A stretch of 64,000 bases of DNA from Mesotoga sp. BH458_6_3_2_1 (GTDB taxonomy: Bacteria; Thermotogota; Thermotogae; Petrotogales; Kosmotogaceae), in NCBI RefSeq assembly GCF_003664995.1, contig NZ_JFHL01000021.1:1-64000 (forward strand), read 5' to 3'. Shown piece after piece: positions 1 to 64,000 of the stretch. The position numbers and the translations under genes are program-made. Under the pieces are notes generated by a model. That model made no database searches. It was not told the origin of the DNA and saw only the letters and a list, made by a program, of their open reading frames with translations. Within the stretch, counting starts at the first letter, position 1. The number at the start of each line of letters is the position of its first letter.

Positions 1-1678
1 ATCTCAAGGCTTATTTGACCTATCGTGCCGGGAGTGCTTTCTGTCGGAGATATCTTAGCCTGTAATCATTGTAGATTCCAGTGATCTTGAGTAACTCCTC
101 CTTACTCCACCTCTTCCAGCCGAAGCCTTTCTTCTGTTTCTTCCTCATCATGTGTCTTCTGAGTTTCCTGTTCACCCAGTCTCTTATGAAACTGAAGACT
201 TTCTTTGAATTACCTATCCTGAAGTAGTTTACCCAGCCCCTCAATATTGAGTTTATCGCTTCCACCAGTCTTTCTAAGGAGTTGGAGCGATAAATGTGGA
301 ACTGGTACTTCAGCTTTTCCAGTAATGCCTTTCTAGCCTTCTTGTTTGGTTTGTAGTCAGGTCTACGTTTTCCATTCTTGGCCTTCACCATCCGGAATTC
401 AAATCCAAGGAATTGGAAGCTACCCTTCTCCATGTTGACTATCTTGCTCTTTTCTTCATTGAGCTGAACCTCTATCTTCTCGAATTCTTCCAGTAGTCTC
501 CTGTTGACTTTATCTACCCACTCTCCGGGATAGACAAGGACCACAAGGTCGTCTGCATATCTTGCATATGAGTTTCAGTAGATGCATTATCTCTGGATCG
601 TCTATTCTCTTCGCTACTTTCTCAAAGAGTATATAGTGTTTGACATTGTCGAAGAAGCCTTTGAGGTCAAGGTCTATCACAATTGTCTTTCCTTTGAACA
701 GTTCCTTGTCCACTCTTTCTATTGCATCATGCGCGCTTCTTCCCGGTCTGAATCCAAACGATCCCTCCTGGAAGTCCGTTTCGAATATTGGTTCGAGGAT
801 AAGCTTCATTGCTCCCTGTACTATCCTGTCCCTTATGGTCGGTATCTTCAGTATTCTCTCTTTACCGTTGGCCTTAGGTATGGATAGGCTTCTGTATTCC
901 AATGGTTCGTACTCTCCCTTGAGCAATTCCTGAAGTAGTTCGAGGATATAGTTCCTTACACCTATTTCCTCGATGTCATGAAAGCTTACTCCATCCACCC
1001 CGGGAGATCCGTTGTTCTTTCTGGCCATGTAGTAGGCCTTTTCCAGTGTTTCTACCTTACAGATATGGGTGTATAGTCCCCAGAATCTCCATTCTGGTTC
1101 GGCCTTCGCCTTGAGGTATATCTTGTTCCTCACTTCCTGCAGGGGTATGAATCCTTTTCTCATTCCGATTCCTGCCTCCTTTCTTGGTAACAAGAGTTAC
1201 ATACAGTAGGGCTCCTTTACTCGGGAGGAGTTACCCTCCGTCATTGCTAGTACGAACCCATCCGCCACCCTCTGGTCTTTCGGTCAATTTCCCATTCCGG
1301 TTATATGACCTACCTCGTTCAAGGGATTTCTCCCAGGTACCAGTAGGGCTTCTCCAGTTGCATAGAATGTCCTTGTGATCATGCCATCGCTAGCACCCCG
1401 CCGGAAGATACTCGCGTTTCAGTCAGTCTTCACTCATATCTGCTGTCTTCGCCCGGAGTGCAAGGGCTCGACTTCCGGAACTGTAGTCTCGAGGCTACTC
1501 GTGCGTTCACTTTCGTTATGGCCTGACCACTCGCTCACCATACTTAATATGGCTTTGTCAATAGACTTCAGTGGTTCAGTTACCTTTACCACTGCTATCC
1601 AAGCTACGGGGCTCTGACTTCTTCCCCGGTGGGCCTTTTTCCCCACTGAACATTCTTGCCTTAGCTGGACGTGCACAC
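1..1678 (-). mobile_element. Decayed group II intron, 3' end outside window
   Basis: The minus strand carries a group II intron reverse transcriptase gene preceded by about 485 bases of non-coding sequence that would form intron domains I-III. Reading the minus strand, the probable 5' splice end is GTGTGCACGTCC starting at 1678, which matches the GUGYG consensus. The flank immediately outside (from 1679 rightward) is the GC-rich hairpin sequence that also ends the repeated block at 50482-50923 and 19296-19846, so the intron interrupts that repeat. Domains V and VI would lie before position 1 and are not visible. The encoded protein is broken, so the copy probably cannot move by itself. Confidence 0.75.
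20..1193 (-). pseudogene. ltrA: Group II intron reverse transcriptase/maturase, broken by internal deletion
   Basis: The N-terminal half (about 510-1193) has the RT finger and palm start, with motifs such as NNGSPGVDGVS, IPTIRDRIVQGA, GSFGFRPGRSAHDA and VIDLDLKGFFDNV. The C-terminal half (20 to about 560) has ARYADDLVVLV, FLGFEF and the maturase motif RGWVNYFRIGN. The two halves lie in different frames. Near 560-575 the sequence jumps from HLLKLI directly to YARYADD. The GVPQGG palm motif and the roughly 35-45 residues that normally separate these motifs are missing, and the deletion is not a multiple of three. Loss of this active-site region means the enzyme is dead. There is no HNH domain at the C terminus. 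The call as a group II intron RT is firm; the lineage was not assigned. Confidence 0.85.
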
Positions 1679-1779
1679 TCCCCACCGCAAGCGGTCCCCC
1701 CCGCTCAAGCGGGGATTTAAGATCAAGAGCCAGGAAGAGCCGGGTCTGGGGTTGTCGGGTCTAGGGTCTGGTAAGAGCA

Positions 1780-1880
1780 GAAGTGATGCTGGGAAGAACA
1801 TCCCAGGAAGTGATGCCCGGAGTAGCATCCGGGGAAGTGAGGCTCGCTGCGCGAGGAAGTGATGCTGCTTCGCAGGAGGC
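1780..1880 (+). repeat. Tandem hairpin array with GAAGTGATGC separators
   Basis: The constant GAAGTGATGC (one copy GAAGTGAGGC) occurs at 1780, 1807, 1834 and 1856. Each copy is followed by a different short palindrome: TGGGA/TCCCA, CCGG/CCGG, CTCGC/GCGAG and TGC/GCA. The array is not coding. A sister array lies at 50386-50481. Confidence 0.75.
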
Positions 1881-2366
1881 AAAAAAGACGTAAGAAGCCA
1901 AAGTGAAGAGATAAGAAGAGCAATTGATCTTGCTGCCTTTCTAACCTCTAACTTCATTCCTGTCACCTCTATACGTACGGGGCGTGCGCAATACCGACGT
2001 GATGAGATCACATTTAGGAGCCGTAAACAGGACCCTCGTAAAAGAGAGAAAAGCGGCTTTTAGTTCCGATGCTACGCGTCCGGGTTCTTCGTTCTTGGTT
2101 AAAAAGCGAGAGAGAATAAGTGAGATGGCGAGACTGAAGAAACGAAGAATTCTAGCTGATTCTGGAATTGAGGAACAAGATGATTGAGCTCCAGAGAAGA
2201 TCATGTGGGTAATGATGAACTCTCGAGAGTGGGGGCGGCTCCATCGTCGACGGGGTGTGTTGAGCACATCGAGAACGTACCTCACATTCAGAACAAAGTA
2301 TGCGCACCTTCAGATTCATAGATTTTGAGTTCGAAGAGACTTCCAGATTCATTATGAATCGAAAAA

Positions 2367-2391
2367 ACCTTCTGCCGCTCCCACAGAAGGT
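2367..2391 (-). terminator. Intrinsic terminator after the EVE-domain gene
   Basis: Stem ACCTTCTG / CAGAAGGT with a nine-base loop. Read on the minus strand it is followed by a run of T, 25 bases beyond the stop codon of the gene that begins at 2796. Confidence 0.8.
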
Positions 2392-2415
2392 CTGTATGTT
2401 TTTTTCTTGAAACAT

Positions 2416-2796
2416 CTATATTAGCCTTTCTATCTCTTTCTCAAGCTCTTCGGGTATCTTCGTACCGAAAAGAATGAGTGTCCCGTAGGTGGGACCGTAA
2501 CCTTCCTTCAGAATCTTCTTGATCGAAGCCTGAAGCTCGGCTCCACTCTTTCCCTCCAGAACATTCGAGCAGCTAAACTTTATTCTGTTGGGAAAGAGGT
2601 TGTCTTCCCAGATGATTTCGTCAGACTGAAACTGCTCGCCAGTTATCTCACAAATTGCAACGCCGTTGTTTTCGATGAAGAAGAGCAGTCTCTCACCGGG
2701 CTTCCAGTTGCCGTATCTCTTTCTGTTGCAACCCCATACTCCATGTTCCCTTCCAGTCCTGAAAGCCTCCCATGAACGCGATTTCGCTATCCTCAT
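2416..2796 (-). CDS. EVE-domain (PUA-like) protein
   Basis: A 126-residue cytoplasmic protein. The N-terminal half, WGCNRKRYGNWKPGERLLFFI followed by NNGVAICEITGEQF and DNLFPNRIKF, has the look of the EVE/YTH/PUA-like fold: aromatic residues around a nucleic-acid base pocket, then the strand pattern of the domain. EVE domains are known to bind modified bases and often occur beside restriction or defence genes, but here the gene stands alone among repeats. The start is supported by GAAGGAG eight bases upstream of the ATG. No catalytic domain is fused. The fold assignment rests on pattern only, and the ligand and role are unknown. Confidence 0.6.
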   Translation of the reverse strand: MRIAKSRSWEAFRTGREHGVWGCNRKRYGNWKPGERLLFFIENNGVAICEITGEQFQSDEIIWEDNLFPNRIKFSCSNVLEGKSGAELQASIKKILKEGYGPTYGTLILFGTKIPEELEKEIERLI

Positions 2797-3055
2797 CCTC
2801 TCAACTCCTTCGACTCATATTCATGCCAATATTAGCACTAAGGGAGCGAAAGAAAAAAGCGAGAGCAACGGAGTTTTACAGTGATATCGATTTGGTAGGG
2901 GAAGGAATAGACCCGGGTTTCTGGTAGCGAGTTGGGGGTTGGAAGAACAAAAGAACTGGTTCTCCGTCCTCCGAATAAAAAACTAGTTTTCCGTTCCGAC
3001 GCTTCGCGTCCAGGTTCTTCGTTCTTGGTTAGAGCAATGAAGCAGTAGCATCAAG

Positions 3056-3081
3056 ATTCCGACCAGGAGCTTTGTCGGAAT
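3056..3081. repeat. Palindromic module, ATTCCGAC/GTCGGAAT type
   Basis: Eight-base stem ATTCCGAC / GTCGGAAT with the loop CAGGAGCTTT. Clear copies are also at 7871-7896, 15353-15378, 19191-19216 and 24136-24161; variants are at 5770-5795, 9970-9995 and 29488-29510. Each is usually preceded by GTTCTTGGTTAGAGCAATGA-like sequence and followed by GACGG. Confidence 0.85.
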
Positions 3082-3117
3082 GACGGAATCTGACCTTTTC
3101 GCAATAACCGTTAGTAG

Positions 3118-3295
3118 TCATCCCACTAAGCTTGCCCTCATTAGCTTGCCCTGATTAGCTTGCCCCAATGAGCCTGCCCTGAAGCCTGCCCCAAAATGAT
3201 CCTGTTTGGGGTCTCTGTTCAGGGCTTCTGTTTGCGATTTCTTTTTTGGACTACTATTCAGGGTCATCCCGTGATGCTTGTGCACGGGATCTCGG
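3118..3295. repeat. Tandem repeat folded into an inverted repeat
   Basis: Successive 14-base units such as AGCTTGCCCTCATT, AGCTTGCCCTGATT, AGCTTGCCCCAATG and AGCCTGCCCTGAAG run into complementary units containing TTTGGGG and TTCAGGGC, so the whole could fold on itself. Related copies lie at 7928-8035 and, in opposite orientation, at 16398-16495. Confidence 0.7.
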
Positions 3296-3666
3296 TTTTT
3301 GAAGACCGTGGCCGGGGGTAGCGGGTAGGGGGTTGGAAGAACAAAAGAACTGGTTCTCCGTCCTCCGGGAAATAAAGTAAAAAAGCGCATCGACAACCGG
3401 TGAGATTTTATGCGGCGAGTCACCCATTTCTGTTCGTGCCGAGACTCTTTTACCTAATCAAGTACATGAAATCGGCAGTCCTGAACCACTTGTATCTCGC
3501 TTTATATTAGCGTTTGCGAGTGTTTCTTCAAATTAGTATACTGGTCAGTAACTTACTGTGCAGTATACAGATCGTTTTTTCGCTGTTTCGGAACGTTCAT
3601 GTATGAAAACCCATAACTCTTTGGAAACTTCACCAGCAGTATCATACTTCGATTACTTCTAACAAA

Positions 3667-3703
3667 TGGGGCAACGAACAGTTGTCTACAACTCGTTGCC
3701 CCA
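3667..3703 (-). terminator. Intrinsic terminator-like hairpin
   Basis: An 11-base perfect stem, TGGGGCAACGA / TCGTTGCCCCA, lies just beyond the stop codon of the lipoprotein gene ending at 3729. On the minus strand it is followed by TTTGTT. Confidence 0.7.
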
Positions 3704-3728
3704 CAATTCATCTCGATTGAGTCCGAAC

Positions 3729-5537
3729 TCAATTATCCGGCGAGATCGACTTCGGAAGGTTAACTACGACGCCACCAAATGTCGGATCAGGGAATTCAAT
3801 TCCCTCGAGCATCTCATAGTTTATGAGGATGGGGAAGTAGCTTAAGAGATCTGAAAAACGTTCTGGGTGGTCGAAGATGTTGTAGAGTCTAAGGATAATA
3901 GTCTTTTCATCTTCATCAACCGGCATCTCAGTATCGAGATCTTCTCCGTTCGGCCTTATGTAGTCCAGAAGTTCCTCCTGTTCGCTCGAACTTTCTGCCA
4001 GGGCATCGTAAGCGTCCTGATCGAACGGGATGTACCACTGTGAAGTCAGGTTATGTTTATTGTCTTCGGTCTGCGTGTCCTTCAGGAGATCCTCTGCCAG
4101 AAGCATAGTAGTTTCAGGTGCCTCCAAAGCGATATCCCTTATTGAACTCAGCCAAAGAGGACTTTTGGAGGGGTTCCTAAATGTCAAGAAGGATGTGCCA
4201 ATAAATGCTTTTACTTCTGACGCGTCAATATTTCCGTCACTATTTGTGTCGATCTCCGGAGGGTCGATCTCATCATCGTCGGCGTCTTCGACATACTCCA
4301 TGAAAGCCTCTGATGGTTCAAGATCATAAACGGTGAATGCTCTGGCACTTGAAAGGGCACTGCCTACCAGCATTTTCAAAATCGCTATTTCTCCTTCATC
4401 GATTACAAGATAATCGTTCTCATCGAATCCGGGAGCGTACTCTATTTCCAGTCCCTGTGAGATCATGAACCAGAAATCTAGATCGAACACCGCATCTCCG
4501 CCATCGGGATCAACCTCGATCGAGACTATGTGATCTCCCTTTGGCTCTTTCTCCAGGAAAAGAATATCCGTATACAAACGCAAACTTTCTGTGTACGTTA
4601 TAGAATCCTCCTTGCTCACTACTTCTAGCACGAGCTCTCTGTCGCTTTCGACAGCTCCATCTTCGTCCCAGTCGAACTCATTGAGAAATACTTCCACAAC
4701 AATATTCATCTCTCCACTCAAATAGGAGATATCGTCCCAGACTTCCTGAAGGCTGTCCGCATACTCCTCCATCTCATCCTGAAAATCGCCGATCTCCCCG
4801 CAAGTTGAATAACCGGAATTCTCTGCTACGGAGCTGCTTGAAGCAAGGAAATTTACCAGAAGCTCCGGATTTCTGAGAATCAACAACGATCTCAGCTTCA
4901 TATTCAGCAGTCTTGCGCGCATATCTGTTGAAATGCTTTGAACAACTTGATCAGGATTCGAAACAAGTTCTTCGAAACCAGACAGCATTTCGCTTCGATC
5001 AAATGTTCCTGCAATGTCAAGAGAACCAATCTGCGAATTGTATATGTCCAGAAGCTTCAGTAATTGCGGAATTGCCTTCATAGCTCCACGAATGGCGTGA
5101 CCTTCGGGATTCTCAGGATTTCTCTTCACGAAGTCGTCAATAATCTCTTCAGACTCTTCGGCAGTCTCCCCAGATAACTTGATCTCGGCCTTTTCACCTT
5201 CCGGAATGGGACTTACGTTGATCCGGAACTCCGCCACTCCACTCTTGCCTTCATCCCTTACGCTCACTCTCACTTTGAAAGGGCTGTTTTCGCCGTCACC
5301 GGGCAGAGATGTAAATATATAACTCTTTCCGTCGATTCTCCCAGGTCCGCTGCTTACTAAGAATGATATCCCGTCGGAGACAGATGATAATACGAACTGA
5401 TTGAGGTCAACAACCAGCTCTTCACCCTCTGTCACCTGCTGATCGGGAATCTCAATCTTGATAGCTCTGAATAGAGAGCAACCGCCGAGCGCTATCAAGG
5501 TGAATAGAGAAAGAAACACAAGGATCTTCTTGAACAT
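3729..5537 (-). CDS. Large lipoprotein with Ig-like domain and EF-hand-type calcium loops
   Basis: A 602-residue protein. It starts with a lipoprotein signal peptide, MFKKILVFLSLFTLIALGGC, whose lipobox cysteine is Cys20, so it is expected to be anchored on the outside of the cytoplasmic membrane. Residues about 30-110 (PDQQVTEGEELVVDLNQF onward) resemble a cadherin/Big-type beta-sandwich. The rest is acidic and partly helical. Two DxDxDG loops are visible, DWDEDGAVESDRE and DTNSDGNIDASEV, which are EF-hand or dockerin-like and suggest Ca2+ binding. The start is well supported by GGGAGG upstream of the ATG. The neighbours on both sides are repeats, so context says nothing about function. No enzymatic motif was recognised. 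Confidence 0.75.
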   Translation of the reverse strand: MFKKILVFLSLFTLIALGGCSLFRAIKIEIPDQQVTEGEELVVDLNQFVLSSVSDGISFLVSSGPGRIDGKSYIFTSLPGDGENSPFKVRVSVRDEGKSGVAEFRINVSPIPEGEKAEIKLSGETAEESEEIIDDFVKRNPENPEGHAIRGAMKAIPQLLKLLDIYNSQIGSLDIAGTFDRSEMLSGFEELVSNPDQVVQSISTDMRARLLNMKLRSLLILRNPELLVNFLASSSSVAENSGYSTCGEIGDFQDEMEEYADSLQEVWDDISYLSGEMNIVVEVFLNEFDWDEDGAVESDRELVLEVVSKEDSITYTESLRLYTDILFLEKEPKGDHIVSIEVDPDGGDAVFDLDFWFMISQGLEIEYAPGFDENDYLVIDEGEIAILKMLVGSALSSARAFTVYDLEPSEAFMEYVEDADDDEIDPPEIDTNSDGNIDASEVKAFIGTSFLTFRNPSKSPLWLSSIRDIALEAPETTMLLAEDLLKDTQTEDNKHNLTSQWYIPFDQDAYDALAESSSEQEELLDYIRPNGEDLDTEMPVDEDEKTIILRLYNIFDHPERFSDLLSYFPILINYEMLEGIEFPDPTFGGVVVNLPKSISPDN

Positions 5538-6330
5538 TTCTTTTCCTCCCTTTTATATGATGGTATTGAATAACGGTATTTGGTTTACTTCGCATAGCTT
5601 TCCCGATTCAATCTTACACTTTATACAAATAAACCCCAAAAACCTGTCTTCGTTCTTTGAGTCAGCTGCACGCTGTGAAGACCCGTCCCCAAAAAGACCA
5701 GTTCTTCTTTCCGACGCTTCGCGTCCAAGTTCTTCGTTCTTAGTTAGGCAATGAAGCAGCAGCATCAAGATTCCAACCAGGAGCTTTGTCGGAATGACGG
5801 CATTTGACGTTTTTCCTCGGGACTTCAGCATGCAACTTGCAGCTGAGAACTTGCAACTGATCTTTCAGCGCTCAGCGCCTCTCAAGACCAAGATGCTGAA
5901 ACAAGTTCAGCATGACGGGCTGTGGTGTTTTTGCTTTCGGGTCATTAACCTGCAACTTGGAACAAGCGACTTGTAACTGCCCTTCATGAAGGACCAAAGA
6001 CATCTATTCACAGCGCTCAGCGTCACTCATAATGCGTCTAGCGCCTCTCGAGACCGATATGCTGAAACAAGTTCATGACGGGCTTCTGCAGTTATCTTCG
6101 CGGAAGATTTGTTACCGATCGAAAGGATCGGCCAAGAATAGATAAGCCAAGAAGATCCGCGTTCCTTTTGACGCATGTGCGAGAAGACCATACTCCCTCA
6201 AATGTGATGATTTTCCTATCGTATGTGATACATTCGTTTGATATCTAGTTGCTTTGCTCTTTCACCGACAGGATCCACTCAACTTACTTTTTGGTCTTCT
6301 GCATGGCAGGGACTCAATGGGGGTGTTTTT
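5538..6330. repeat. Intergenic mosaic of dispersed modules
   Basis: About 5690-6090 is built from known modules. These are a GACGCTTCGCGTCCAAGTTC segment, the ATTCC..GGAAT hairpin (5770-5795), the CAACTTGGAACAAG / TAACTGCCCTTCATGAAGG module (about 5940-5990), and two copies of a GCTGAA-(AC)AAG-TTCA hairpin (about 5892 and 6060). The last 200 bases are unique and must hold the promoter of the following gene; no clear -35/-10 pair was found. Confidence 0.6.
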
Positions 6331-7605
6331 GTGCGCAAGGCTCTAATCGCAGCTTTTGCTGTCGCGTTGCTGCTCCTGATTCTTCCCGGTTGTCTTCCGA
6401 AACTTCCGAAGGATCTGCAAGCGGCGATAGAAATCGTCAAAGGCATTCTGCCGGGTGAGATTCCTCAAGACTCAGAGTACATCTGCTCTTTCTTTTCCAC
6501 AAAGCTGACATCGGGATCAAAAATCGACCTTGAAAACCCGGGTTCTATTGTCGACGGAGGTCTGGATGGCACGCCTTCAATGGACAATACAATCACGGTA
6601 AGTGAGCCTTCATACCTCTTTCTTCTTGATCTTGATCCCGGCTCGTTCTTTGCTCATCCCGTCAAGGCGATAGTAGTGGGAGAGAGCGGGCAGGAAAGGA
6701 TTATCTCAGGGAAATGGCTGCCCAGGGTAGATGAAGTCGTCCCGGATGAGCTGAAACTGCCCATTCCCCCAAAAGAAAGGCTTGTCGACTGGAATGCTGT
6801 TCTGAAGGAGCCGTCCGGTGTCTTGAAGAATCCGGTGATCGACAAAATCATCCCCGACTGGGGCGAGGGAGAGGCGATCATTGTCGTTCAGGGTTTGCTG
6901 CCCTCGGAATCTCTTTACGCGGATTCGATTCAGACATATACTCAGTTCTTGAATCTGGCCCTGGCATACAGGGATGCAATGCCTGAAGGAATGGTTGAAG
7001 TGCAGGGCATTTTGGGGGAGGGCTCGGCAAATATCCTGACCAGCATAAATTCCTACGCCCTTCAAAAAGAGATAGTGACTGTTTACATCATCGCCCACGG
7101 AGACACGGATGCGGTAAGACTCGGAGGCGTCTGGCACTTCGCATGGCAGTTCAGCACAGTCTTCAACAGCTATCCGTTGACTGAGTTCAACTTACTTCTG
7201 GGTTCCTGTCATGCCGGAAGCTTTATAAATGACATGAATACCCTGGCCAACGTAAGAACCGTCCTGGCTGCCTGTCGAGAAAAAGAAGGCGCTTCCCGCG
7301 ATATGGATGAGCGCTTTTCACTGGTCTCCCCTTACGACTTTCTGACCGATTTCAACTCTTCAGATGTTGGAAGCGAATGGACGAGCTCGATAGTCGAGGG
7401 AGCGGTAAGCATTTTGAACAATCCGGTGCAGTTCACTTTGGTAAAAGCCGACTCCGTAATACATAATGTGCCGGTCATTAGCATGTTGCTCAACAAAGCC
7501 CATCTGGCCGCGCTTGGAAACTGGGCTCCCTATTATAGTGAAAACCTTGATCTTTCGAACAGAATAAAAAAGTCTGTGCCTGAGAAATACTCCTCATGGG
7601 AATGA
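6331..7605 (+). CDS. Lipoprotein with clan CD (caspase/legumain-like) peptidase signature
   Basis: A 424-residue protein, taken to start at GTG 6331 because GGGGGTG lies just upstream and because the first residues (MRKALIAAFAVALLLLILPGC) then form a clean lipoprotein signal with Cys21; an in-frame extension to 6238 has no such logic. The central part has two hydrophobic strands, each ending in a candidate catalytic residue: VTVYIIAHGDTD (His256) and FNLLLGSCHAGSF (Cys293). It is followed by TVLAACREKEGASRD. The order His-Gly then Ser-Cys-His-Ala-Gly, about 37 residues apart, is typical of clan CD cysteine peptidases (C11, C13, C14 types). Function as an exported peptidase is inferred and substrates are unknown. 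No immunity or substrate partner is adjacent. Confidence 0.6.
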   Translation: MRKALIAAFAVALLLLILPGCLPKLPKDLQAAIEIVKGILPGEIPQDSEYICSFFSTKLTSGSKIDLENPGSIVDGGLDGTPSMDNTITVSEPSYLFLLDLDPGSFFAHPVKAIVVGESGQERIISGKWLPRVDEVVPDELKLPIPPKERLVDWNAVLKEPSGVLKNPVIDKIIPDWGEGEAIIVVQGLLPSESLYADSIQTYTQFLNLALAYRDAMPEGMVEVQGILGEGSANILTSINSYALQKEIVTVYIIAHGDTDAVRLGGVWHFAWQFSTVFNSYPLTEFNLLLGSCHAGSFINDMNTLANVRTVLAACREKEGASRDMDERFSLVSPYDFLTDFNSSDVGSEWTSSIVEGAVSILNNPVQFTLVKADSVIHNVPVISMLLNKAHLAALGNWAPYYSENLDLSNRIKKSVPEKYSSWE

Positions 7606-8305
7606 AGGGAAGGCCGTGGCCGGAGGGTAGCGGGTAGGGGGTTGGAAAAAGCAAAATGTCAGTTCCAAGTTGCAAGAATAAATGACGAGGTTCGGGGTTG
7701 GTGGTTGCGGGTTGGTAAGAGCGAGTGAAACAGGATCACCGTTGAATGGTTATCCGTTCTCCGAATAAAAAACCTTTTGCTCGTTCCAGAGCGAAGAGCA
7801 GTTCTTCGTTCCGACTCTCCGCGTCCAGGTTCTTCGTTCTTGGTTAGAGCAATGAAGCAGTAGCATCAAGATTCCGACCAGGAGCTTTGTCGGAATGACG
7901 AAATCTTGCCTTTTCGCAATAACCGTTAGTAATAATCCCACTAAGCTTGCCCTGAAGCCTGCCCCAAAATGATCCTGTTTGGGGTCTCTGTTCAGGGCTC
8001 TTGTTTGGGGTCTCCTGTTCAGGGTCATCACGAACTTGTTACGGAATCTGGGATTTTGAACATTGGGGTTGCTTGTAGCGCGTTTGCAAATTAAAGAACT
8101 AGTTGCAAGATTTTGCCTTCTTGCAACCATTATTCTCGGATTATGGCGGACCGTTGACGTGCAAAAGATCCTTTGTCTTACCGGCGTTGAGCGTATTTTA
8201 TGAAGCGTTACCGGGTCTTTGCAACGGCCAGCGAAAGGCAAGTCTTCACCAGAGGAGTAGAACTGGCATTTACAGGCCAAGACTTGCAGCAAAAAGCTCT
8301 TCTGT
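7606..8305. repeat. Intergenic mosaic of dispersed modules
   Basis: In order: a GTAGCGGGTAGGGGGTTGG fragment, the GAGGTTCGGGGTTGG module (about 7688-7770), the ATTCCGAC hairpin (7871-7896) and the folded tandem element (about 7928-8035). Then comes unique sequence with a perfect nine-base hairpin, GTTGCAAGA / TCTTGCAAC (8102-8127). No gene is seen. Confidence 0.65.
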
Positions 8306-9475
8306 CTATTCTGCAATAGCCGGATCGGGAAGGTACTCGGGGATCATTTGCTTCACCGTTCTGAACTCTCCGTTCTCAACCTGGATAATCGACACTGATT
8401 TATCGGGAATCTTGCTTCCGTCGTTATAGCTTATTATTCCGGAGACACCCTCGAAATCCTCAATTTGCGCCAAGCCTTCAGGGATTTTTGCTGGAGAATC
8501 GCTCCCGGCGAGTTCGATTGCCTTTGAGACCAATCTGAGGGCATCATATCCCAGCGCTGCGAAGGCATTTTCGGGGATTTTTCCGAACATTGATTCGTAA
8601 TCCGACACGAATTTCCGGACAGTTCCGTCTGGGGCTTCGAGTGAAACGTGAGTCGCAAAGACGACGCCTTCGGCCGCTTCCCCTCCGATTTCTACAAGGA
8701 GCGATGTATCGAAGCCGTCCTCTCCGAAAATTGGAATTGTAACCCCGCTCTCCCGAAGCTGTTTGGCGATCAAACCGCAGTTGTCAGGAACGGCGCCGAC
8801 GTAAACGAAGTCAACCTCGCCCCTGTCCTGATATCCCTTCAGACGGACGGCCATTGAGGAGAAATCCTTCATACTTACCTCAAAGTAGTCTTCAAAAACT
8901 GTCTCTCCTCCGTAATGCTCAAGTGCATCTATGAAATACTCAGTTACAGCAACACTGAAATCCACCGCCGTGTCGATCCAGACGGCGCCTCTCTTCAGTC
9001 CAAGCTCTCTCACAACATATTCTGCAATCGCCGAAGCCTGGGCATTGTCTCCGAAGCAGGCCAGCCAGGCCCCGAAACGCTCCGGAATCCTGGGATGTGT
9101 CGCTCCGGGCGTAACGAAAGGGACTCCATATTCTCGGGCAACAGTAGCCGCAATATTAACCCAGTGAGTATCGCAATAGCCTATCAAAACGGATACCTTC
9201 TTATCCTCTATGAGCCTAACTACCGCTCTTCTCGTTTCTTCTTCATCGGCCATGGTGTCGACAATCTCCAGATGAATCTCGCGCCCCAGAACACCCCCAG
9301 CCTCGTTTATCTGGGATGCAGCCAGTTTAACTCCATTTGTGCAGGGAGTGTCTATCGAGGCCCAGTGGCCGGTAAGATTCATCACTACGCCTATCTTTAT
9401 AGGTTCCTGCGCCGAGGCAGCTGTTAAGAGAATAACGACAAATAGTGAAACGGCTATTATCAGATGTCTTTTCAT
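8306..9475 (-). CDS. Branched-chain amino acid type ABC substrate-binding protein
   Basis: A 389-residue exported protein of the type I periplasmic binding family (LivK-like). A Sec signal peptide (MKRHLIIAVSLFVVILLTAASA) is followed by the typical start IKIGVVMNLTGHWA, then NGVKLAASQINEAGG, IGYCDTHW, PFVTPGATHP and VYVGAVPDNCG. It has no lipobox. The family delivers branched-chain amino acids, amides or aromatic ligands to LivHMGF-type permeases, but no permease or ATPase gene is adjacent, so it is an orphan binding protein here. The ATG is preceded by AAGGGGGGATT. Both flanks are repeat spacers. The substrate cannot be deduced. Confidence 0.85.
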   Translation of the reverse strand: MKRHLIIAVSLFVVILLTAASAQEPIKIGVVMNLTGHWASIDTPCTNGVKLAASQINEAGGVLGREIHLEIVDTMADEEETRRAVVRLIEDKKVSVLIGYCDTHWVNIAATVAREYGVPFVTPGATHPRIPERFGAWLACFGDNAQASAIAEYVVRELGLKRGAVWIDTAVDFSVAVTEYFIDALEHYGGETVFEDYFEVSMKDFSSMAVRLKGYQDRGEVDFVYVGAVPDNCGLIAKQLRESGVTIPIFGEDGFDTSLLVEIGGEAAEGVVFATHVSLEAPDGTVRKFVSDYESMFGKIPENAFAALGYDALRLVSKAIELAGSDSPAKIPEGLAQIEDFEGVSGIISYNDGSKIPDKSVSIIQVENGEFRTVKQMIPEYLPDPAIAE

Positions 9476-10042
9476 GAGTTCAATCCCCCCTTTGCAGCAA
9501 TTCTACAGTACCCGGCAAGTATTATTGAAAAGAAGTATACTACCATTTCCTATAGGAGTACTCTACTAATGCGCATCTGAACATCGTCGACACGACTCAA
9601 TTCATTGTCTTCAAGAATTATCCAGGAATCTTTTCTACGAGACGAGTCTTCTCAATGCAAGGGCTGTTCACACCTTAAAAGAGTTACGGAATCTTCTTAC
9701 ACCGTTATCCCGAAGTTGTTTCGGGATCTGGGCTTTTGAAGACTGTGGCCGGTGGTTGGAAAGAACAATGGATCAGTTCCAAGTTGCAAGTTGTGAGTTG
9801 TAAGAATAAATGACGAGGTTCGGGGTTGGTAGTTGCGGATTAGAAAGAGCGAGTGAAACGGGATCGCCGTTGAATGGTTCTCCGTTCCCCGAGGAGAATT
9901 TGTCATTCGTTCAAAAGCGAAAAATTCGTTCTTAATTCTTGGTTAGAGCGATGAAGCAAGAGCATCCAGATTCCGACCAAAAGCTTTGTCGGAATGACAG
10001 CATTTGACGTTTCTTCGCTTTACGACCTGCATCTTGGAACAG
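9476..10042. repeat. Promoter-bearing spacer followed by dispersed modules
   Basis: 9476-9700 is unique and must carry the promoter of the minus-strand binding protein; no confident -35/-10 was found. From about 9705 there are modules: CCCGAA..TTCGGG hairpin sequence, the GAGGTTCGGGGTTGG module (about 9811-9893), a degenerate ATTCCGAC hairpin (9970-9995), and the left half of the CTTGGAACA module, which is cut by the intron at 10043. Confidence 0.6.
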
Positions 10043-10081
10043 GTGAGTAGCCCAGGGGGATTTCACCCCCAGGCTCTCTCA

Positions 10082-10115
10082 GAACCGGACTTGAATCTCT
10101 CGATTCATCCGGCTC
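10082..10115 (-). ncRNA. Group II intron domain V
   Basis: A 34-base hairpin reading GAGCCGGATGAATC, the tetraloop GAGA, then GATTCAAGTCCGGTTC. It has the conserved GAGCCG...CGGTTC ends, the bulged middle and a GNRA-type loop of the catalytic domain. Confidence 0.93.
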
Positions 10116-10118
10116 CCA

Positions 10119-11373
10119 TTATCCAGCCATATAGAATATCCCCATTGTCCAGTGTACAAATAGATGAGGCTCCCTGCGAGCAAGAGCTTCTAGCCATTTA
10201 CTCGCTTTTGTGTGACCTCTCCTTTTCTTGTACTTGTTTCTTACCCACTGAACTAAGGCTTTGTTTAGCCGACTCAGTACTGTATACATACTCCTCAAAT
10301 TTGCGAAAGTGTCCATAGTAGTTTATCCACCCTCTTATTACCGGGTTGATTCTTTCTGAGAGTTCTTCAATACTCAGGTATGACTTGGTTTGAAGTCTCA
10401 TTCTCCGGATCTTCTGTCTCATCGCCTTCTTTGCCTGTTCACTCACTGCAGGGGTGAAGCTGTAGAAGATTCTCCCGTTTCTGTCTTTGCAGCTACGGAC
10501 TCTGAAGGTGTATCCTAGAAAGTCAAAGCTTGTATTTGGATACTCGTCCTTCCTTTTATCGTCTTTGCAGTAGACAATACGGGTCTTCTCTGGATGAAGC
10601 TCTAGTTTGCATTCTTCCAGTCTTTCTTTGAGACTTTCAAGAAAAAGCCGGGCTTCCTCCAGAGTTCTACAGTGTATCACTCCATCATCTGCGTATCTGG
10701 CAAAGGGCTTATCCGGATGAGTTCTCTCCATCCACTTGTCGAAGGCGTAATGCATGAAGAGGTTAGCCAGTACAGGGCTTATTACTCCTCCCTGTGGCGT
10801 TCCCTTGCTCCTCTCTTCGACTCTTCCATTCGCTTGCATAAAGGGTGCTTTCAGCCATCTCTCTATGTAGAGTATTAGCCATGGAATCTTCACATGTTTC
10901 TTGACTGCCCTCATTAGTAGTTCATGGTCTATGTTGTCGAACAGTCCTTTAATGTCGAATTCCAGTACCCAGTCATACTGCCAGCATCTCTGCCTCGTTA
11001 CTTCAAGGGCATCTACCGCTGACTTTCCCTCCCTGTATCCGTAGGAGTCCTTATGGAAGTGTGGATCTACCAGGGGATTTAGATAGATTTTGGCTACCAT
11101 CTGGGCTACTCTGTCCCCCACTGTGGGGATTCCCAGTACTCTCTTGCCTCCACTCTTCTTTTCTATCTCTATAGCTTTTACTGGAGGTGGAAAGTAACTG
11201 CCTGAGGACATTCGATTCCAAATCTTGTAGAGATTGTTGTCCAGATCGGCTTCGAACTCTTTCAGGCTTACCTCGTCTATTCCTTCTGCCCCTCTGTTCT
11301 CTTTCACTTTCTTGAATGCTTCCAGTACTACTTTCTTGGGGATTTCATACGACCTCATTTTGTCTGTTAGCAC
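10119..11373 (-). pseudogene. ltrA: Group II intron reverse transcriptase/maturase, C-terminal frameshift
   Basis: The main frame starts at 11373 (MLTDKMRSYEIPKKVV). It contains all RT motifs: RGAEGIDEVS, IPTVGDRVAQMVA, FDIKGLFDNIDH, SKGTPQGGVISPVLANLFMHY, the catalytic ARYADDGVIHC, FLGYTF, and the maturase motif RGWINYYGHF. It then runs out of register and stops at 10198 with an unrelated tail. In another frame, from about 10290 to 10119, lies the expected ending (LNKALVQWVRNKYKKRRGH, then KWLEALARREPHLFVHW), which finishes four bases before domain V as in intact relatives. A single indel near 10280-10300 explains this. Retromobility may be impaired, because the lost part is the end of the maturase region. 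A sequencing error is the main alternative. Confidence 0.85.
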
Positions 11374-11943
11374 TTCCCTTCCCTCTGTTCACAGTTCCTC
11401 CCTTTCGGTTGTCTGCACAGAGTTGGTTGACTAACCTACAAAACTGGATAACACAGTCCCTTCGCTCCACTCCCATTACAGGAGTTTCTCCACTACTACG
11501 GACTGTTCCGCCCCTGAATCTGGCATCGGTACTTTCACCCTCGTGGGTCTTCCACTTGCGGCTTTTCCCTTAACATCCAGATCCAGGTTCCCAAGTTCCT
11601 AATCGAAGCCTGTACCAGGGTCACGCCACCTATATGCCGGTCACCATCTGGACAGTAAGCAGGTTTCCTCCAGACTTATCCCGGGATAGTTCCACCCCCC
11701 GGTTTAGATGACACTAGTAGTTCTTACGACACGTTCACGGTGGTTCACTTGTATTCGTCTCCTCTGGTACTCACCTGACGGGATCACTGTCCCGCCTTTT
11801 CCCGTAACGTTCACTACCATGGCTCTTTACCACAGCAGCTTACGGTGGTTTGAAGCCTCCACCTGCATGGCGGCTTCGAGGGGCCCTCCCTCATCTTCGA
11901 TTAAGCATGGCTAGAAGTTCCCTTCTTCGCCTTCTTGGCACAC

Positions 11944-12465
11944 CACAACTTGCAACTGCCCTTCATGAAGGACCAAGGACGGTTTTTCACAGCGATCAGC
12001 CATCAGCTTTTCCTACAAGTGTCCAGCGGTTCTTAGGAGCTAGATTCTGAATCAAGTTCAGAATGACGGGTTGTTGTGTTTTTAAGAATTACAGGACGCT
12101 GTCATGGAATGTGATGTTTTCCGAATAACCTAAGTCCGTCATCCCGGACTTGATCCGGGATCTGGGCTTTAAAACAATTACAAGAAATGAACTTATAAGT
12201 TGAAGGAAGACAGTCATTTTCGGTGGGCAGCCTCTGCCCTTGTCAGAGCCAGTAACACTTCGTGATGCCAGCGCCACTTCGCAGGAATGAAAACAGCTGA
12301 CCGCTGGACGTTTTGAAGATACTCTGTATTCTTAGTTCCAAAGCTGGACGATCGCTGCTACCCGTTTGACCATAAAGTTCTTTAGCGGAATTTCCTGCTT
12401 CTGAACAAAGGTCTTGTCTAGACTATCTAATTTAGAACGATACTAAATACGAAGGAGAGAAGATT
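11944..12465. repeat. Intergenic mosaic right of the intron
   Basis: It begins with the right half of the interrupted CAACTTGCAACTGCCCTTCAT module. Hairpins TTCTGAA..TTCAGAA (about 12043-12062) and CCCGGA..TCCGGG (about 12143) follow, then a short GCCAGT-containing palindromic stretch (about 12234-12290) related to the ACTGGC arrays. The last 170 bases are unique and lead into the molybdopterin protein gene. Confidence 0.6.
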
Positions 12466-13125
12466 TTGAAGATACCGATTCTGATTCTTATAGGAATTAT
12501 CGCAGTGGTTATTATTGTGTTTGGAGTCACAAACGGCATGAATGATGCACCTTTAGACGTGGTGACCGTGAGGGAATACCAGGGCGTCAAGCTGGACGAC
12601 CTGAGCGCCTTCAGAGAGAACTCGATAAAGGGTGTGCAGTACGTAAACATCGAAGAATACGCCTTGAAGATTGGCGGTCTTGCAGAAACCCCTTATTTCA
12701 TGAACTACTCGGAATTGCAGGAGCTTCAGCATGTAGAAAAGCTAGTAACACTGCATTGTGTGGAGGGGTGGACGGCGAAGATGCTCTGGGAAGGGATTCC
12801 GCTAATGGATTTGATCGAAAAGGCCGACCCGGATGATAGAGTGACAAATGTGATATTCAAGTCTACCGACAGCTACACAACAAGCCTGACCCTCGACTAC
12901 ATTCGGGAAAGGAATATCATACTGGCCGACAAACTGAACGGCATCGAACTGCCGCCGGCTCAGGGCTTTCCCTTCATTGTGGTCGCCGAAGACAAATGGG
13001 GCTACAAGTGGGCGCGCTGGGTCGAGGAGATCGAACTGTCAGACGACGATAAGTATAGAGGTTACTGGGAAGAATTCGGATACAGCAAAGACGGAAGCCT
13101 GGACAAACCGATGTTCGACAGGTAG
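12466..13125 (+). CDS. Membrane-anchored molybdopterin-binding oxidoreductase (sulfite-oxidase-like fold)
   Basis: A 219-residue protein starting at TTG 12466 with GAAGGAGAG upstream. One N-terminal membrane helix (residues 4-22) is followed by an extracytoplasmic domain. That domain resembles the oxidoreductase molybdopterin-binding family: Cys98 in LHCVEGW is the expected metal ligand, followed by MLWEGIPLMDLI, then PPAQGFPFIVVAEDKWGYKWARWV, a typical end of this fold. It is shorter than YedY/MsrP and lacks a twin-arginine signal, although Mo/W-cofactor proteins usually fold before Tat export, so location is puzzling. No cytochrome or heme partner gene is adjacent. The electron donor and substrate are unknown. 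Confidence 0.75.
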   Translation: MKIPILILIGIIAVVIIVFGVTNGMNDAPLDVVTVREYQGVKLDDLSAFRENSIKGVQYVNIEEYALKIGGLAETPYFMNYSELQELQHVEKLVTLHCVEGWTAKMLWEGIPLMDLIEKADPDDRVTNVIFKSTDSYTTSLTLDYIRERNIILADKLNGIELPPAQGFPFIVVAEDKWGYKWARWVEEIELSDDDKYRGYWEEFGYSKDGSLDKPMFDR

Positions 13126-13684
13126 AACGGGAATTGACCTTAAGGCGGTCTATCGTGTTGTACGCTGACTGAATACAGCAGAAGACCCGGAAGAGTGATA
13201 TTACATTCCCCGCGAGTCTGTGCTCTGAGAAGAAGGATGCGTTCTTTGAGACAGGATTCTCGGGGATTTTTCGCCAGGAAATGAAGTTCAATCAGACAAG
13301 AACTTCAGCAAATCGCCAATTTAAGAAGCATTGCAGGTTGGAGATCGAACTCACGCCGCATCTTTTAGAAACGACACATGCGATTTTTTGTGAATCGTCT
13401 TCATTTTTCACTCACCTTCGGGAATCTTCCACATAAAGCAACCTCTTAACCAAAACAGATCTCACATTGACCGCTCTAAAGAAAAAAGCGCAGCCATCGT
13501 GATATTCACTCCAGCGCGCTTCATTGCAAATCACCCATATACGAAATGGAAAAAAGTCAACACAAATCAACTCGATTACCTATTCCTTAAGATTATTATA
13601 CAAAAATGACCACCAGAATCAAAACAGGCAAGTTTTTCCGGAAAATAAAGGCCTGAACTTCCTAGAATGAGTCGTTTATGCGGC
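13126..13684. other. Spacer with no recognised feature
   Basis: The spacer lies between convergent genes. It is unique sequence without the dispersed modules. A weak GCGC-rich inverted repeat near 13490-13525 could be part of a terminator. No credible frame was found on either strand. Confidence 0.4.
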
Positions 13685-14416
13685 TTATTCTTCGTCCCGC
13701 TTTATCCTTCCGCCGCCCCTTCTTCTCATTATTGTGGGCGGTTCTTCCGTTTCCGGCTTAGTCGGGGGCTCTACGGAGCTGACTGGTCTCTGTGCGACCC
13801 GTCTTACGTAAGTATCCTTGTCCTCTTTATCATCGAATTTGAGGACGCCTTCGGCCTCCTTCTTCTTACGGAGCTCCCGCAGCGCTTTGCCCTTGTTTAT
13901 TTCAGTCTGCCTTCCGCGAAGCTCTTCAAGTTTAGACATCACCTTATAGATATAGTCATTTTCCGAGTATTTCAGCTCGATATTTGTTAGATCCCATTCT
14001 TCCTCGAATTTCTTTTTGGCCTTTTCTACTTCCTCCATGTACTCTTTCTGGAATTCTTCGAAGTGCTTGATTTCGTCGGCGATCGCTTCCAGCTCGATGT
14101 CTTCCTCTTCAATCTCAACGGCATCTAGTCTCTCTTCGGTTTCTTTCATTCTTTCCTGGAGATCGGCATATCTTCTTTGATCGAACTGGCTCAACTTGCT
14201 TAGCAGCTGAGATACATCTCTTTCTGACGTCCTTGCCCAACCGGGCCTCCTCAGCTTCTCGCTGTCGTTCTGAGGTATGAGTCTTTCCATATCGTTCTCG
14301 ATTCTTTCCAGCTGATCGAGCAACGGCTTCTTCCTGTACTCAAACATCGTAAGCCTGTTTCTGGTGAACGATTTGTAATTAAGGTCCATAGATCTGTTTC
14401 TCATAGCTCTGCTCAT
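13685..14416 (-). CDS. Coiled-coil protein of unknown function
   Basis: A 243-residue, highly charged protein with no signal peptide and no membrane segment. Residues about 28-175 are strongly helical with heptad-like patterns (LDQLERIENDMERLI, ERMKETEERLDAVEIEEEDIELEAIADEI, YMEEVEKAKKKFEEEWDL), so a long coiled coil is expected. The tail is proline-rich and then basic (PPTKPETEEPP, MRRRGGGRIKRDEE), which suggests a disordered nucleic-acid or protein contact. GGAGGAGG precedes the ATG, so it is a real gene. I do not recognise the family. It could be structural or cell-division related, but nothing in the sequence decides this. Confidence 0.7.
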   Translation of the reverse strand: MSRAMRNRSMDLNYKSFTRNRLTMFEYRKKPLLDQLERIENDMERLIPQNDSEKLRRPGWARTSERDVSQLLSKLSQFDQRRYADLQERMKETEERLDAVEIEEEDIELEAIADEIKHFEEFQKEYMEEVEKAKKKFEEEWDLTNIELKYSENDYIYKVMSKLEELRGRQTEINKGKALRELRKKKEAEGVLKFDDKEDKDTYVRRVAQRPVSSVEPPTKPETEEPPTIMRRRGGGRIKRDEE

Positions 14417-14732
14417 CCTCCTCCACTAAGGGATTCTCTATTTTGATTTTCAAAACGGTGGCAGAAATTACCTGCTCAAATCTGAAAGATCCAATTTGTC
14501 ATCGTTAGAATGATTATATACATTTAACAAGTTGTTCCGTTCTTCTGGAGAGTCTTGTCGAGATGCTTCCGAAAGCGGAATGCTAATGAAACTCTGCTCG
14601 AGACGGATAAGTTCTTGTAGGCATGATTTTCTGGGCGGAAGGATCTTGAACAAAGCACTTCTGAAGAATTAGATTTTGATTGCAAGAAAAAGGGCCCATA
14701 TAGGGCCCTATCTAGATCTTTGGGGGATGGGG
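14417..14732. other. Spacer with a terminator and a doubtful small frame
   Basis: A 61-codon minus-strand frame at 14468-14653 starts with TTG and has only weak ribosome-site support. Its product, MFKILPPRKSCLQELIRLEQ onward, resembles nothing I know, so it is not called as a gene. The terminator of the next gene lies at 14687-14709. Confidence 0.4.
14687..14709 (-). terminator. Intrinsic terminator
   Basis: On the minus strand the stem AGGGCCC-TATAT-GGGCCCT is followed by TTTTCTTG. It lies 24 bases after the stop of the calcium-repeat protein gene. Confidence 0.85.
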
Positions 14733-15152
14733 TTATCTTGTCTTTCCGAAGCCTTTACCGCGTCCGGGACCTTTTTCGCCAGAGGCGCCGTATCTGTATC
14801 CTGTTCCGTCCTGTGCGCTCTTGTTTTCCATAAGTCTTTCGCCGCCGTTCGGGCAGTTGTCGTTAATGCCGTCTTCGTTTGCGTCCACAAAGTTCTCACA
14901 GGTTGTGGGATCCTGAACTCTCTGCATTGCTCTTGTTGCCTCTTCATTACCAGCCTGTGCTCTTCTATTCATGTAAACCTTTTCACCGTCTACGGGGCAG
15001 TTATCGTTGATTCCGTCTCCGTCTTCATCCACGAAGGTCTCACATGCCGCCACATCCTGAACTCTCTTCATTTGCCTTGAACCATAACCAACAGCCAAAG
15101 TCATTCCGCCGATCAAAAGAACCGCTATCGTAATCAGTACTACTTTCTTCAT
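14733..15152 (-). CDS. Small secreted protein with two thrombospondin-3-type calcium repeats
   Basis: A 139-residue protein with a signal peptide (MKKVVLITIAVLLIGGMTLA). It carries two tandem copies of a roughly 48-residue unit: RVQD..CETFVDEDGDGINDNCP...GEKV..N..AQ and RVQD..CENFVDANEDGINDNCP...GERL..N..AQ. The DEDGDGINDNC pattern is that of thrombospondin type 3 repeats, in which aspartates coordinate Ca2+ and cysteines pair. The tail GEKGPGRGKGFGKTR echoes the Gly-Pro-Gly protein genes ending at 17017 and 17555. Expected location is the periplasm or cell surface. An internal duplication is evident. A GAGGTGATAG ribosome site lies upstream. The biological role is unknown; a surface or sheath component is a guess. 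Confidence 0.75.
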   Translation of the reverse strand: MKKVVLITIAVLLIGGMTLAVGYGSRQMKRVQDVAACETFVDEDGDGINDNCPVDGEKVYMNRRAQAGNEEATRAMQRVQDPTTCENFVDANEDGINDNCPNGGERLMENKSAQDGTGYRYGASGEKGPGRGKGFGKTR

Positions 15153-15668
15153 CTTCTATCACCTCCATCTGATTTTAGGTACATTCCCAGTCTAAGGTCC
15201 ATTTCTTAGAGACTCCTTAGTAAATCCTTAGAGTTTGCTTAGAAAACCGAGGTTAGAGGTCAGTGGTCAGAGGTTCGAAGAGCAAGAGAAACTGGTTTAC
15301 CGTTTAGCGGTTCTCCGTTCGCCGGGGAGAGCTGTGAAGCAGTAGTATCAAGATTCCGACCAGGTGCTTTGTCGGAATGACGGAATTTGACGTTCTTTTC
15401 CTAGGAACTTCAGCTTGCAACTTGGAACAGACAACTTGCAACTTCCTTCATGAATGACAAAGGAGGGCTCTCTGTAGCGACCAGCGTGTTCTAGAGAGCG
15501 ATTCTTAATCAAGTTCAGATGATAGTATGTGACGTTCTTGGAAAGTCCACATTTATTCCTTTCTGCCGAAGCCGAGCATGAATCCCCGATGCTTCTGTTA
15601 GTTTTTCGACTTCGTTATTGAGAAAACAGCATTTTGCTATAATCTAGTGGAGTCGAGGAGGTGTCAAT
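15153..15668. repeat. Intergenic mosaic of dispersed modules
   Basis: It holds a GTTCTCCGTTC fragment (about 15310), the ATTCCGAC hairpin (15353-15378), an intact CTTGGAACAGACAACTTGC module (about 15420-15460) that serves as an empty-site reference for the second intron, and the promoter at 15615-15643. Confidence 0.65.
15615..15643 (+). promoter_or_regulatory. Sigma-70-type promoter of the MNT-HEPN pair
   Basis: TTATTG, a 17-base spacer, then a perfect TATAAT. It lies 26 bases before the ATG at 15669, with GAGGAGGTG as the ribosome binding site in between. Confidence 0.75.
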
Positions 15669-15980
15669 ATGGCCGATAATGATCTTAATCTATTACTGGA
15701 TCAGATTGTTCAGCTGGCGTCTCCCTTAAGAGTACTGCTGTTTGGCTCGCGCGCCAAGGGCGAGGGTTCAGTCACGAGCGATTATGATCTCCTGGTTATT
15801 GTGAAGGATGGGGAAGGCCGCAGGAGAACGGCACAGATGCTGTACAGAGAAATCAAAGGTGTTAAAACTCCTTTCGACCTCATTGTAGCTACCGAGAGCG
15901 ATATCGCGGATTACGCAGACAATCCCTTCATGGTTTTCAATAGTGCCCTGAAGGAAAGAATAGAGCTATATGCATCTTGA
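15669..15980 (+). CDS. MNT-type minimal nucleotidyltransferase
   Basis: A 103-residue protein with the nucleotidyltransferase signature LLFGSRAKGEGSVTSDYDLLVIV (GSxAxG followed by SDxDL), where the two aspartates bind the metal ion. The size fits the stand-alone MNT family (MntA and relatives), which pair with HEPN proteins. In characterised MntA-HepT modules the MNT antitoxin AMPylates the HEPN toxin. Here the partner frame starts inside the gene's last codons (ATG 15970) but carries a stop codon. A strong ribosome site and promoter are present. It may also be a housekeeping MNT with no toxin role. Confidence 0.85.
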   Translation: MADNDLNLLLDQIVQLASPLRVLLFGSRAKGEGSVTSDYDLLVIVKDGEGRRRTAQMLYREIKGVKTPFDLIVATESDIADYADNPFMVFNSALKERIELYAS

Positions 15981-16371
15981 CGAAGTGAATCGTGGTATTT
16001 CGAAAACGTGGCTCAGTTACCCTGAAAGTGACCTTTCTTTGGCTTCCACAAAACCGGAAGGTGCGATTCTACCGGGTACCCTGTGTTTTCTCGCACAACA
16101 GGCTTGTGAGAAGTCTCTCAAGGCACTGCTGATTTAGTGCGGAATTCAGTTTCCGAGAACCCAGAATATCAACGTTCTCATTCAGCATATACCCGACAGC
16201 ATACAAATTCCGGAAGAAGTGTTTGAAGCGGCTAAGCTTACAGGCTATGCTGTCTCTTCTCGATATCCCGGAATCGTTGAACCTATTACCGAATCTGAAT
16301 ACAAAATGGCTCTCGAATCAGCCAAGTTCGTTTTCGAATGGGTTTCTGATTCGATTATGAGTTCAGAGTAG
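15970..16371 (+). pseudogene. HEPN-domain protein interrupted by an in-frame amber codon
   Basis: Reading from ATG 15970 gives MHLDEVNRGISKTWLSYPES, then DLSLAS and LCFLAQQACEKSLKALLI. A TAG follows at 16135-16137. The same frame then continues without another stop to 16371 through CGIQFPRTQNINVLIQHIP and MALESAKFVFEWV. This is the order of a HEPN domain (COG2250-like), in which the AQQAxEKxLKALL helix is followed by a G-xx-P-xTH-like segment. The TAG sits where relatives usually have Tyr, so one substitution explains it. No clear Rx4-6H ribonuclease motif is visible. It overlaps the MNT gene by 11 bases. Inactivation, readthrough or an assembly error are all possible. Confidence 0.75.
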
Positions 16372-17016
16372 TGATCGAGGCCAGATCCGGGATCAAGTTC
16401 GGGATAACCCTGAACAGAGACCCCAAACAGGAGCCCTAAACAGAGACCCCAAACAAGAGCATTTTGGGGCAGGCTTCAGGGCAGGTTCCGTGTAATGACA
16501 ACGAATGCTTGTTCCGAAAGCGTAATAATTCGTCATGCTGAACTTGTTTCAGCATCTCGATCCTGAGAGCCTCTGAGCGCTGCGAGAAGCTGTTCACCGT
16601 TGACCGTCCCAGATCATGAATCCGTTCACCTATAAGATCAAAGATTAGATCCTGATCAAGATCACATTAGGATGGCAAATTGAGTTGGTTCAAACAAGTT
16701 GATATTCTTCCGCGGGGTGATTGCTGTCTTCTCTTCCTTTAGCTCCAACCAACCACCAACCACGGCTCTTAGAACAGTTCTCAGTTCCAATTTGCAAGTG
16801 CGAGAATTGCCCTAAGATAATTCTTACAGACTCTAGAATTAGAATGCCTTGTGATTTGTGACTTCTTATTCGCTGTTTCCTTCCTTTTCCAAAGATAGAG
16901 TACTGGAATTTCCGAAAGGCATTAACTGTCGATCGAAAACGCTCATATAGAAAGTTTAAAGGGACCGGCTTTCTTCGGCCCCCCTCAAGATTCAAGGTTC
17001 AGAAAACTGCTCCCTG
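16372..17016. repeat. Spacer with folded tandem repeat, then unique sequence
   Basis: At 16398-16495 there are two 26-base units (CCCTGAACAGAGACCCCAAA continuing CAGGAG, then CCCTAAACAGAGACCCCAAA continuing CAAGAG) followed by the complementary CATTTTGGGGCAGGCTTCAG. A GCTGAA-CTTG-TTTCAGC hairpin lies at about 16537-16555. From about 16640 the sequence is unique. It ends in an imperfect GGGaCCG/CGGcCCC hairpin (about 16960-16982) that may terminate the minus-strand gene ending at 17017. No gene is seen. Confidence 0.6.
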
Positions 17017-17235
17017 TTATGAAATCTCTGCAATAAAGATCTCATCTTCATCTAGTGCTGGTTTCCCTAAGCCGGGGCCATTCCCATTGAAGGAATTGTC
17101 TGGTGCTCCATAGCCCGCATCGTCATCAGGGCCATCGGACACACCGTCGCCAGGACCGCTACCGTTGATTGAAAGCACGATTCCAAAAGCTAGTAATAGG
17201 AAAACCACAATTGCGATAATTCGTTTCACTTTCAT
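17017..17235 (-). CDS. Small secreted Gly-Pro-Gly-Asp protein
   Basis: A 72-residue product. The signal peptide MKVKRIIAIVVFLLLAFGIVLS is followed by a short, acidic, glycine-rich mature part, INGSGPGDGVSDGPDDDAG, then YGAPDNSFNGNGPGLGKPAL. It shares the pattern N-G-x-GPGDG-x-x-D...AG-x-G-x-P...GPG-x-GK with the gene at 17555-17878, so the two are paralogues. The mature region is probably disordered. A low-confidence terminator lies downstream. I do not know a characterised member. Location is extracytoplasmic, and an envelope-associated role is only a guess. Confidence 0.65.
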   Translation of the reverse strand: MKVKRIIAIVVFLLLAFGIVLSINGSGPGDGVSDGPDDDAGYGAPDNSFNGNGPGLGKPALDEDEIFIAEIS

Positions 17236-17554
17236 CCACCCGTTGTATTCAAATGATTAGATTTTATTACTTGCCTCATTAAGGAGTTATTAAAGACCTA
17301 CATATTCAAATTGCCTGCCAGTTCTCTCCAACCAGAGCTTTCCGTAAGATGAGGCGGACTTTTAATCTATTCGCTCGAATCTGAAGCAAGAATCTTAATG
17401 GCAGCGTTAGGTTAGTCGTACCAATTTGACTGCATTCCTTGATTCAATTCGAAGCGCTTGGAGGCATACCAACCATAGAAAAGGCCGCCGCTTACCTGGT
17501 AGTAAAATAGCGGCGGCTGGACTAGGGGTAAACAGGGGTACTAGTGTGGTACTC
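17236..17554. other. Spacer with a strong terminator
   Basis: Unique sequence apart from the hairpin at 17484-17517. It should also hold the promoter of the minus-strand gene ending at 17017; no clear -35/-10 was picked. Confidence 0.4.
17484..17517 (-). terminator. Intrinsic terminator
   Basis: Nine-base perfect stem GCCGCCGCT / AGCGGCGGC with a 16-base loop, followed on the minus strand by CTTTTCT. It lies downstream of the gene ending at 17555. Confidence 0.8.
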
Positions 17555-17878
17555 TCAATCGGATACGGGCTTTCCAACTCTAAAGATATTCTTGAAAGCG
17601 TTCTGGATCTTCATGACCAATCTGTTCATTAAGCGGACAAGCAAAGGCTCTGAACTTTCCGTTTCTGCCTCCAGGTTTTCCAGCAGCAATGTCGTGCTGC
17701 CTCCAGAGTCAACTTTACCAGCGCCGGGACCTTCTCCCTTTCCTATTCCCGGAGAACCAAATCCTGCCCCGGGCTCCTGCCTGTCGGGGATGCCATCACC
17801 GGGACCCTTGCCATTATTTGCCAGGGTCAAGCCAAATATCATTGAAACGAACAGTAGAATCAACATAGCCTTTCTCAT
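17555..17878 (-). CDS. Small secreted Gly-Pro-Gly-Asp protein with helical tail
   Basis: A 107-residue protein. ATG 17878 is chosen because AAGGGGG lies just before it and because the signal peptide MRKAMLILLFVSMIFGLTLA then starts properly; the frame is open for 42 more codons upstream without a ribosome site. The mature part begins NNGKGPGDGIPDRQEPGAGF and continues to GIGKGEGPGAGK, the same pattern as the gene at 17017-17235. It is followed by a helical, amphipathic segment of about 50 residues (LLLENLEAETESSEPLLVRL, then MKIQNAFKNIFRV). The duplicated pair with different tails suggests a small surface-protein family. Function unknown. Confidence 0.65.
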   Translation of the reverse strand: MRKAMLILLFVSMIFGLTLANNGKGPGDGIPDRQEPGAGFGSPGIGKGEGPGAGKVDSGGSTTLLLENLEAETESSEPLLVRLMNRLVMKIQNAFKNIFRVGKPVSD

Positions 17879-18038
17879 AGTGGTTAACCCCCTTCTTGTA
17901 CATTTAGATATTAGAATATTCGCGATTAAAGAGAGATTAATAAAGAAAGGTCTTTTGGAAAGCCGGATATGCAGAATCATTTGAGGAGAACTCGTCTGAT
18001 ACAATCAGGGATGACATGAACAAAAGGAGGCACTGATC

Positions 18039-18236
18039 TTGAAATGTGAAGTCGACAGAAATCTTGAGAATTGCAATTGCACCTATCCGGGCTGTCCAAG
18101 AAAAGGAAAGTGCTGCGAGTGCATCGCTTATCACCGTAGAAACGGAGAACTCCCGGCCTGCTACTTCACTGAAGAACAGGAGAAGACCTGGGACAGAAGC
18201 GTTGAGTACTTTGTAAAGGTCAATAGCAAGAGATAG
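18039..18236 (+). CDS. Small cysteine-rich protein, DUF6485-like
   Basis: A 65-residue protein with six cysteines in [20 protein letters not shown] and [20 protein letters not shown], then CYF. The C-x5-C...CNC...C...CCxC pattern with a terminal PACYF fits a small conserved family (DUF6485 in my memory) thought to bind zinc or an Fe-S cluster. The start is TTG at 18039 with AAAGGAGG eight bases upstream. No signal peptide, so it is cytoplasmic. It stands alone between the secreted-protein genes and the AhpD-like gene. The biochemical role is unknown. Confidence 0.7.
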
Positions 18237-18372
18237 CATTCAGATATGTTGAAATCTCCAACAAGTGGAATGGATATCCTCTTCCAAATGAGATATAGCA
18301 ATAGATGATAAAATGGAATGATTATAAATTGTCTAATCTCGATTCGGGATCGAGATTCTTCTGGAGGAAGAG

Positions 18373-18987
18373 TTGAATCAGAAGTTCTATAAGCGCTTCT
18401 TTACGATAAAGGAGTCTTACCAGATTCTCTTCGATGCGATGAGAACAATGAAACACATGAGCCGTGCAAAGAGAAAAGAAGAACTTAGCACCGAGTTGAT
18501 AGAAAAGGTCATGCTTACCGTAACCGAAATAAACGGGTGCGAGGTCTGTTCGGTCTTCCACAACAAGGTCGCCGAGAAAGAGGGAATGAAGGAAGAAGAG
18601 ATTCAGATGCTCTTTGTGGCTGACGTTGAAGAGATCCCGCAGGAGGATGCTCCCGCCATCCTATTCTCGCGAGAATATGCAAACTCTTCGGGAAACCCTT
18701 CCGAGGATTCATGGAGTTCTCTTAAGACCTTCTATGGGGAATCGAAAGCCAAGGGAATACTCGGTGCCGTTAGGACAATCATGATGGGAAATACCTTCGG
18801 AATAGTGTGGGGCGCACTGGTAAACCGTCTTAAGGGAAAGCAAGTTGAGGGAAGCAGCCTATGGTATGAAATCAGCATGCTCGTCTCTTTCATCTTCTTC
18901 ATCCCCGTGGCGATCGTCCATGCCTTGCTCGCAAGTCTTTTCAAGAAGCCCATAATTGCCTTCCAGACGCAGGAAGCTGCTGTTTAG
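18373..18987 (+). CDS. Carboxymuconolactone decarboxylase/AhpD-like protein
   Basis: A 204-residue protein starting at TTG 18373 behind CTGGAGGAAGAG. The motif EINGCEVCSVFHNKVAEKEG contains the CxxCxxxH peroxidatic signature of the CMD/AhpD family, in which the two cysteines act as a redox pair reducing alkyl hydroperoxide reductase or peroxides. The N-terminal 120 residues form the helical CMD domain. The C-terminal part has a hydrophobic segment (ISMLVSFIFFIPVAIVHALL), unusual for the family, which may tether it to the membrane. Alternatively it could be a simple uncharacterised CMD protein. It is monocistronic, with a repeat spacer downstream. Confidence 0.8.
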   Translation: MNQKFYKRFFTIKESYQILFDAMRTMKHMSRAKRKEELSTELIEKVMLTVTEINGCEVCSVFHNKVAEKEGMKEEEIQMLFVADVEEIPQEDAPAILFSREYANSSGNPSEDSWSSLKTFYGESKAKGILGAVRTIMMGNTFGIVWGALVNRLKGKQVEGSSLWYEISMLVSFIFFIPVAIVHALLASLFKKPIIAFQTQEAAV

Positions 18988-20101
18988 ACCGTGGTTGCGG
19001 GTAGGTGGTAGCAGGTAGGAAGATCAAAGGATCAGTGGTAAGTTGCAAGCATAAATTACGAGGTTCGGGGTTGGTGGTTGCGGGTTGGTAAGAGCGAGTG
19101 AAACAGGATCACCGTTGAATGGTTCTCCGTTCGCCGAATAAAAAACTAGTTCTTCGTTCTTGGTTAGAACCATGAAGCAGTAGCATCAAGATTCCGACCA
19201 GGAGCTTTGTCGGAATGACGGCATTTTACGTTTCTTCACTCCAGCGCTTTCAACTTGCTACTGCTCTTCATTAAAGACTAAGGACGGCTTTTAATGCTCT
19301 TGATCTTAAATCCCCGCTTGAGCGGGGGGGACCGCTTGCGGTGGGGAGTGTGCTCCTTGAACAACGTTTAGAATAGGTTGGCCTGTTCGAAATTGAACGA
19401 CAAATTCACTCTTCACGTTGTTTGGTCTGTGATCCATAGGCATACTAATAGAAGCAACCTGGAATGAACATCGAACAACCCTCTCAGGGGACTATGTCAG
19501 GGCAGCAACTCTTCGAAACGTTGGAGACTCACACCTTCCTCCACTACGTGGCCCTCCTCCCTCAAGGGAGGACTTAAGATCAGGATCATCGGGAGCCAAA
19601 CACAGCATTCGCGCGAGAACCAGCGCATTAATGAAATTTAACTACCTAACTCATGGTTAATGATGAGCTCCCTCAAGGGAGGATAAAAATCCTTATTCAG
19701 AAGGTCAAACAGTTTCTAAAGGATCGTCCCTTGATCCGGGGCATGGACTGTTTTTCACTGCGTGAAGCATTTTCTTTCAAACAAACAGCAGTCGTTTCGC
19801 CCGACATAGTGGGAGCTGGCCTGTGAAAGCAGACTGGCTTCTGAATGACTCCCGCGGAAGCGACATCACTTACGCTCTTGGCCTTCTCGGAGGAGAACCG
19901 TTGACGGTGGACCCGAGAAGGCTTCCTGTCGAAGGCGGCATCGCGTCTGACTATAGTAACATCACTTCCTCGCACCAGCGAGCCTCACTTCCGGCGATCT
20001 CTTCGCCCCATCTATCTTTCAGTCAACAGATCCAACCAGAGGAATTCGATCGGAACTAACAATGTTAGAATTTGGTGTAATACCACGAGGAGGTGTTGAC
20101 A
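18988..20101. repeat. Long repeat spacer containing one inverted block copy
   Basis: In order: the GAGGTTCGGGGTTGG module (about 19060-19140), the ATTCCGAC hairpin (19191-19216), the inverted block copy (19296-19846), reverse-oriented GAAGTGATG-type hairpins (about 19845-20000), and a GAACCGTTGACGGT segment (about 19896) shared with about 24345. The last 60 bases are unique. No gene is seen. Confidence 0.65.
19296..19846. repeat. Inverted block, left copy
   Basis: This stretch is the reverse complement of 50482-50923 with scattered mismatches. It starts with GCTCTTGATCTTAAATCCCC and the CCCCGCTTGAGCGGGG and ACCGCTTGCGGT palindromes. It passes through TCGAAATTGAACGACAAATT and GGGGACTATGTCAGGGCAG, and ends in an ACTGGC hairpin segment. 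It carries about 110 extra bases (19573-19683) flanked by the direct repeat CTCCCTCAAGGGAGGA at 19557-19572 and 19668-19683, which the other copy lacks. No protein is encoded. Confidence 0.85.
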
Positions 20102-21607
20102 GTGAAAAAGGCTAAATTCCTTGTTCTGGTTGTTCTCCTTCTTTCAATCCTTTCGTTCTCAACGACCATCAAGATGTATCTAGTAACCGATTATCACTCT
20201 CACGCAATTCCCTTCTATTCTGAGGGGCAACGCGGGTTCGGGGGAATCGCCAAGATAATTGCTTTTCTGAAAGACAAAACCGGCGATGAAGACACTCTCG
20301 TTTTTGGCGGCGGAGACATGATAAACCTCGGGACCCCGGCGTGGTCCGACAAGTTCCACGCCATAGAGATGCCCTGGTTCAACAACATCTTCGATGCCAT
20401 GGCTTACGGCAATCACGACTCGGAATACGGACCGGCAGATTTTCAGGAAGTCTGGAAAGATGTCACTTATCCGATTCTTGGCGCCAACGTTCTCGATGCA
20501 GGCGGCGTACCTGTCTTCGAATACTTTGGAAAGAGATACTTGGTCCTAGAAGTTGAAGGCAAGAAAATCGGTGTCTTCGCTCTTGCAGGATCGGATTTCG
20601 ATAGTCTTGTCAAGCCAGCTGCAAGGCCAGTTGAAGGAGCGACTTTCGGAGATTTTATGATAACTGCGAGTGAGATCGTTGACGAAATGGAGGCAGAGGG
20701 AGTCGATCTCATCGTTTTTATAGGACATGCAGAGTACGAGGAGACGCTGAAATTGGCAAGAGAGATCGAAGGCATAGACCTGATTTTCGGTACACACAGC
20801 CATCTCAAGATCCCTCTTACAAAGATCGAGGGAACTGAAACATACTTCATTTCGCCTTATCAGTATGGAACATATGCGGCGGAAGTGGTAGTTTACTTCG
20901 GAGCCGACGGTCAGAAATCCGTCTCGGGATCGCTAATACCCATGGACGATTCCATGCCAGAGGATCCAGTCATAGCGGATAAGGTAGAAAAACTTCAGTA
21001 CGAACTGGAAAGCGATCCTGAGTTCGCTCACCTGTTCGAATGGATCGGGGATGTCGAAACGGAACTCTCTGCGGCCAATGTCAACACGGGAGAATCGGTT
21101 CTCGGCAATTTCGTGATGGACATCATTAGAGAGAAATCAGGAGCAAACGTAGCCCTTTCTACTTCGAGCAGCTTCAGGGCATCTATTGCACCGGGATCGA
21201 CTGTTTACGAGGATCTGAAGAACGCCCTTCCTTATGTAAACATAATCTATGTCTATGAGGTGAAGGGAGAAACGCTTGAGAAGATTCTGAACCATTCAGT
21301 CAGCCAGAGCGGCACCGGGTTCTTCTCTCAGGTCTCCGGTGTGCGATTCATAATCAGCAACGGAAAGGCAAAGTCGATTGAGGTCCAGGCGGATTTGGAA
21401 TGCCCGGACAGCTTCGATTTACTGAATCCCGAGGCAACCTATCTGGTAGCTACAACGAATTACCAGGGACTCTTCGCTCCAGGTTACAAGGATCTCTTTG
21501 CGGGGCTTCCATACACCGATACCGGACTGGATGTACAGAAGATAGTCAAGGAATATATGCAGAACAACAGCCCGGTAAGCGCCAGACTTGACGGAAGAAT
21601 TAGGTAA
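20102..21607 (+). CDS. 5'-nucleotidase/UshA-family metallophosphoesterase
   Basis: About 501 residues. GTG 20102 is preferred because GAGGAGG ends nine bases before it. A signal peptide (KKAKFLVLVVLLLSILSFS) is followed by the metallophosphatase domain: VTDYHSH, FGGGDMINLG, AYGNHDSEYG and FIGHAEY with GTHSHLK supply the His/Asp/Asn ligands of the two metal ions. The C-terminal 5'-nucleotidase domain (ESVLGNFVMDIIREKSGANV, then FFSQVSGVRF) binds the nucleotide. The enzyme should hydrolyse extracellular nucleotides for phosphate and nucleoside salvage, outside the membrane. The first metal site reads DYHSH rather than the usual DxHG, a variant seen in some UshA relatives. A terminator follows at 21625. 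Confidence 0.87.
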   Translation: MKKAKFLVLVVLLLSILSFSTTIKMYLVTDYHSHAIPFYSEGQRGFGGIAKIIAFLKDKTGDEDTLVFGGGDMINLGTPAWSDKFHAIEMPWFNNIFDAMAYGNHDSEYGPADFQEVWKDVTYPILGANVLDAGGVPVFEYFGKRYLVLEVEGKKIGVFALAGSDFDSLVKPAARPVEGATFGDFMITASEIVDEMEAEGVDLIVFIGHAEYEETLKLAREIEGIDLIFGTHSHLKIPLTKIEGTETYFISPYQYGTYAAEVVVYFGADGQKSVSGSLIPMDDSMPEDPVIADKVEKLQYELESDPEFAHLFEWIGDVETELSAANVNTGESVLGNFVMDIIREKSGANVALSTSSSFRASIAPGSTVYEDLKNALPYVNIIYVYEVKGETLEKILNHSVSQSGTGFFSQVSGVRFIISNGKAKSIEVQADLECPDSFDLLNPEATYLVATTNYQGLFAPGYKDLFAGLPYTDTGLDVQKIVKEYMQNNSPVSARLDGRIR

Positions 21608-21624
21608 TAGATAACCGTAAGTAC

Positions 21625-21648
21625 AAACCCCCACTCAGGTGGGGGTTT
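21625..21648. terminator. Bidirectional intrinsic terminator
   Basis: AAACCCCCAC-TCAG-GTGGGGGTTTT is flanked by A on one side and T on the other, between two convergent genes. Confidence 0.85.
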
Positions 21649-21696
21649 TCTCTTGTGCGGGAAATATCGTCTTCCGGACTTCCAACCCGTTTCAGT

Positions 21697-22914
21697 TTAA
21701 CTGACTGTCTCCTCCGGCGCAGATTCTCTATCTGCCGCGGCCTTCTTTCTTTTCTGGAGATTTCTGACTCTCCAGAGGAACAGCGATCCGCCGACCGAAA
21801 CAAGCCCCATTACTACATAAACGGGAATTGCGCCTACCTCGTCCAGCCCCAACCCGATTAGCGGCGAAAAAACTGCAAAGGAGAGACTGGCGGTGAGACT
21901 AACTATCGAGATTATCGTCGCCCTGAAGGCATCTTCTATCTGCCTGTTGATATAGAATCTCATGATAGGCTGGTATATAGCTCTGACTATCTGACCAAGC
22001 GCCAGAAATGCAAGCGAACCGACGTTCAGAAGAATCAGAGGGATTAGATACGCGCCTCCCATCAGTAATCCAAGGAGTGTCAGCGATTTTCTCGGCCTGA
22101 CATTTTCGAAGAGCTTCATTAGATACCTTGACGAAAGCGCACAAACGACGTTGAACCCAGCAAAGACAACCCCGTAGAGGGCAATATCCAGCCTGACAAG
22201 TTTAAAGTACGGCTCATACAGCCAGAAGCTTGCCCTCAACATCACTCCCATCAGCGCTGAGAAGTACAGGGCCCATCTGACTCTCGGCTTCTTTACGGCA
22301 TCGCCGAAAGACCTAGCAACGTGAACCAGATACGACTCTCTTGATCTTTCTCCATGGTCAGGCTCTGTGAAGAAGAGGGAATAGCCGCTCGATAGAAACA
22401 GCATTCCCAGAGATATCCAGAAGGGAATGTAAGGTGAAACTGAATATAGAAGCCCGCTTGCTATCGATCCAACGGCCTGACCTACGAAGATATTTGACAT
22501 GGCCTTCGCTTCTATCTTGCTGTATTCCTTCTCTCTTTCCATTCTTGAAAGACTCTCGTAAAGTATCGCCGAGTCCGCCCCTGAGCTGAAAGTCATTCCA
22601 AGCCCAAAGAGCAGCTCTGCAAGGACAAAGGCCAGAAAACTTCCGCAGAAAATATACAGAGACAGTCCGAAGGCCATTATTACCGATGAAATCGTGAGGG
22701 AGAACTTTCTTGAAACCCTGTCGGCTATCGAACCGGTCGGCACTTCGAAGAGAACAACTGCCACTGCCGAGATCGACTGCAGGAGCATCATCTCCGAATA
22801 ACTCAGCCCCTTGAAAAGCATATAAGGGACAAGAACCGGACCAATGATGAGCATGTTCTGTGAAAACTTGAAACGGTAGTAAACTGAGATATTTCGATTC
22901 ATCTTCTCCCTCAT
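21697..22914 (-). CDS. MFS transporter
   Basis: A 405-residue integral membrane protein with about 12 predicted helices. The motif FEVPTGSIADRVSRKFSLTI after helix 2 matches the MFS loop 2-3 signature (GxxADRxGRR-like). LLFGLGMTFSSGADSAILYESL is typical of the family that includes drug-efflux and uncharacterised DHA-like members. The start has AGGAGATGATCTC before the ATG. It lies downstream of a terminator that separates it from the GGDEF-like gene, so it is probably its own unit. The transported substrate is not deducible; export of small molecules is the usual role. Confidence 0.85.
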   Translation of the reverse strand: MREKMNRNISVYYRFKFSQNMLIIGPVLVPYMLFKGLSYSEMMLLQSISAVAVVLFEVPTGSIADRVSRKFSLTISSVIMAFGLSLYIFCGSFLAFVLAELLFGLGMTFSSGADSAILYESLSRMEREKEYSKIEAKAMSNIFVGQAVGSIASGLLYSVSPYIPFWISLGMLFLSSGYSLFFTEPDHGERSRESYLVHVARSFGDAVKKPRVRWALYFSALMGVMLRASFWLYEPYFKLVRLDIALYGVVFAGFNVVCALSSRYLMKLFENVRPRKSLTLLGLLMGGAYLIPLILLNVGSLAFLALGQIVRAIYQPIMRFYINRQIEDAFRATIISIVSLTASLSFAVFSPLIGLGLDEVGAIPVYVVMGLVSVGGSLFLWRVRNLQKRKKAAADRESAPEETVS

Positions 22915-22936
22915 GAGATCATCTCCTAAACAAAAA

Positions 22937-22956
22937 GGGTGGCTCCCCGGCCACCC
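22937..22956 (-). terminator. Intrinsic terminator
   Basis: Stem GGGTGGC / GCCACCC with a six-base loop, followed on the minus strand by TTTTTG. It terminates the GGDEF-like gene ending at 22979. Confidence 0.8.
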
Positions 22957-22978
22957 TCTCTTCGGTATTCTGAGATTT

Positions 22979-23575
22979 CTACAATTTGTATTTTCTCAGT
23001 AGATCATCCAGCGCTTCCCGTAAGAGTGATGACTCGGTTCTGTTCAAAAGGGCAGTTAGTTTTACCAGTCCGTCGAGCTGCGATCTCAAGTAGTAATTGG
23101 ATTTCATAACCATCTTCGATTCCTTTTCAAGCGGCGCAAAGATTATCTGTGCTCTCCCTGTGACCTTTGCCTTTCTCATTCCCTCCGAAAGGAGGTTCAG
23201 CAGTTTCTCGACCGTCGACGCGTTCCTTGGAAACTCTCCTACTGCACCGCTGACGGTAAACCTAACCGTCTTTCCCTTGCATTCAAATGAGAGCTTCGAA
23301 ATAGTCTGAGTCAAATCCTGCATCTCCATAAACAGAGTCTCAAGGGTGTACTCGCTGCTGTAGACAAAAAACTCGTCTCCAAACCTGACAAACGACAGCT
23401 TATCCGGGAGATTCTCCTTCAGCGTCTTGTCGAGAATTTCGAAGACCCTGTCTCCGCAGTCTCTTCCATATTCCTTGTTCAAAAGCGAAAACTTGTCGAT
23501 ATCTATATCTGCAATAGCAAAGGGGCCTTCGTTGGAGAGTTTCTCGAGTTCTTCTTTCCACTGATCAAAAGTCAT
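22979..23575 (-). CDS. Stand-alone GGDEF-like domain protein with FGDEF signature
   Basis: A 198-residue cytoplasmic protein. ATG 23575 is chosen because AGGAGG lies seven bases before it; the open frame to 23668 has no ribosome site. The sequence FAIADIDIDKFSLLNKEYGRDCGDRVFEIL matches the nucleotide-binding start of diguanylate cyclase domains, and RFGDEFFVYSS is the signature loop. Its first glycine is replaced by phenylalanine. Active cyclases usually need the GG[D/E]EF turn, so this may be inactive or a c-di-GMP/GTP sensor. A short helical tail ends the protein. There are no other domains, unlike most GGDEF proteins. Confidence 0.75.
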   Translation of the reverse strand: MTFDQWKEELEKLSNEGPFAIADIDIDKFSLLNKEYGRDCGDRVFEILDKTLKENLPDKLSFVRFGDEFFVYSSEYTLETLFMEMQDLTQTISKLSFECKGKTVRFTVSGAVGEFPRNASTVEKLLNLLSEGMRKAKVTGRAQIIFAPLEKESKMVMKSNYYLRSQLDGLVKLTALLNRTESSLLREALDDLLRKYKL

Positions 23576-24603
23576 ATGTATCCTCCTATGTATATACTGA
23601 TATATGTATATGGATATATTATCACCAAGTGTATTTATATCCGATTTCCGGAAGGTTAACTCTTGCAAGACAGACGTGGAAGAATAAATGACGAGGTTCG
23701 GGGTTGGTAATTGCGGGTTGGTAAGAGCTAGTGAAACAGGATTACCGTTGAATGGTTCTCCGTTCTCCGAGGAGAATTTGTCATTCGTTCAAAAGCGAAA
23801 AATTCGTTCTTAATTCTTGGTTGAGATCAAAAAACACGAGATTCTGAATCAAGTTCAGAATGACAGGTTGTTGTGTTTTTAAGAATTACAGGACGCTGTC
23901 GGAATGTGATGTTTTCCGAATAACCTAAGTCCGTCATCCCGGACTTGATCCGGGATCTGGGTTTTTGAAGACCGTGGCCGGGGGGTAGCGGATAGGGGGT
24001 TGGAAAGAACAGAAGATCAGTTCCAAGTTGCAAGTTGTGAGTTGCAAGTAAAAAAGCCAAACGAAACGGGTCTCGAAAGATCAAAACAAAACGGTTATCC
24101 GTTCGCTGGGGAGAGCCGTGAAGCAATTCATCAAGATTCCGACCAGGAGCTTTGTCGGAATGACGGCACTTGACGTTTTTTTACTTCAGCTCTTACAAAC
24201 TGCAACTGTTCTTCATGAAAGACCAAGGATGGTTTTTCACAGCGATCAGCCATCAGCTTTTCTTAGCAAGTCTCCAGCGGCTCCAAGATCGACATGCTGA
24301 CACAACTTAATAACGAATTTGTGGGCTAATTCGGAGGACGGAGAACCGTTGACGGTAGACTTGAGAAGACCTCCTGCCGAAGGGAGCCTTGCGACCATCG
24401 ATGCTTTCCGACTCAGTGCGCCTTATGTTTTTTCCTTCGTCAGCGGGCTCTCCTCCTCCGCGAAACTGAAAAAATCTATGTCAGTTTGGAGTCTTTTCAA
24501 TGGTATAATCGCGACAAGTCACATAATTCATCCTACCTTAATCCAACGCAACAATGACAACCGTTCTCCAAAATCACACGTCTTTCAAGGAGGTTTCTTT
24601 GAA
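23576..24603. repeat. Long repeat spacer with the ABC-operon promoter
   Basis: A TATATACATA-rich stretch (about 23583-23625) lies upstream of the GGDEF-like gene. Then come the GAGGTTCGGGGTTGG module (about 23692), TTCTGAA..TTCAGAA and CCCGGA..TCCGGG hairpins (about 23839 and 23937), the ATTCCGAC hairpin (24136-24161), the CAACTGTTCTTCATGAAAG module (about 24200) and a GAACCGTTGACGGT segment (about 24345). The promoter is at 24501-24509. Confidence 0.65.
24501..24509 (+). promoter_or_regulatory. Extended -10 promoter element
   Basis: TGGTATAAT is a TGn extended -10 with a perfect TATAAT, about 95 bases before the ATG of the binding-protein gene. No good -35 lies 17 bases further up, as is common for extended -10 promoters. 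Confidence 0.65.
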
Positions 24604-25605
24604 ATGAGAAGATTTCTGGTTTTGATTACTGTCATCTGTGTTGCCTTTTCTGTAACCCTTCTCGCTGCAGACTCGTTTACTGTTTACACGACTCTTGAAG
24701 AGCTTGCAGCGAAAGAGCTGTTCGACAAGTACGAAGAAGTGACCGGTATAAGGGTTGACTGGGTTAGACTGTCCGGTGGAGAGGCAGAAGCTAGAATGGA
24801 AGCTGAGAAGCTGAATCCGCAGGCCTCAATTTGGGTTGGAGGAGTCGGACTGAACCACATCAGCGCAAAGCTGAAGGGTCTCACCACCCCTTATTTCTCT
24901 AGAGCCGCTGCAAACACCCCCGAGCAGTACAAGGACCCCGAGGGCTATTGGATAGGTCTTTATCTCGGACCGCTGGCCTTCGCCACTCACAACGGCCGTG
25001 CAGCAGAACTCGGACTTGAAGCACCCAAGGGCTGGTTCGACATAATCGATTCTAAGTACGAGGGCCTCGTGAGAGTGGCGAATCCAAATACTTCAGGAAC
25101 GGCCTACAATCTTATCACTTGCATGATTGCTCTCTTTGGTGGTGACGAGGATCTGGCTTTCCAATATCTTGAGAAACTGGATCAGAACATTGAGATGTAC
25201 ACAAGATCCGGTTCCGCCGGTGGAAAGAGTGTAGCAATAGGAGAAATTCCCTTTGCTATAGGCTATGCTCACGATATGGTCAAGCTCAAGGCCGAAGGGG
25301 CAGACATCACAATTACTGTTCCTGAGGAAGGTACAGGCTTCGAAATCGCTTCTATGTCTTTGATCAAGGATGGACCGGATCCTGTCAATGCTAAGAAGTT
25401 GTACGATTGGATTCTGACCGAAGAGGCGCAGGCTATTATCGCAAGTTGGTATGTTATACCAGTCTCAAAGATAGCTCCTAAGCATCCCCTTTCTTTCAGC
25501 ATGGACGAAATCAAGACAGTTAACCAGAATTACGTCTGGGATGCTGAGAACAAAGAAAGACTGCTAGATCGCTGGACCGATGAAATCGGCGGCGGGGTAG
25601 AATAA
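24604..25605 (+). CDS. ABC transporter substrate-binding protein, iron/phosphonate type
   Basis: A 333-residue exported protein with the signal peptide MRRFLVLITVICVAFSVTLLA. ATG 24604 follows AAGGAGG; an open extension to 24319 runs through repeat DNA and is rejected. The mature part, DSFTVYTTLEELAAKELFDKYEEVTGI, then VGGVGLNHISAK and IGEIPFAIGYAHDM, fits the family of Fe3+, thiamine, polyamine and 2-aminoethylphosphonate binding proteins. It heads an operon with a fused permease and an ATPase. The exact ligand is not visible. A hairpin after the stop (25617-25639) probably raises its expression over the permease. Confidence 0.85.
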   Translation: MRRFLVLITVICVAFSVTLLAADSFTVYTTLEELAAKELFDKYEEVTGIRVDWVRLSGGEAEARMEAEKLNPQASIWVGGVGLNHISAKLKGLTTPYFSRAAANTPEQYKDPEGYWIGLYLGPLAFATHNGRAAELGLEAPKGWFDIIDSKYEGLVRVANPNTSGTAYNLITCMIALFGGDEDLAFQYLEKLDQNIEMYTRSGSAGGKSVAIGEIPFAIGYAHDMVKLKAEGADITITVPEEGTGFEIASMSLIKDGPDPVNAKKLYDWILTEEAQAIIASWYVIPVSKIAPKHPLSFSMDEIKTVNQNYVWDAENKERLLDRWTDEIGGGVE

Positions 25606-25616
25606 TTGGTTGATCG

Positions 25617-25639
25617 GAGCAGGAGCTAGTCTCCTGCTC
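25617..25639 (+). terminator. Intercistronic hairpin, attenuator or mRNA stabiliser
   Basis: Perfect GAGCAGGAG / CTCCTGCTC stem with a five-base loop, followed by TTCTTC, between the binding-protein and permease genes. It is consistent with partial termination or 3' stabilisation of the binding-protein message. Confidence 0.65.
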
Positions 25640-25679
25640 TTCTTCATTTATGCTTCACCAATCAAGTTACTCTTGGGGT

Positions 25680-27893
25680 GTGATCGAATTGTATTCCTGG
25701 AGAAAACTCCTATCATTTGCGTTAATTAGTGTCTTGGTCTTTGTGGCCCTTTTCTGGATCTTCGATACGCTGAAGGACTCTTTTTTTAAAGTTGTTAGAG
25801 AAAACCAAAGGCAGCTGGTTACTGTTCTTGCCGAATCGGCACCAAGAGAAAGGGAACTGGCCGAGGACTGGATTACAGCAGTAAACAAGGAGTTCAATGA
25901 AGCGGAAATAATCTATGTTCACGGAGTGCCCGGCTGGGATGAACTGCAGGTCTTCACCCCGAACGAGCAATTGAGAAGCTTTTATGAATCGAATAGGAGT
26001 TCGGAGGACTTCGAAAAGGGGCTTGAAAGCGTCTACTATCTTGAAAACTACTACTCTTCCCTCGAGTATTCATTCGAAGGAAAGAGTATTTCGATGGTGC
26101 TCGCACCACTGATAGATGAAACTCGTTATGACATGACGGGATTTCTTGTTTTCCTAATGTCTGCGGAAGCAGGAGAAAATTATGCCAGCCTGCTGAATAT
26201 ATTTATGCTAGGTGCTTTTGCCATTTTTGCCATTATCTATTTCATTTCGAAATTCTTCAGAGATCCTATCATGGGCTACATCATAATGGGACTCTTCCTC
26301 ATGGTTGGAATCTTCGTAGCCTATCCTCTCTTTGAAGCCGTCAGATTGACTTTCCTTGAAGACGGGAAGTTCTCGATGCAGACCTGGGTTACGATTCTCT
26401 CTTCAAGGCAGTATCTTAGCGCGCTATGGGGAAGCGTGAGGTTAGGCACCCTTACGGCTTCCTTCTCGACTATCATAGGATTCATCTTCGCGTTTGTGAT
26501 AAACAGGACGGCCACTAGGGGGAAGAAGTTCCTTAGCACTATGGGCCTTCTGCCTGTAATCTCTCCTCCTTTTTCCCTGTCACTGTCGCTTATCCTTCTC
26601 TTCGGGAGCAACGGCCTAATTACTAAGCAGATACTCGGGCTGAAGGACTTCACCATATACGGACTTGGAGGCCTTACAGCCGTACAGACTATCGGCATGT
26701 TTCCGATAGCATTCCTGACTCTATCGGGTGTCCTGCAGGCCATTGACTCGACTCTTGAGGAGGCCTCTCTTGACCTAAATGGGAGCCGTTGGAGAACCTT
26801 CTCTAAGGTTACGTTCCCTCTGGCTATTCCAGGAGTCCTGAGCTCCTGGCTGCTAGTATTCACCAACTCGCTGGCCGACTTCGCAAATCCCCTGCTTCTT
26901 GCAGGCTCGTACAAGGTCCTTTCGGTGGAAGCATATATTGAGGTAACCGGAAGGAACAGACTTGGTCACGGAGCAGCTCTTTCAATACTGCTGCTGATGC
27001 CTACGCTGACGGCCTTCCTGGTTCAGAGATTCTGGGTGAGCAGGAAATCGTATGTAACTGTAACTGGAAAGCCTTCTTCAAGGCTAAGCGACCTCGTTTC
27101 AAAACCTGTGAAATTCGGCCTCATTACGTTTATTGTTCTCTTCATAGTATTTATCCTCGGACTGTATGGAACGATAGTGGCTGGCTGCTTCGTAGCCAAC
27201 TGGGGTATAGATTACTCTTTCACTCTGAAGAACATAACGGAAGCCCTGCAGAGAGGAAGGGATGCAATAGTAGACACTTTCACCCTTTCGGCAGTTGCCA
27301 CACCATTCGCCGGACTGATAGCTATGATGGCCGCGCTGGTAATCGTTAGGAAGAAGTTTGCAGGGAAGAGAGTTCTTGAGGGGTTAATTCTCGCACCGTT
27401 CGCCATACCCGGAACGCTAATCGGCATCTCATATGTGCTGGCCTTCAACAAGCCTCCATTAATCCTCGTTGGGACTGGTGCAATTATCGTAATCAACTAC
27501 ATAATAAGGGAACTGCCCGTCGGCGTCGAAGGAGGTGTGGCTACTCTCAGGCAAATAGATCCAGCAATAGAGGAAGCGGCGCAAGATCTGGGAGCCGATT
27601 CTACAACTGTTTTCCGGACTATCGTCTTGCCTCTGATACGTCCCGCCTTCATTTCCGGGATGTCATACACTTTTGTCCGATCAATGACTGCCGTCAGCGC
27701 GATCATATTCCTGATATCCGCTCAGTGGTATCACATGACGGTTCTCATATATAACTTCTCAGAATCGATAAGATTCGGACTGGCTAGCGTTCTTTCCACC
27801 GTATTGATTATCATCGTCTTCGGCGCGTTCGGACTGATGAGACTTCTTGTGCGAAAGAACCAGTACATGGAAAAGAACGTAACTCTAAACTGA
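25680..27893 (+). CDS. Fused ABC transporter permease (two permease domains)
   Basis: About 737 residues. GTG 25680 is the likely start, though the ribosome site is weak and 25650 is possible. After the first helix there is an extracytoplasmic stretch of roughly 130 residues not found in ordinary permeases. Two binding-protein-dependent permease domains follow in tandem, each with the EAA loop that docks the ATPase: EEASLDLNGSRWRTFSKVTFPL and EEAAQDLGADSTTVFRTIVLPL. The fused arrangement is that of FbpB/AfuB and phosphonate-type importers. It makes the full transmembrane channel for the importer encoded with the genes at 24604 and 27917. Confidence 0.85.
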   Translation: MIELYSWRKLLSFALISVLVFVALFWIFDTLKDSFFKVVRENQRQLVTVLAESAPRERELAEDWITAVNKEFNEAEIIYVHGVPGWDELQVFTPNEQLRSFYESNRSSEDFEKGLESVYYLENYYSSLEYSFEGKSISMVLAPLIDETRYDMTGFLVFLMSAEAGENYASLLNIFMLGAFAIFAIIYFISKFFRDPIMGYIIMGLFLMVGIFVAYPLFEAVRLTFLEDGKFSMQTWVTILSSRQYLSALWGSVRLGTLTASFSTIIGFIFAFVINRTATRGKKFLSTMGLLPVISPPFSLSLSLILLFGSNGLITKQILGLKDFTIYGLGGLTAVQTIGMFPIAFLTLSGVLQAIDSTLEEASLDLNGSRWRTFSKVTFPLAIPGVLSSWLLVFTNSLADFANPLLLAGSYKVLSVEAYIEVTGRNRLGHGAALSILLLMPTLTAFLVQRFWVSRKSYVTVTGKPSSRLSDLVSKPVKFGLITFIVLFIVFILGLYGTIVAGCFVANWGIDYSFTLKNITEALQRGRDAIVDTFTLSAVATPFAGLIAMMAALVIVRKKFAGKRVLEGLILAPFAIPGTLIGISYVLAFNKPPLILVGTGAIIVINYIIRELPVGVEGGVATLRQIDPAIEEAAQDLGADSTTVFRTIVLPLIRPAFISGMSYTFVRSMTAVSAIIFLISAQWYHMTVLIYNFSESIRFGLASVLSTVLIIIVFGAFGLMRLLVRKNQYMEKNVTLN

Positions 27894-27916
27894 TTATTGG
27901 TTTGCGAGGTGGTTTG

Positions 27917-29014
27917 ATGTCAAAAACTTCTGTCTCAGTTAGGATCGAAAACGTCACAAAGGTCTTCAAAGATGTCAAAGGGAAGGCAGATGTTATTGCC
28001 GTTAACAATGCCAATTTCGAAATAGAACCAGGAGAGTTGGTAACCCTTCTCGGGCCATCGGGCTGTGGAAAGACCACTACCCTGAGAATGATCGGGGGAT
28101 TCGAACTTCCCACGAATGGAAAGATCTATCTGGGCAATGAAGACATAACCTATCTGCCGCCCAATAAAAGGGATACTGCAACCGTCTTTCAGAGTTACGG
28201 GCTTTTTCCTCACATGAATGTTTTCGACAATGTGGCGTACGGCCTCAAGCTGCGAAAGCTCCCCTCAAAGCAGATAAAGGACAAGGTAATGAACACACTG
28301 GACCTTGTCGGTTTGAAGGATCTTGCCCAGAGAGCTCCCTCTAAACTGTCCGGCGGCCAGCAGCAGCGTGTCGCACTTGCGAGAAGCCTGATTGTGGAGC
28401 CTTCCGTGCTACTTCTAGATGAGCCTCTTTCAAATCTGGACGCCCTGTTGAGGGAACAGATGCGAGTAGAAATAAAACGCATCCAGAAGACCCTTGGAAT
28501 AACCACGATATACGTGACACACGACAGGGTAGAGGCCATGAGTCTCTCTGACAGGATAATCGTGATGAAGAACGGCTTCATAAGGCAGATCGGCTCACCG
28601 AACGTGATCTATGAGGATCCAAACTCAAAGTTCGTTGCGGGGTTTGTTGGAAAAGTCGCTTTTTTACCGGTAGAAGTTCTAGAGATAGGCGAAACATGCA
28701 AAGTGAAGTTTGAAGAGAACACTGTGGAGGTTCGCAAGTTCTCTCCTGAGATGTCACCTGGAGATAGCGCCGTCATTATGGCAAGGCCGGAATCTCTTAA
28801 ACTCGTCGATCCCGGTGAAGGGATGATAGAGGGCCAGGTCGCGACAAACATATACCTCGGAGGAAGCCTAGAATCCTTTGTTACGACCGATCATGGAGAG
28901 ATTCTCGTTCAGATCGATAACCCCGCCGAAAAAAAAGTTTACGCCGAAGGAGAAAAGGTGTCCATTGCGATCATTCCACATCTGGCGAAAGTCTTGCCGG
29001 ATAAAGATGAATAA
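27917..29014 (+). CDS. ABC transporter ATPase with TOBE domain
   Basis: 365 residues. ATG 27917 is chosen behind GAGGTGG. Walker A is GPSGCGKTTTLRM (around residue 45), the Q-loop region reads TVFQSYGLFPHM, the signature is LSGGQQQRVALARSL, Walker B is LLLDEPLSNLD, and the switch is VTHDR. The C-terminal third has a TOBE-like regulatory domain (VMARPESLKL). It is the energy-coupling subunit of the importer, lying 23 bases after the permease. It belongs to the MalK/FbpC/PotA type, and the ligand follows that of the binding protein. Confidence 0.9.
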   Translation: MSKTSVSVRIENVTKVFKDVKGKADVIAVNNANFEIEPGELVTLLGPSGCGKTTTLRMIGGFELPTNGKIYLGNEDITYLPPNKRDTATVFQSYGLFPHMNVFDNVAYGLKLRKLPSKQIKDKVMNTLDLVGLKDLAQRAPSKLSGGQQQRVALARSLIVEPSVLLLDEPLSNLDALLREQMRVEIKRIQKTLGITTIYVTHDRVEAMSLSDRIIVMKNGFIRQIGSPNVIYEDPNSKFVAGFVGKVAFLPVEVLEIGETCKVKFEENTVEVRKFSPEMSPGDSAVIMARPESLKLVDPGEGMIEGQVATNIYLGGSLESFVTTDHGEILVQIDNPAEKKVYAEGEKVSIAIIPHLAKVLPDKDE

Positions 29015-29845
29015 CAGTTGTTTAATCATGTAAACCCTTGAAAGGTAGGCATTGCAAACGAGGTTCGGGGTTGGTGGTTGCGGGTTGGTAAGAGCAAGTG
29101 AAACAGGATCGCCGTTGAGTGGTTCTCCGTTCTCCGAATAAGAACCTGTTCTTCTTTCCAGAGCGAGGATCAGATCTTTGTTCTTGGTTAAGTCAAAAAA
29201 CACGAGATTCTGAATCAAGTTCAGAATGACGGGTTGTTATATTCTTAAGAATTAGGAAACGCTGTCACAGGATGTGATGTTTTGCGAATAATCTAAGTCC
29301 GTCATCCCGGACTTGATTTGGGATCTGGGTTTTTGAAAACCGTGGCCGAGGTTAGCGGGTTGCGCATCTGAAAGACCAGAATGAAAACGTATCACCGTTG
29401 AATGGTTCTTAGAAGAAAACTGTTCTTAGTTCCAGAGAGAGATCAGTTCTTCGCGCATGATCAAAATCGTGAAGCAGCAGCATCACGATTCCGACTAGTT
29501 TTGTCGGAATGACGGCATTTGACGTTTCTTCACTTTACGACCTGCATCTCGGAACAAGCAACTAGTAACTGCCCTTCATCAAGGACGGTTCTTCACATCG
29601 TTTAACGTCTCTCGGCAAGTGTCAAGCGCTCTCAAGACCAAGATTCTGAATCAAGTTCAGAATGACGGGATGTGCTTGACCAGAAACGAAGAACCTGGAC
29701 GCGTAGCGTCGGAACGAAGAACTGCTCTTTTTGGAGACGGCTCTTCACAGCGGTCAGCGGCTCTTCTCCAGCGCAGCGGAACTGGCCGCGCGAAGTGCGA
29801 TGGTCCTGATGTTCTGCATCAATTGTGTTTTTTGGTTGTTCTTGC

Positions 29846-29972
29846 CACTGCTTGCAGTGACTGGCCTCAGCTTGAAGCTGAGACTGGCACCACGAAGTGG
29901 TACTGGCGAAGGCGAAGCCTTCACTGGCGGCGATGATTCTCGCCTTTTGACTGGCCTGCGAAGCAGACTGGC
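29846..29972 (+). repeat. Tandem hairpin array with ACTGGC separators
   Basis: ACTGGC occurs at 29860, 29883, 29902, 29923, 29950 and 29967. Between successive copies lie different perfect or near-perfect palindromes: CTCAGC-TTGAA-GCTGAG, ACCAC-GAA-GTGGT, GAAGGC-GAA-GCCTTC, GGCGA-TGATTC-TCGCC plus TTTTG, and CTGC-GAA-GCAG. CACTGC-TT-GCAGTG precedes the first. A weaker ACTGGC at 29781 may be an older unit. Confidence 0.9.
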
Positions 29973-29992
29973 TGTTCTTACCTCACATCGCC

Positions 29993-30021
29993 TTGACTGA
30001 GTTAAACTTACAAAGTAAAAT
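29993..30021 (+). promoter_or_regulatory. Sigma-70-type promoter of the glycerophosphodiesterase operon
   Basis: TTGACT, a 17-base spacer, then TAAAAT, each five of six to consensus. It lies 41 bases before the ATG at 30063 and only 20 bases after the last ACTGGC of the hairpin array. Confidence 0.8.
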
Positions 30022-30062
30022 GAATTCAGCAACTCTATATGCCGTCTTTGGAGGCGATTTTG

Positions 30063-30776
30063 ATGTTGGTTTTGGCTCATAGGGGTATGGGGAAGGGCAG
30101 ATACGAGAATACGTTGAAGTCTTTTGAGGAGGGTCTGTCCTACGGCGCACATGGTATTGAGCTCGACGTAAGGCTTACGAAGGACGGCGCGGTGATCTTG
30201 AATCACGATCCCGATCTCAAGAGAACTATGGGATTAGATGTCAATCTATCTGAAACCTCACTCACCGAACTGGACAAGATGGGCCTGATTGGATTTGATT
30301 CTCTAACTACTCTCGAAACGGTTTACAAAGAGCTTCCCGAAGAGACATTTATTAATGTTGAAATCAAGGCCGTTGAAGCCGTCCCGCAAGTAATAAAGAT
30401 TATCAAAAGGTTTGACGCAGTCGAGAGAACCATGTTCTCCTCTTTTCATCATGATTGTCTGATTGCATTCACTCAGGAGTTCTTCGGTAAACCAATGATT
30501 GCACCTATAATAGATAAGGAAATCCGTCAAGTCGGTGGCGAAGAGTATCTAACGGGTGTCATCAAGGAGTACAAGCCCTACTCAGTAAATCTCAATAAAG
30601 ATCTCTTCGAGTACTTGGGACTGGAAAAGGGCCTCTCCATTTTGCGTAAGGTGCGTGAAGGCGGAACCAGAATCTCTCTCTGGACGCTGAACGATCCGAA
30701 TTTGCTCCTCAAGGTTAGGGAAGTCTGCGACTTCCTGATTACCGACTGTTCTGATAAGATGATGGAGGTACTATGA
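30063..30776 (+). CDS. Glycerophosphodiester phosphodiesterase
   Basis: 237 residues. ATG 30063 is chosen because GGAGG lies nine bases upstream. The GDPD signature is complete: LAHRGMGKGRYENTLKSFEEGL (His-Arg and Glu-Asn), GIELDVRLTKDGAVILNHDPDL (Glu, Asp, His of the metal site), VEIK in the middle, and SLWTLNDPNLL near the end. It is a TIM-barrel hydrolase that splits glycerophosphodiesters to glycerol-3-phosphate and an alcohol. There is no signal peptide, so it acts in the cytoplasm, probably on lipid turnover products. Its stop overlaps the ATG of the following lipoprotein gene by four bases, so the two are co-translated. Confidence 0.92.
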   Translation: MLVLAHRGMGKGRYENTLKSFEEGLSYGAHGIELDVRLTKDGAVILNHDPDLKRTMGLDVNLSETSLTELDKMGLIGFDSLTTLETVYKELPEETFINVEIKAVEAVPQVIKIIKRFDAVERTMFSSFHHDCLIAFTQEFFGKPMIAPIIDKEIRQVGGEEYLTGVIKEYKPYSVNLNKDLFEYLGLEKGLSILRKVREGGTRISLWTLNDPNLLLKVREVCDFLITDCSDKMMEVL

Positions 30777-31297
30777 AGCAAACTACGCGCAAAAGCCTTA
30801 TTGTCACCTTTCTAATCTTAATTTCACTAATGATGCTTCTTGTATCCTCTTGCGGAGAGAAGACAGTCCAGCCCGAAGAGCAAATCACGCTTTCTGGGGA
30901 AGAGATTCTTGCTCTTTCGGGAATTGAAGAGAGTGAGATCAATTTCAGCAAGGTCAAGCTAGACGTTTCAGGAAAACCTCAGCTTACAATTGCAGTCTAC
31001 GACGGGGAAGGGAGAGAGATCTTCTCAAAGGACTTCCCTCAAAGTGAAGTTAAGGGAGGCCACGTTACGATTGCTGTGATCAAATCAGAGGTAATCGATG
31101 CCCTGCGATTTCTATATGGCATAACCGACTCAAAGGGAAGCTTCTCCCCAATAGTTCAGGACTTGCCGTACTTCCAGTATCAAAATGTTATTGTCAACAA
31201 CGCCGATATTACAAGAATATCCTCAAAGGGAGAGTTTAGATTGTCTAGCGTAACCTTCGGTCAAGAAAGGCAGGAGATTTTTCTTAGAGTGAAGTAG
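30773..31297 (+). CDS. Lipoprotein of unknown function
   Basis: 174 residues with the lipoprotein signal LILISLMMLLVSSC, lipobox Cys27. The mature domain has about 145 residues and is mostly beta-strand in pattern (KLDVSGKPQLTIAVYDGEG, GGHVTIAVIKSEVIDALRF, YQNVIVNNADITRISSKGEF). No recognised motif. Translational overlap with the glycerophosphodiesterase gene and a 25-base gap to the SYLF gene indicate one operon, perhaps concerned with lipids at the envelope. Function not known. Confidence 0.75.
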   Translation: MKQTTRKSLIVTFLILISLMMLLVSSCGEKTVQPEEQITLSGEEILALSGIEESEINFSKVKLDVSGKPQLTIAVYDGEGREIFSKDFPQSEVKGGHVTIAVIKSEVIDALRFLYGITDSKGSFSPIVQDLPYFQYQNVIVNNADITRISSKGEFRLSSVTFGQERQEIFLRVK

Positions 31298-31322
31298 ATT
31301 CGATGCACCGGGAGGGATTGAC

Positions 31323-31991
31323 TTGAAAAGGCTTTTAGTGGTGGTGATTCTTATGGCTTCTTTAATGGCATTCGGAGCAAGTTTGCCCAAAGAAAGGATT
31401 CAAAATGCCCTAAGTATTCTTCAAGAGCTTTCAGAAACGGAAGACAGTGGATCCTTTGCTGAGTTGATGGGCAAGTCCAACGGAATAGTTATTTACCCTG
31501 AGATGGTGAAAGCCGCGCTTGGATTCGGCGGGCAGTTCGGAGAAGGTTTTATGCTTAAGAGAGGAGAAGATGGCCGCTGGTATGGGCCGTTATTCCTTAA
31601 GCTATACGGCATAAGCTACGGATTTCAGGCCGGTGTTCAGAAGAGCGGTCTGGTGCTTGTCATTATGAACGAGAAGGGCATTGAAGGTTTTCTAAGCAAC
31701 AACGTCACCCTTGGCGGAAGCGCCTCGATTTCAGCCGGGCCCACGGGCAAGACTCTTTCTGCCGATACCGATTACAAACTTGAAGCTGCCATCTACTCTT
31801 ATTCGGTCAGCAACGGCATCTTCGCCGGTGTCTCACTGGGCGGTTCGATTGTTCGCCAAGACACCGAAACGAACAGGGAATACTATGGATTGTCGCTTAC
31901 TCCCACCGAGATTATTGAGAGGGAAGCCAGCGGAGTGGAAATCGAAGAGCTCATTGGGTTTCTCAATTCATTGATTGGCCCCAAAGAATAG
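31323..31991 (+). CDS. SYLF-domain (Ysc84-like) exported protein
   Basis: 222 residues, start TTG 31323 after GGGAGG. The signal peptide MKRLLVVVILMASLMAFGAS is followed by the SYLF/Ysc84 fold: NGIVIYPEMVKAALGFGGQF, GFMLKRGEDGRWYGPLFLKL, GYGFQ-type GISYGFQAGVQKSGLVLVIM, and NVTLGGSASISAGPTGKTL. SYLF domains bind phosphoinositides in eukaryotes and are common as exported bacterial proteins of unclear role, probably touching membrane lipids. It follows a GDPD and a lipoprotein gene, which fits a lipid or envelope theme. Bacterial lipid binding is an inference from the family. Confidence 0.87.
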   Translation: MKRLLVVVILMASLMAFGASLPKERIQNALSILQELSETEDSGSFAELMGKSNGIVIYPEMVKAALGFGGQFGEGFMLKRGEDGRWYGPLFLKLYGISYGFQAGVQKSGLVLVIMNEKGIEGFLSNNVTLGGSASISAGPTGKTLSADTDYKLEAAIYSYSVSNGIFAGVSLGGSIVRQDTETNREYYGLSLTPTEIIEREASGVEIEELIGFLNSLIGPKE

Positions 31992-32079
31992 CCTGGCGCT
32001 TTTGCAGTAAGAAACTGCAATATTCCGAAAAGCAAATCGGCTCTTAACTTCGAAACTCCGATTTGAGAGCTTCTGTTCT

Positions 32080-32108
32080 TTCGGTATCCAGCCTTCCCGT
32101 ACTATAAT
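32080..32108 (+). promoter_or_regulatory. Promoter of the small secreted protein gene
   Basis: A perfect TATAAT at 32103 stands 17 bases after a weak TTCGGT. It lies 38 bases before the GTG start at 32146. Confidence 0.55.
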
Positions 32109-32145
32109 GGCTTCAAGGCAGCTCCTTCTTGGCTAGAAAGGGTAG

Positions 32146-32646
32146 GTGAGGGTTCTGAGACTTCTCTTGGTTTTGTTCATTGCTCTTGTATCCGCTGGCC
32201 TCGCTGTGAATATTGAAACAATCGAGAGCCTCAAGAATGGCTGTTGTAGTACCAATTCGAGGGGCTTTGAGATGGAAGACGGTTATGTTGCAACCGTTAC
32301 TGCAATTCCCTATGAAGCCATTTCGGAACTGGGTATTCCAATCGATGATCTAGTAGGCCTCCTGTTTTTTGAGCTACCGGAGAACTCTCTGGAGGTATCG
32401 TTTCTGAGCGTTACTGTAACAGGGAAATGCAAGCGGGGCGAGCCTGTGGACGGGGTCTGGGCAGATCTATACATAATTGGGGAAGGGTTTCTTGTCCAAA
32501 CTGCAAGGTATGATCCATTTATTCTGATTGATTCAAATAGACTAGTAGTTGCTCTCTCGATTTACCTCGATACGTCAATTTACTATTCAGTTGTTCTGAA
32601 TGGAAGTGGAACAACCATCAAATGGGAGTTCAACAATGTCATGTGA
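32146..32646 (+). CDS. Small exported protein of unknown function
   Basis: 166 residues, start GTG 32146 with AAAGGGTAGG upstream. The signal peptide (MRVLRLLLVLFIALVSAGLA) is followed by a compact, beta-rich mature domain of about 145 residues with a vicinal cysteine pair (NGCCSTNSRG) and another Cys in TVTGKCKRGEP, so a disulfide is possible. No lipobox and no known motif. The hybrid kinase gene follows after 45 bases and may share its transcript, making the protein a candidate for a periplasmic partner of that sensor; this is inference. Confidence 0.6.
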   Translation: MRVLRLLLVLFIALVSAGLAVNIETIESLKNGCCSTNSRGFEMEDGYVATVTAIPYEAISELGIPIDDLVGLLFFELPENSLEVSFLSVTVTGKCKRGEPVDGVWADLYIIGEGFLVQTARYDPFILIDSNRLVVALSIYLDTSIYYSVVLNGSGTTIKWEFNNVM

Positions 32647-32691
32647 CGAGACAATGCAGTTCGATTCAGAAAAAGGGGGCGGAGGTCTGCG

Positions 32692-35496
32692 ATGAGAAAG
32701 CTTAGCAGAAAGATCTCTCTTCAGTTTCTGCTTTTCGTTCTGGCGGTATTGACTGTACTCGTCACACTACTTTCGATAACATTTGTTCGCACTGCCACAG
32801 ATGAATACAAGAGCTATCTCAGCTCGAAGAAGCAATCTGTCTTTCAGTGGTTCATCGATCTGCGCAGAGACATGAAGCTCTTTGTTGACGGGTACGCTCT
32901 AGAAGGCGTGTTAAACAACGAATATGACGTTCTCGTCCGACTTGGGGAAGAAAGAGATATAATCCTAAACAGGTCCGCGCTTTCCGAAGAGGAAATCGAT
33001 GAGCTTAAAAACTCTGGGAACGGCTTCAGAATGTTTGAAAGACAGCTTGTTTACTTCTCCACAATGATCAGCAACGAATCGCAGTACGTGGTCGGAATAG
33101 TCTTCGACAACAATGATATAGAGAGTCTTTCATTTTTTCTAGGACAGGATGGAATCGCTTTTCTTCTTATTGACGATTACTTCGTGATTTCCAGAGAGTT
33201 CTCAGACTCCGGCCTTTACGTCAGGACGGTACTTGACGAGGAGAGATGGTCAAGCGAAATACCATTCTCCGTAAGCGAGCCAAGACCAGCCTTTTCAATC
33301 TTTTCCTCCGGTTCGCGCTTCTTGGTAGACAAGGTTTCAATCGGCGGCGCAGATATATATGTTCTTCAGTCTGAAGGCCTTCTAGTAATGCTTAGAAACA
33401 GACTTCTTCCGATTCTCAGTATCGTTGTGCTGGGTGTATTTGGATTCTCATTCGTACTCTCCTTCTCTCTTAACTCCCATATATCCAAAGCCCTTTCTGA
33501 GTTGCTGAAGGGATTTGAATCGATAAAGAAGGGATCCTTTTCACGGGTGAAACTCAATTCCAACGATGAACTCGGAGAGATTGCCTCAGAACTTAACAAC
33601 ACAATGGGGTTCATAGAGAAGACACTGGACAGACTTAAGAACTCCAACGAGTTGCTCAGAAAGGTTTCAAAAGAAGCACAGCAGGCGAGTAAGATGAAAT
33701 CGGAATTTCTCGCCAACATGTCTCACGAGATGAGGACTCCGATGAATGCTATCCTGGGCTTTGCCGAGCTTTTGATGAACGAGGAGACGAATCTTGAAAA
33801 AATGAAGTACTTGAAGACTATTTACAGAAGCGGAGAGCATCTTCTAAGCCTTATCAACGATGTGCTCGATCTCTCCAAAATTGAAGCGGCCCGTTTCGAC
33901 CTTATGATCTCCCCTTACAGCCCAACGAAACTGGTCAGCGAGTTGACCGAAACATACCTTCCGATGGCATATTCAAAGGGTCTGCATTTTGCAAACAGCA
34001 TAACCGAAAGAGTTCCGGAATATGTCGACGGTGATGAGTTCAGAATGAGACAGGTTTTAACAAACCTGATTTCAAACGGTCTGAAATTCACCGAGAAGGG
34101 ATATGTTTCCATACTTCTTGACTATGATGGGAAACACCTGATCTACGCCGTTCAAGATACAGGCTTCGGGGTCTCCAGAGATGAAATTGACAAGATTTTC
34201 GAACCCTTTATCCAGGCAGATGGGACAATGTCAAGGAAGTTCGGTGGAACGGGCCTTGGCCTGGCCATAACGAAGAGAATTATTGAATTGATGGGTGGAA
34301 CCATAAGGTTTGAGAGTAAGGTTGGTGAAGGTTCGAAAGTAACTGTGAGAATACCTTCACAGATCTCAACGGAAATACCTAAGCAGAAGGAAAAGGCAGA
34401 GCTCCCTGTATCGGGAAAGGTCATCCTTGCATCGGAAAATGAGGATTTTCTTATTATTATTGGCTCGATGTTAGGAAGAAATGGAGTACGCTTCGAGCCC
34501 GTTACAAATCTAGCCAATCTCTCAAGAGCGGTAAGAGAACTAGGCGCATCTCTTGTAATTGTAGACACTCCGAAGAATGCGAGCGAAGCTCTTACTGCTC
34601 TTGACGAAATCAGTGAAGCCGCCATAATAGTAATAACAGATGCTTCGAAGGATGAGGTCCAGTTTGGCGACAGGGCAGACGAAATAATTCAGAAGCCGGT
34701 GAAGGAAGATGAGCTTCTGAGCAAAGTTGGGAATTATTTCGAACTAAAGCCGAACTCTGCCAGTGACAAGTATAAGATTCTTCTGACTGAAGATAATGAA
34801 GCCAACCAGCTGTTGATAAAAGAAGTACTTGAAAAGGCAGGTTATTCCGTCGATCTTGCCGGCAATGGTAAGGAGGCCGTGGAGAAGATAAGGAGAGACA
34901 ACTACAATCTCGTTCTTATGGATATGCAAATGCCTGTTATGGACGGTTATGAAGCCACAAAGATATTAAGAGAAGAAGGTTACAAGATACCGATTATTGC
35001 CTTGACTGCACACACAATGCAGGGAGATGAGGAAAAGACAATCGAGGCCGGGTGTGACGGCTTCCTTGGGAAACCTGTTAAGCAGTATGACCTTCTCGAA
35101 GTTGTTCGTTACCACCTTGGTGTTTACGGAAAGAACGTAAATAGAAGAGCAGACAGCTTTTCCAAGCCGGGTGCGGCTAAGCATTCATCGGATAGTATCA
35201 GTCTCTTCGCAAAGGACATGGGATTATCTGTGGAAGAGGCAACCGCTATGTTCGCCGAATATGGGAAACACATTGACAAGACAATTGCCAATATCCAGAG
35301 CTCCCTCGAGAGAAAGGACATGGCATTCATCTCCAGAGAGGGCCACGGCCTTAAGGGTTCCGGCAGGATGTACGGTGTAGAGGAGATTTCCGAGATAGGT
35401 TTCGTGATTGAGACGGCAGCAAAAAACGGCGATGAACAAAACGTCTCTGATAATCTGCTAAGGCTGCGAAAGGTTTATAGGAGATTCTGGGAGTAG
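32692..35496 (+). CDS. Hybrid sensor histidine kinase with two receiver domains and HPt
   Basis: 934 residues. A first membrane helix (about 10-32), an extracytoplasmic sensor region (about 35-230), a second helix (about 235-257), a HAMP linker, a coiled linker, then HisKA with His345 (FLANMSHEMRTPMNAI). HATPase follows (NLISNGLKFTEKG, DTGFGVS, GGTGLGLAI). The first receiver (about 565-675) is degenerate: it lacks the acidic pair and has VDTPK at the acceptor site. The second is complete, TEDNEAN with VLMDMQMPVMDG (Asp744). A C-terminal HPt module carries His885 (HGLKGSGRM). This is a BarA/ArcB-like phosphorelay machine. The signal and target regulator are unknown; no regulator gene is adjacent. 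Confidence 0.92.
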   Translation: MRKLSRKISLQFLLFVLAVLTVLVTLLSITFVRTATDEYKSYLSSKKQSVFQWFIDLRRDMKLFVDGYALEGVLNNEYDVLVRLGEERDIILNRSALSEEEIDELKNSGNGFRMFERQLVYFSTMISNESQYVVGIVFDNNDIESLSFFLGQDGIAFLLIDDYFVISREFSDSGLYVRTVLDEERWSSEIPFSVSEPRPAFSIFSSGSRFLVDKVSIGGADIYVLQSEGLLVMLRNRLLPILSIVVLGVFGFSFVLSFSLNSHISKALSELLKGFESIKKGSFSRVKLNSNDELGEIASELNNTMGFIEKTLDRLKNSNELLRKVSKEAQQASKMKSEFLANMSHEMRTPMNAILGFAELLMNEETNLEKMKYLKTIYRSGEHLLSLINDVLDLSKIEAARFDLMISPYSPTKLVSELTETYLPMAYSKGLHFANSITERVPEYVDGDEFRMRQVLTNLISNGLKFTEKGYVSILLDYDGKHLIYAVQDTGFGVSRDEIDKIFEPFIQADGTMSRKFGGTGLGLAITKRIIELMGGTIRFESKVGEGSKVTVRIPSQISTEIPKQKEKAELPVSGKVILASENEDFLIIIGSMLGRNGVRFEPVTNLANLSRAVRELGASLVIVDTPKNASEALTALDEISEAAIIVITDASKDEVQFGDRADEIIQKPVKEDELLSKVGNYFELKPNSASDKYKILLTEDNEANQLLIKEVLEKAGYSVDLAGNGKEAVEKIRRDNYNLVLMDMQMPVMDGYEATKILREEGYKIPIIALTAHTMQGDEEKTIEAGCDGFLGKPVKQYDLLEVVRYHLGVYGKNVNRRADSFSKPGAAKHSSDSISLFAKDMGLSVEEATAMFAEYGKHIDKTIANIQSSLERKDMAFISREGHGLKGSGRMYGVEEISEIGFVIETAAKNGDEQNVSDNLLRLRKVYRRFWE

Positions 35497-35827
35497 GATT
35501 TGAGGTTGCATCTATAGCTTCGACCAGGCTTCCTTAAGGATTTCTCTGTCAGTCTTGACTAATCGCATCACTTTTCTGTTGAGAACTCTCGATGGGTGCT
35601 CCCATTCCAATTCCGCTGGGTTCTGTGCAAAAGAATCACTATTTCATTTTCCCCACTTCGATACAAGCTTGATTCTCCAACATAAGAGAGAAGCAGGCAT
35701 TCAAGATATGGTAACATTGAGAATACTACTCAATAATGCAGACGGAACTGACTATTTCGAACATCCGCAACCCAGAAGTGATTCGGTCATTTTCAGTACT
35801 GATTCCATTTGAAAGAGAGGGAAAAGC
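35497..35827. other. Spacer with a possible gene remnant
   Basis: On the minus strand a frame without a start codon, about 35514-35640, reads FAQNPAELEWEHPSRVLNRK, then VMRLVKTDREILKEAWSKL and a stop. It looks like the tail of a lost gene, but the family was not recognised. The rest is unique sequence without modules. Confidence 0.3.
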
Positions 35828-36898
35828 ATGGCCACAGTATTCTTTACTGATATGGAGACCACTCCACAGATGGGACTTCTCTCAAAGGTCGAGGCTCTTG
35901 TTAAGAAAGCTGGTCTTGAAGACGTAATTGAGGCCGGCAAGCTTGTTGCAATCAAGCTTCACTTTGGGGAGTACGGAAACCTCGCCTACATCAGGCCGAA
36001 CTATCTGAGGGTGATCGCCGATCAGATAAAGAAACTGGGGGCCGTTCCCTTCCTCACTGATGCAAACACTCTTTACAAAGGGAGCAGGGCAAATGCTGTC
36101 GATCACATCGCGACTGCCTCCTTGAATGGCTTCACGATGGAGTCAGTGGGCACACCGGTTGTAATTGCCGATGGACTTAGAGGCTCGGATGAAATCGATG
36201 TCGAAATAGAGGGTGAATTCATTAAGAAAGCGAAAATCGCATCTGCGATAGCTCTAGCAGACGCCCTTGTTGTTGTAAGCCACTTCAAAGGACATGAGCA
36301 AACTGGATTTGGAGGGGCACTCAAGAATATTGGAATGGGTTCAGCCTCACGGGCCGGAAAAATGGAACAGCACTCCGAGTCCAAGCCGGTTGTCAGAGAG
36401 ACAAACTGTGTGGCTTGCGGAATGTGTGAGAGAAACTGTCCGACTGGAGCGATTACAGTTGAAAGAGTCGCGAGAATCAACTACGATCTCTGTATCGGCT
36501 GCGGTCAATGCATTGCCATGTGCAACTACGGTGCGATGAGCGCCGGACCGGGCGGCACCCCAGAGTCTCTGAGCAAGAAGATTGCCGAATACGCTCTTGC
36601 AGCTTCAAAAGGAAAGAAGGCCCTCTATATCTCCTTCATCAACAACGTGTCGCCGGATTGCGATTGCTGGCACATAAACAGGCCTCCAGTAGTGGAAGAT
36701 ATCGGCATAGTGGCAAGCAGAGATCCGGTAGCGCTGGACAAGGCATGCATAGACTTAGTTATCAAAAGACTGGGATATGATCCTTTTGAGAAGGCCCATC
36801 CCGGTATCACCTGGCATCATCAACTGGAGCATGCCGAAAATATCGGACTGGGAAAAACCGCCTACAAACTCCAGAAAGTCGCCTGCTTCGGCAGATAG
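35828..36898 (+). CDS. DUF362 family protein with two 4Fe-4S clusters
   Basis: 356 residues. The N-terminal DUF362 domain (about 1-190) includes IKLHFGEYGNLAYIRPNYLR, FLTDANTLYKGSRANAVDH and VVVSHFKGHEQTGFGGALKN. A ferredoxin module follows, with two full 4Fe-4S motifs, CVACGMCERNCPTGAI and CIGCGQCIAMCNYGAM. The C-terminal part (HINRPPVVEDIGIVASRDPVALDKACIDLV) is the usual end of this family. It is cytoplasmic, with no signal peptide. The family is widespread in anaerobes and presumably transfers electrons to an unknown reaction. GAGAGGG precedes the ATG. No partner oxidoreductase is adjacent. Confidence 0.88.
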   Translation: MATVFFTDMETTPQMGLLSKVEALVKKAGLEDVIEAGKLVAIKLHFGEYGNLAYIRPNYLRVIADQIKKLGAVPFLTDANTLYKGSRANAVDHIATASLNGFTMESVGTPVVIADGLRGSDEIDVEIEGEFIKKAKIASAIALADALVVVSHFKGHEQTGFGGALKNIGMGSASRAGKMEQHSESKPVVRETNCVACGMCERNCPTGAITVERVARINYDLCIGCGQCIAMCNYGAMSAGPGGTPESLSKKIAEYALAASKGKKALYISFINNVSPDCDCWHINRPPVVEDIGIVASRDPVALDKACIDLVIKRLGYDPFEKAHPGITWHHQLEHAENIGLGKTAYKLQKVACFGR

Positions 36899-36931
36899 CA
36901 ATGAAAGATCCAGGAAAAGCTATTTTCTTGC

Positions 36932-38236
36932 TCAAGACAGATCGGCTATCAGTCCCTGGATTATTTCACTGAGAGTGTCGAAACTGAATTTTTCTCTTCC
37001 AAGCTCGAAGTTTCTTTCAGTGACTTCTCTGTATCTCTCTCGATCGAAGAGAAGTTCGGAAATTTCTATTGCGGCGTTCTTGATATTCATGGCGGGAATC
37101 TCCACCAACCCTTCCTTGTAGCCATACTGATCACCTAGATCAATGAAGGAGATACCACTATCCTGAATGTCGCTCATGAAAACGCTGTACCTAAAAATGG
37201 CAACGGGTTTCCTAGAGACGAGGGCCTCCAGGAGCTGATTGCCCCAGCCTTCGAAGATAGTTGGGTACGTCACGATATCTGCCACACTATATGATTCGAG
37301 GAATGCCTGCTGAGTCAAAGAAGAGCAAGAGGCGATATCGATTACTTCGACTCCGAGGTTCGATGCTAGATCATCGAGTCTCAACCTGTAATTTCTGGAC
37401 TGCCTTTCGGTAATGCCGGAATAGACAAGAACGACTCTTCCCGAGAACGCTTTCCCATTGTACAGATTCTTACCAGTCAACGATCTTGAAACGATATTGA
37501 ATTCAGCAGCAAGTCTAATAGCTGTTTCGACGGCCTTTCTCTCCGTTATTCTTGTAGCCTGCAGAAAGACAACATCACCTTCATTTATGCCGGACCTGCT
37601 TCTGATTTCTCGATTGATTTTGTCTGAAGTCCAGTCTGACTGCCGAAAATCCATAACGTTAGGGACGACTTCAGCCCGAATCGCCCTTCTCCTACGAAGG
37701 TCAGAGGCTGAAATTGAATTGATCGTCAGATTTCTCACGTTCTCAAGGTCCGGAGGAAAGTAGTCTTGTAAGAGTTCCATTATTCCCCGATAAGGACTGG
37801 AGTAGTAAGGTCGGTCCCACCAGAAGTCGTGGTTGTGAGAGATAAACGGCTTTTTTGTCTCTTCTGCGTAGTCATGCAGAGCCAGTCCCGCAGGTATAGA
37901 CCATCCAAGTGACCAGATGTTGTTCGGTATAAGAAGATCGAAGTCAGAGAGAACCGATCTGAAGCTGCCGAGCATCTCGGCGGTTCTCGTGGAAAGTTCA
38001 TCGAGCAGTTCGCTTTCCGATGAAGTCGTTCTGCCGTAGAGCTTCGAATTCAGGATTTCATTTTTCTCGTCGTTGTATTCTATCTCCGGAATCACAATAT
38101 CTACACCGGGAGCGTTGTTTCCCGCAATGATCTCCACCGAGTGGCCCATTCTTGAGAGAACCTTACGCCACTTTTCCATTTCAAGGGAAACACCGTCCAT
38201 CAGTCCGGCCCTGTAGTGAATCAAACCCACTCTCAT
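36932..38236 (-). CDS. GT-B fold glycosyltransferase, family 4 type
   Basis: 434 residues. ATG 38236 is chosen because CAAGGGGGTG precedes it. N-terminal MRVGLIHYRAGLMDGVSLEM is the usual nucleotide-sugar GT start, including a G-rich turn. The C-terminal half has VVLVYSGITERQSRNYRLRL, then the donor-site motif FEGWGNQLLEALVSRKPVAIF, in which the two glutamates are spaced as in the E-x7-E motif of retaining GT4 enzymes. It is cytoplasmic and monocistronic. The sugar and acceptor are unknown; compatible-solute (glycerate glycoside) and glycolipid synthesis are both plausible. Confidence 0.83.
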   Translation of the reverse strand: MRVGLIHYRAGLMDGVSLEMEKWRKVLSRMGHSVEIIAGNNAPGVDIVIPEIEYNDEKNEILNSKLYGRTTSSESELLDELSTRTAEMLGSFRSVLSDFDLLIPNNIWSLGWSIPAGLALHDYAEETKKPFISHNHDFWWDRPYYSSPYRGIMELLQDYFPPDLENVRNLTINSISASDLRRRRAIRAEVVPNVMDFRQSDWTSDKINREIRSRSGINEGDVVFLQATRITERKAVETAIRLAAEFNIVSRSLTGKNLYNGKAFSGRVVLVYSGITERQSRNYRLRLDDLASNLGVEVIDIASCSSLTQQAFLESYSVADIVTYPTIFEGWGNQLLEALVSRKPVAIFRYSVFMSDIQDSGISFIDLGDQYGYKEGLVEIPAMNIKNAAIEISELLFDRERYREVTERNFELGREKFSFDTLSEIIQGLIADLS

Positions 38237-38432
38237 AAGAACACCCCCTTGCCGAATAGTCAAAGGAATTCATTACTAATATCCAATAATCTCGCCGGCA
38301 TGTCAACAGTCTAGATGGCCAACACACTTACGAGTCATCTGGAATGGGCGGCAAAGATGATAAAATCCATTAATATTTCTGGCGCCGCTGGAGATTACTT
38401 CGTTATTGCGGTTCCGGTAAGGAGGAAAGACA

Positions 38433-39101
38433 TTGAGGTGTGGAGTGGTACTGGCCGGATGCGGCACTGAAGATGGAACGGCGGTCGACGAAGCAATTAT
38501 AACCTTTCTTTCTCTCGAGAAAGCCGGGGCCGAGATCTTCTGTGTAGCACTGGACAAAGATCAATATGAGGTCTTCAATCACCAGACCCGGAAATCGGCT
38601 GAATTAGAACAGAAGAGGAATCAACTCACTGAATCTGCTCGATTACTCAACGGATTGGTAAGTGAAATCGAAGACGTCTGTGAGGATGATCTGGATCTCC
38701 TCCTTATTCCCGGTGGCAAAGGAGTACTCAATAGCCTGTCGACTTTTGAGGATGAGGAAGAGCAATTCAGAGTGAATAATGGTCTGCAAAGACTTCTGGT
38801 TAACTGTTTCAAGAAGAGAAAGCCTCTGGGTGCGGCCGGCGAAGGGGTCTTTATCCTTGCCAAGTCTCTTGAAAATGTCGCTGCAAATCTTATGGTGACT
38901 GCTTCCGGCAACCCGAGCAGAAGATTAAGTGTCGTTGAGAAGCTTGCTATCGATCATGTTCCGTGCGAAGAAGGTGAGGTCTGTGTAGACAAAACAAATA
39001 GAATTGTCACAGCCCCTCTTCTTTCAAGATTCAAGAACCTCGCAGAAAAAAAGGTAAATATCGAGAAGCTGGTTGAGAAGCTTCTGGAAATGGTTTATTA
39101 G
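38433..39101 (+). CDS. elbB: ElbB-like DJ-1/PfpI family protein lacking the usual nucleophile
   Basis: 222 residues, start TTG 38433 after AAGGAGG. MRCGVVLAGCGTEDGTAVDE, EKAGAEIFCVALDKDQYEVF NHQT, RNQLTESARLLNG and LLIPGGKGVLNSLSTFE follow the ElbB (isoprenoid biosynthesis glyoxalase-like) pattern closely. In that family the nucleophile elbow reads like GxxCIAP, but here it is KPLGAAGEGVFILAKSL, so the cysteine is missing. Any glyoxalase or chaperone activity that needs the Cys is doubtful. The rest of the fold appears intact. Monocistronic, with a short 3' gap to the convergent YbhN-like gene. Confidence 0.75.
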   Translation: MRCGVVLAGCGTEDGTAVDEAIITFLSLEKAGAEIFCVALDKDQYEVFNHQTRKSAELEQKRNQLTESARLLNGLVSEIEDVCEDDLDLLLIPGGKGVLNSLSTFEDEEEQFRVNNGLQRLLVNCFKKRKPLGAAGEGVFILAKSLENVAANLMVTASGNPSRRLSVVEKLAIDHVPCEEGEVCVDKTNRIVTAPLLSRFKNLAEKKVNIEKLVEKLLEMVY

Positions 39102-39123
39102 CAGAAAGCACAAAGTAATTCTC

Positions 39124-40074
39124 TTAATCGGAATTTCTGGAGCTTCTGAAGAGAAATTCATTTACCCCAAATAAAACCAACGAAATAAGGAAAGGTGCAA
39201 GGTAGAATACTATTCTGAAGAGTATAAGAGCAGCCACTATTATATCCGCCTGCAGAGTCGGTGATAGAATAACGATAGTGAGTGCTTCAAAGACACCCAG
39301 CCCTCCTGGAACCTGACTCGACAGACCTGCAAACTGCGACAGCAGGAAGACGCCAAGAACCTCAAAATAACCGATTTCCGGGGGGAGAAGCATGAAAAAC
39401 ACTCCTGCAGAAAGCAGCCAGTCGAGAATGGATATCCCGGTCTGGACAAGCGTGAAAGACCTCCCCGGAAGAGTGAAACTCTTTCCTCTTATTCTGAACG
39501 GACGTTTTCTGAAGCTAACCACTACCATATAGAGAACGTAGATGCCGGCAGAGGCTATTCCAATAACCTTCAGTGATCCGAAGGGTACTCTGACTGCACT
39601 CTGAAGAACTGGCGGCCAAAGAGTGAACAGGATGCCCGAAAGGGCGAAGAAACCAAGCCAGAAAGTAAGATAGTTGAGAATTATTATTAAGAGGATCTTC
39701 CCTCCTGCTACTCCCCACTTTCCGTATAACCTGAAGCGGACGCTTGTACCCGAAAGAAACGTGAAACCGATATTCTTGCTGAAAGTGTATCCAACGAAAG
39801 AAACAAGAGCGATCGACGTAAATTTCAGTTTGACTCCCGCCCTTCTGGAAGCGATCAGATCATATAAGCTCAGATTCAAGTAAGTCAGAAAGGTCAGGAA
39901 GACCGCTATCACAAGCCTGGAAGCCGGAACCTCCCCGATCTTTGCAGCAATATCGCTGATAGTGTATCGACTCAACTCACGAACGAGCACGTAGATCGAG
40001 ACAGTGAAAAGAGCTATTCCCAGAAAGGGCAGAAGCCTTCTTAAAGAGAGAAATACCTTTCTGATGTCTATCAC
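39124..40074 (-). CDS. YbhN/UPF0104-type lysylphosphatidylglycerol-synthase-like membrane protein
   Basis: 316 residues with about eight membrane helices. The segment SFVGYTFSKNIGFTFLSGTSVRFRLYG and the PGGLGVFEALTIVIL motif near the C terminus are characteristic of the flippase half of MprF and of YbhN-like proteins. No soluble synthase domain is attached, so lipid transfer or flipping is the inferred role and the lipid is unknown. Translation is coupled: the GTG start at 40074 overlaps the stop of the formamidase gene by one base. It is the last gene of a three-gene minus-strand operon (EamA, formamidase, YbhN-like). Confidence 0.85.
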   Translation of the reverse strand: MIDIRKVFLSLRRLLPFLGIALFTVSIYVLVRELSRYTISDIAAKIGEVPASRLVIAVFLTFLTYLNLSLYDLIASRRAGVKLKFTSIALVSFVGYTFSKNIGFTFLSGTSVRFRLYGKWGVAGGKILLIIILNYLTFWLGFFALSGILFTLWPPVLQSAVRVPFGSLKVIGIASAGIYVLYMVVVSFRKRPFRIRGKSFTLPGRSFTLVQTGISILDWLLSAGVFFMLLPPEIGYFEVLGVFLLSQFAGLSSQVPGGLGVFEALTIVILSPTLQADIIVAALILFRIVFYLAPFLISLVLFGVNEFLFRSSRNSD

Positions 40075-40949
40075 TAGAGAATCTCTTTCGGAACTCTAAC
40101 TCGCACAGTTACCAGTGGATTCACCACCTGGCTTATCATCAAATCGCACGTGATGCTTGTCAGCATATATGCCTTTTCAGCCGGGATCGACTTCCAGTCG
40201 GATATGAATTCGATTGCCCTCTTAACCGCGCCGCGGCTTGCCTCTTCAAGAGTCTTTGCGCTGAACAAAAGGTAGAAAGCCTCTTCGGTTTCGACGGTGG
40301 GGCTTTCGACGGGCATCTTATCTATATCTACACTGAGTCTCACAAGGGCTCTTATCTCGACTCCTGTGCCGCCGACTTCCCCGTCTCCCATTCTCGCATG
40401 AACGTCACCGAGGGAGAGATTCCCTCCCTTCACGAAGACCGGAAGATAAACTCTCGAACCGGCCGCAATATCTTTTGTGTCGAGGTTTCCGCCATGACAT
40501 CCCGGAGTTGTACAGGAAACGGAACCTTCGGCCGGAGAGTTTCCGATTACGCCTATCATAGGCTTTATTTCGATGCGTTCTCCCAGAAACGACATGAAAT
40601 TGCCGTCGATCTTGACGATTTCGGTAACGCACTCCCTGGAGACATTGCTAACCGGGCCCCAGAAGGGGCAGGTCTCGACAACGCCCTGACTGTCCAGCTC
40701 TATGCTCTCTATACTGACTACTATCGTGTCACCCGGCATCGCTCCCTTTACGGCGATGGGCCCGGTAGCCGGATTCACATGAGTGAAGTCGAAGTCTCCT
40801 CCGACGGTCTGTGACTCCAAGACGATCCGGTGGCAGAAGCAATCCTCCGTCTCCACTATTACAGTATCCCCCGGGCTGACTTCCAGAACGGGCTTGTGTT
40901 TAGGCGACATATCGTACACTACTCTGTCTCTTCCAATTCTGTGTAACAC
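40074..40949 (-). CDS. Acetamidase/formamidase family protein
   Basis: About 291 residues. GTG 40949 is favoured because GTGGAGG lies eight bases before it; the frame is open up to 40982. The family pattern is complete: KPVLEVSPGDTVIVETEDCF, VNPATGPIAVKGAMPGDTIVV, NSPAEGSVSCTTPGCHGGNL and GGNLSLGDVHARMGDGEVGG, which hold the metal-binding His/Asp residues and the Cys-containing loop. FmdA/AmdA enzymes hydrolyse formamide or short amides to ammonia and acid in the cytoplasm. It sits between an EamA transporter and the YbhN-like gene, so nitrogen-compound uptake and hydrolysis is plausible for the first two genes. Confidence 0.88.
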   Translation of the reverse strand: MLHRIGRDRVVYDMSPKHKPVLEVSPGDTVIVETEDCFCHRIVLESQTVGGDFDFTHVNPATGPIAVKGAMPGDTIVVSIESIELDSQGVVETCPFWGPVSNVSRECVTEIVKIDGNFMSFLGERIEIKPMIGVIGNSPAEGSVSCTTPGCHGGNLDTKDIAAGSRVYLPVFVKGGNLSLGDVHARMGDGEVGGTGVEIRALVRLSVDIDKMPVESPTVETEEAFYLLFSAKTLEEASRGAVKRAIEFISDWKSIPAEKAYMLTSITCDLMISQVVNPLVTVRVRVPKEIL

Positions 40950-41016
40950 GGGACGCACCTCCACTGACTGATATTGTCTCAATACTACCTCGACGTTGTT
41001 TTAATCCAAAGAGATA

Positions 41017-41898
41017 TCATATGTTTATTATAATAAGAGAAATCAGCACCATGCCTAAGGATATCATCTCGAGCTTCTTGAGCTTTTCACCGAAGAACAT
41101 AAGGCTTCCAAGACTTATCATCACAACGCTTCCGGCACTGTAAACAGGAAAGACCACGGAACCCTTCATTTCTTCCAGGGCCATTATGAGAAAGAAGGAT
41201 GAGAAGAGGTTTGGCAATCCCACGATCAGTCCTATGATTGCTTCCTTCTTACGGAAAGACTTACCGGACCTCTTCAGAAAGAACGCGCTTATCGAAAATG
41301 CGCTTGCAAAGACGCTGAAGAGAAAGACATTCTTGTATCCGCTGACGGTGTAGTTCTGGAACAGCTTGTTCATAAATTCGGCCAGTCCGCCGGTAATAAA
41401 CAACATGACTAAAGCGGCTCTGAAATTCTGCCTCCCCGATCCGAAAGGGTTGTTCACGAGTACGATCGAGAAGATGGCAAGGAAGATCCCGACCCACTGC
41501 AGCGCTTCCGGATACTCCTTCCAGACTAGCAAAGAAAGAATCATGGGTATTAGAATCCCCAGCTTTCCGAAGGCTCCGGAAAGGCTTGCCCCGCTTTCCC
41601 TGACACTCTTCTGATAAAAGATGAAGGAGAGAAAGAAGAAGAGGCCGGAAACGAGTCCCAAAGACAGGCCCCAGACTACGCTGCTGGTGAGGCTGAATAG
41701 ACGTTCTCCCTTCACTATGACTTCGGCCGGAGATCCTCCGCCGGGACCTACGGCAGGTCTTTCAACCGCTATCATAACGAGCGCTACTAAAAACGCGCTC
41801 AGGTAATTGAACGTCGTAACCGCGAGCCTGTTGTAGCTTCTTCCCTCCGTCACTTTGAAAATCATTGCTATGGAGGAACTGGAAAGTATCGCCAGCAA
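41017..41898 (-). CDS. EamA/DMT-family transporter
   Basis: 293 residues, about ten membrane helices in two EamA repeats: residues 1-140, with ESGASLSGAFGKLGILIPMIL and WVGIFLAIFSIVLV, and residues 150-293, with GSVVFPVYSAGSVVMISLGSL and LEMISLGMVLISLIIINI. The TTG start is weakly supported and translation may begin a few codons earlier, since GGGAGG lies 17 bases upstream. The DMT superfamily exports or imports small metabolites, amino acids or amides. First gene of the operon with the formamidase 67 bases downstream, so amide or related transport is an inference. Confidence 0.85.
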   Translation of the reverse strand: MLAILSSSSIAMIFKVTEGRSYNRLAVTTFNYLSAFLVALVMIAVERPAVGPGGGSPAEVIVKGERLFSLTSSVVWGLSLGLVSGLFFFLSFIFYQKSVRESGASLSGAFGKLGILIPMILSLLVWKEYPEALQWVGIFLAIFSIVLVNNPFGSGRQNFRAALVMLFITGGLAEFMNKLFQNYTVSGYKNVFLFSVFASAFSISAFFLKRSGKSFRKKEAIIGLIVGLPNLFSSFFLIMALEEMKGSVVFPVYSAGSVVMISLGSLMFFGEKLKKLEMISLGMVLISLIIINI

Positions 41899-42014
41899 AA
41901 GATAGAATACTCCGACCTCCCTGATCCGATGCCTTCTCTTCTTATTTGCAGGTGTAATATATTCTTAGCGAGCAAGACAATTATGCCACAGTCTCTATAC
42001 GGGATGGTGATTAG

Positions 42015-43034
42015 ATGGCCGAAAGACTGATAGAAGTATTCTCAGGTTCCGACCCCGAAAAAGATCTGAAGGAAATGCTGGAAGAGAAATCGATAATCGG
42101 CTACTGGACTGTTAAGACGTCGGAAGAGCTTTGGCAGACGAAGATACTGGCGCTTGCCGAGAACAGCGAGAAAATCCTCGACTCTCTCGAGCAGCGCTTC
42201 ACCCAGGATGAATCCTTCAGGGCAATACTCTTTCAGGTAGAAGCCTCGCTTCCAAGAGCTCAAGAAGAGGAAAAAGAAGAAGAGAAACAGGCTACGGAAG
42301 AGGAGAAGAAGCCCGAGAAGGAAATCTTCAAGCGGATAAGCAGAGAAGAGCTTTATCACGACATCTCGGAGATGATCTCGAACGACGCGGTAGATATAGC
42401 GATGATAGTATTGTCGGCCATCGTAGCTACGATAGGCCTTGTGAGAAACAGCCCCGCAATAATCATCGGGGCGATGGTGATCGCTCCGATGCTAGGGCCA
42501 AACGTCGCGCAGTCCTTTGCAACGACGCTCGGAGACTTCGGACTTCTCGCAAAGTCAGTGAGAACGAATCTGATCCGTATCGGGCTGGGCTTTGCCTTTG
42601 CTCTTGTTTTCGGGCTCTTATTCAGACTAGATTACACTACTAACGAGATAACCAGTCGAACAGTGGCCAACCTGGGCGACATTGTGCTGGCGTTCGCATC
42701 GGGAACGGCTGCTGCCCTTTCGATCAGCTCTGGGGTATCCACTTCGCTCATTGGGGTTATGGTAGCCGTTTCGCTTATGCCGCCGCTGGCTGCGGCAGGG
42801 CTGCTCCTCGGAAGCGGAAATATCGACGGATTCTCCGGAGCGATACTCCTGTTCTTCGTCAACATTGTCTGTATAAACCTCGCTTCAATCATAACGTTCA
42901 GACTTCAGGGGATAGAACCGCGCTCCTGGTGGGAAGCGAATAAGGCGGGCAAGGCTGTTAGGGTTACGATAATTGGCTGGGTAGTAGTCCTCGGGCTTCT
43001 GGCTCTCTCGCTATTCCTGAGCGAAGTCCTATGA
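42015..43034 (+). CDS. DUF389/TIGR00341 family membrane protein
   Basis: 339 residues. The N-terminal 80 residues are soluble (MAERLIEVFSGSDPEKDLKE). A strongly charged low-complexity linker follows (EEEKEEEKQATEEEKKPEKE), then about six helices from residue 125 on, including NSPAIIIGAMVIAPMLGPNV, GTAAALSISSGVSTSLIGVM and VSLMPPLAAAGLLLGSG, the hallmark of the TIGR00341/DUF389 family. The family is widespread and uncharacterised; channel or transporter function is assumed. GGGATGGTG precedes the ATG. It is divergent from the EamA operon, with a shared upstream region of 117 bases. Confidence 0.85.
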   Translation: MAERLIEVFSGSDPEKDLKEMLEEKSIIGYWTVKTSEELWQTKILALAENSEKILDSLEQRFTQDESFRAILFQVEASLPRAQEEEKEEEKQATEEEKKPEKEIFKRISREELYHDISEMISNDAVDIAMIVLSAIVATIGLVRNSPAIIIGAMVIAPMLGPNVAQSFATTLGDFGLLAKSVRTNLIRIGLGFAFALVFGLLFRLDYTTNEITSRTVANLGDIVLAFASGTAAALSISSGVSTSLIGVMVAVSLMPPLAAAGLLLGSGNIDGFSGAILLFFVNIVCINLASIITFRLQGIEPRSWWEANKAGKAVRVTIIGWVVVLGLLALSLFLSEVL

Positions 43035-43113
43035 TACGGTAACATATGTTACCGATCGGGGCTCTTCGGTTTGCTAAGATAGTATTAACATTAGAGGCGA
43101 GGTGATGAAGTTG

Positions 43114-43428
43114 GTGAAGAGCTCAATTGAAAAGGGCAAAGTTGCACTTGACAGACCCGGACTAAAGGGTCGGATAATCTACGACAGAGAGAATGCGCAG
43201 GCGGTCGTCATTGACATAGCCGAGGGGATGGAGTTGGCCGAGCACAAGACACCTGTCGATGTTTTCATACTGGTGCTCGCCGGTAGAGGAATAATCACTA
43301 TCGGCGGAGATAAGCATGAAGTAATGAAAGATGACATCATAGACAGTCGGAAAATGATACCGCACGGAATAGTCAACACCGGAGAAGAGACTTTGCGGGT
43401 TCTGGTAGTGAAGGCACCTCATCCATAG
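43114..43428 (+). CDS. Small cupin protein
   Basis: About 104 residues. GTG 43114 is chosen because GAGGTGAT ends seven bases upstream; ATG 43105 and GTG 43102 are in frame too. The single cupin barrel has MELAEHKTPVDVFILVLAGRG in place of the first HxH motif and MIPHGIVNTGEETLRVLVVK as the second. The first motif keeps only one His, so metal binding would be partial. Small cupins of this kind often act as isomerases, dioxygenases or sensory domains. Terminator at 43436. Monocistronic. Confidence 0.8.
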   Translation: MKSSIEKGKVALDRPGLKGRIIYDRENAQAVVIDIAEGMELAEHKTPVDVFILVLAGRGIITIGGDKHEVMKDDIIDSRKMIPHGIVNTGEETLRVLVVKAPHP

Positions 43429-43435
43429 ATATTAA

Positions 43436-43464
43436 GGCCGGGTCTAAGCATTTCCGACCCGGCC
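43436..43464 (+). terminator. Intrinsic terminator
   Basis: Perfect nine-base stem GGCCGGGTC / GACCCGGCC with an 11-base loop and then TCTCATTT, just after the cupin stop codon. Confidence 0.85.
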
Positions 43465-43510
43465 TCTCATTTACCAAGTCTTCAGTCAATCCGAAAAGAG
43501 AATTTTCAAG

Positions 43511-44545
43511 TTATATCGTCGGAGTTCTTATTATAGGTCTGCTTCCTCTATTTATGCTGTTCTTCTCATAGATCATTATCTCAAAGGGAATCCTGAAACT
43601 GAGAGGACCTACCGCACCCTTCATACTCCCGAGGCTCCTGTCCCTCGAAAAGTTTATCAGCGTTATGCCCTCTTGCCAGGCGCATCTATGGATCTTTCTT
43701 ACGATCTTTCGCGCGCTTCGGATATCGTCCCAGCCGAAGAGAAGAACGTCCCAGGACCTCAATCGCTCGTTCATTTTCGGGATCCTCACCAGCGGTGAAA
43801 GAGTTCCCTGAGCCAGAAGCTGGAAGGCCCTCAACCCCTTTGAAAGGCGTGTGATTCCAAAGTCCTGCTCGCCGCTCGTGTCGAGAACCAGGGCGTATGC
43901 ACCTTCAGTCTTGAATAACCTCAATCTCCTCTCTGTAACCATCACTTCGAAGGCCTTAGTACCTTGAAGAAGAAGGTCATGATCCTTCTCGAGAGGTTTG
44001 TAAAGGTCCAAAATCGTTTCCAGGTCGACCTCCCTTTCCACAAAAACCGACTTCTCCTGAGAGGTCTTCCTAACCGGGCAGGCGTAGAAGTCCAGAGTCG
44101 CCATAGTGGAGAAACCCATGTGCTCGAGAATCTTCTTCGAGGCGGTGTTGTCGGCCTTAACCGAGGCATATCCGAAATCGAAATCCGTGGGGCCAAGAAG
44201 ATTCTGCAGTTCCTGAATGATCGACTTCAGCCAGCGGGCGACTTTCAGCCTGTATTGCGGGTTCGTCCGAAGCCCAAAGAGATATATGCCCTTTTTGATC
44301 TCTCCGTTGACGATCAGGTTGTCGATTCCAACACCGATACATCCGATGATGTCATAGGCGTCTTCGGCAATCATAATGAAACCCTCTTCGAAGTACTTCA
44401 GTCTTCCAAAGAAGTCCTCTCTGAATGCAACTAGCCAGATGCTCCCCTCCTGAGCCGACTCTCGCTCGATCTTGAGGAGCTTTTCGTTGTCATCGATTGA
44501 GGCGAATCTTACATGGATGTTTCCTGCCTTCTTGTTTTCCATCAA
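43511..44545 (-). CDS. GNAT-type N-acetyltransferase
   Basis: 344 residues. The N-terminal half (1-155) has the GNAT pattern: VRFASIDDNEKLLKIERESA, IGCIGVGIDNLIVNGEIKKG, LFGLRTNPQYRLKVARWLKS for the acetyl-CoA loop, and KADNTASKKILEHMGFSTMA. The second half (residues 170-344) has GNAT-like strand-helix alternation but no clean motif and may be a degenerate second acetyltransferase domain. It follows the S9 peptidase gene by only a few bases on the same strand, so they are co-transcribed. Substrate unknown; a peptide or amino acid is a reasonable guess from context. Confidence 0.75.
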   Translation of the reverse strand: MMENKKAGNIHVRFASIDDNEKLLKIERESAQEGSIWLVAFREDFFGRLKYFEEGFIMIAEDAYDIIGCIGVGIDNLIVNGEIKKGIYLFGLRTNPQYRLKVARWLKSIIQELQNLLGPTDFDFGYASVKADNTASKKILEHMGFSTMATLDFYACPVRKTSQEKSVFVEREVDLETILDLYKPLEKDHDLLLQGTKAFEVMVTERRLRLFKTEGAYALVLDTSGEQDFGITRLSKGLRAFQLLAQGTLSPLVRIPKMNERLRSWDVLLFGWDDIRSARKIVRKIHRCAWQEGITLINFSRDRSLGSMKGAVGPLSFRIPFEIMIYEKNSINRGSRPIIRTPTI

Positions 44546-44549
44546 CGGC

Positions 44550-46499
44550 TCATATCTTCAGATGGGAATCGAACCATTCCAGTATTGCCCTCAAACGCTT
44601 TTCTCTATGTATGGGAAGGCCGCCTCTGGAAAGCTCGTGGTTCTCCTTCGGGAAGAGCACCATTTTGGCTTCTTTGCCTAGATATCTTAACGCAGTAAAA
44701 AACTGCATCGCTTCGGGGACCCAGCATCTGTAATCTTCAAGGGAGTGAATGAAAAGAATCGGAGTGACGACGTTGGGTGCCGACATCAGAGGTGACTGCC
44801 TTAGATAACCCTCGAGGTTGTCGAAGAAATCGCCTCCGGTCTGGTCGCTTGCAAAGAAATATCCTATATCCGTAGTGCCGAAGAAGGAAATCCAGCTCGA
44901 GATAGACCTCTGGGAGACGGCCGCCTTGAAGGCGTCAGTATGTCCTACAATCCAGTTTGTCATGAAGCCGCCGTATGAGCCCCCGGTGACACCGAGCCTC
45001 TCTTCGTCGACGAAATCGCACTCATTTATCACGTACTCGACGATTTCCATTATGTCTTCGAAATCCCTTTCTCCATAATGACCTCTTATGTCGGCGAAGT
45101 CGGTCCCGTAACCGGCGCTTCCCCTCGGGTTGCAGTAGATAACTGCATACCCTTCGGAGGCCAGAGTCTGGAATTCATGTATATATCCGCCGCCATATGC
45201 CGTCTTCGGCCCTCCGTGGATCTCCACTACGGCCGGGTATTTCTTCCCTTCCTCGAAGTTGAACGGCCTCATTATCCAGCCTTCGATCTTTTGACCGTCA
45301 GAGGCCTCCACTTCGAAGCTCTCCGGCTTCGACAGCTTTATACCCTTAATCCAGGAGTTGAAGTCTGTGAGCTTCTTCCTCTTGCCTTTGACAAGAGAGT
45401 AGATCTCCAGTGGCTCTGTCGTAGTCATCTCGGAAAGGAGAAGCGCCTCGCCCGCGATATCGAAGCAGTCTATGCTCCCCGAAGAGACAGCGATTTCCTC
45501 GACCTTTCCCTCTTTATCCATAGAAATCAGCTTTATCTGCGACCCGGCAGTTACGAGTGAATACAACTTGTTTTCTACTACCTTTATGGACGTGTTCGGC
45601 GAGACGCCCCTCACATCGCTGTTCAGGCTGTTGCCGAAGTACAGGTCCATTTCTCGTGCAAGAGCAGCAAGCTTAAGAGATTCCAGATTAACGTGTACTA
45701 TGAAGGGATTGGTTGGAAAGCCCTTCTTGAAGTCTGTCGCGACAGCGAAGAGTTCGCTATCGTCTGACCACTCGCAATGATAGAAAGAGAGGGTGTCGTC
45801 TCCGATTCTCTTCGCAGTTCCGCTTTGTAAATCGAGGACGTAGAGACTGCTCCATATCGGTCTCTTCTCCATCTCTTCCGTTGTCGTCACCGCGGCACTC
45901 TTTCTCTCGGGAGATAAAACGATGCTTTCGATATCGCCTCCGACGGCCTCAATCGGTTCCATCTTTCCATTTTCGAGTTTCATCTTATATAGATGGCCTG
46001 TTCTGTTCTCGGTGAATCCAGCGCCGTTAGAGACAAATGGTATTTTGTCTATTTCGTAAACCTTCTTCTCTGGAGAATCGTCTTCTTCGATCTTCTCGGG
46101 GTCTTCCCCGGGGGCGTGCTTCGTTATGAAGAGAACCGTCTCCGAATCGATCCACGAGACAGAGGAGAATCCTCCTTTAAGAGTCTTCACCAGTCTGCTT
46201 TCACCGCCCGCAAGAGGCAGAAGATAAAGCCCTGATCCCTTCGCATCCTTGTCTCTTCCAGAGACAAAGAGAATACTCTTGCCGTCTGGACTGACAACTG
46301 GGGAACCGTCCTTCCCGCCACGGGTCAGCTGCCGGACCTCTCCACTTTTCATGTTGCCCGACCAGATGTTGCTTTCGTACTGGTTCTTCTTCTTGTCCAT
46401 AGTCTTTCTTACAAAGACAAAGTTCTCCCTATCGGGAAAAATGTGAAGATCGCCCACAGCGGAGTATTTGTAGAGATCCTCAAGCTTCAGCTTCTTCAA
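44550..46499 (-). CDS. S9 family prolyl oligopeptidase-like peptidase
   Basis: About 649 residues. TTG 46499 is chosen because AAAGGGGTGATCTCG precedes it; the frame runs open to 46547. Residues 1-390 form a beta-propeller with WD-like repeats (SPVVSPDGKSILFVSGRDKD, SPERKSAAVTTTEE). The alpha/beta hydrolase domain follows with VEIHGGPKTAYGGGYIHEFQ, the nucleophile Ser in GVTGGSYGGFMTNW, Asp in FIHSLEDYRCWV, and His in FPKENHELSRGG. The family cleaves small peptides in the cytoplasm (acylaminoacyl-peptidase/dipeptidyl-peptidase type). There is no signal peptide. It is upstream of a GNAT gene in one operon and divergent from pyroglutamyl peptidase, so the area is rich in peptide-catabolic genes. 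Confidence 0.92.
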   Translation of the reverse strand: MKKLKLEDLYKYSAVGDLHIFPDRENFVFVRKTMDKKKNQYESNIWSGNMKSGEVRQLTRGGKDGSPVVSPDGKSILFVSGRDKDAKGSGLYLLPLAGGESRLVKTLKGGFSSVSWIDSETVLFITKHAPGEDPEKIEEDDSPEKKVYEIDKIPFVSNGAGFTENRTGHLYKMKLENGKMEPIEAVGGDIESIVLSPERKSAAVTTTEEMEKRPIWSSLYVLDLQSGTAKRIGDDTLSFYHCEWSDDSELFAVATDFKKGFPTNPFIVHVNLESLKLAALAREMDLYFGNSLNSDVRGVSPNTSIKVVENKLYSLVTAGSQIKLISMDKEGKVEEIAVSSGSIDCFDIAGEALLLSEMTTTEPLEIYSLVKGKRKKLTDFNSWIKGIKLSKPESFEVEASDGQKIEGWIMRPFNFEEGKKYPAVVEIHGGPKTAYGGGYIHEFQTLASEGYAVIYCNPRGSAGYGTDFADIRGHYGERDFEDIMEIVEYVINECDFVDEERLGVTGGSYGGFMTNWIVGHTDAFKAAVSQRSISSWISFFGTTDIGYFFASDQTGGDFFDNLEGYLRQSPLMSAPNVVTPILFIHSLEDYRCWVPEAMQFFTALRYLGKEAKMVLFPKENHELSRGGLPIHREKRLRAILEWFDSHLKI

Positions 46500-46597
46500 C
46501 GAGATCACCCCTTTCAGAATCATTCTACCAGAATGACGGCTTTTCATTCTCGACTTCCTTATGATGCTAAAATTATAGGGAATGAGAGGTGTAAAAG

Positions 46598-47200
46598 ATG
46601 ATACTCGTGACCCATTTCGACCCCTTCGGAGGAAGTAAAATAAACGCTTCGCAAATAGTCGTGGAGCTTCTAGCAGATATTAGGGAAGGCATTGAGCTCA
46701 TGAGCCTACCAACGGTCTTTGACGACGCCTTTTCTCGACTGAGGCTGCGGCTCCTAGACAACGTTCCGGAGGCGTTGATCATGGTGGGCCAGGCGGCCGG
46801 GAGATCTCTCGTTACTCCAGAGAAGATTGCGATCAACTGGAAGGAATCCGCGACTCCGGACAACAGCGGATTCATTGCGACCGGTGAGAAGATAATTCCT
46901 TCCTCTCCCGACGGATACTTTTCGAGGCTTCCGGTCGACGGGATCGTCTCGAAACTTAAGGCTGAGGGTCTTCCAATCGAGAAGTCTTTCTCAGCAGGCG
47001 CGTTTGTCTGTAACTATCTCTTTTACAGGTGTATGGACTTTCTCACGAAGAGAGGCATAGACATCCCGGCCGGGTTCGTACATATACCGTGCATTCACGA
47101 ACAGATAGGTCCGGGAGAAGAGAGACCTGCAATAGAGGCGGAAGTCTCGGCTAGGGTCCTTTCGAGGATAATAGATCTTGCAGTGGAGGAAAATAGATGA
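46598..47200 (+). CDS. pcp: Pyroglutamyl-peptidase I
   Basis: 200 residues, the usual size of peptidase family C15. ILVTHFDPFGGSKINASQIV is the typical start. VGQAAGRSLVTPEKIAIN precedes the Glu of the active site, the nucleophile Cys is in SFSAGAFVCNYLFYRCMDF, and the catalytic His is in GFVHIPCIHEQ. It removes N-terminal pyroglutamate from peptides in the cytoplasm. ATGA-type overlap with the following nitrilase gene (start 47197) shows a tight two-gene operon. It is divergent from the S9 peptidase gene across 98 bases. The start has AGAGGTG upstream. Confidence 0.9.
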   Translation: MILVTHFDPFGGSKINASQIVVELLADIREGIELMSLPTVFDDAFSRLRLRLLDNVPEALIMVGQAAGRSLVTPEKIAINWKESATPDNSGFIATGEKIIPSSPDGYFSRLPVDGIVSKLKAEGLPIEKSFSAGAFVCNYLFYRCMDFLTKRGIDIPAGFVHIPCIHEQIGPGEERPAIEAEVSARVLSRIIDLAVEENR

Positions 47201-47946
47201 GAATAGGCGGCGTTCCTCTCAACATAGTTTGGGAGTCTCCAGAGATAAATATGAAGATAATCGAAAGACTTTTCGCCGGGGCCTCGGAGGCAGGCGTTGA
47301 GCTGATTGTTTTTCCCGAAACTGCCTTGAGCGGGTTTACTCCTAACGCAGAGAAGGCTTATGTGAGAGATGCATGTGGTTTCTTCAAGAAGCAGGTAGAT
47401 CACTGGGGTATTCCGGCAGTCTACGGCTTCATAGACAGAAGAGATTCGAAATTCTACAACTGCGCCGCTTTTCTTTCTTTGGATTCGGAGCCTTTGATAT
47501 ATAGGAAGAGAAAGCTGTTTTCTTACGGAGGGGAGAATATCGTTTACAGCCCCGGTGACACTAATCTCTCTTTCAAGATGAAAAACATACACTTCTCTCT
47601 GAACATCTGTTACGATCTTCGTTTTCCCGAGCTCTTCAGGGCCAACTTGCCTGCAGAGGTCATGATAGTAATTGCCAACTGGCCGGAAAAGCGAGCTAAT
47701 CACTGGCAAGCTCTTCTCAAGGCGAGAGCAATCGAGAACCAGTCATTTGTTCTGGGTCTAAACAGGACTGGGGTTGACGGCAACGGCATAGAATACGACG
47801 AGGCTTTTTCAGTACTCTTCGATCAAGATGGTAACGAAGTACCCTTTGAAGCAGAGAAGGGATTGCTTCTGTGGGAACTGGACTATGAGAGAATGAGTAT
47901 TCTAAGAGACTGGCGGGAGAGATTCCCCGCCCTGAAGGATATATGA
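47197..47946 (+). CDS. Nitrilase-superfamily amidase (omega-amidase-like)
   Basis: 249 residues with the full Glu-Lys-Cys triad of the carbon-nitrogen hydrolase family: Glu in LIVFPETALSGF, Lys in LIYRKRKLFSYGGE, and Cys in LNICYDLRFPELFRANLPAE. The closing EYDEAFSVLFDQDGNEV and final strand are standard. Closest in feel to omega-amidase/Nit2-type enzymes, which hydrolyse amides such as alpha-ketoglutaramate. The gene overlaps the pyroglutamyl peptidase gene by four bases, so both are made together and probably deal with glutamine-derived peptide fragments or repair products. Cytoplasmic. Confidence 0.88.
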   Translation: MRIGGVPLNIVWESPEINMKIIERLFAGASEAGVELIVFPETALSGFTPNAEKAYVRDACGFFKKQVDHWGIPAVYGFIDRRDSKFYNCAAFLSLDSEPLIYRKRKLFSYGGENIVYSPGDTNLSFKMKNIHFSLNICYDLRFPELFRANLPAEVMIVIANWPEKRANHWQALLKARAIENQSFVLGLNRTGVDGNGIEYDEAFSVLFDQDGNEVPFEAEKGLLLWELDYERMSILRDWRERFPALKDI

Positions 47947-47960
47947 AGCTCTAAACCCTA

Positions 47961-48218
47961 CTAGAGGGTCTGATCTGATTCCAGTTTCAATACCTCTCTC
48001 ATGAAGAATTCGTCGACGTTTTTCATCGAAATTCCGGTGAATCTTTTCTCGTCTATGTCGACTACAACTCCGTCGCAACAGGGTCCCATACAGTGGGACG
48101 CCTTTAAGGTGGCAAGGTTGCCTAAACCATGTTCGTTAACCAGATCCATGAGCCTCTTACTGACCTCGGAAGAGCCTTTCATAAGACACGCGCTTCCCAT
48201 GCAGACTTTGATAATCAC
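47961..48218 (-). CDS. Small thioredoxin-fold [2Fe-2S] ferredoxin
   Basis: About 85 residues. GTG 48218 is selected because GGAGG stands seven bases upstream. Two cysteine pairs, IKVCMGSACLMKG and ASHCMGPCCDGVV, match the C-x4-C...C-x3-C pattern of the thioredoxin-like [2Fe-2S] ferredoxins (NuoE C-terminal domain, HydC/HydA-associated subunits). It carries one cluster and would shuttle electrons between soluble oxidoreductases. No hydrogenase or NuoF gene is adjacent here. It is convergent with the nitrilase gene. The role is inferred from the fold only. Confidence 0.82.
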   Translation of the reverse strand: MIIKVCMGSACLMKGSSEVSKRLMDLVNEHGLGNLATLKASHCMGPCCDGVVVDIDEKRFTGISMKNVDEFFMREVLKLESDQTL

Positions 48219-48355
48219 GGGCAAACCTCCATTTGTGACTACTTTCACAACAGATTATAACCTAATTAATACGTTTTTTTCGGAACATGATCTTCCGCAG
48301 CTTTCTCGAAGATTTCACACTTCTACTGGTATGATTTCATCGTGGAGGAGTAGAA

Positions 48356-49033
48356 ATGAAGATTCTGATTGTTGAAGATGAGCGTAGTCTGGGCAGATTG
48401 CTTAAAGAGTCTCTCGAAAGAGAGGGCTTCATCGCCGAACTTGCAGTCGACGGGGAAGAGGGGCTTTATATGGCTCTCGACGGCCCCTTTGACGTTATTG
48501 TTCTGGATATTCTGATCCCCAAACTTACCGGCTGGCAGGTGCTTGAGAAGATAAGAGATTCGGGAAGCAGAATACCAGTTCTGATGCTTACGGCTCTGGA
48601 TAGCATCGAAGACAAAGTCCGGGGCTTCGACTTAGGGGCCGACGACTATCTTCCGAAGCCATTCGATATCAGGGAACTTGTGGTAAGGATTCAGTCTCTT
48701 TTGAGAAGGGCTCAGTTTGGCGGAGCTCCTTCAAGAGTTCTGAAAGTAGGAGATCTGGAGCTGGACATGTCGCTTAAGACCGCAAGCAGGGGAAACGAGA
48801 AGATAGAACTCCGAAAGAAGGAGTACCAGATCCTCGAATATCTAATGCTCAACAGTGGCAGGGTCGTTCCGAAGAGCGAGCTCGAAGAACATCTCTGGAA
48901 TGAAGACGATGAACTGTGGTCGGACGTAATTAGAAGCCATATAAAGAATATCCGCAAGAAGATCGACGGAGGACGAAGAAAGAAGCTGATAAAGACGGTC
49001 AGGGGAATGGGTTATGAGATCAGTGACAGGTGA
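48356..49033 (+). CDS. OmpR-family response regulator
   Basis: 225 residues. The receiver has the acidic pair in LIVEDERSLG, acceptor Asp51 in VIVLDILIPKLTGWQVL, the switch Thr in VLMLTALDS, and Lys in GADDYLPKPFDIREL. The winged-helix DNA-binding half (about 130-225) has RKKEYQILEYLMLNSGRVVP and SDVIRSHIKNIRKKIDGGRR, then TVRGMGYEI. The partner kinase starts inside its last codons (49014). TGGTATGAT (about 48327-48335) is a plausible extended -10. Target genes are not evident. Confidence 0.93.
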   Translation: MKILIVEDERSLGRLLKESLEREGFIAELAVDGEEGLYMALDGPFDVIVLDILIPKLTGWQVLEKIRDSGSRIPVLMLTALDSIEDKVRGFDLGADDYLPKPFDIRELVVRIQSLLRRAQFGGAPSRVLKVGDLELDMSLKTASRGNEKIELRKKEYQILEYLMLNSGRVVPKSELEEHLWNEDDELWSDVIRSHIKNIRKKIDGGRRKKLIKTVRGMGYEISDR

Positions 49034-50300
49034 AGGACTCTCATTCAGAAAGGCAAAGAGGAGATGGACGCTATTCTTCACCCTCATCGTCATCTCTCTC
49101 GTTTCCCTGCTGAGTCTCTTCATTTTCGTCCTCGCCCTAAGGCTTGAAAGAGGGGCCGAAATAACTGCCTTGAACAGAGTTGCAGATAGGATCGAGGCCA
49201 GAATCGGAAGGGCACCCCTGATAGCCCTGGAGAGAATGCTCAGGAACTATTCCGGAAATCTTGACCTCTTCACCGCGGAAAACGAGATCCTGGAGTTCGT
49301 CACTCCTGATGGAGAGAGTGTACTTCAGCTCGGAGGGACGATAAAGAGCAATCTGCCGTTAGTTGAGGGGGCTTCGAAGGCAAAGGTCGTTGATTACGAT
49401 GACTCGGAACTCGAATACAACATTCTTACAAGAGCTATTAGAAATATCGCGGGACAACCGGTTTTCTTCCTTAGGGTTGGAAGATCTATCGAAGGGCTGA
49501 GCGAAAAATCTACCAGTCTTCTCTTTTCCCTGATTCTACTGATAGTGCTCGTCGCGGCCATCTCCTGGATAGTCGGTCTGGCCTTAGCCGGTTACGTTCT
49601 GACACCTCTGAGAGAAAGCTATGATAGACTTCAGCGCTTCACTGCCGACGCTTCTCACGAGTTAAAGACGCCCCTTACGGTTATGAGGCTGAGCGTAGAT
49701 CTGCTCAAGAGCAGACCACTGGAAAGTGAGTCGAGAGACAAGATAGATGCGATTGACGGTGCTACCCGGAGTATGCAGAATGTTGTCAATCAACTCCTGC
49801 TACAGGCAAAAGCAAACAACGATAGTTCGGCGGTGATATCTTATCAGGATGTGAGAGTTCGTGAGTTTCTCGAAGAGATGAAAGAGTATCACAGAACCTT
49901 CGCCGAATCGAAAGAGGTCCGAATAATCCTTGAGAGCGATGAAGATCTCTTCGTCAGGACCTATCTGGACAAACTTAAAGTCGCGGTTGCGGCCGTGCTT
50001 GAAAATGCTATCAAGTTCACCGAAGAGAAGAGCGATGTCACCGTTAAGGCCTTTGAGAGAGAAGCTTCACTCCTCATTCAGATAGGCGATTCCGGACCCG
50101 GCATAGATGACCCGGATAAGGAAAGGATATTCGATAGATTCTACAAGATAGACGAATCTCACAACAGCTCGGGAAGCGGCATGGGTCTCTCAATAGCAAA
50201 GGAAATGATCGGCTCGCTAGGGGGCGAAATAACTGTCGAGAACCGCCCCGGCGGAGGAAGCATATTTGAAATACGAATACCATCAAGAAAGCACAAATAG
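49014..50300 (+). CDS. Sensor histidine kinase
   Basis: 428 residues. Two membrane helices (about 22-42 and 165-190) enclose an extracytoplasmic sensor of about 120 residues. A short linker leads to HisKA with His215 (ADASHELKTPLTVMRLSVDLL) and HATPase_c (ENAIKFTEEKSDV, IGDSGPGID, SGMGLSIAKEMIG). Its translation overlaps the regulator gene by 20 bases, so the pair forms one two-component system. Signal unknown; the sensor domain shows no family I can name. Confidence 0.92.
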   Translation: MRSVTGEGLSFRKAKRRWTLFFTLIVISLVSLLSLFIFVLALRLERGAEITALNRVADRIEARIGRAPLIALERMLRNYSGNLDLFTAENEILEFVTPDGESVLQLGGTIKSNLPLVEGASKAKVVDYDDSELEYNILTRAIRNIAGQPVFFLRVGRSIEGLSEKSTSLLFSLILLIVLVAAISWIVGLALAGYVLTPLRESYDRLQRFTADASHELKTPLTVMRLSVDLLKSRPLESESRDKIDAIDGATRSMQNVVNQLLLQAKANNDSSAVISYQDVRVREFLEEMKEYHRTFAESKEVRIILESDEDLFVRTYLDKLKVAVAAVLENAIKFTEEKSDVTVKAFEREASLLIQIGDSGPGIDDPDKERIFDRFYKIDESHNSSGSGMGLSIAKEMIGSLGGEITVENRPGGGSIFEIRIPSRKHK

Positions 50301-50385
50301 GCTCTTTCTTATATCCGGACTTTGATGAGATGATGATGAAAACGAGGTTCGGGGTTGGTGGTTGCGGGTAGGAAGAGCAAGAGTA

Positions 50386-50481
50386 GAAGTGATGCTGCCT
50401 CCGGCAGGAGGCGAGGCCGCCTTCGTCGGGAAGTGATGCCCGGAAGAGCATCCGGGGAAGTGATGCCGCTTCCGCGGGAGG
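50386..50481 (+). repeat. Tandem hairpin array with GAAGTGATGC separators
   Basis: GAAGTGATGC stands at 50386, 50430 and 50457. The palindromes following are TGCC-TCC-GGCA, CCGG-AAGAGCAT-CCGG and CGC-TTCC-GCG. The CCGG..GCATCCGG unit is nearly the same as one in the array at 1780-1880. Confidence 0.8.
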
Positions 50482-50923
50482 AATTCAGAAGCTAGTCTGC
50501 TTTCGTAGGCCAGCTCCCACTATGTCGGGCGAAACGACTGCTGTTTGTTTGAAAGAAAATGCTTCACGCAGTGAAAAAACAGTCCATGCCCCGGATCAAG
50601 GGATGATCCTCTAGAAACTGTTTGAGCTTCTGAATAAGGATTTTAATCCTCCCTTGAGGGAGGAGGGCCACGTAGTGGCGGAGGGTGTGAGTCTCCAACG
50701 TTTGGAAAAGTTACTGCCCTGACATAGTCCCCTGAGACGGTTGTTCGATGTTCATTCCTTGTTGCTTCTATGAGAATACCTATGGATCACAGACCAAACA
50801 ACTTGAAGAGTGAATTTGTCGTTCAATTTCGAACAGGCCAATCTATTCCAAAAGCTGTTCAAAGACCACACTCCCCACCGCAAGCGGTCCCCCCCGCTCA
50901 AGCGGGGATTTAAGATCAAGAGC
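50482..50923. repeat. Inverted block, right copy
   Basis: Reverse complement of 19296-19846 with scattered mismatches and without the 110-base insertion of that copy. It includes GAATAAGGATTTTAATCCTC, GGAGACTCACACC in reverse, CAATTTCGAACAGGCC, and ends in the CCGCAAGCGG and CCCCGCTCAAGCGGGG palindromes. It contains no protein-coding frame. Confidence 0.85.
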
Positions 50924-50985
50924 ATTAAGAGCCGTCCATGATTTGGGACAATTAACGAAGGATGGCTCTTTGCCCGCGCAGCGGA

Positions 50986-51079
50986 ACTGGCCTCGCCGAA
51001 GGCGAGACTGGCACCACGAAGTGGTACTGGCGAAGGCGAAGCCTTTACTGGCGGCGATGATTCTCGCCTTTTGACTGGT
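50986..51079 (+). repeat. Tandem hairpin array with ACTGGC separators
   Basis: ACTGGC lies at 50986, 51007, 51026 and 51047, with a final ACTGGT at 51074. The units are CTCGCC-GAA-GGCGAG, ACCAC-GAA-GTGGT, GAAGGC-GAA-GCCTTT and GGCGA-TGATTC-TCGCC plus TTTTG. The last three are the same, in the same order and spacing (19, 21, 27 bases), as in the array at 29846-29972. Confidence 0.9.
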
Positions 51080-51107
51080 CTGCTCCATTAGACTAAACAG
51101 ATAAGAG

Positions 51108-52157
51108 TCACTTCGGGCTGCCGATGACGTTGCTCACAAACCAGTCCATGGTCAGAAGCTCTTCGTCGGTTGGTTCTTCGCCCTCTGAATATCTTAGTTT
51201 TCCGTCTTGATCTTGCAAAGGCCCTTCGAAGGGATGATAATCGTCCTCAATTATCCGGCTTCTCTCTTTATTCGTAAGTTCCTGAAGATCGGCGGGAACC
51301 AGATTACTCATCACTATGTCGACTACACCGTCCTCTATTCCGCCCCAGTATTGATAGCTGGTCCACTTTCCCTCCATTACTTCTTTTACGACTCTCTCGT
51401 AAAAGACTCCCCAGTTCCATACGGGAGAAGTCAGAAAAGTGTCTGGACTGAAGGCACTCATATCGGTGTTGTAACCAATAGCGTAAACGCCCCGTTGTCC
51501 GGCCGCCTGAACTGCAGCTGGCGAATCCTGGCTCTGAGCGATTACATCGGCTCCAAGATCCAGGAGGGCGTCGGCCGCCTCCTCTTCGGAAGAGGGATCG
51601 AACCAGGTCTCGGTCCAGATAACGTGCACGCGCGCATCGGGATTGACCTTTGCGATTCCAATCGCAAAAGCATTTATCCCCCTGATAACTTCCGGAATCT
51701 TGAATGTCGCTACATAGCCGATTATGTTGCTCTTTGTCATCTTACCGGCTATGAGACCGGTCAGATACGCCGGCTCATATATCCTTCCGAAGTAGGTCCC
51801 GACATTTTCGGCAGTCTCATATCCCGAACAATGCATGAAGATCGTATCGGGATAGTCCTTTGCTATCTCCAGCACGTCGTCCATGAAGCCGAAGCTTGTA
51901 CTGAAAAGGAGTTTGACGTTACGTTCGGCGTAACTTCTAGGAACCTCCAGGTCCTGTTCTCCTTCAGTCACGTTTTCTATGAACGAAGTCTCGATTTGAC
52001 TTCCAAAAGTCTTCTCGAGATACAGCCTGCCCTCGTCGTGTTTCTCTGTCCAGCCCCCGTCATCGACCGAACCAACATAGATGAATCCTATGCTGAGAGG
52101 CTCTGAAACCAGAATAACTGCGCACAGTATGAATAGAACGGTAATTATCCCTTTCAT
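51108..52157 (-). CDS. BMP-family ABC substrate-binding protein
   Basis: 349 residues with the signal peptide MKGIITVLFILCAVILVSEP. The mature chain begins LSIGFIYVGSVDDGGWTEKH, typical of the BMP/Med/TmpC group that binds purine nucleosides or similar ligands. LLFSTSFGFMDDVLEIAKDY, GRIYEPAYLTGLIAGKMTKS, IAQSQDSPAAVQAAGQRG and VYAIGYNTDMSAFSPDTFLT are the usual ligand-domain motifs. No lipobox. GGAGGTGACTT precedes the ATG. No permease or ATPase is nearby, so it is an orphan. The ligand is inferred to be a nucleoside or base. Confidence 0.87.
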   Translation of the reverse strand: MKGIITVLFILCAVILVSEPLSIGFIYVGSVDDGGWTEKHDEGRLYLEKTFGSQIETSFIENVTEGEQDLEVPRSYAERNVKLLFSTSFGFMDDVLEIAKDYPDTIFMHCSGYETAENVGTYFGRIYEPAYLTGLIAGKMTKSNIIGYVATFKIPEVIRGINAFAIGIAKVNPDARVHVIWTETWFDPSSEEEAADALLDLGADVIAQSQDSPAAVQAAGQRGVYAIGYNTDMSAFSPDTFLTSPVWNWGVFYERVVKEVMEGKWTSYQYWGGIEDGVVDIVMSNLVPADLQELTNKERSRIIEDDYHPFEGPLQDQDGKLRYSEGEEPTDEELLTMDWFVSNVIGSPK

Positions 52158-52343
52158 AAGTCACCTCCGTAGGCAGTTCAATAGCCCAAACGCTCCTTTT
52201 TAAATACCTTACATTGCAATACCAGTGGAATTCCGGTCTTATGAATCCCATTATATCCCACACTTTTGCCGAATTCTTTCGGATATTACTTCCTATAATA
52301 TTACTGAGAACTAGATCTCAGAGACTTCCAAGGAGTTGAAGAA

Positions 52344-52727
52344 ATGTTAGTCACAAGCCATGAGAAGCGATATTCAGATAAGACGGAAATGACTTTGGAC
52401 GACCTTATCCAGAAGCTGAAGGACTTGGGCCTGTATTCTCTGAACAGAGTTGTGGTGAGCGAAATCGAAGGGACTGAAACTCGTCTCGTAACAGATAACC
52501 GCGTAATCGACCCTGAAGATCTTGAGGAAACGCTGCGTTCCTGGGAAGAGGAATCGATTACGGAAGTGATGATGCTCGATATGACTCCGGTTCACATGAA
52601 TCACAACACACTGCAATCTGCCGCGGGCTGTATCTACGAACCGCCCGAGTTCTCGATTCAGGTTACAAGGGTGAGCAATGGAGTTGAGACAATAGTTGTG
52701 GCAGTTAAGAGCGTTGATCCCGGTTAA
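52344..52727 (+). CDS. Conserved-looking small protein of unknown function
   Basis: 127 residues, no signal peptide and no membrane segment. It has an acidic helical first half (EMTLDDLIQKLKDLGLYSLN, VIDPEDLEETLRSWEEES) and a beta-rich second half (CIYEPPEFSIQVTRVSNGVE). A ribosome site (AAGGAG) lies upstream of the ATG at 52344, and codon use resembles neighbouring genes. I do not recognise it. It stands between the BMP-type protein gene (divergent) and a two-component system and could belong to neither. Confidence 0.6.
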   Translation: MLVTSHEKRYSDKTEMTLDDLIQKLKDLGLYSLNRVVVSEIEGTETRLVTDNRVIDPEDLEETLRSWEEESITEVMMLDMTPVHMNHNTLQSAAGCIYEPPEFSIQVTRVSNGVETIVVAVKSVDPG

Positions 52728-53043
52728 GTTTCTATAAAGCTCTTTAACAAAGAACAGCGTGAACAATAGCAGAGCTACGATGACAGTCTGACATAGATTA
52801 CTGGAACCGCCCCATTCGGTACGTGTAAAGGAGCGTGATAATCTGAGAACGGCAATAGATAGTGGCGAAGACTGTGCAGCATGTGACAGTGTTTTGATCG
52901 TTACTCAGAAAAGGTAGTTCTTTGGAAAGGCCGGACTGCAATATTGAAACTGAGACATATCCTTGCAGTCCGGTTTATTGGTTAGTAATTCACAGAGTAA
53001 TCGATTATTATTGAATGAGGCGGAAGTAACAGAGGTGTGATTC
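52728..53043. other. Spacer with a long-loop inverted repeat
   Basis: Unique sequence except for a perfect 11-base inverted repeat, CCGGACTGCAA (52931-52941) and TTGCAGTCCGG (52963-52973), with a 21-base loop, which lies about 70 bases upstream of the response regulator start and could be a terminator or an operator. No gene is seen. Confidence 0.5.
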
Positions 53044-53718
53044 ATGGGAACAAGAATAAATCTTGTTGAAGACGAGAAAAATCTGAACAGCGTGCTGACT
53101 TCCTATCTCGAGAAGGAGGGCTGGGAAGTAAAGTCGTTCAAGAACGGCAGCGACGCATTCGATGAAATCGATGACTCTCCCGATATCTGGATTCTTGACA
53201 TAATGCTGCCGGGGATCGATGGCTTCGAGCTTCTCAGAGAAATCAGGAAGAGAGATTCGATGATACCTGTGATCTTTATTTCAGCAAGGGACAAAGATAT
53301 TGATAGAGTTGTCGGACTCGAGATGGGAAGCGACGACTACTTGTCCAAGCCCTTTCTCCCAAGGGAGCTTGTCATTCGGGTCAAGAAGATTCTTGAGCGC
53401 ATCCACCATTCTGGCGGAATCATACACGTTCCTCCATACAAGATCGACGAGGCGAGAAGAACAGTTACCGAAGAAATCGACGAGAATCAGTCACAGCTTA
53501 TTGAGCTCACTTCCATGGAGTTCGATTTGCTCCTGCTCTTTGTCAACGGCAAAGGCAAGCCTTTTTCAAGAGACCAGATACTTGACAGAGTCTGGGGTTA
53601 CGACCACTACGGTAGTGATAGAGCAGTTGACGATCTTGTACGGAGACTTAGAAAGAAGATGCCCCATTTCAAGATCGAAACCGTCTACGGTTTTGGCTAT
53701 AAGAGTGTGAACATATGA
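53044..53718 (+). CDS. OmpR-family response regulator
   Basis: 224 residues. The receiver has LVEDEKNLNSVL, acceptor Asp52 in IWILDIMLPGIDGFELL, the switch in VIFISARDKD, and Lys in GSDDYLSKPFLPREL. A winged-helix DNA-binding domain follows, with LTSMEFDLLLLFVNGKGKPFS, RVWGYDHYGSDRAVDDLVRR and TVYGFGYKSVN. The kinase gene overlaps its stop by four bases (ATGA). The start is ATG after AGAGGTG. Target genes are not evident. Confidence 0.92.
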   Translation: MGTRINLVEDEKNLNSVLTSYLEKEGWEVKSFKNGSDAFDEIDDSPDIWILDIMLPGIDGFELLREIRKRDSMIPVIFISARDKDIDRVVGLEMGSDDYLSKPFLPRELVIRVKKILERIHHSGGIIHVPPYKIDEARRTVTEEIDENQSQLIELTSMEFDLLLLFVNGKGKPFSRDQILDRVWGYDHYGSDRAVDDLVRRLRKKMPHFKIETVYGFGYKSVNI

Positions 53719-55151
53719 AATCCTGGCGTCTGTCCGACAAGCTCTGGCTGCTATTTGCCGCCGTTCTTTCTATCCTATTCCTCCTTCTGGGTATCGTCTT
53801 CAGATGGTCTATAAGAGACTTTTTCACCACCGAAGCGTACAGAACGATAGAGTACACTCAAGAAGTGAGGATTATCGAATTACAGGGAGGGTTCATCCCC
53901 TTCGAGGATATCGACCTCAACAGTCTTAGAAATGCCAGAGACGTAGGACACATAATGGTCTTCGACAGGGAGTTTGACCTAATAGATTACTACCTGAACA
54001 GATTTGGAACCCAGGATAGCTCCGACAGAACTCCTCCACTTCAGGACTCAACTTCCAGGGACGTACTAATTAGCGGAACGATTATTCCCGAAATACTTCC
54101 TGTTATGCAATCCATTAGAGAAAACGCAGAAAAGCAGACGTCGCTTTCAGAGAGGTACGAAACGCTTCTCTCCGGCCGGAGTCTTTTCTATGTGATTCGT
54201 ACTGAAGAGATTTCGGGAAGAGACGTTACGATGATTTCCTATATGTGGGATACGTACATGAACACTCTTTCATCAACGTTGTTATCCAGGCTGCTGCTCG
54301 TAATGGCGATAATGACTGTGGTCAGTCTGGTTTTCATAGTAGTCTTCTCTAGATACCTTACTAAGCCTCTCAAGAAGCTTTCAGAGGACGTGCGAATGAT
54401 CTCAAAGAGAAACTGGGACAGGCCGATTTCTTTGAATAGAAGCGACGAGATCGGAGAGCTAGCCGATTCAATCGAAAATATGAGAAAGAGCCTCAGCGAG
54501 CAGGACAGAGAACAACAGTCAATGCTCCAGTTTATCTCCCATGAACTGAAGACACCTGTCATGGTTATACGAAGTTACGCACAGGCAATCAAAGACGACA
54601 TTTATCCCGGGGGCGACCTGGATAGTGCTATAGACGTCATAGATAAAGAGATCCAGAGAATGGATCTGAGGGTAAAGGATCTGCTCTTCATAACGAGACT
54701 TGAATACCTGTCGCGTCACGACCTCGAAAAAGAGGAAGTCAATCTCTCAGAGCTGGTTGAGGACACAGTCGGCCGATTTTCATTCCAGAGGGACGATATT
54801 GACTGGAACCTGAATCTCAAAGACTTCAAGACCGAGGTTAATGAGGAACAGCTGGCGATAGCCATAGAAAACATACTTTCAAATCAGATTCGCTATGCAA
54901 AGAACAGGATAGAGGTAACTATGGAAGTAGACGAGAGAGAAGAGAATCTTTTGATGCGATTCGCAAACGATGGAGAGAAGATCGCCGAAGCCAAACTGGA
55001 AGAGCTCTTCAAACCCTTCAACAAGGGGGTTGGAGGAGAAACCGGACTTGGCCTGAGCATAACGAGAAGAATTATCGAACTGCATGGTGGAACCATTTCA
55101 ATGGTTAATGAAGAGGAGTTCGTGGCCACGATAGTCGAGCTACCGATTTAG
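53715..55151 (+). CDS. Sensor histidine kinase with HAMP domain
   Basis: 478 residues. Two helices (about 12-35 and 195-217) flank an extracytoplasmic sensor of about 160 residues. HAMP follows (FSRYLTKPLKKLSEDVRMIS). HisKA has His276 in MLQFISHELKTPVMVIRSYA, and HATPase_c has ENILSNQIRYAKNRIEV, FANDGEKI and GGETGLGLSITRRIIELHGG. Translationally coupled to the regulator gene upstream. A terminator follows at 55223-55249. The stimulus is unknown. Confidence 0.92.
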   Translation: MKSWRLSDKLWLLFAAVLSILFLLLGIVFRWSIRDFFTTEAYRTIEYTQEVRIIELQGGFIPFEDIDLNSLRNARDVGHIMVFDREFDLIDYYLNRFGTQDSSDRTPPLQDSTSRDVLISGTIIPEILPVMQSIRENAEKQTSLSERYETLLSGRSLFYVIRTEEISGRDVTMISYMWDTYMNTLSSTLLSRLLLVMAIMTVVSLVFIVVFSRYLTKPLKKLSEDVRMISKRNWDRPISLNRSDEIGELADSIENMRKSLSEQDREQQSMLQFISHELKTPVMVIRSYAQAIKDDIYPGGDLDSAIDVIDKEIQRMDLRVKDLLFITRLEYLSRHDLEKEEVNLSELVEDTVGRFSFQRDDIDWNLNLKDFKTEVNEEQLAIAIENILSNQIRYAKNRIEVTMEVDEREENLLMRFANDGEKIAEAKLEELFKPFNKGVGGETGLGLSITRRIIELHGGTISMVNEEEFVATIVELPI

Positions 55152-55222
55152 AATTCTTTTTTGTTTCCGGAAGAACACCGCTACACTAGCCACTTTCTGA
55201 ATTCAAAATGATCGAGACAAAA

Positions 55223-55249
55223 CAAGAGGGCGCAAACCGTGCCCTCTTG
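55223..55249 (+). terminator. Intrinsic terminator
   Basis: Nine-base stem CAAGAGGGC / GCCCTCTTG, loop GCAAACCGT, then TATTT. It ends the regulator-kinase operon. Confidence 0.8.
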
Positions 55250-55363
55250 TATTTCCGGCCCATCCAAGGCCAGCCTTCCATTCTCTGAAATCATTCGCAT
55301 AAAACTGGAATAGTGACCGAACCCCAGTTAGGCAGATAGCTTTTTTCAGCTCTCTCTTCTTAT

Positions 55364-56110
55364 CTACTCCTTGCTGAGCCAGCTAATAGCCTGATGCCAG
55401 AATTTGCCGTAGTACTCCCACTTCACGAAGTCAGTTCCCCAGTGGGGTGCAAGATCTGACATGAAGGCCATCGATCTGCCCTTTCCCGAGTCACCGACAA
55501 TTATGAAGGGATCGCCGTCGATCTCGGCAAGTACTTCGGAACCTTCCTTTGGAAAGACCTTCTGGTAGCCCAGGAATCTCGGCCACGTTGTATCTATACC
55601 CTTCAAGATCGGATGATTGGGATTCAATACTTTGACCGAGGCCCCTTGAGTTGCCTCTACCCTGTCGTCAGTCTCCATCATATTGACAGGCATTACTTTC
55701 TCGATCGGGCTGCCGTGGTAGTTACCCTTGCCCTGGAAGCCTTGGAAGTCAACGTATCCACCAGTCATTATGAGCGATCCGCCATCTAAAACGTAGTCCG
55801 ACAACATCTGGACCTTGTTCGGGCCCATAGGTACTTTGAACATATCGGGGTACATTGTCAGGGTGTTTCTTCCGCAGTCGCTAATGATTACTACGTTGAA
55901 CTTCGCCAGCTCTTCTGCGGTCGACGGGAACATGCTGAGCACCTGATGATTGGGGATGTGTGTCACTTCTATGTCCTCAAAGGCCTTCATAGGTTCTTTG
56001 AAATACACAGAGTAGTCATCGAAACCTCCGAGCTCTACAACGTCGAAACCCTTTGTGTGAATCTTTGTTACTGTCCATGTTTCTCCAAGAAGCAATACCT
56101 TTTTCTTCAC
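55364..56110 (-). CDS. GATase1-like protein linked to a sugar ABC operon
   Basis: 248 residues. GTG 56110 is chosen because GGAGG stands before it. The sequence VKKKVLLLGETWTVTKIHTKG, FNVVIISDCGRNTLTMYPDM, QMLSDYVLDGGSLIMTGGYV and SMAFMSDLAPHWGTDFVKWE matches the class I glutamine-amidotransferase-like (PF07090/ThuA-type) family: an alpha/beta fold with a Cys-like elbow that here reads SDCGRNT, so a nucleophile cysteine may be present. Related ThuA-like proteins appear in sugar or polyol catabolic operons. It is the last gene of the operon behind the permeases (38-base gap). The reaction is unknown. Confidence 0.75.
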   Translation of the reverse strand: MKKKVLLLGETWTVTKIHTKGFDVVELGGFDDYSVYFKEPMKAFEDIEVTHIPNHQVLSMFPSTAEELAKFNVVIISDCGRNTLTMYPDMFKVPMGPNKVQMLSDYVLDGGSLIMTGGYVDFQGFQGKGNYHGSPIEKVMPVNMMETDDRVEATQGASVKVLNPNHPILKGIDTTWPRFLGYQKVFPKEGSEVLAEIDGDPFIIVGDSGKGRSMAFMSDLAPHWGTDFVKWEYYGKFWHQAISWLSKE

Positions 56111-56148
56111 GCTAACACCTCCATTTTCAGTCATTTATCTTCAATATA

Positions 56149-57000
56149 TTAGCCTTTTACCGAACCCATAAGCAGCCCCTTCACGATCAGCTTCAAAAAG
56201 AATATGTACACGATAAGTACGGGAAGAACAGAAATCAACATCCCGGCCATCTGAATATTCCACGATGCAACGGTCGTCCCTTTCAGATTGCCTATCGCAA
56301 CCGTAAGCGGCTGAGAATCGGCTCCCCTGGTGAGGATCAACCCGAAAAGGAATTCATTCCAGATATTTGTGAACTGGAAGATCGCTACAACTGCGAAACC
56401 CGGCAATGATAGCGGGAGCGCAATCCTGAAGAAGGTGCCTATGTAGCTGCATCCGTCTATTCTCGCACTGTCAACAACCTCGGTGGGCAGAGATTCGAAA
56501 TAATTCCTGAAAAGCAGTGTCGTAATTGGAACCCCGTACGCAGTATGTGTAAGTATCAGCCCCCAGTAAGAGTTGTACAAACCGATACTTCCAATGAATC
56601 TCAGCAGCGGTATCAGTATCGATTGGGGAGCAATGTAAAATCCCAGAACTAGAATCAGAAAGAGAACGGAACTTCCCCTGAATTTCAGTTTGGAGTATCC
56701 GAAGCCTCCCCATGCACCGAGCGCCGAAGATATCGCAGTTGCAACCATAGTTATCACAAAGCTATTCCAGATCGGTTTGTCTATCTCGGAAAAGGCCTTG
56801 AGGTAATTCGCAAATTCGGGATTTCTGACTATATTGACGGGACCGTAGGCCAGCTCTTGATTGCTCTTCAGAGAAGTGTTCACTGCCGTGTATATCGGGA
56901 AGAGATAGAAGAAGGCTGCGGCTAGAAGCAACAGATAGATGATGCCCTTCTTTGTAATATCCCCTACTCCTGAAATCGATTTTGATCTCGCCCTACTCAT
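56149..57000 (-). CDS. Sugar ABC permease, MalG-type
   Basis: 283 residues with six helices. The N-terminal helix AFFYLFPIYTAVNTSLKSNQ is usual for CUT1 permeases, and the EAA loop reads LPTEVVDSARIDGCSYIGTFFRIALPLSLPG. The ATG is preceded by GAGGAG and overlaps the stop of the MalF-type gene. With its partner it forms the channel of the sugar importer. No ATPase gene is in the operon, so a shared MsmK/MalK-type ATPase encoded elsewhere would be needed. Sugar specificity unknown. Confidence 0.9.
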   Translation of the reverse strand: MSRARSKSISGVGDITKKGIIYLLLLAAAFFYLFPIYTAVNTSLKSNQELAYGPVNIVRNPEFANYLKAFSEIDKPIWNSFVITMVATAISSALGAWGGFGYSKLKFRGSSVLFLILVLGFYIAPQSILIPLLRFIGSIGLYNSYWGLILTHTAYGVPITTLLFRNYFESLPTEVVDSARIDGCSYIGTFFRIALPLSLPGFAVVAIFQFTNIWNEFLFGLILTRGADSQPLTVAIGNLKGTTVASWNIQMAGMLISVLPVLIVYIFFLKLIVKGLLMGSVKG

Positions 57001-57865
57001 ACTCGCTTCTCCTCAGTTTCGCAAAGAAGGGAATGACAATCAGGATCGATATGGCAAACATCACGACCCCGACGGCCGCCCCATATCCGAATCTATTTCT
57101 GTTGAAGGCCGTCCTGAACATGAAGGTCGAAAGTATCTCCGTAGAACTGCCCGGTCCTCCTCCGGTCATTAGCCAGACGAGGTCGAAAACTCTCAGTGAA
57201 TACATGAGAAGAATCATGAGGACCGTGAGCGTTGCCGGTCTCTGCATGGGAATTATGACCTTCATATACCTCTGAAAAGTCGAAGCTCCGTCGATCTTCG
57301 CAGCTTCGGTTATCTCTGGCGCTACTCCGCTTATCCCAGCGTAGTATACCAACGTTGAAAAACCTGAAAATTGCCATACATAAGCTATTGCAATGCAGAT
57401 CAATGACTGTTTGTCAGATGTGATCCACGGCTGAGTAAGAGAATCTAGTCCGATTGCCCGAAGCAAGGCATTCACCGAGCCTATCTCCGGAGAGAACATC
57501 CAAGTCCACATTGATGCCGAGGCAACAAAGGAAAAGGATAGCGGGAGCAGAAATATAAGTCTGAACAGCTGTTTTCCCTTCAAATTGAGGTCTAGAAGCA
57601 CCGCAAGGAAGAGACCAAGAGGGATCGTCACGCCGATAAACACCAGTGTAAGCTTGAGAGTGTTGACCAGTGAAGTTTTGAAAACCCGGTCTTTTGAAAA
57701 CAGCCTGATATAGTTATCCAACCCTACAAAGTCTCCCGCCGATCCGACATCTCGCCAGTTTGTCAACGATACCTGAAACGTCCAGGCCGTGAAGCCATAG
57801 ACGAACAGGCCGACAAGGATCAAACCTGGTAAAATGAAAAGTAGTATTTGTACTCTCTTGCTCAA
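56993..57865 (-). CDS. Sugar ABC permease, MalF-type
   Basis: About 290 residues. TTG 57865 is preferred because AAGGAG lies eight bases upstream; an ATG at 57895 is in frame. Six helices from LLFILPGLILVGLFVYGFTA to the last, with the EAA loop APEITEAAKIDGASTFQRYMKVIIPMQRP. The last helix ends at the start of the MalG-type gene, with an eight-base overlap. It is a CUT1-class importer subunit, downstream of the binding-protein gene and separated from it by a strong hairpin (57909-57934). Confidence 0.9.
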   Translation of the reverse strand: MSKRVQILLFILPGLILVGLFVYGFTAWTFQVSLTNWRDVGSAGDFVGLDNYIRLFSKDRVFKTSLVNTLKLTLVFIGVTIPLGLFLAVLLDLNLKGKQLFRLIFLLPLSFSFVASASMWTWMFSPEIGSVNALLRAIGLDSLTQPWITSDKQSLICIAIAYVWQFSGFSTLVYYAGISGVAPEITEAAKIDGASTFQRYMKVIIPMQRPATLTVLMILLMYSLRVFDLVWLMTGGGPGSSTEILSTFMFRTAFNRNRFGYGAAVGVVMFAISILIVIPFFAKLRRSEYE

Positions 57866-57908
57866 ATAATCCAACTCCTTGGTTTCGAAAAACATTTGAG
57901 CGCGAACG

Positions 57909-57934
57909 GCCGGCAGGTGCCCTTACACCTGCCG
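57909..57934 (-). terminator. Intercistronic hairpin, binding protein to permease
   Basis: Perfect ten-base stem CCGGCAGGTG / CACCTGCCGG with the loop TAAGGG on the minus strand. No long T run follows, so it more likely protects the binding-protein message or attenuates than fully terminates. Confidence 0.7.
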
Positions 57935-57941
57935 GTCTGTT

Positions 57942-59198
57942 TTAGAACAGGAAAACCTCTTCGTAAGCGTAATCGAAATTGCCAAGTGTGTTCTCGTTGA
58001 TCTCAGGTGAATTGAAGTACTCACTAAAGGCCGTTCCGAAAACGTCGAGATACGATTCGGGCGGTGCTCCAAACTGGGAGAGCACTTTCGCAACTCCGTC
58101 ATCACGGAAGTAGCCAAGGATCTCCTTTGTAATGTCATCATAGACATCGAGAGGAGCGTCGAGAACAAACGGTGCCGCTCCTTTGATGGGGCAGAACGTA
58201 TTTGCCGCTTTGACTGTCGTCAGGAATTGTATCCAGTCCTTGGCGACCTTTCTGTCAACACCTATCGGAAGAACAAAACAGTCTGCATGTCCGATGAATA
58301 CGTGATCCGTTCCAGGGAAGGGCTGATAACCGAAATCTACGTTGGGAACCATGTTCATTGAAGTGAAATGACCCTTTGCCCAGTCTCCCATGATGTAGAA
58401 GACGGCCTTTCCAGTAGCCATAAGATCGGAAGCCTGGTCCCAAGTTAGAGCCGACCAGTCATCATTGACGAATCCATTAACGATAAGGGCTCTGAGAACT
58501 TTCAGCGTATCAATGAAAACTTCGGATTCGGAAGGCGTCGTCTTGCCTGCATAATAATCGACGAAGAAGTCCGCGCCTCCGCCGGATAGGGCGCTGTTCA
58601 CGGCTTCGAAAAGGGTTCCAAGCCAGAACTGCTGTCCCATTCCCGCACCAACTGCTAGAGGTACGTAGCCTTCGGCCTTCACTCTCGCACAGACTCCGAG
58701 GAATTCGTCAAGACTCTTGATTGGCATCTCGATCCCGAGCTCTTCGACGAGATCGACATTGTACCAGAGGCAGTTGTTCTGCATCAGGTTTAGCGGTACC
58801 CCGTACATAACTCCATCGACTCTTCCCCATTCATAGACGTCTTCGGGGATGTTGTAACCCTTGATCAGATCATCGATGGGTTGGAGAACACTGACGAAAG
58901 AGCTTATCATACCGTGTCCGTAAGTAATCTGGAAAGTGTCAGGTGGATTTCCGGCCATGATCATCGTCTTGATCTGCGCTCGGAGAATACCGCCACCGCC
59001 TCCCGCTACCGGGTTCTGAACAATAGAATACTCAGGGTGCTCATCGATGAATACTTCGAAGAGTGCATCAATTGCCTCTTTCTCTCCACCGGCAGTCCAC
59101 CAGTGGTAAACAACCAACTCGTTTGGAGAGCTGCCGAGAGCCGTTGCCCCGGCAAAGAGCAAACACAGTACCGTCAAGAGCACTACTCCACGTTTCAA
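57942..59198 (-). CDS. Sugar ABC substrate-binding protein, family 1
   Basis: 418 residues, start TTG 59198 after GAGGTGATG. The signal peptide MKRGVVLLTVLCLLFAGATA is followed by ELVVYHWWTAGGEKEAIDAL, the classic start of the family. QIKTMIMAGNPPDTFQITYG, MYGVPLNLMQNNCLWYNVDL and KAVFYIMGDWAKGHFTSM are the ligand-domain motifs. Binding of an oligosaccharide or glycoside is expected, with delivery to the MalF/MalG-type permeases encoded just downstream. Exact ligand not visible. It is the second gene of the operon after the ROK regulator (27-base gap). Confidence 0.9.
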   Translation of the reverse strand: MKRGVVLLTVLCLLFAGATALGSSPNELVVYHWWTAGGEKEAIDALFEVFIDEHPEYSIVQNPVAGGGGGILRAQIKTMIMAGNPPDTFQITYGHGMISSFVSVLQPIDDLIKGYNIPEDVYEWGRVDGVMYGVPLNLMQNNCLWYNVDLVEELGIEMPIKSLDEFLGVCARVKAEGYVPLAVGAGMGQQFWLGTLFEAVNSALSGGGADFFVDYYAGKTTPSESEVFIDTLKVLRALIVNGFVNDDWSALTWDQASDLMATGKAVFYIMGDWAKGHFTSMNMVPNVDFGYQPFPGTDHVFIGHADCFVLPIGVDRKVAKDWIQFLTTVKAANTFCPIKGAAPFVLDAPLDVYDDITKEILGYFRDDGVAKVLSQFGAPPESYLDVFGTAFSEYFNSPEINENTLGNFDYAYEEVFLF

Positions 59199-59225
59199 CT
59201 GTCATCACCTCTCTTTAAATTCGGG

Positions 59226-60353
59226 CTATAAGACGCCCGTTTCTATGTCTAGATACTTTCTCAAAACCATTAACGCTCCCCCGAAGATGGGCCCCTCTCT
59301 GTCGTCGAGAGCTGATTTCATAATTTCCATAGAGGATTGATCGAAGAGAGCAATGCTTTTCAGCTTCGCTCTCAAAGACGGCAACACCCTTTCCCAGTAC
59401 TGCTCAAGTGCGCCGCTGATGACCACTAGATTGGGGTCGAGACCGTTTACAATATTCATGAGGCCGACCGAGAACAGCTCAATATAATCCTCCAGCCGAT
59501 TTTCGCGGACGAAGCCGTCCAGTTCTCTAGAGCCGACCATCGTCAGCCAGCAGCCTCTTCTTCCGCACGAGCATTCCGGGCCTTTGGGATCTATTGACAT
59601 GTGGCCAAACTCGCCCGCAATGTGATTGCTTCCCACGTATAGACTTCCATTGATGTAAAGACCGACCCCAACACCTTCCTTCACTAAAACATAGACAATG
59701 TTGGAAAAACTGTCGGGAATGGCCTTGTTCAGTGCAACTTCGGCAAGAACTCCCAGTTTGGCATCGTTGTTTATCGAAACTCCGCAGACAATACCGTTCA
59801 GCCTGAGCCTTTCCTCAACGAGTTCCGCGAGAGGGAGATCGGTCCAGTGGAGCAACGGGACGTTTATAGCAGTTCTGAGATCGCTTCTAACGAGTCCGGG
59901 GACGGAGATTACCACCGAGGCAGGCGATTCTTTCCCTGCTCCGCAGAAATCTGAAAGACAGTCCACCAGTTCGCAGGCGAATCTCTCGGGACTCTCTGAT
60001 GTCTTTATCTCACACTTGTTCGTCATCTTCATCGAAAGATCTACCTTTGCTACGATCGTTGTCGCCAGTCCAACATCTACGGAAATGACGAAGGCCTTCT
60101 CGGGATTGAATGAAAGAAGCTCCTGCCTCTTGCCAAGCCCCGAAGAGGTCTTACCCGTCTTCACAATGTAATTTTCGCTCATTAGTAATCCCACAAGCTT
60201 GCTCACTGTCGGTTTGCTTATCCCGGTCAATTTCGCGATATTTGTTCTCGATACCGGCTGATATCTAAACACTACGTCTATGATTGTCTTCAAATTCCTC
60301 TCTCTAAGTTCGGAAGGAACTCCCGCTGATCTTCTCTCAGTAAATGACAATGA
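59226..60353 (-). CDS. ROK-family transcriptional regulator
   Basis: About 375 residues. TTG 60353 is favoured by GGAGGG seven bases upstream; ATG 60365 is in frame. An N-terminal winged helix (RERNLKTIIDVVFRYQPVSR, then TNIAKLTGISKPTVSKLVGL) is followed by the ROK sugar-kinase-like domain with FVISVDVGLATTIVAKVDLS, GVSINNDAKLGVLAEVALNK, and the zinc-binding/consensus motif AGEFGHMSIDPKGPECSCGRRGCW. This is the XylR/NagC-like group, which senses a sugar and represses the adjacent catabolic operon. It is the first gene of the sugar ABC operon, so autoregulation and control of the importer are likely. Confidence 0.9.
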   Translation of the reverse strand, partial: SLSFTERRSAGVPSELRERNLKTIIDVVFRYQPVSRTNIAKLTGISKPTVSKLVGLLMSENYIVKTGKTSSGLGKRQELLSFNPEKAFVISVDVGLATTIVAKVDLSMKMTNKCEIKTSESPERFACELVDCLSDFCGAGKESPASVVISVPGLVRSDLRTAINVPLLHWTDLPLAELVEERLRLNGIVCGVSINNDAKLGVLAEVALNKAIPDSFSNIVYVLVKEGVGVGLYINGSLYVGSNHIAGEFGHMSIDPKGPECSCGRRGCWLTMVGSRELDGFVRENRLEDYIELFSVGLMNIVNGLDPNLVVISGALEQYWERVLPSLRAKLKSIALFDQSSMEIMKSALDDREGPIFGGALMVLRKYLDIETGVL

Positions 60354-60808
60354 ATGTCCCTCCATATTAGTTAGTTTCTGAACCTAAATTATTCTAACAA
60401 ACTCGGCGGTCTTTTCGAAAACACTCTTTTGGGTAGTATGGATTAAACATCGCGCAATAAAGGAAGTTCATCGGGCGGGATCGCATCTCAGTAAGTCTAT
60501 TGAGGGATAAGATACTATAAAAGAGGGGGCTGAAACTGAGTTCATGAGTTTGGAAAGCCGCATAAAGCCGAGATACTCGACAAGAGCATCCTTCATGATC
60601 AATGGAAATTTCGGGATGAAGCGTCTAATTTATTAGAAAAATCGAGACTTGATCTGAACAGAAAAAAGGCAGATCACCTAAAAGCAGGCGAAACTTTCTC
60701 AGAAGAATGAAGAGCAATTGTTCATAACAAATCCAGGAGGGCCGTTGTCTTTTTGTTTTGGAATACTATTAGATTATTTCTACCAAAATATCATTGCGGT
60801 GCTGAAAC
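60354..60808. other. Spacer with nothing recognised
   Basis: Unique AT-rich sequence between the ROK gene start and the NfnB gene end, both on the minus strand. It must hold the ROK operon promoter. A clear -35/-10 was not identified. No module of the dispersed repeats is present. Confidence 0.4.
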
Positions 60809-62185
60809 CTACCCCTTGCGCAATAAGTATGACTTGATTGCCCTTGCCGAGCGTTTGCCGGCCCCCATCGCTTCGATTACAGTTGCAGAACCCGTAACGA
60901 TGTCTCCACCGGCGTAGATACCTTCGTCGACTCTGCCGCTTGCTTCATCGGCATCGATACTGCCCCACTTGTTCAGCCTTACCGCCGGGAAACCGGCCTT
61001 CAAAATGGCATTTGGAGTCTGACCGATTGCTTCTATGACCATGTCCACTTCCATGACAAATTCCGATCCTTCGATCTGTATCGGTCTTCTTCTTCCCGAA
61101 TCGTCGGGTTCTCCAAGAGTCATCTTCACGCACTTCATCCCCGTGACGTTGTTGTTTATATCACCTATATACTCAACGGGAAGGGTCAGCCAGTGGAATA
61201 TGATTCCCTCTTCTACGGCATGGTGATACTCCTCTATTCTCGCAGGCATCTCTTCTTCGCTTCTCCTGTAAACCACATGGACCTCTTTGGCTCCGAGCCT
61301 CTTCACCGTTCTTGCAGCGTCCATCGTCACATTTCCGGCTCCAATCACGGCCACTCTGTCCTTTATCTTTACTGGCGTATCGTACAACGGAAAAAGGTAG
61401 GCCTTCATCAGGTTTGTCCTCGTGAGATATTCGGAAGAGGAAAATATGTTGTTATGATTCGATCCAGGTATTCCCATGAATCTCGGCGCGCCTGCGCCGA
61501 TACCTATGAAGACGGCATCATATTCGTTCTTGATCTCTTCGAATGGAATCGTTCGGCCGATGATCTGATTGAAACGGAATTCAACTCCCAGGCTCTTCAC
61601 AAATTCGACTTCCTTTGCAACAATCTCTTTGGGAAGCCTGAATTCGGGGATGCCATAAACAAGCACGCCTCCCGCCGTATGGAAGGCCTCGAAGACTGTA
61701 ACAGAAAAACCCTCTTTCGCGAGATCGGCGGCGGCCGTCAATCCGGCAGGACCCGCACCGATTACTGCAACTCTCTTGTTTGCGGACGGCTTTACAGCAG
61801 TCTCTAGAGAGATATTCTGATCGGCGACGAATCTCTCCAGCCTCCCGATTGCTACGGGTTCACTGCCGGGAATCTTTCCCACTACGCAGGCCAGTTCGCA
61901 CTGCTTCTCCTGAGGGCAGACTCGTCCACAGATGGCCGGAAGGTTGTTCGCATCTTTCAAAATCCTCGTGCTCTTCTCAATGTCATCCTCTCTAAGGGCC
62001 TTGATAAAACCGGGAATATCTATTCCAACGGGGCAGCCGCTCACACATGGTTTGTGTTTGCACTGTAGACATCTTTTTGCCTCCGCGATTGCCTCTTCCT
62101 TTGTGTATCCAAGGGCAACCTCCTCGAAGCTGTTGACTCTCTCCGAAGGGTCGAGCTCCCTCATTCTTACTTTGAACTTCTCAGC
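60809..62185 (-). CDS. nfnB: NfnB-type NADPH-dependent flavoprotein subunit
   Basis: 458 residues. ATG 62185 is used because it sits at the end of the NfnA gene (ATGGCTGA overlap). Cysteine motifs KRCLQCKHKPCVSGCPVGID and ICGRVCPQEKQCELACV bind two [4Fe-4S] clusters. FAD is held by VIGAGPAGLTAAADLAKEG and the second dinucleotide by VAVIGAGNVTMDAARTVKRL. The protein resembles the glutamate synthase small subunit. Paired with an NfnA gene it is best called NfnB of the electron-bifurcating NADH-dependent ferredoxin:NADP+ oxidoreductase known from Thermotoga, balancing NADH, NADPH and reduced ferredoxin. No glutamate synthase large-subunit gene is present here. Confidence 0.92.
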   Translation of the reverse strand, partial: AEKFKVRMRELDPSERVNSFEEVALGYTKEEAIAEAKRCLQCKHKPCVSGCPVGIDIPGFIKALREDDIEKSTRILKDANNLPAICGRVCPQEKQCELACVVGKIPGSEPVAIGRLERFVADQNISLETAVKPSANKRVAVIGAGPAGLTAAADLAKEGFSVTVFEAFHTAGGVLVYGIPEFRLPKEIVAKEVEFVKSLGVEFRFNQIIGRTIPFEEIKNEYDAVFIGIGAGAPRFMGIPGSNHNNIFSSSEYLTRTNLMKAYLFPLYDTPVKIKDRVAVIGAGNVTMDAARTVKRLGAKEVHVVYRRSEEEMPARIEEYHHAVEEGIIFHWLTLPVEYIGDINNNVTGMKCVKMTLGEPDDSGRRRPIQIEGSEFVMEVDMVIEAIGQTPNAILKAGFPAVRLNKWGSIDADEASGRVDEGIYAGGDIVTGSATVIEAMGAGKRSARAIKSYLLRKG

Positions 62186-63014
62186 CATCCTTCTCACCCA
62201 ATTCACGTACGTATTTCTCAAGAGCAACCCGTTCCTCTTCCCTGTACTGATACTGCCTCTTGATCAGCTCGTCCCAGTTGACCAATCTGCCGTCAAACTC
62301 CGGTCCATGAACGCAGGCGAACTTCATCTCGCCTCCAACCTCGGCCCTGCAGGCGCCGCACATTCCCGTGCCGTCCACCATTATCGGATTGAGAGACACC
62401 CAGCAAGGTATGTCATTCTGGGAAGCGAGAAGAGAGACGAACTTCATCATTACCATCGGACCGATTGCCCATATCGTGACCGGTGAATAATCTGCTATTA
62501 CTTCTTTGAGGGGGTTCGTTACGGTTCCCTTGATTCCCGCAGAGCCGTCATCTGTAGAGAGGTAAAGCCTGTCAAGAAAGGGCCTGAACTCGTCCACCAT
62601 GATCAGATGATCTTTGTTAGCCGCACCCAGTATACCGATTACCTCGTTTCCGGCAGCTTTAAGCGCCCTTGCAACAGGAAACAAAGGAGCTATTCCCACT
62701 CCTCCGCCAACAACACAGACCGTTCCAAGTTTCTCGATCTCACTGGGATTTCCAAGAGGACCAACTATATCGCTTACGGATTCTCCCTCGTTCATTGCAC
62801 AAAGTTTATAGGTGCTTTTCCCAACGGCCTTCACTATTACCCTTACCCTGTCTTTTTCTGCCGATGCTATCGTGAGAGGAATCCTCTCACCAAACTCGTC
62901 TATCCTTATTATCAGGAACTGACCGGGTTTTGCATATCTGTAGATATCTGGATGAGAAAGCCAGATATCATACGTATCGGGAGCGATTCTTTTCTTCGAG
63001 AGAACTGCGTACAT
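62181..63014 (-). CDS. nfnA: NfnA-type ferredoxin:NADP+ reductase subunit
   Basis: 277 residues, first gene of the pair. The FAD domain shows KPGQFLIIRIDEFGERIPLT and the NAD domain VCVVGGGVGIAPLFPVARAL. The C-terminal [2Fe-2S] motif is CGACRAEVGGEMKFACVHGPEF, as in the dihydroorotate dehydrogenase electron-transfer and sulfide-dehydrogenase subunits. In NfnAB it takes NADH electrons and bifurcates them with NfnB to ferredoxin and NADP+. Cytoplasmic. It overlaps the NfnB gene by a few bases, so the two are co-translated. Catalase lies divergently upstream. Confidence 0.92.
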   Translation of the reverse strand: MYAVLSKKRIAPDTYDIWLSHPDIYRYAKPGQFLIIRIDEFGERIPLTIASAEKDRVRVIVKAVGKSTYKLCAMNEGESVSDIVGPLGNPSEIEKLGTVCVVGGGVGIAPLFPVARALKAAGNEVIGILGAANKDHLIMVDEFRPFLDRLYLSTDDGSAGIKGTVTNPLKEVIADYSPVTIWAIGPMVMMKFVSLLASQNDIPCWVSLNPIMVDGTGMCGACRAEVGGEMKFACVHGPEFDGRLVNWDELIKRQYQYREEERVALEKYVRELGEKDG

Positions 63015-63349
63015 TCAATCACCTCATTTTAATGATAGCAGAATCCTGATCACAATATAGAAGTTATTAAACCTAACCACATCTCTGAAGCGGGGTGATC
63101 CAGTAATTGAACTGTCAGCTCTTCTTCCCTTAGAAGAAGTCGGCATAATATCATGTTAGAATCATTTAAAGTAGTAAGAAGTTTTACAGTCTTGTCTCTT
63201 CGATCAAACTCTTTTTTTCAATACAGCGTTTTCATTAATTGTGAGCCGGGATTGTACTTCACAAACTTATTCACTAGATTGCCGAGAACCTAATTGGAAG
63301 CCGACCCAACGATGTCCGCTTCTCGGGACCATCGAGACAGGAGGAGAAT
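63015..63349. other. Divergent promoter region of NfnAB and catalase
   Basis: 335 unique bases with no dispersed modules. The two divergent genes must both be driven from it. A TAGAAT (63159) and scattered AT-rich stretches could serve as -10 boxes, but no complete -35/-10 pair is certain, and no PerR- or Fur-type palindrome is evident by eye. Confidence 0.4.
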
Positions 63350-64000
63350 ATGGAAAAAGATCCAAAGAAGGAAGGCAAACTTACTACTGAAGCAGGAGCT
63401 CCAGTAGTAGACAATCAGAATTCAATGACTGCCGGTCCCCGTGGACCGATGTTGCTTCAGGACGTCTGGTATCTCGAAAAACTCGCCCACTTCGACAGAG
63501 AAGTAATACCCGAACGGAGAATGCACGCAAAGGGCTCCGGTGCCTTCGGGACATTCACCGTAACCCACGACATAACGAAGTACACGAAGGCGAAGCTCTT
63601 CTCGGAAATTGGCAAGAAGACGGACATGTTTGTGAGGTTCTCCACGGTTGCAGGGGAGAGAGGCGCCGCCGATGCCGAGAGGGACATCAGAGGTTTCGCG
63701 ATGAAGTTCTATACGGAAGAAGGGAACTGGGATCTCGTCGGCAACAACACACCCGTCTTTTTCCTTAGAGACCCTCTGAAATTCCCCGATCTAAACCACG
63801 CGATCAAGAGAGATCCGAAAACAAACATGAGAAGTGCGAAGAACAACTGGGATTTCTGGACATCACTTCCAGAAGCGCTTCATCAGGTCACCATTACGAT
63901 GAGTGACAGGGGAATACCTTACTCCTACAGACACATGAACGGTTACGGTAGCCATACCTTCAGCATGATAAACGCCGAAAATGAAAGAGTCTGGGTGAAG
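63350..64000 (+). CDS. katA: Catalase, monofunctional heme type, 3' end outside window
   Basis: The first 217 codons are present. ATG 63350 follows GACAGGAGGAG. The N-terminal part carries [20 protein letters not shown], the distal heme His59 in [36 protein letters not shown], and the catalytic Asn132 in [15 protein letters not shown], then [18 protein letters not shown]. These are hallmarks of small-subunit (clade 3) heme catalases. It decomposes hydrogen peroxide in the cytoplasm. The proximal Tyr and the rest of the barrel lie beyond 64000. A heme catalase in a Thermotogota-like anaerobe points to oxygen tolerance or gene transfer. Confidence 0.93.

Follow-up and report, generated by a model that had tools for sequence, protein, structure and literature searches.

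Intergenic arrays of variable mini-hairpins between constant ACTGGC separators in Mesotoga and a second genus of Kosmotogaceae

REP elements are short stem-loop palindromes found outside coding regions in many highly similar copies, all of which follow one consensus hairpin (PMC12306157). Mesotoga prima carries CGTC-3 REPs, which are palindromic, intergenic and apparently without a dedicated transposase, and the CGTC REPs as a class have stems of 8–9 bp beginning with A/T pairs, loops of 4–5 bases and a mostly head-to-head dimeric arrangement (PMC3733652). Small perfect hairpins are also known from RAYT REPtrons, with 5 bp in Marinomonas, and 8 bp with a 3-base loop in Stenotrophomonas (PMC8266576). 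The elements described below reverse this plan, with a constant separator and variable hairpins, and no described counterpart of such arrays was found in the literature.

The window, a 64,000 nt stretch of a Mesotoga contig, contains two of them, both on the forward strand. Array 1 (29860..29972) has six exact copies of ACTGGC, starting at 29860, 29883, 29902, 29923, 29950 and 29967, and in the gaps five hairpin units, all different: CTCAGCTTGAAGCTGAG (CTCAGCT-TGA-AGCTGAG, 29866..29882), ACCACGAAGTGGT (ACCAC-GAA-GTGGT, 29889..29901), GAAGGCGAAGCCTTC (GAAGGC-GAA-GCCTTC, 29908..29922), GGCGATGATTCTCGCC (GGCGA-TGATTC-TCGCC and a following TTTTG, 29929..29949) and CTGCGAAGCAG (CTGC-GAA-GCAG, 29956..29966), which is the usual terminal unit of arrays. 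It is headed by the palindrome CACTGCTTGCAGTG (CACTG-CTTG-CAGTG, 29846..29859). Upstream on the same strand lies a decayed member (29775..29799) comprising the remnant of a head hairpin, ACTGGC (29781–29786) and one unit, CGCGC-GAA-GTGCG (29787–29799), with one G.T pair; the orthologous place in a relative (G003) reads TGCAC-GCA-GTGCG. Array 2 (50986..51079) has four exact copies of ACTGGC (starting at 50986, 51007, 51026 and 51047), a decayed ACTGGT at 51074, and four different units: CTCGCCGAAGGCGAG (CTCGCC-GAA-GGCGAG, 50992..51006), ACCACGAAGTGGT again (51013..51025), GAAGGCGAAGCCTTT (GAAGGC-GAA-GCCTTT, 51032..51046) and GGCGATGATTCTCGCC with its TTTTG (51053..51073). Its head palindrome is CCGC-GCA-GCGG (50974..50984). 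Within any array all units share one orientation, as judged by both separator strand and loop strand.

The original prediction, made from these two arrays, described perfect hairpins with a constant ACTGGC between them, and three consecutive units common to both. The arrays are real, and the order of the three units is indeed the same, but one unit differs by a single base (CCTTC in array 1, CCTTT in array 2), and since this gives a G.T pair, 'perfect' is true of most units only. The unit GGCGA-TGATTC-TCGCC is followed by an additional TTTTG ahead of the next separator, and the first unit of array 1, initially folded as CTCAGC-TTGAA-GCTGAG, is better drawn with the longer stem and TGA loop given above.

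The layout is far more widespread than the pair first noticed. The window has 39 copies of ACTGGC where 20.0 would be expected (none of 100 shuffles reached 39), and the pattern ACTGGC-N9-19-ACTGGC is found at 140 sites genome-wide against five for the reversed control pattern. More than 100 short intergenic ACTGGC-hairpin arrays are present across this bacterium and its relatives, almost always outside long reading frames (only one of 92 lies within an ORF of at least 180 aa). In the proposed search of related genomes, spaced ACTGGC with palindromes was recovered from eight of the ten genomes that represent the genus, and also from a second genus of Kosmotogaceae. Both share the plan of a short fixed separator between variable, self-complementary units; the second genus retains ACTGGC, but its hairpin library is almost entirely different. 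Outside the family, matches in a MAG (L152) and in Armatimonadetes (L154) were coding or due to chance and lacked palindromes, and a search for viral carriers of the arrays found none.

Two sister separators, CMTCACTTC (family B) and CMTTGCGWC (family C), behave like ACTGGC (family A). Family B, with 133 sites genome-wide and none in the control, is represented in the window by an array on the reverse strand (1780..1864; units CTCGC-GCA-GCGAG, CCCGGA-TGCTAC-TCCGGG and CTGGGA-TGTTCT-TCCCAG) and by single units between two separators at 19960..19991 (forward strand, CTCGC-ACCA-GCGAG) and 50430..50465 (reverse strand, CCCGGA-TGCTCT-TCCGGG). Family C recalls the CGTC-3 REPs, which come from the same genus, in that its separators end in GCGTC, but its stems are of 5–6 bp and not 8–9 bp. 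CGTC-REP-like elements do occur here (ATTCTGAA...TTCAGAAT-GACG), and are separate from the ACTGGC arrays. A chance origin of families A and B is ruled out by the window shuffles and the genome counts against control patterns, and decay of a single transposon, part of the outcome that was to have sunk the array idea, is rejected because several discrete palindrome libraries lie between an unchanged separator.

Since assignment of units with two mismatches in 4-bp stems gave chance matches, only units defined by their flanks were used for the analysis of pairing. These comprise 373 instances of 149 distinct sequences, nearly all of length 11, 12, 13, 15 or 17, and their outer four positions are 81% Watson-Crick paired compared with 40% after re-pairing of the ends. 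The suggested check for arm covariation was positive: in the 32 distinct 13-base units 93.1% of stem cells are paired (62.8% when shuffled) and the covariation score is 0.764 (0.247 when shuffled), neither value being reached in 500 shuffles, while slid structures scored at most 0.06. Family A alone has 19 different perfect stems. About a quarter of its length-typical units carry at least one non-Watson-Crick pair (266 perfect, 32 with G.T, 12 with A.C, 31 with a transversion and 20 with multiple changes).

While stems vary, loops keep the rule C-GNA-G or C-GNNA-G. In perfect-stem, flank-defined units, with the modules CTCTGCC and CTCAGCT treated separately, approximately 95% of triloops are GNA, about 30% of these have a middle base other than A, and the first or last base is altered in only about 6%; 50 of 56 tetraloops are GNNA, 40 of them with a pyrimidine in third position, unlike the GNRA loops of RNA, although none of these loop and unit counts is independent, as many copies are related by descent. 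GNA and GNNA loops have been described in exceptionally stable DNA mini-hairpins (PMC4686876), and the early promoter hairpins of phage N4 need a C-G closing pair and a loop G and A for extrusion in vivo (PMC4496689); the same closing pair, loop-first G and loop-last A are found here. A GNA loop is also possible in RNA.

No array repeats a hairpin type (0/217, or 0/284 in a looser set). Adjacent pairs of the same type number 0 of 196 in family A, 0 of 110 in family B and 0 of 42 in family C, where 16.5, 21.7 and 5.7 would be expected. Modules are found in many orders between the constant separators, and near-identical array copies with flanks of high identity differ by the precise swap (L023:169 and 4521) or loss (L063 and L018; L160 and L169) of entire units. 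Ordinary gene conversion with another array can account for the swaps, and tandem collapse, or the mode of array copying, might passively keep hairpins from being repeated.

Like REPs and BIMEs, the arrays are short, high-copy, intergenic palindromic units with short constant motifs in mosaic clusters. In REPs the hairpin sequence is conserved and the remainder varies, whereas here the separator is kept and the stems differ, both among the perfect stems of family A and between the two genera; in family A the hairpins are preceded by ACTGGC, where tagged REPs have GTAG or CGTC at the hairpin foot. BIMEs are likewise mosaics of palindromic units and constant linkers but alternate in orientation, while the arrays run in one direction with no unit repeated. 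REPtrons, which are strand-specific ssDNA substrates, share small perfect hairpins, loops of 3–4 bases and an adjoining constant tetranucleotide, but they have a GTAG tag and one hairpin sequence per species and flank a RAYT gene, none of which applies to the arrays. The N4 hairpins, which extrude from supercoiled DNA, also have short stems and 3-base loops, but are single promoters read by the virion RNA polymerase, with neither arrays nor separators. Repetitive hairpin-forming elements of sponge mitochondria are reported to be intergenic and to spread (PMC2800124); to our knowledge, they are not constant-separator arrays. The image of a CRISPR turned inside out, used in the original prediction, is apt as a picture of the layout only, in which a constant element alternates with variable ones; nothing in the sequence of the arrays themselves links them to CRISPR. 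In place of identical direct repeats of about 23–47 bp and non-shared spacers, these tiny arrays have a constant element of just 6 bp, and their self-complementary variable units turn up again in other arrays and species.

From sequence comparison we propose, with a probability of roughly 0.5, that these are REP/BIME-like mosaic intergenic elements of the Kosmotogaceae, which are under selection to fold as DNA and have their units reshuffled one at a time at the separators. They may be viewed as REPs or BIMEs in which constant and variable parts have been exchanged, with separator and loop kept and stems diversified. Units would be maintained by selection for DNA hairpin folding, either in the single strand behind the replication fork or by supercoiling-driven extrusion. 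Slippage of replication from one ACTGGC to another, past a folded hairpin, would remove a unit, and strand switching or recombination with ends within separators and flanks would exchange units between arrays. Identical neighbors would form perfect tandem repeats and collapse, so that arrays of different hairpins alone would persist. A more tentative possibility is that the arrays are a new modular DNA system, in which combinatorial, non-repeating mini-hairpin cassettes are swapped at fixed junctions (ACTGGC and its sisters) by a dedicated, putative single-strand DNA enzyme, the library diverging by genus.

Rather unlikely is a neutral origin, in which polymerase template switching between the arms makes and repairs perfect inverted repeats, giving covariation without structural selection and leaving the separators as mere in-between sequence. 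Template switching is credited in PMC8794818 with both creating and maintaining perfect stems; stems here are linked by one-pair steps (CGCAC, CACAC, CGCGC; CACC, CGCC), and many of them are broken. It leaves unexplained, however, why the closing C-G pair and the G and A at the loop ends stay the same around a variable middle base, why a 6-base separator is constant across two genera despite the change of stems, why unit lengths are quantized, and why hairpins do not recur within an array.

An RNA role, as a transcribed chain of stem-loops acting in stability, protein binding or termination, is weakly supported and in our estimation unlikely. Array 1 folds better than shuffled sequence as RNA (z −2.7), but does so as DNA too (z −2.5). 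Hairpin clusters are indicated in PMC8355165 to be capable of terminating transcription, and a co-directional gene lies upstream of family A members a little more often than not (40/63, p = 0.04), but families B (20/41) and C (9/23) show no bias to the strand of the upstream gene, and most arrays are not followed by a T-run. With Rfam 15 at the gathering score, the window gave group II intron matches only, with no family match at the arrays. Single non-Watson-Crick pairs on the ACTGGC/CACTTC strand are more often G.T (G.U in RNA) than A.C in families A (23:10) and B (14:3), so one strand may matter; family C has no such excess (3:8, with most cases at the innermost pair, which is doubtful), and the difference from separator mutations is not significant (35:15 against 25:21, Fisher p = 0.14), which makes the one-strand claim suggestive only. 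In the complete genome of G003, array strand is domain-like (two-breakpoint test, p = 0.002), the GC skew there is too weak for assigning arrays to leading or lagging strand, and strand concordance of composites 2.5–20 kb apart is not significant; a replication-strand bias is thus a lead only. Among the functions first suggested, the data favor a reshuffling (recombination) substrate that folds as DNA over the RNA chain, the loops and the predominance of GNYA over GNRA tetraloops pointing that way.

A protein-binding array, in which gyrase, a nucleoid protein or SSB reads the separator or hairpin loop, would leave the very trace seen, constant separator and loop with variable stems, and BIMEs are noted as protein-binding sites in the account of PMC2817692. 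It is nevertheless quite unlikely: at orthologous intergenic sites of other species the array is often absent or replaced by other repeats, which argues against individual sites serving a set function for the host.

Mobilization as ordinary REPs by a RAYT (REP-associated tyrosine transposase), in which ACTGGC would replace GTAG as the tag, was suggested by Y1 matches and MITE junctions and dropped, and we regard it as decidedly improbable. REP transposases are single-strand-specific on folded ssDNA, in some cases with 5-bp perfect hairpins, and cut at CT/CA (PMC8266576); ACTGGC includes CT. The genome encodes two RAYT-like Y1 proteins. A repeat with GGGACTGAC flanks the gene for one of them (L006), and the right half of this repeat directly adjoins 14 of the 194 array 3′ ends. 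The repeat on both sides of L006 is a different element, however, with a decayed array beyond it on one side, and no array adjoins the other gene (L007), so neither is flanked by the array repeat. Y1 presence also fails to track the arrays, as array-rich genomes (G002, G003, G015 and G016) have no Y1 transposase match while G001 and G010–G013 have the transposase and lack arrays, and REP hairpins are one conserved sequence where those of the arrays are not.

Bacterial intergenic repeats are usually expected to conserve their palindrome and to expand by duplication. In the Kosmotogaceae arrays it is the palindrome that varies, no duplication is ever seen within an array, and only separator and loop persist between genera. 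The parts that would be read (junction and loop) can thus be separated from the part that is merely needed for folding (the stem), and with this the long-standing question of selection on REP-like elements becomes testable. Genomes of the genus are full of such elements, and may serve as a natural experiment on hairpin-driven deletion and exchange of units.

The layout of two arrays put forward in the original prediction was borne out with small corrections. The first array (29860-29972) contains six exact copies of ACTGGC, with a decayed member upstream at 29781-29799, and the second (50986-51079) contains four exact copies and one ACTGGT; in both, a different hairpin occupies every gap. The window has 39 copies of ACTGGC, about twice the 20.0 of shuffled sequence, and 140 sites of the form ACTGGC-N9-19-ACTGGC are present in the 3.23 Mb genome, compared with 5 for the reversed pattern (the control). 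Two MAGs, one titled Mesotoga sp. and the other from Kosmotogaceae, carry the same arrays. Arrays comprise two to five units and are intergenic, except for one of 92 that lies within an ORF of at least 180 aa. Units (named by their stems) have preferred places, CTCGCC, CTTTGC and CGCAC being mostly first and CTGC mostly last. The REPs of M. prima have been counted by program (PMC12306157) and its CGTC-3 REPs described (PMC3733652), and no description of arrays such as these was found in the open-access full-text literature. The window at 29400-29700, like many intergenic loci, also carries a dense mixture of other repeats, including a CGTC-type REP (ATTCTGAA-N5-TTCAGAAT-GACG), the repeat ATCCCGTA-N9-TACGGGAT, and linear strings such as GGACGGTGGACCGTTGACGG and TAACCCGATCCTAG. 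Group II introns (Rfam RF02003, RF00029, RF01999) were matched at 1511-1648, 10042-10117 and 11773-11892 (-).

Units were taken as everything between two exact separators, palindromy being no criterion. The sequence sampled, 1.66 Mb in total, comprised stretches of this genome and of five congeneric relatives, together with the named MAG contigs. The 373 instances (149 distinct) are quantised in length at 11, 12, 13, 15 and 17 bases, with almost no others, and their four outermost positions are Watson-Crick paired in 81% of cases, compared with 40% after re-pairing the ends of different units. Among the 32 distinct 13-base units of a smaller set, 93.1% of stem cells are paired vs 62.8% when shuffled (0 of 500 shuffles), and covariation between the arms, proposed earlier as a check, is evident at 0.764 vs 0.247, falling to 0.06 or less when the partner is slid by 1-3 columns. 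The four outer stem pairs vary freely, unlike the closing C-G pair and the G and A at the two ends of the loop, which are conserved. The result is C-GNA-G (C-GNNA-G for the CTGC unit) with variable inner loop bases; the CTCTGCC and CTCAGCT units are exceptions with other loops. A pyrimidine is in third place in 40 of 50 GNNA tetraloops, which does not fit the GNRA rule of RNA. The loops match the rule published for DNA mini-hairpins of exceptional stability (PMC4686876) and for hairpins extruded from N4 DNA under supercoiling (PMC4496689). Neutral maintenance of palindromes by template switching (PMC8794818), the strongest rival explanation, predicts neither the conserved loop ends nor the quantised lengths.

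Two further families of like build share the intergenic regions of the ACTGGC arrays (family A), with the separators CMTCACTTC (family B) and CMTTGCGWC (family C). Family B gives 133 pairs in this genome vs 0 in the control, is absent from three genomes of the genus, has its own hairpin library, and is found in the window at 1780-1864 (-), 19960-19991 (+) and 50430-50465 (-). Units of B and C fall into two classes, one obeying the GNA rule and the other carrying a TGNTCY(T)-type loop of 6-7 bases on stems such as CCCGGA, CTGGGA, CGCCGA, CACTGA and CTGGCG. All three families obey the same rule, that no hairpin type is used twice within one array: adjacent pairs of the same type number 0/196 in A, 0/110 in B and 0/42 in C, where 16.5, 21.7 and 5.7 are expected with positions kept. 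The deficit persists when each distinct module string is counted once (A, 0/92 vs 8.1; B, 0/41 vs 6.8; C, 0/27 vs 3.4, p = 0.02). Tandem duplication would give arrays of the opposite appearance, and template switching does not predict the missing repeats.

Where copies of an array have near-identical flanks, they differ by whole units. At one locus (L023), two copies 4.3 kb apart have flanks in common almost base for base, yet their first two units differ, one copy carrying CGCAC then CACC and the other CTCGCC then CAGGC. The C and B arrays next to them differ too, each by two units cleanly lost or gained. Similarly, locus L063 lacks exactly the CAGGC unit and one separator relative to L018, and L160 lacks exactly the CTCAGCT unit relative to L169. 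Arrays of this genome and the complete relative G003 are identical where the sequences are about 98-99% identical; at larger distance, orthologous spacers often hold other repeats or none. In one older orthologous array (next gene 74% identity), all four stem changes, judged by eye, keep G.T or Watson-Crick pairing. The folding rule, the unit turnover and the no-repeat rule are direct observations.

Orientation relative to the upstream gene is weakly biased in family A (40/63, p = 0.04) and unbiased in B and C. In G003 the array strand falls into large domains (p = 0.002), mostly - below 1.82 Mb and mostly + above, with no arrays at about 0.22-0.90 Mb; the weakness of the GC skew precludes linking these domains to replication. 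The same arrays recur there in the same order at about 1.76-1.84 and 1.85-1.93 Mb (offsets of about 76.3 and 86.5 kb), in what looks like a large segmental duplication. Read on the separator strand, single non-Watson-Crick pairs favour G.T over A.C in A (23:10 types) and B (14:3); in C the ratio is 3:8, mostly at the doubtful innermost pair. The sum of 35:15, leaving out the innermost pair of long-loop units, differs from 1:1 (p = 0.007) but not significantly from the separator mutations, which show no such bias (25:21, p = 0.14); it hints at a role for one single strand.

Mobilisation by a REP-associated tyrosine transposase (RAYT) was also considered. Two RAYT-like Y1 proteins are encoded in this genome, with scores below the curated NCBIfam cut-off, and an inverted repeat, GCGAAAATAGGGACTGAC...GTCTGTCCCATTTTTCGCG, flanks the RAYT at locus L006 (966-1025 and 1895-1945). 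Copies of this repeat are dispersed across the genus, with 45 pattern matches in the loci analysed. Of 194 array 3' ends, 14 pass directly into its right half at its ACTGRC motif, as if the two had been joined there. Mobilisation by RAYT is not claimed, because the array-rich genomes G002, G003, G015 and G016 gave no Y1 match and several array-free genomes have one.

The ACTGGC pattern is above control in 8 of 10 genomes of the genus and in both genomes of a second genus, G015 and G016, and not above control in the other five family members; only chance matches were found outside the family, and no arrays in viral contigs. The second genus has the same separator and both loop classes with mostly different hairpins (e.g., CCGAG-TGGTCTT-CTCGG, ACGATC-N7-GATCGT, ACAGGC-GTAA-GCCTGT and CTAGC-GAA-GCTAG), along with a few arrays that carry CTGC, CAGGC, CACC and CTCGCC as in the first. 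Longer ACTGGC arrays are found there at L288 (144-400) and L289 (1500-1900), with stems of up to 8 bp that begin with A and end with T, and one array, in L286, has the separators ACGGGC and ACTGTGC, which suggests that the separator itself has variants in this genus. Since separator and loop classes are kept while hairpins differ, separator and loop are long-lived and stems short-lived, and a separator older than the stems is not predicted by template switching. We favour the view that the arrays are REP/BIME-like mosaic elements, for which the fold in the cell, the mechanism of exchange and any host role are inferred. The units would have to fold as DNA hairpins and would turn over at the separators through slippage and strand exchange, and identical neighbours, being tandem repeats, would collapse.
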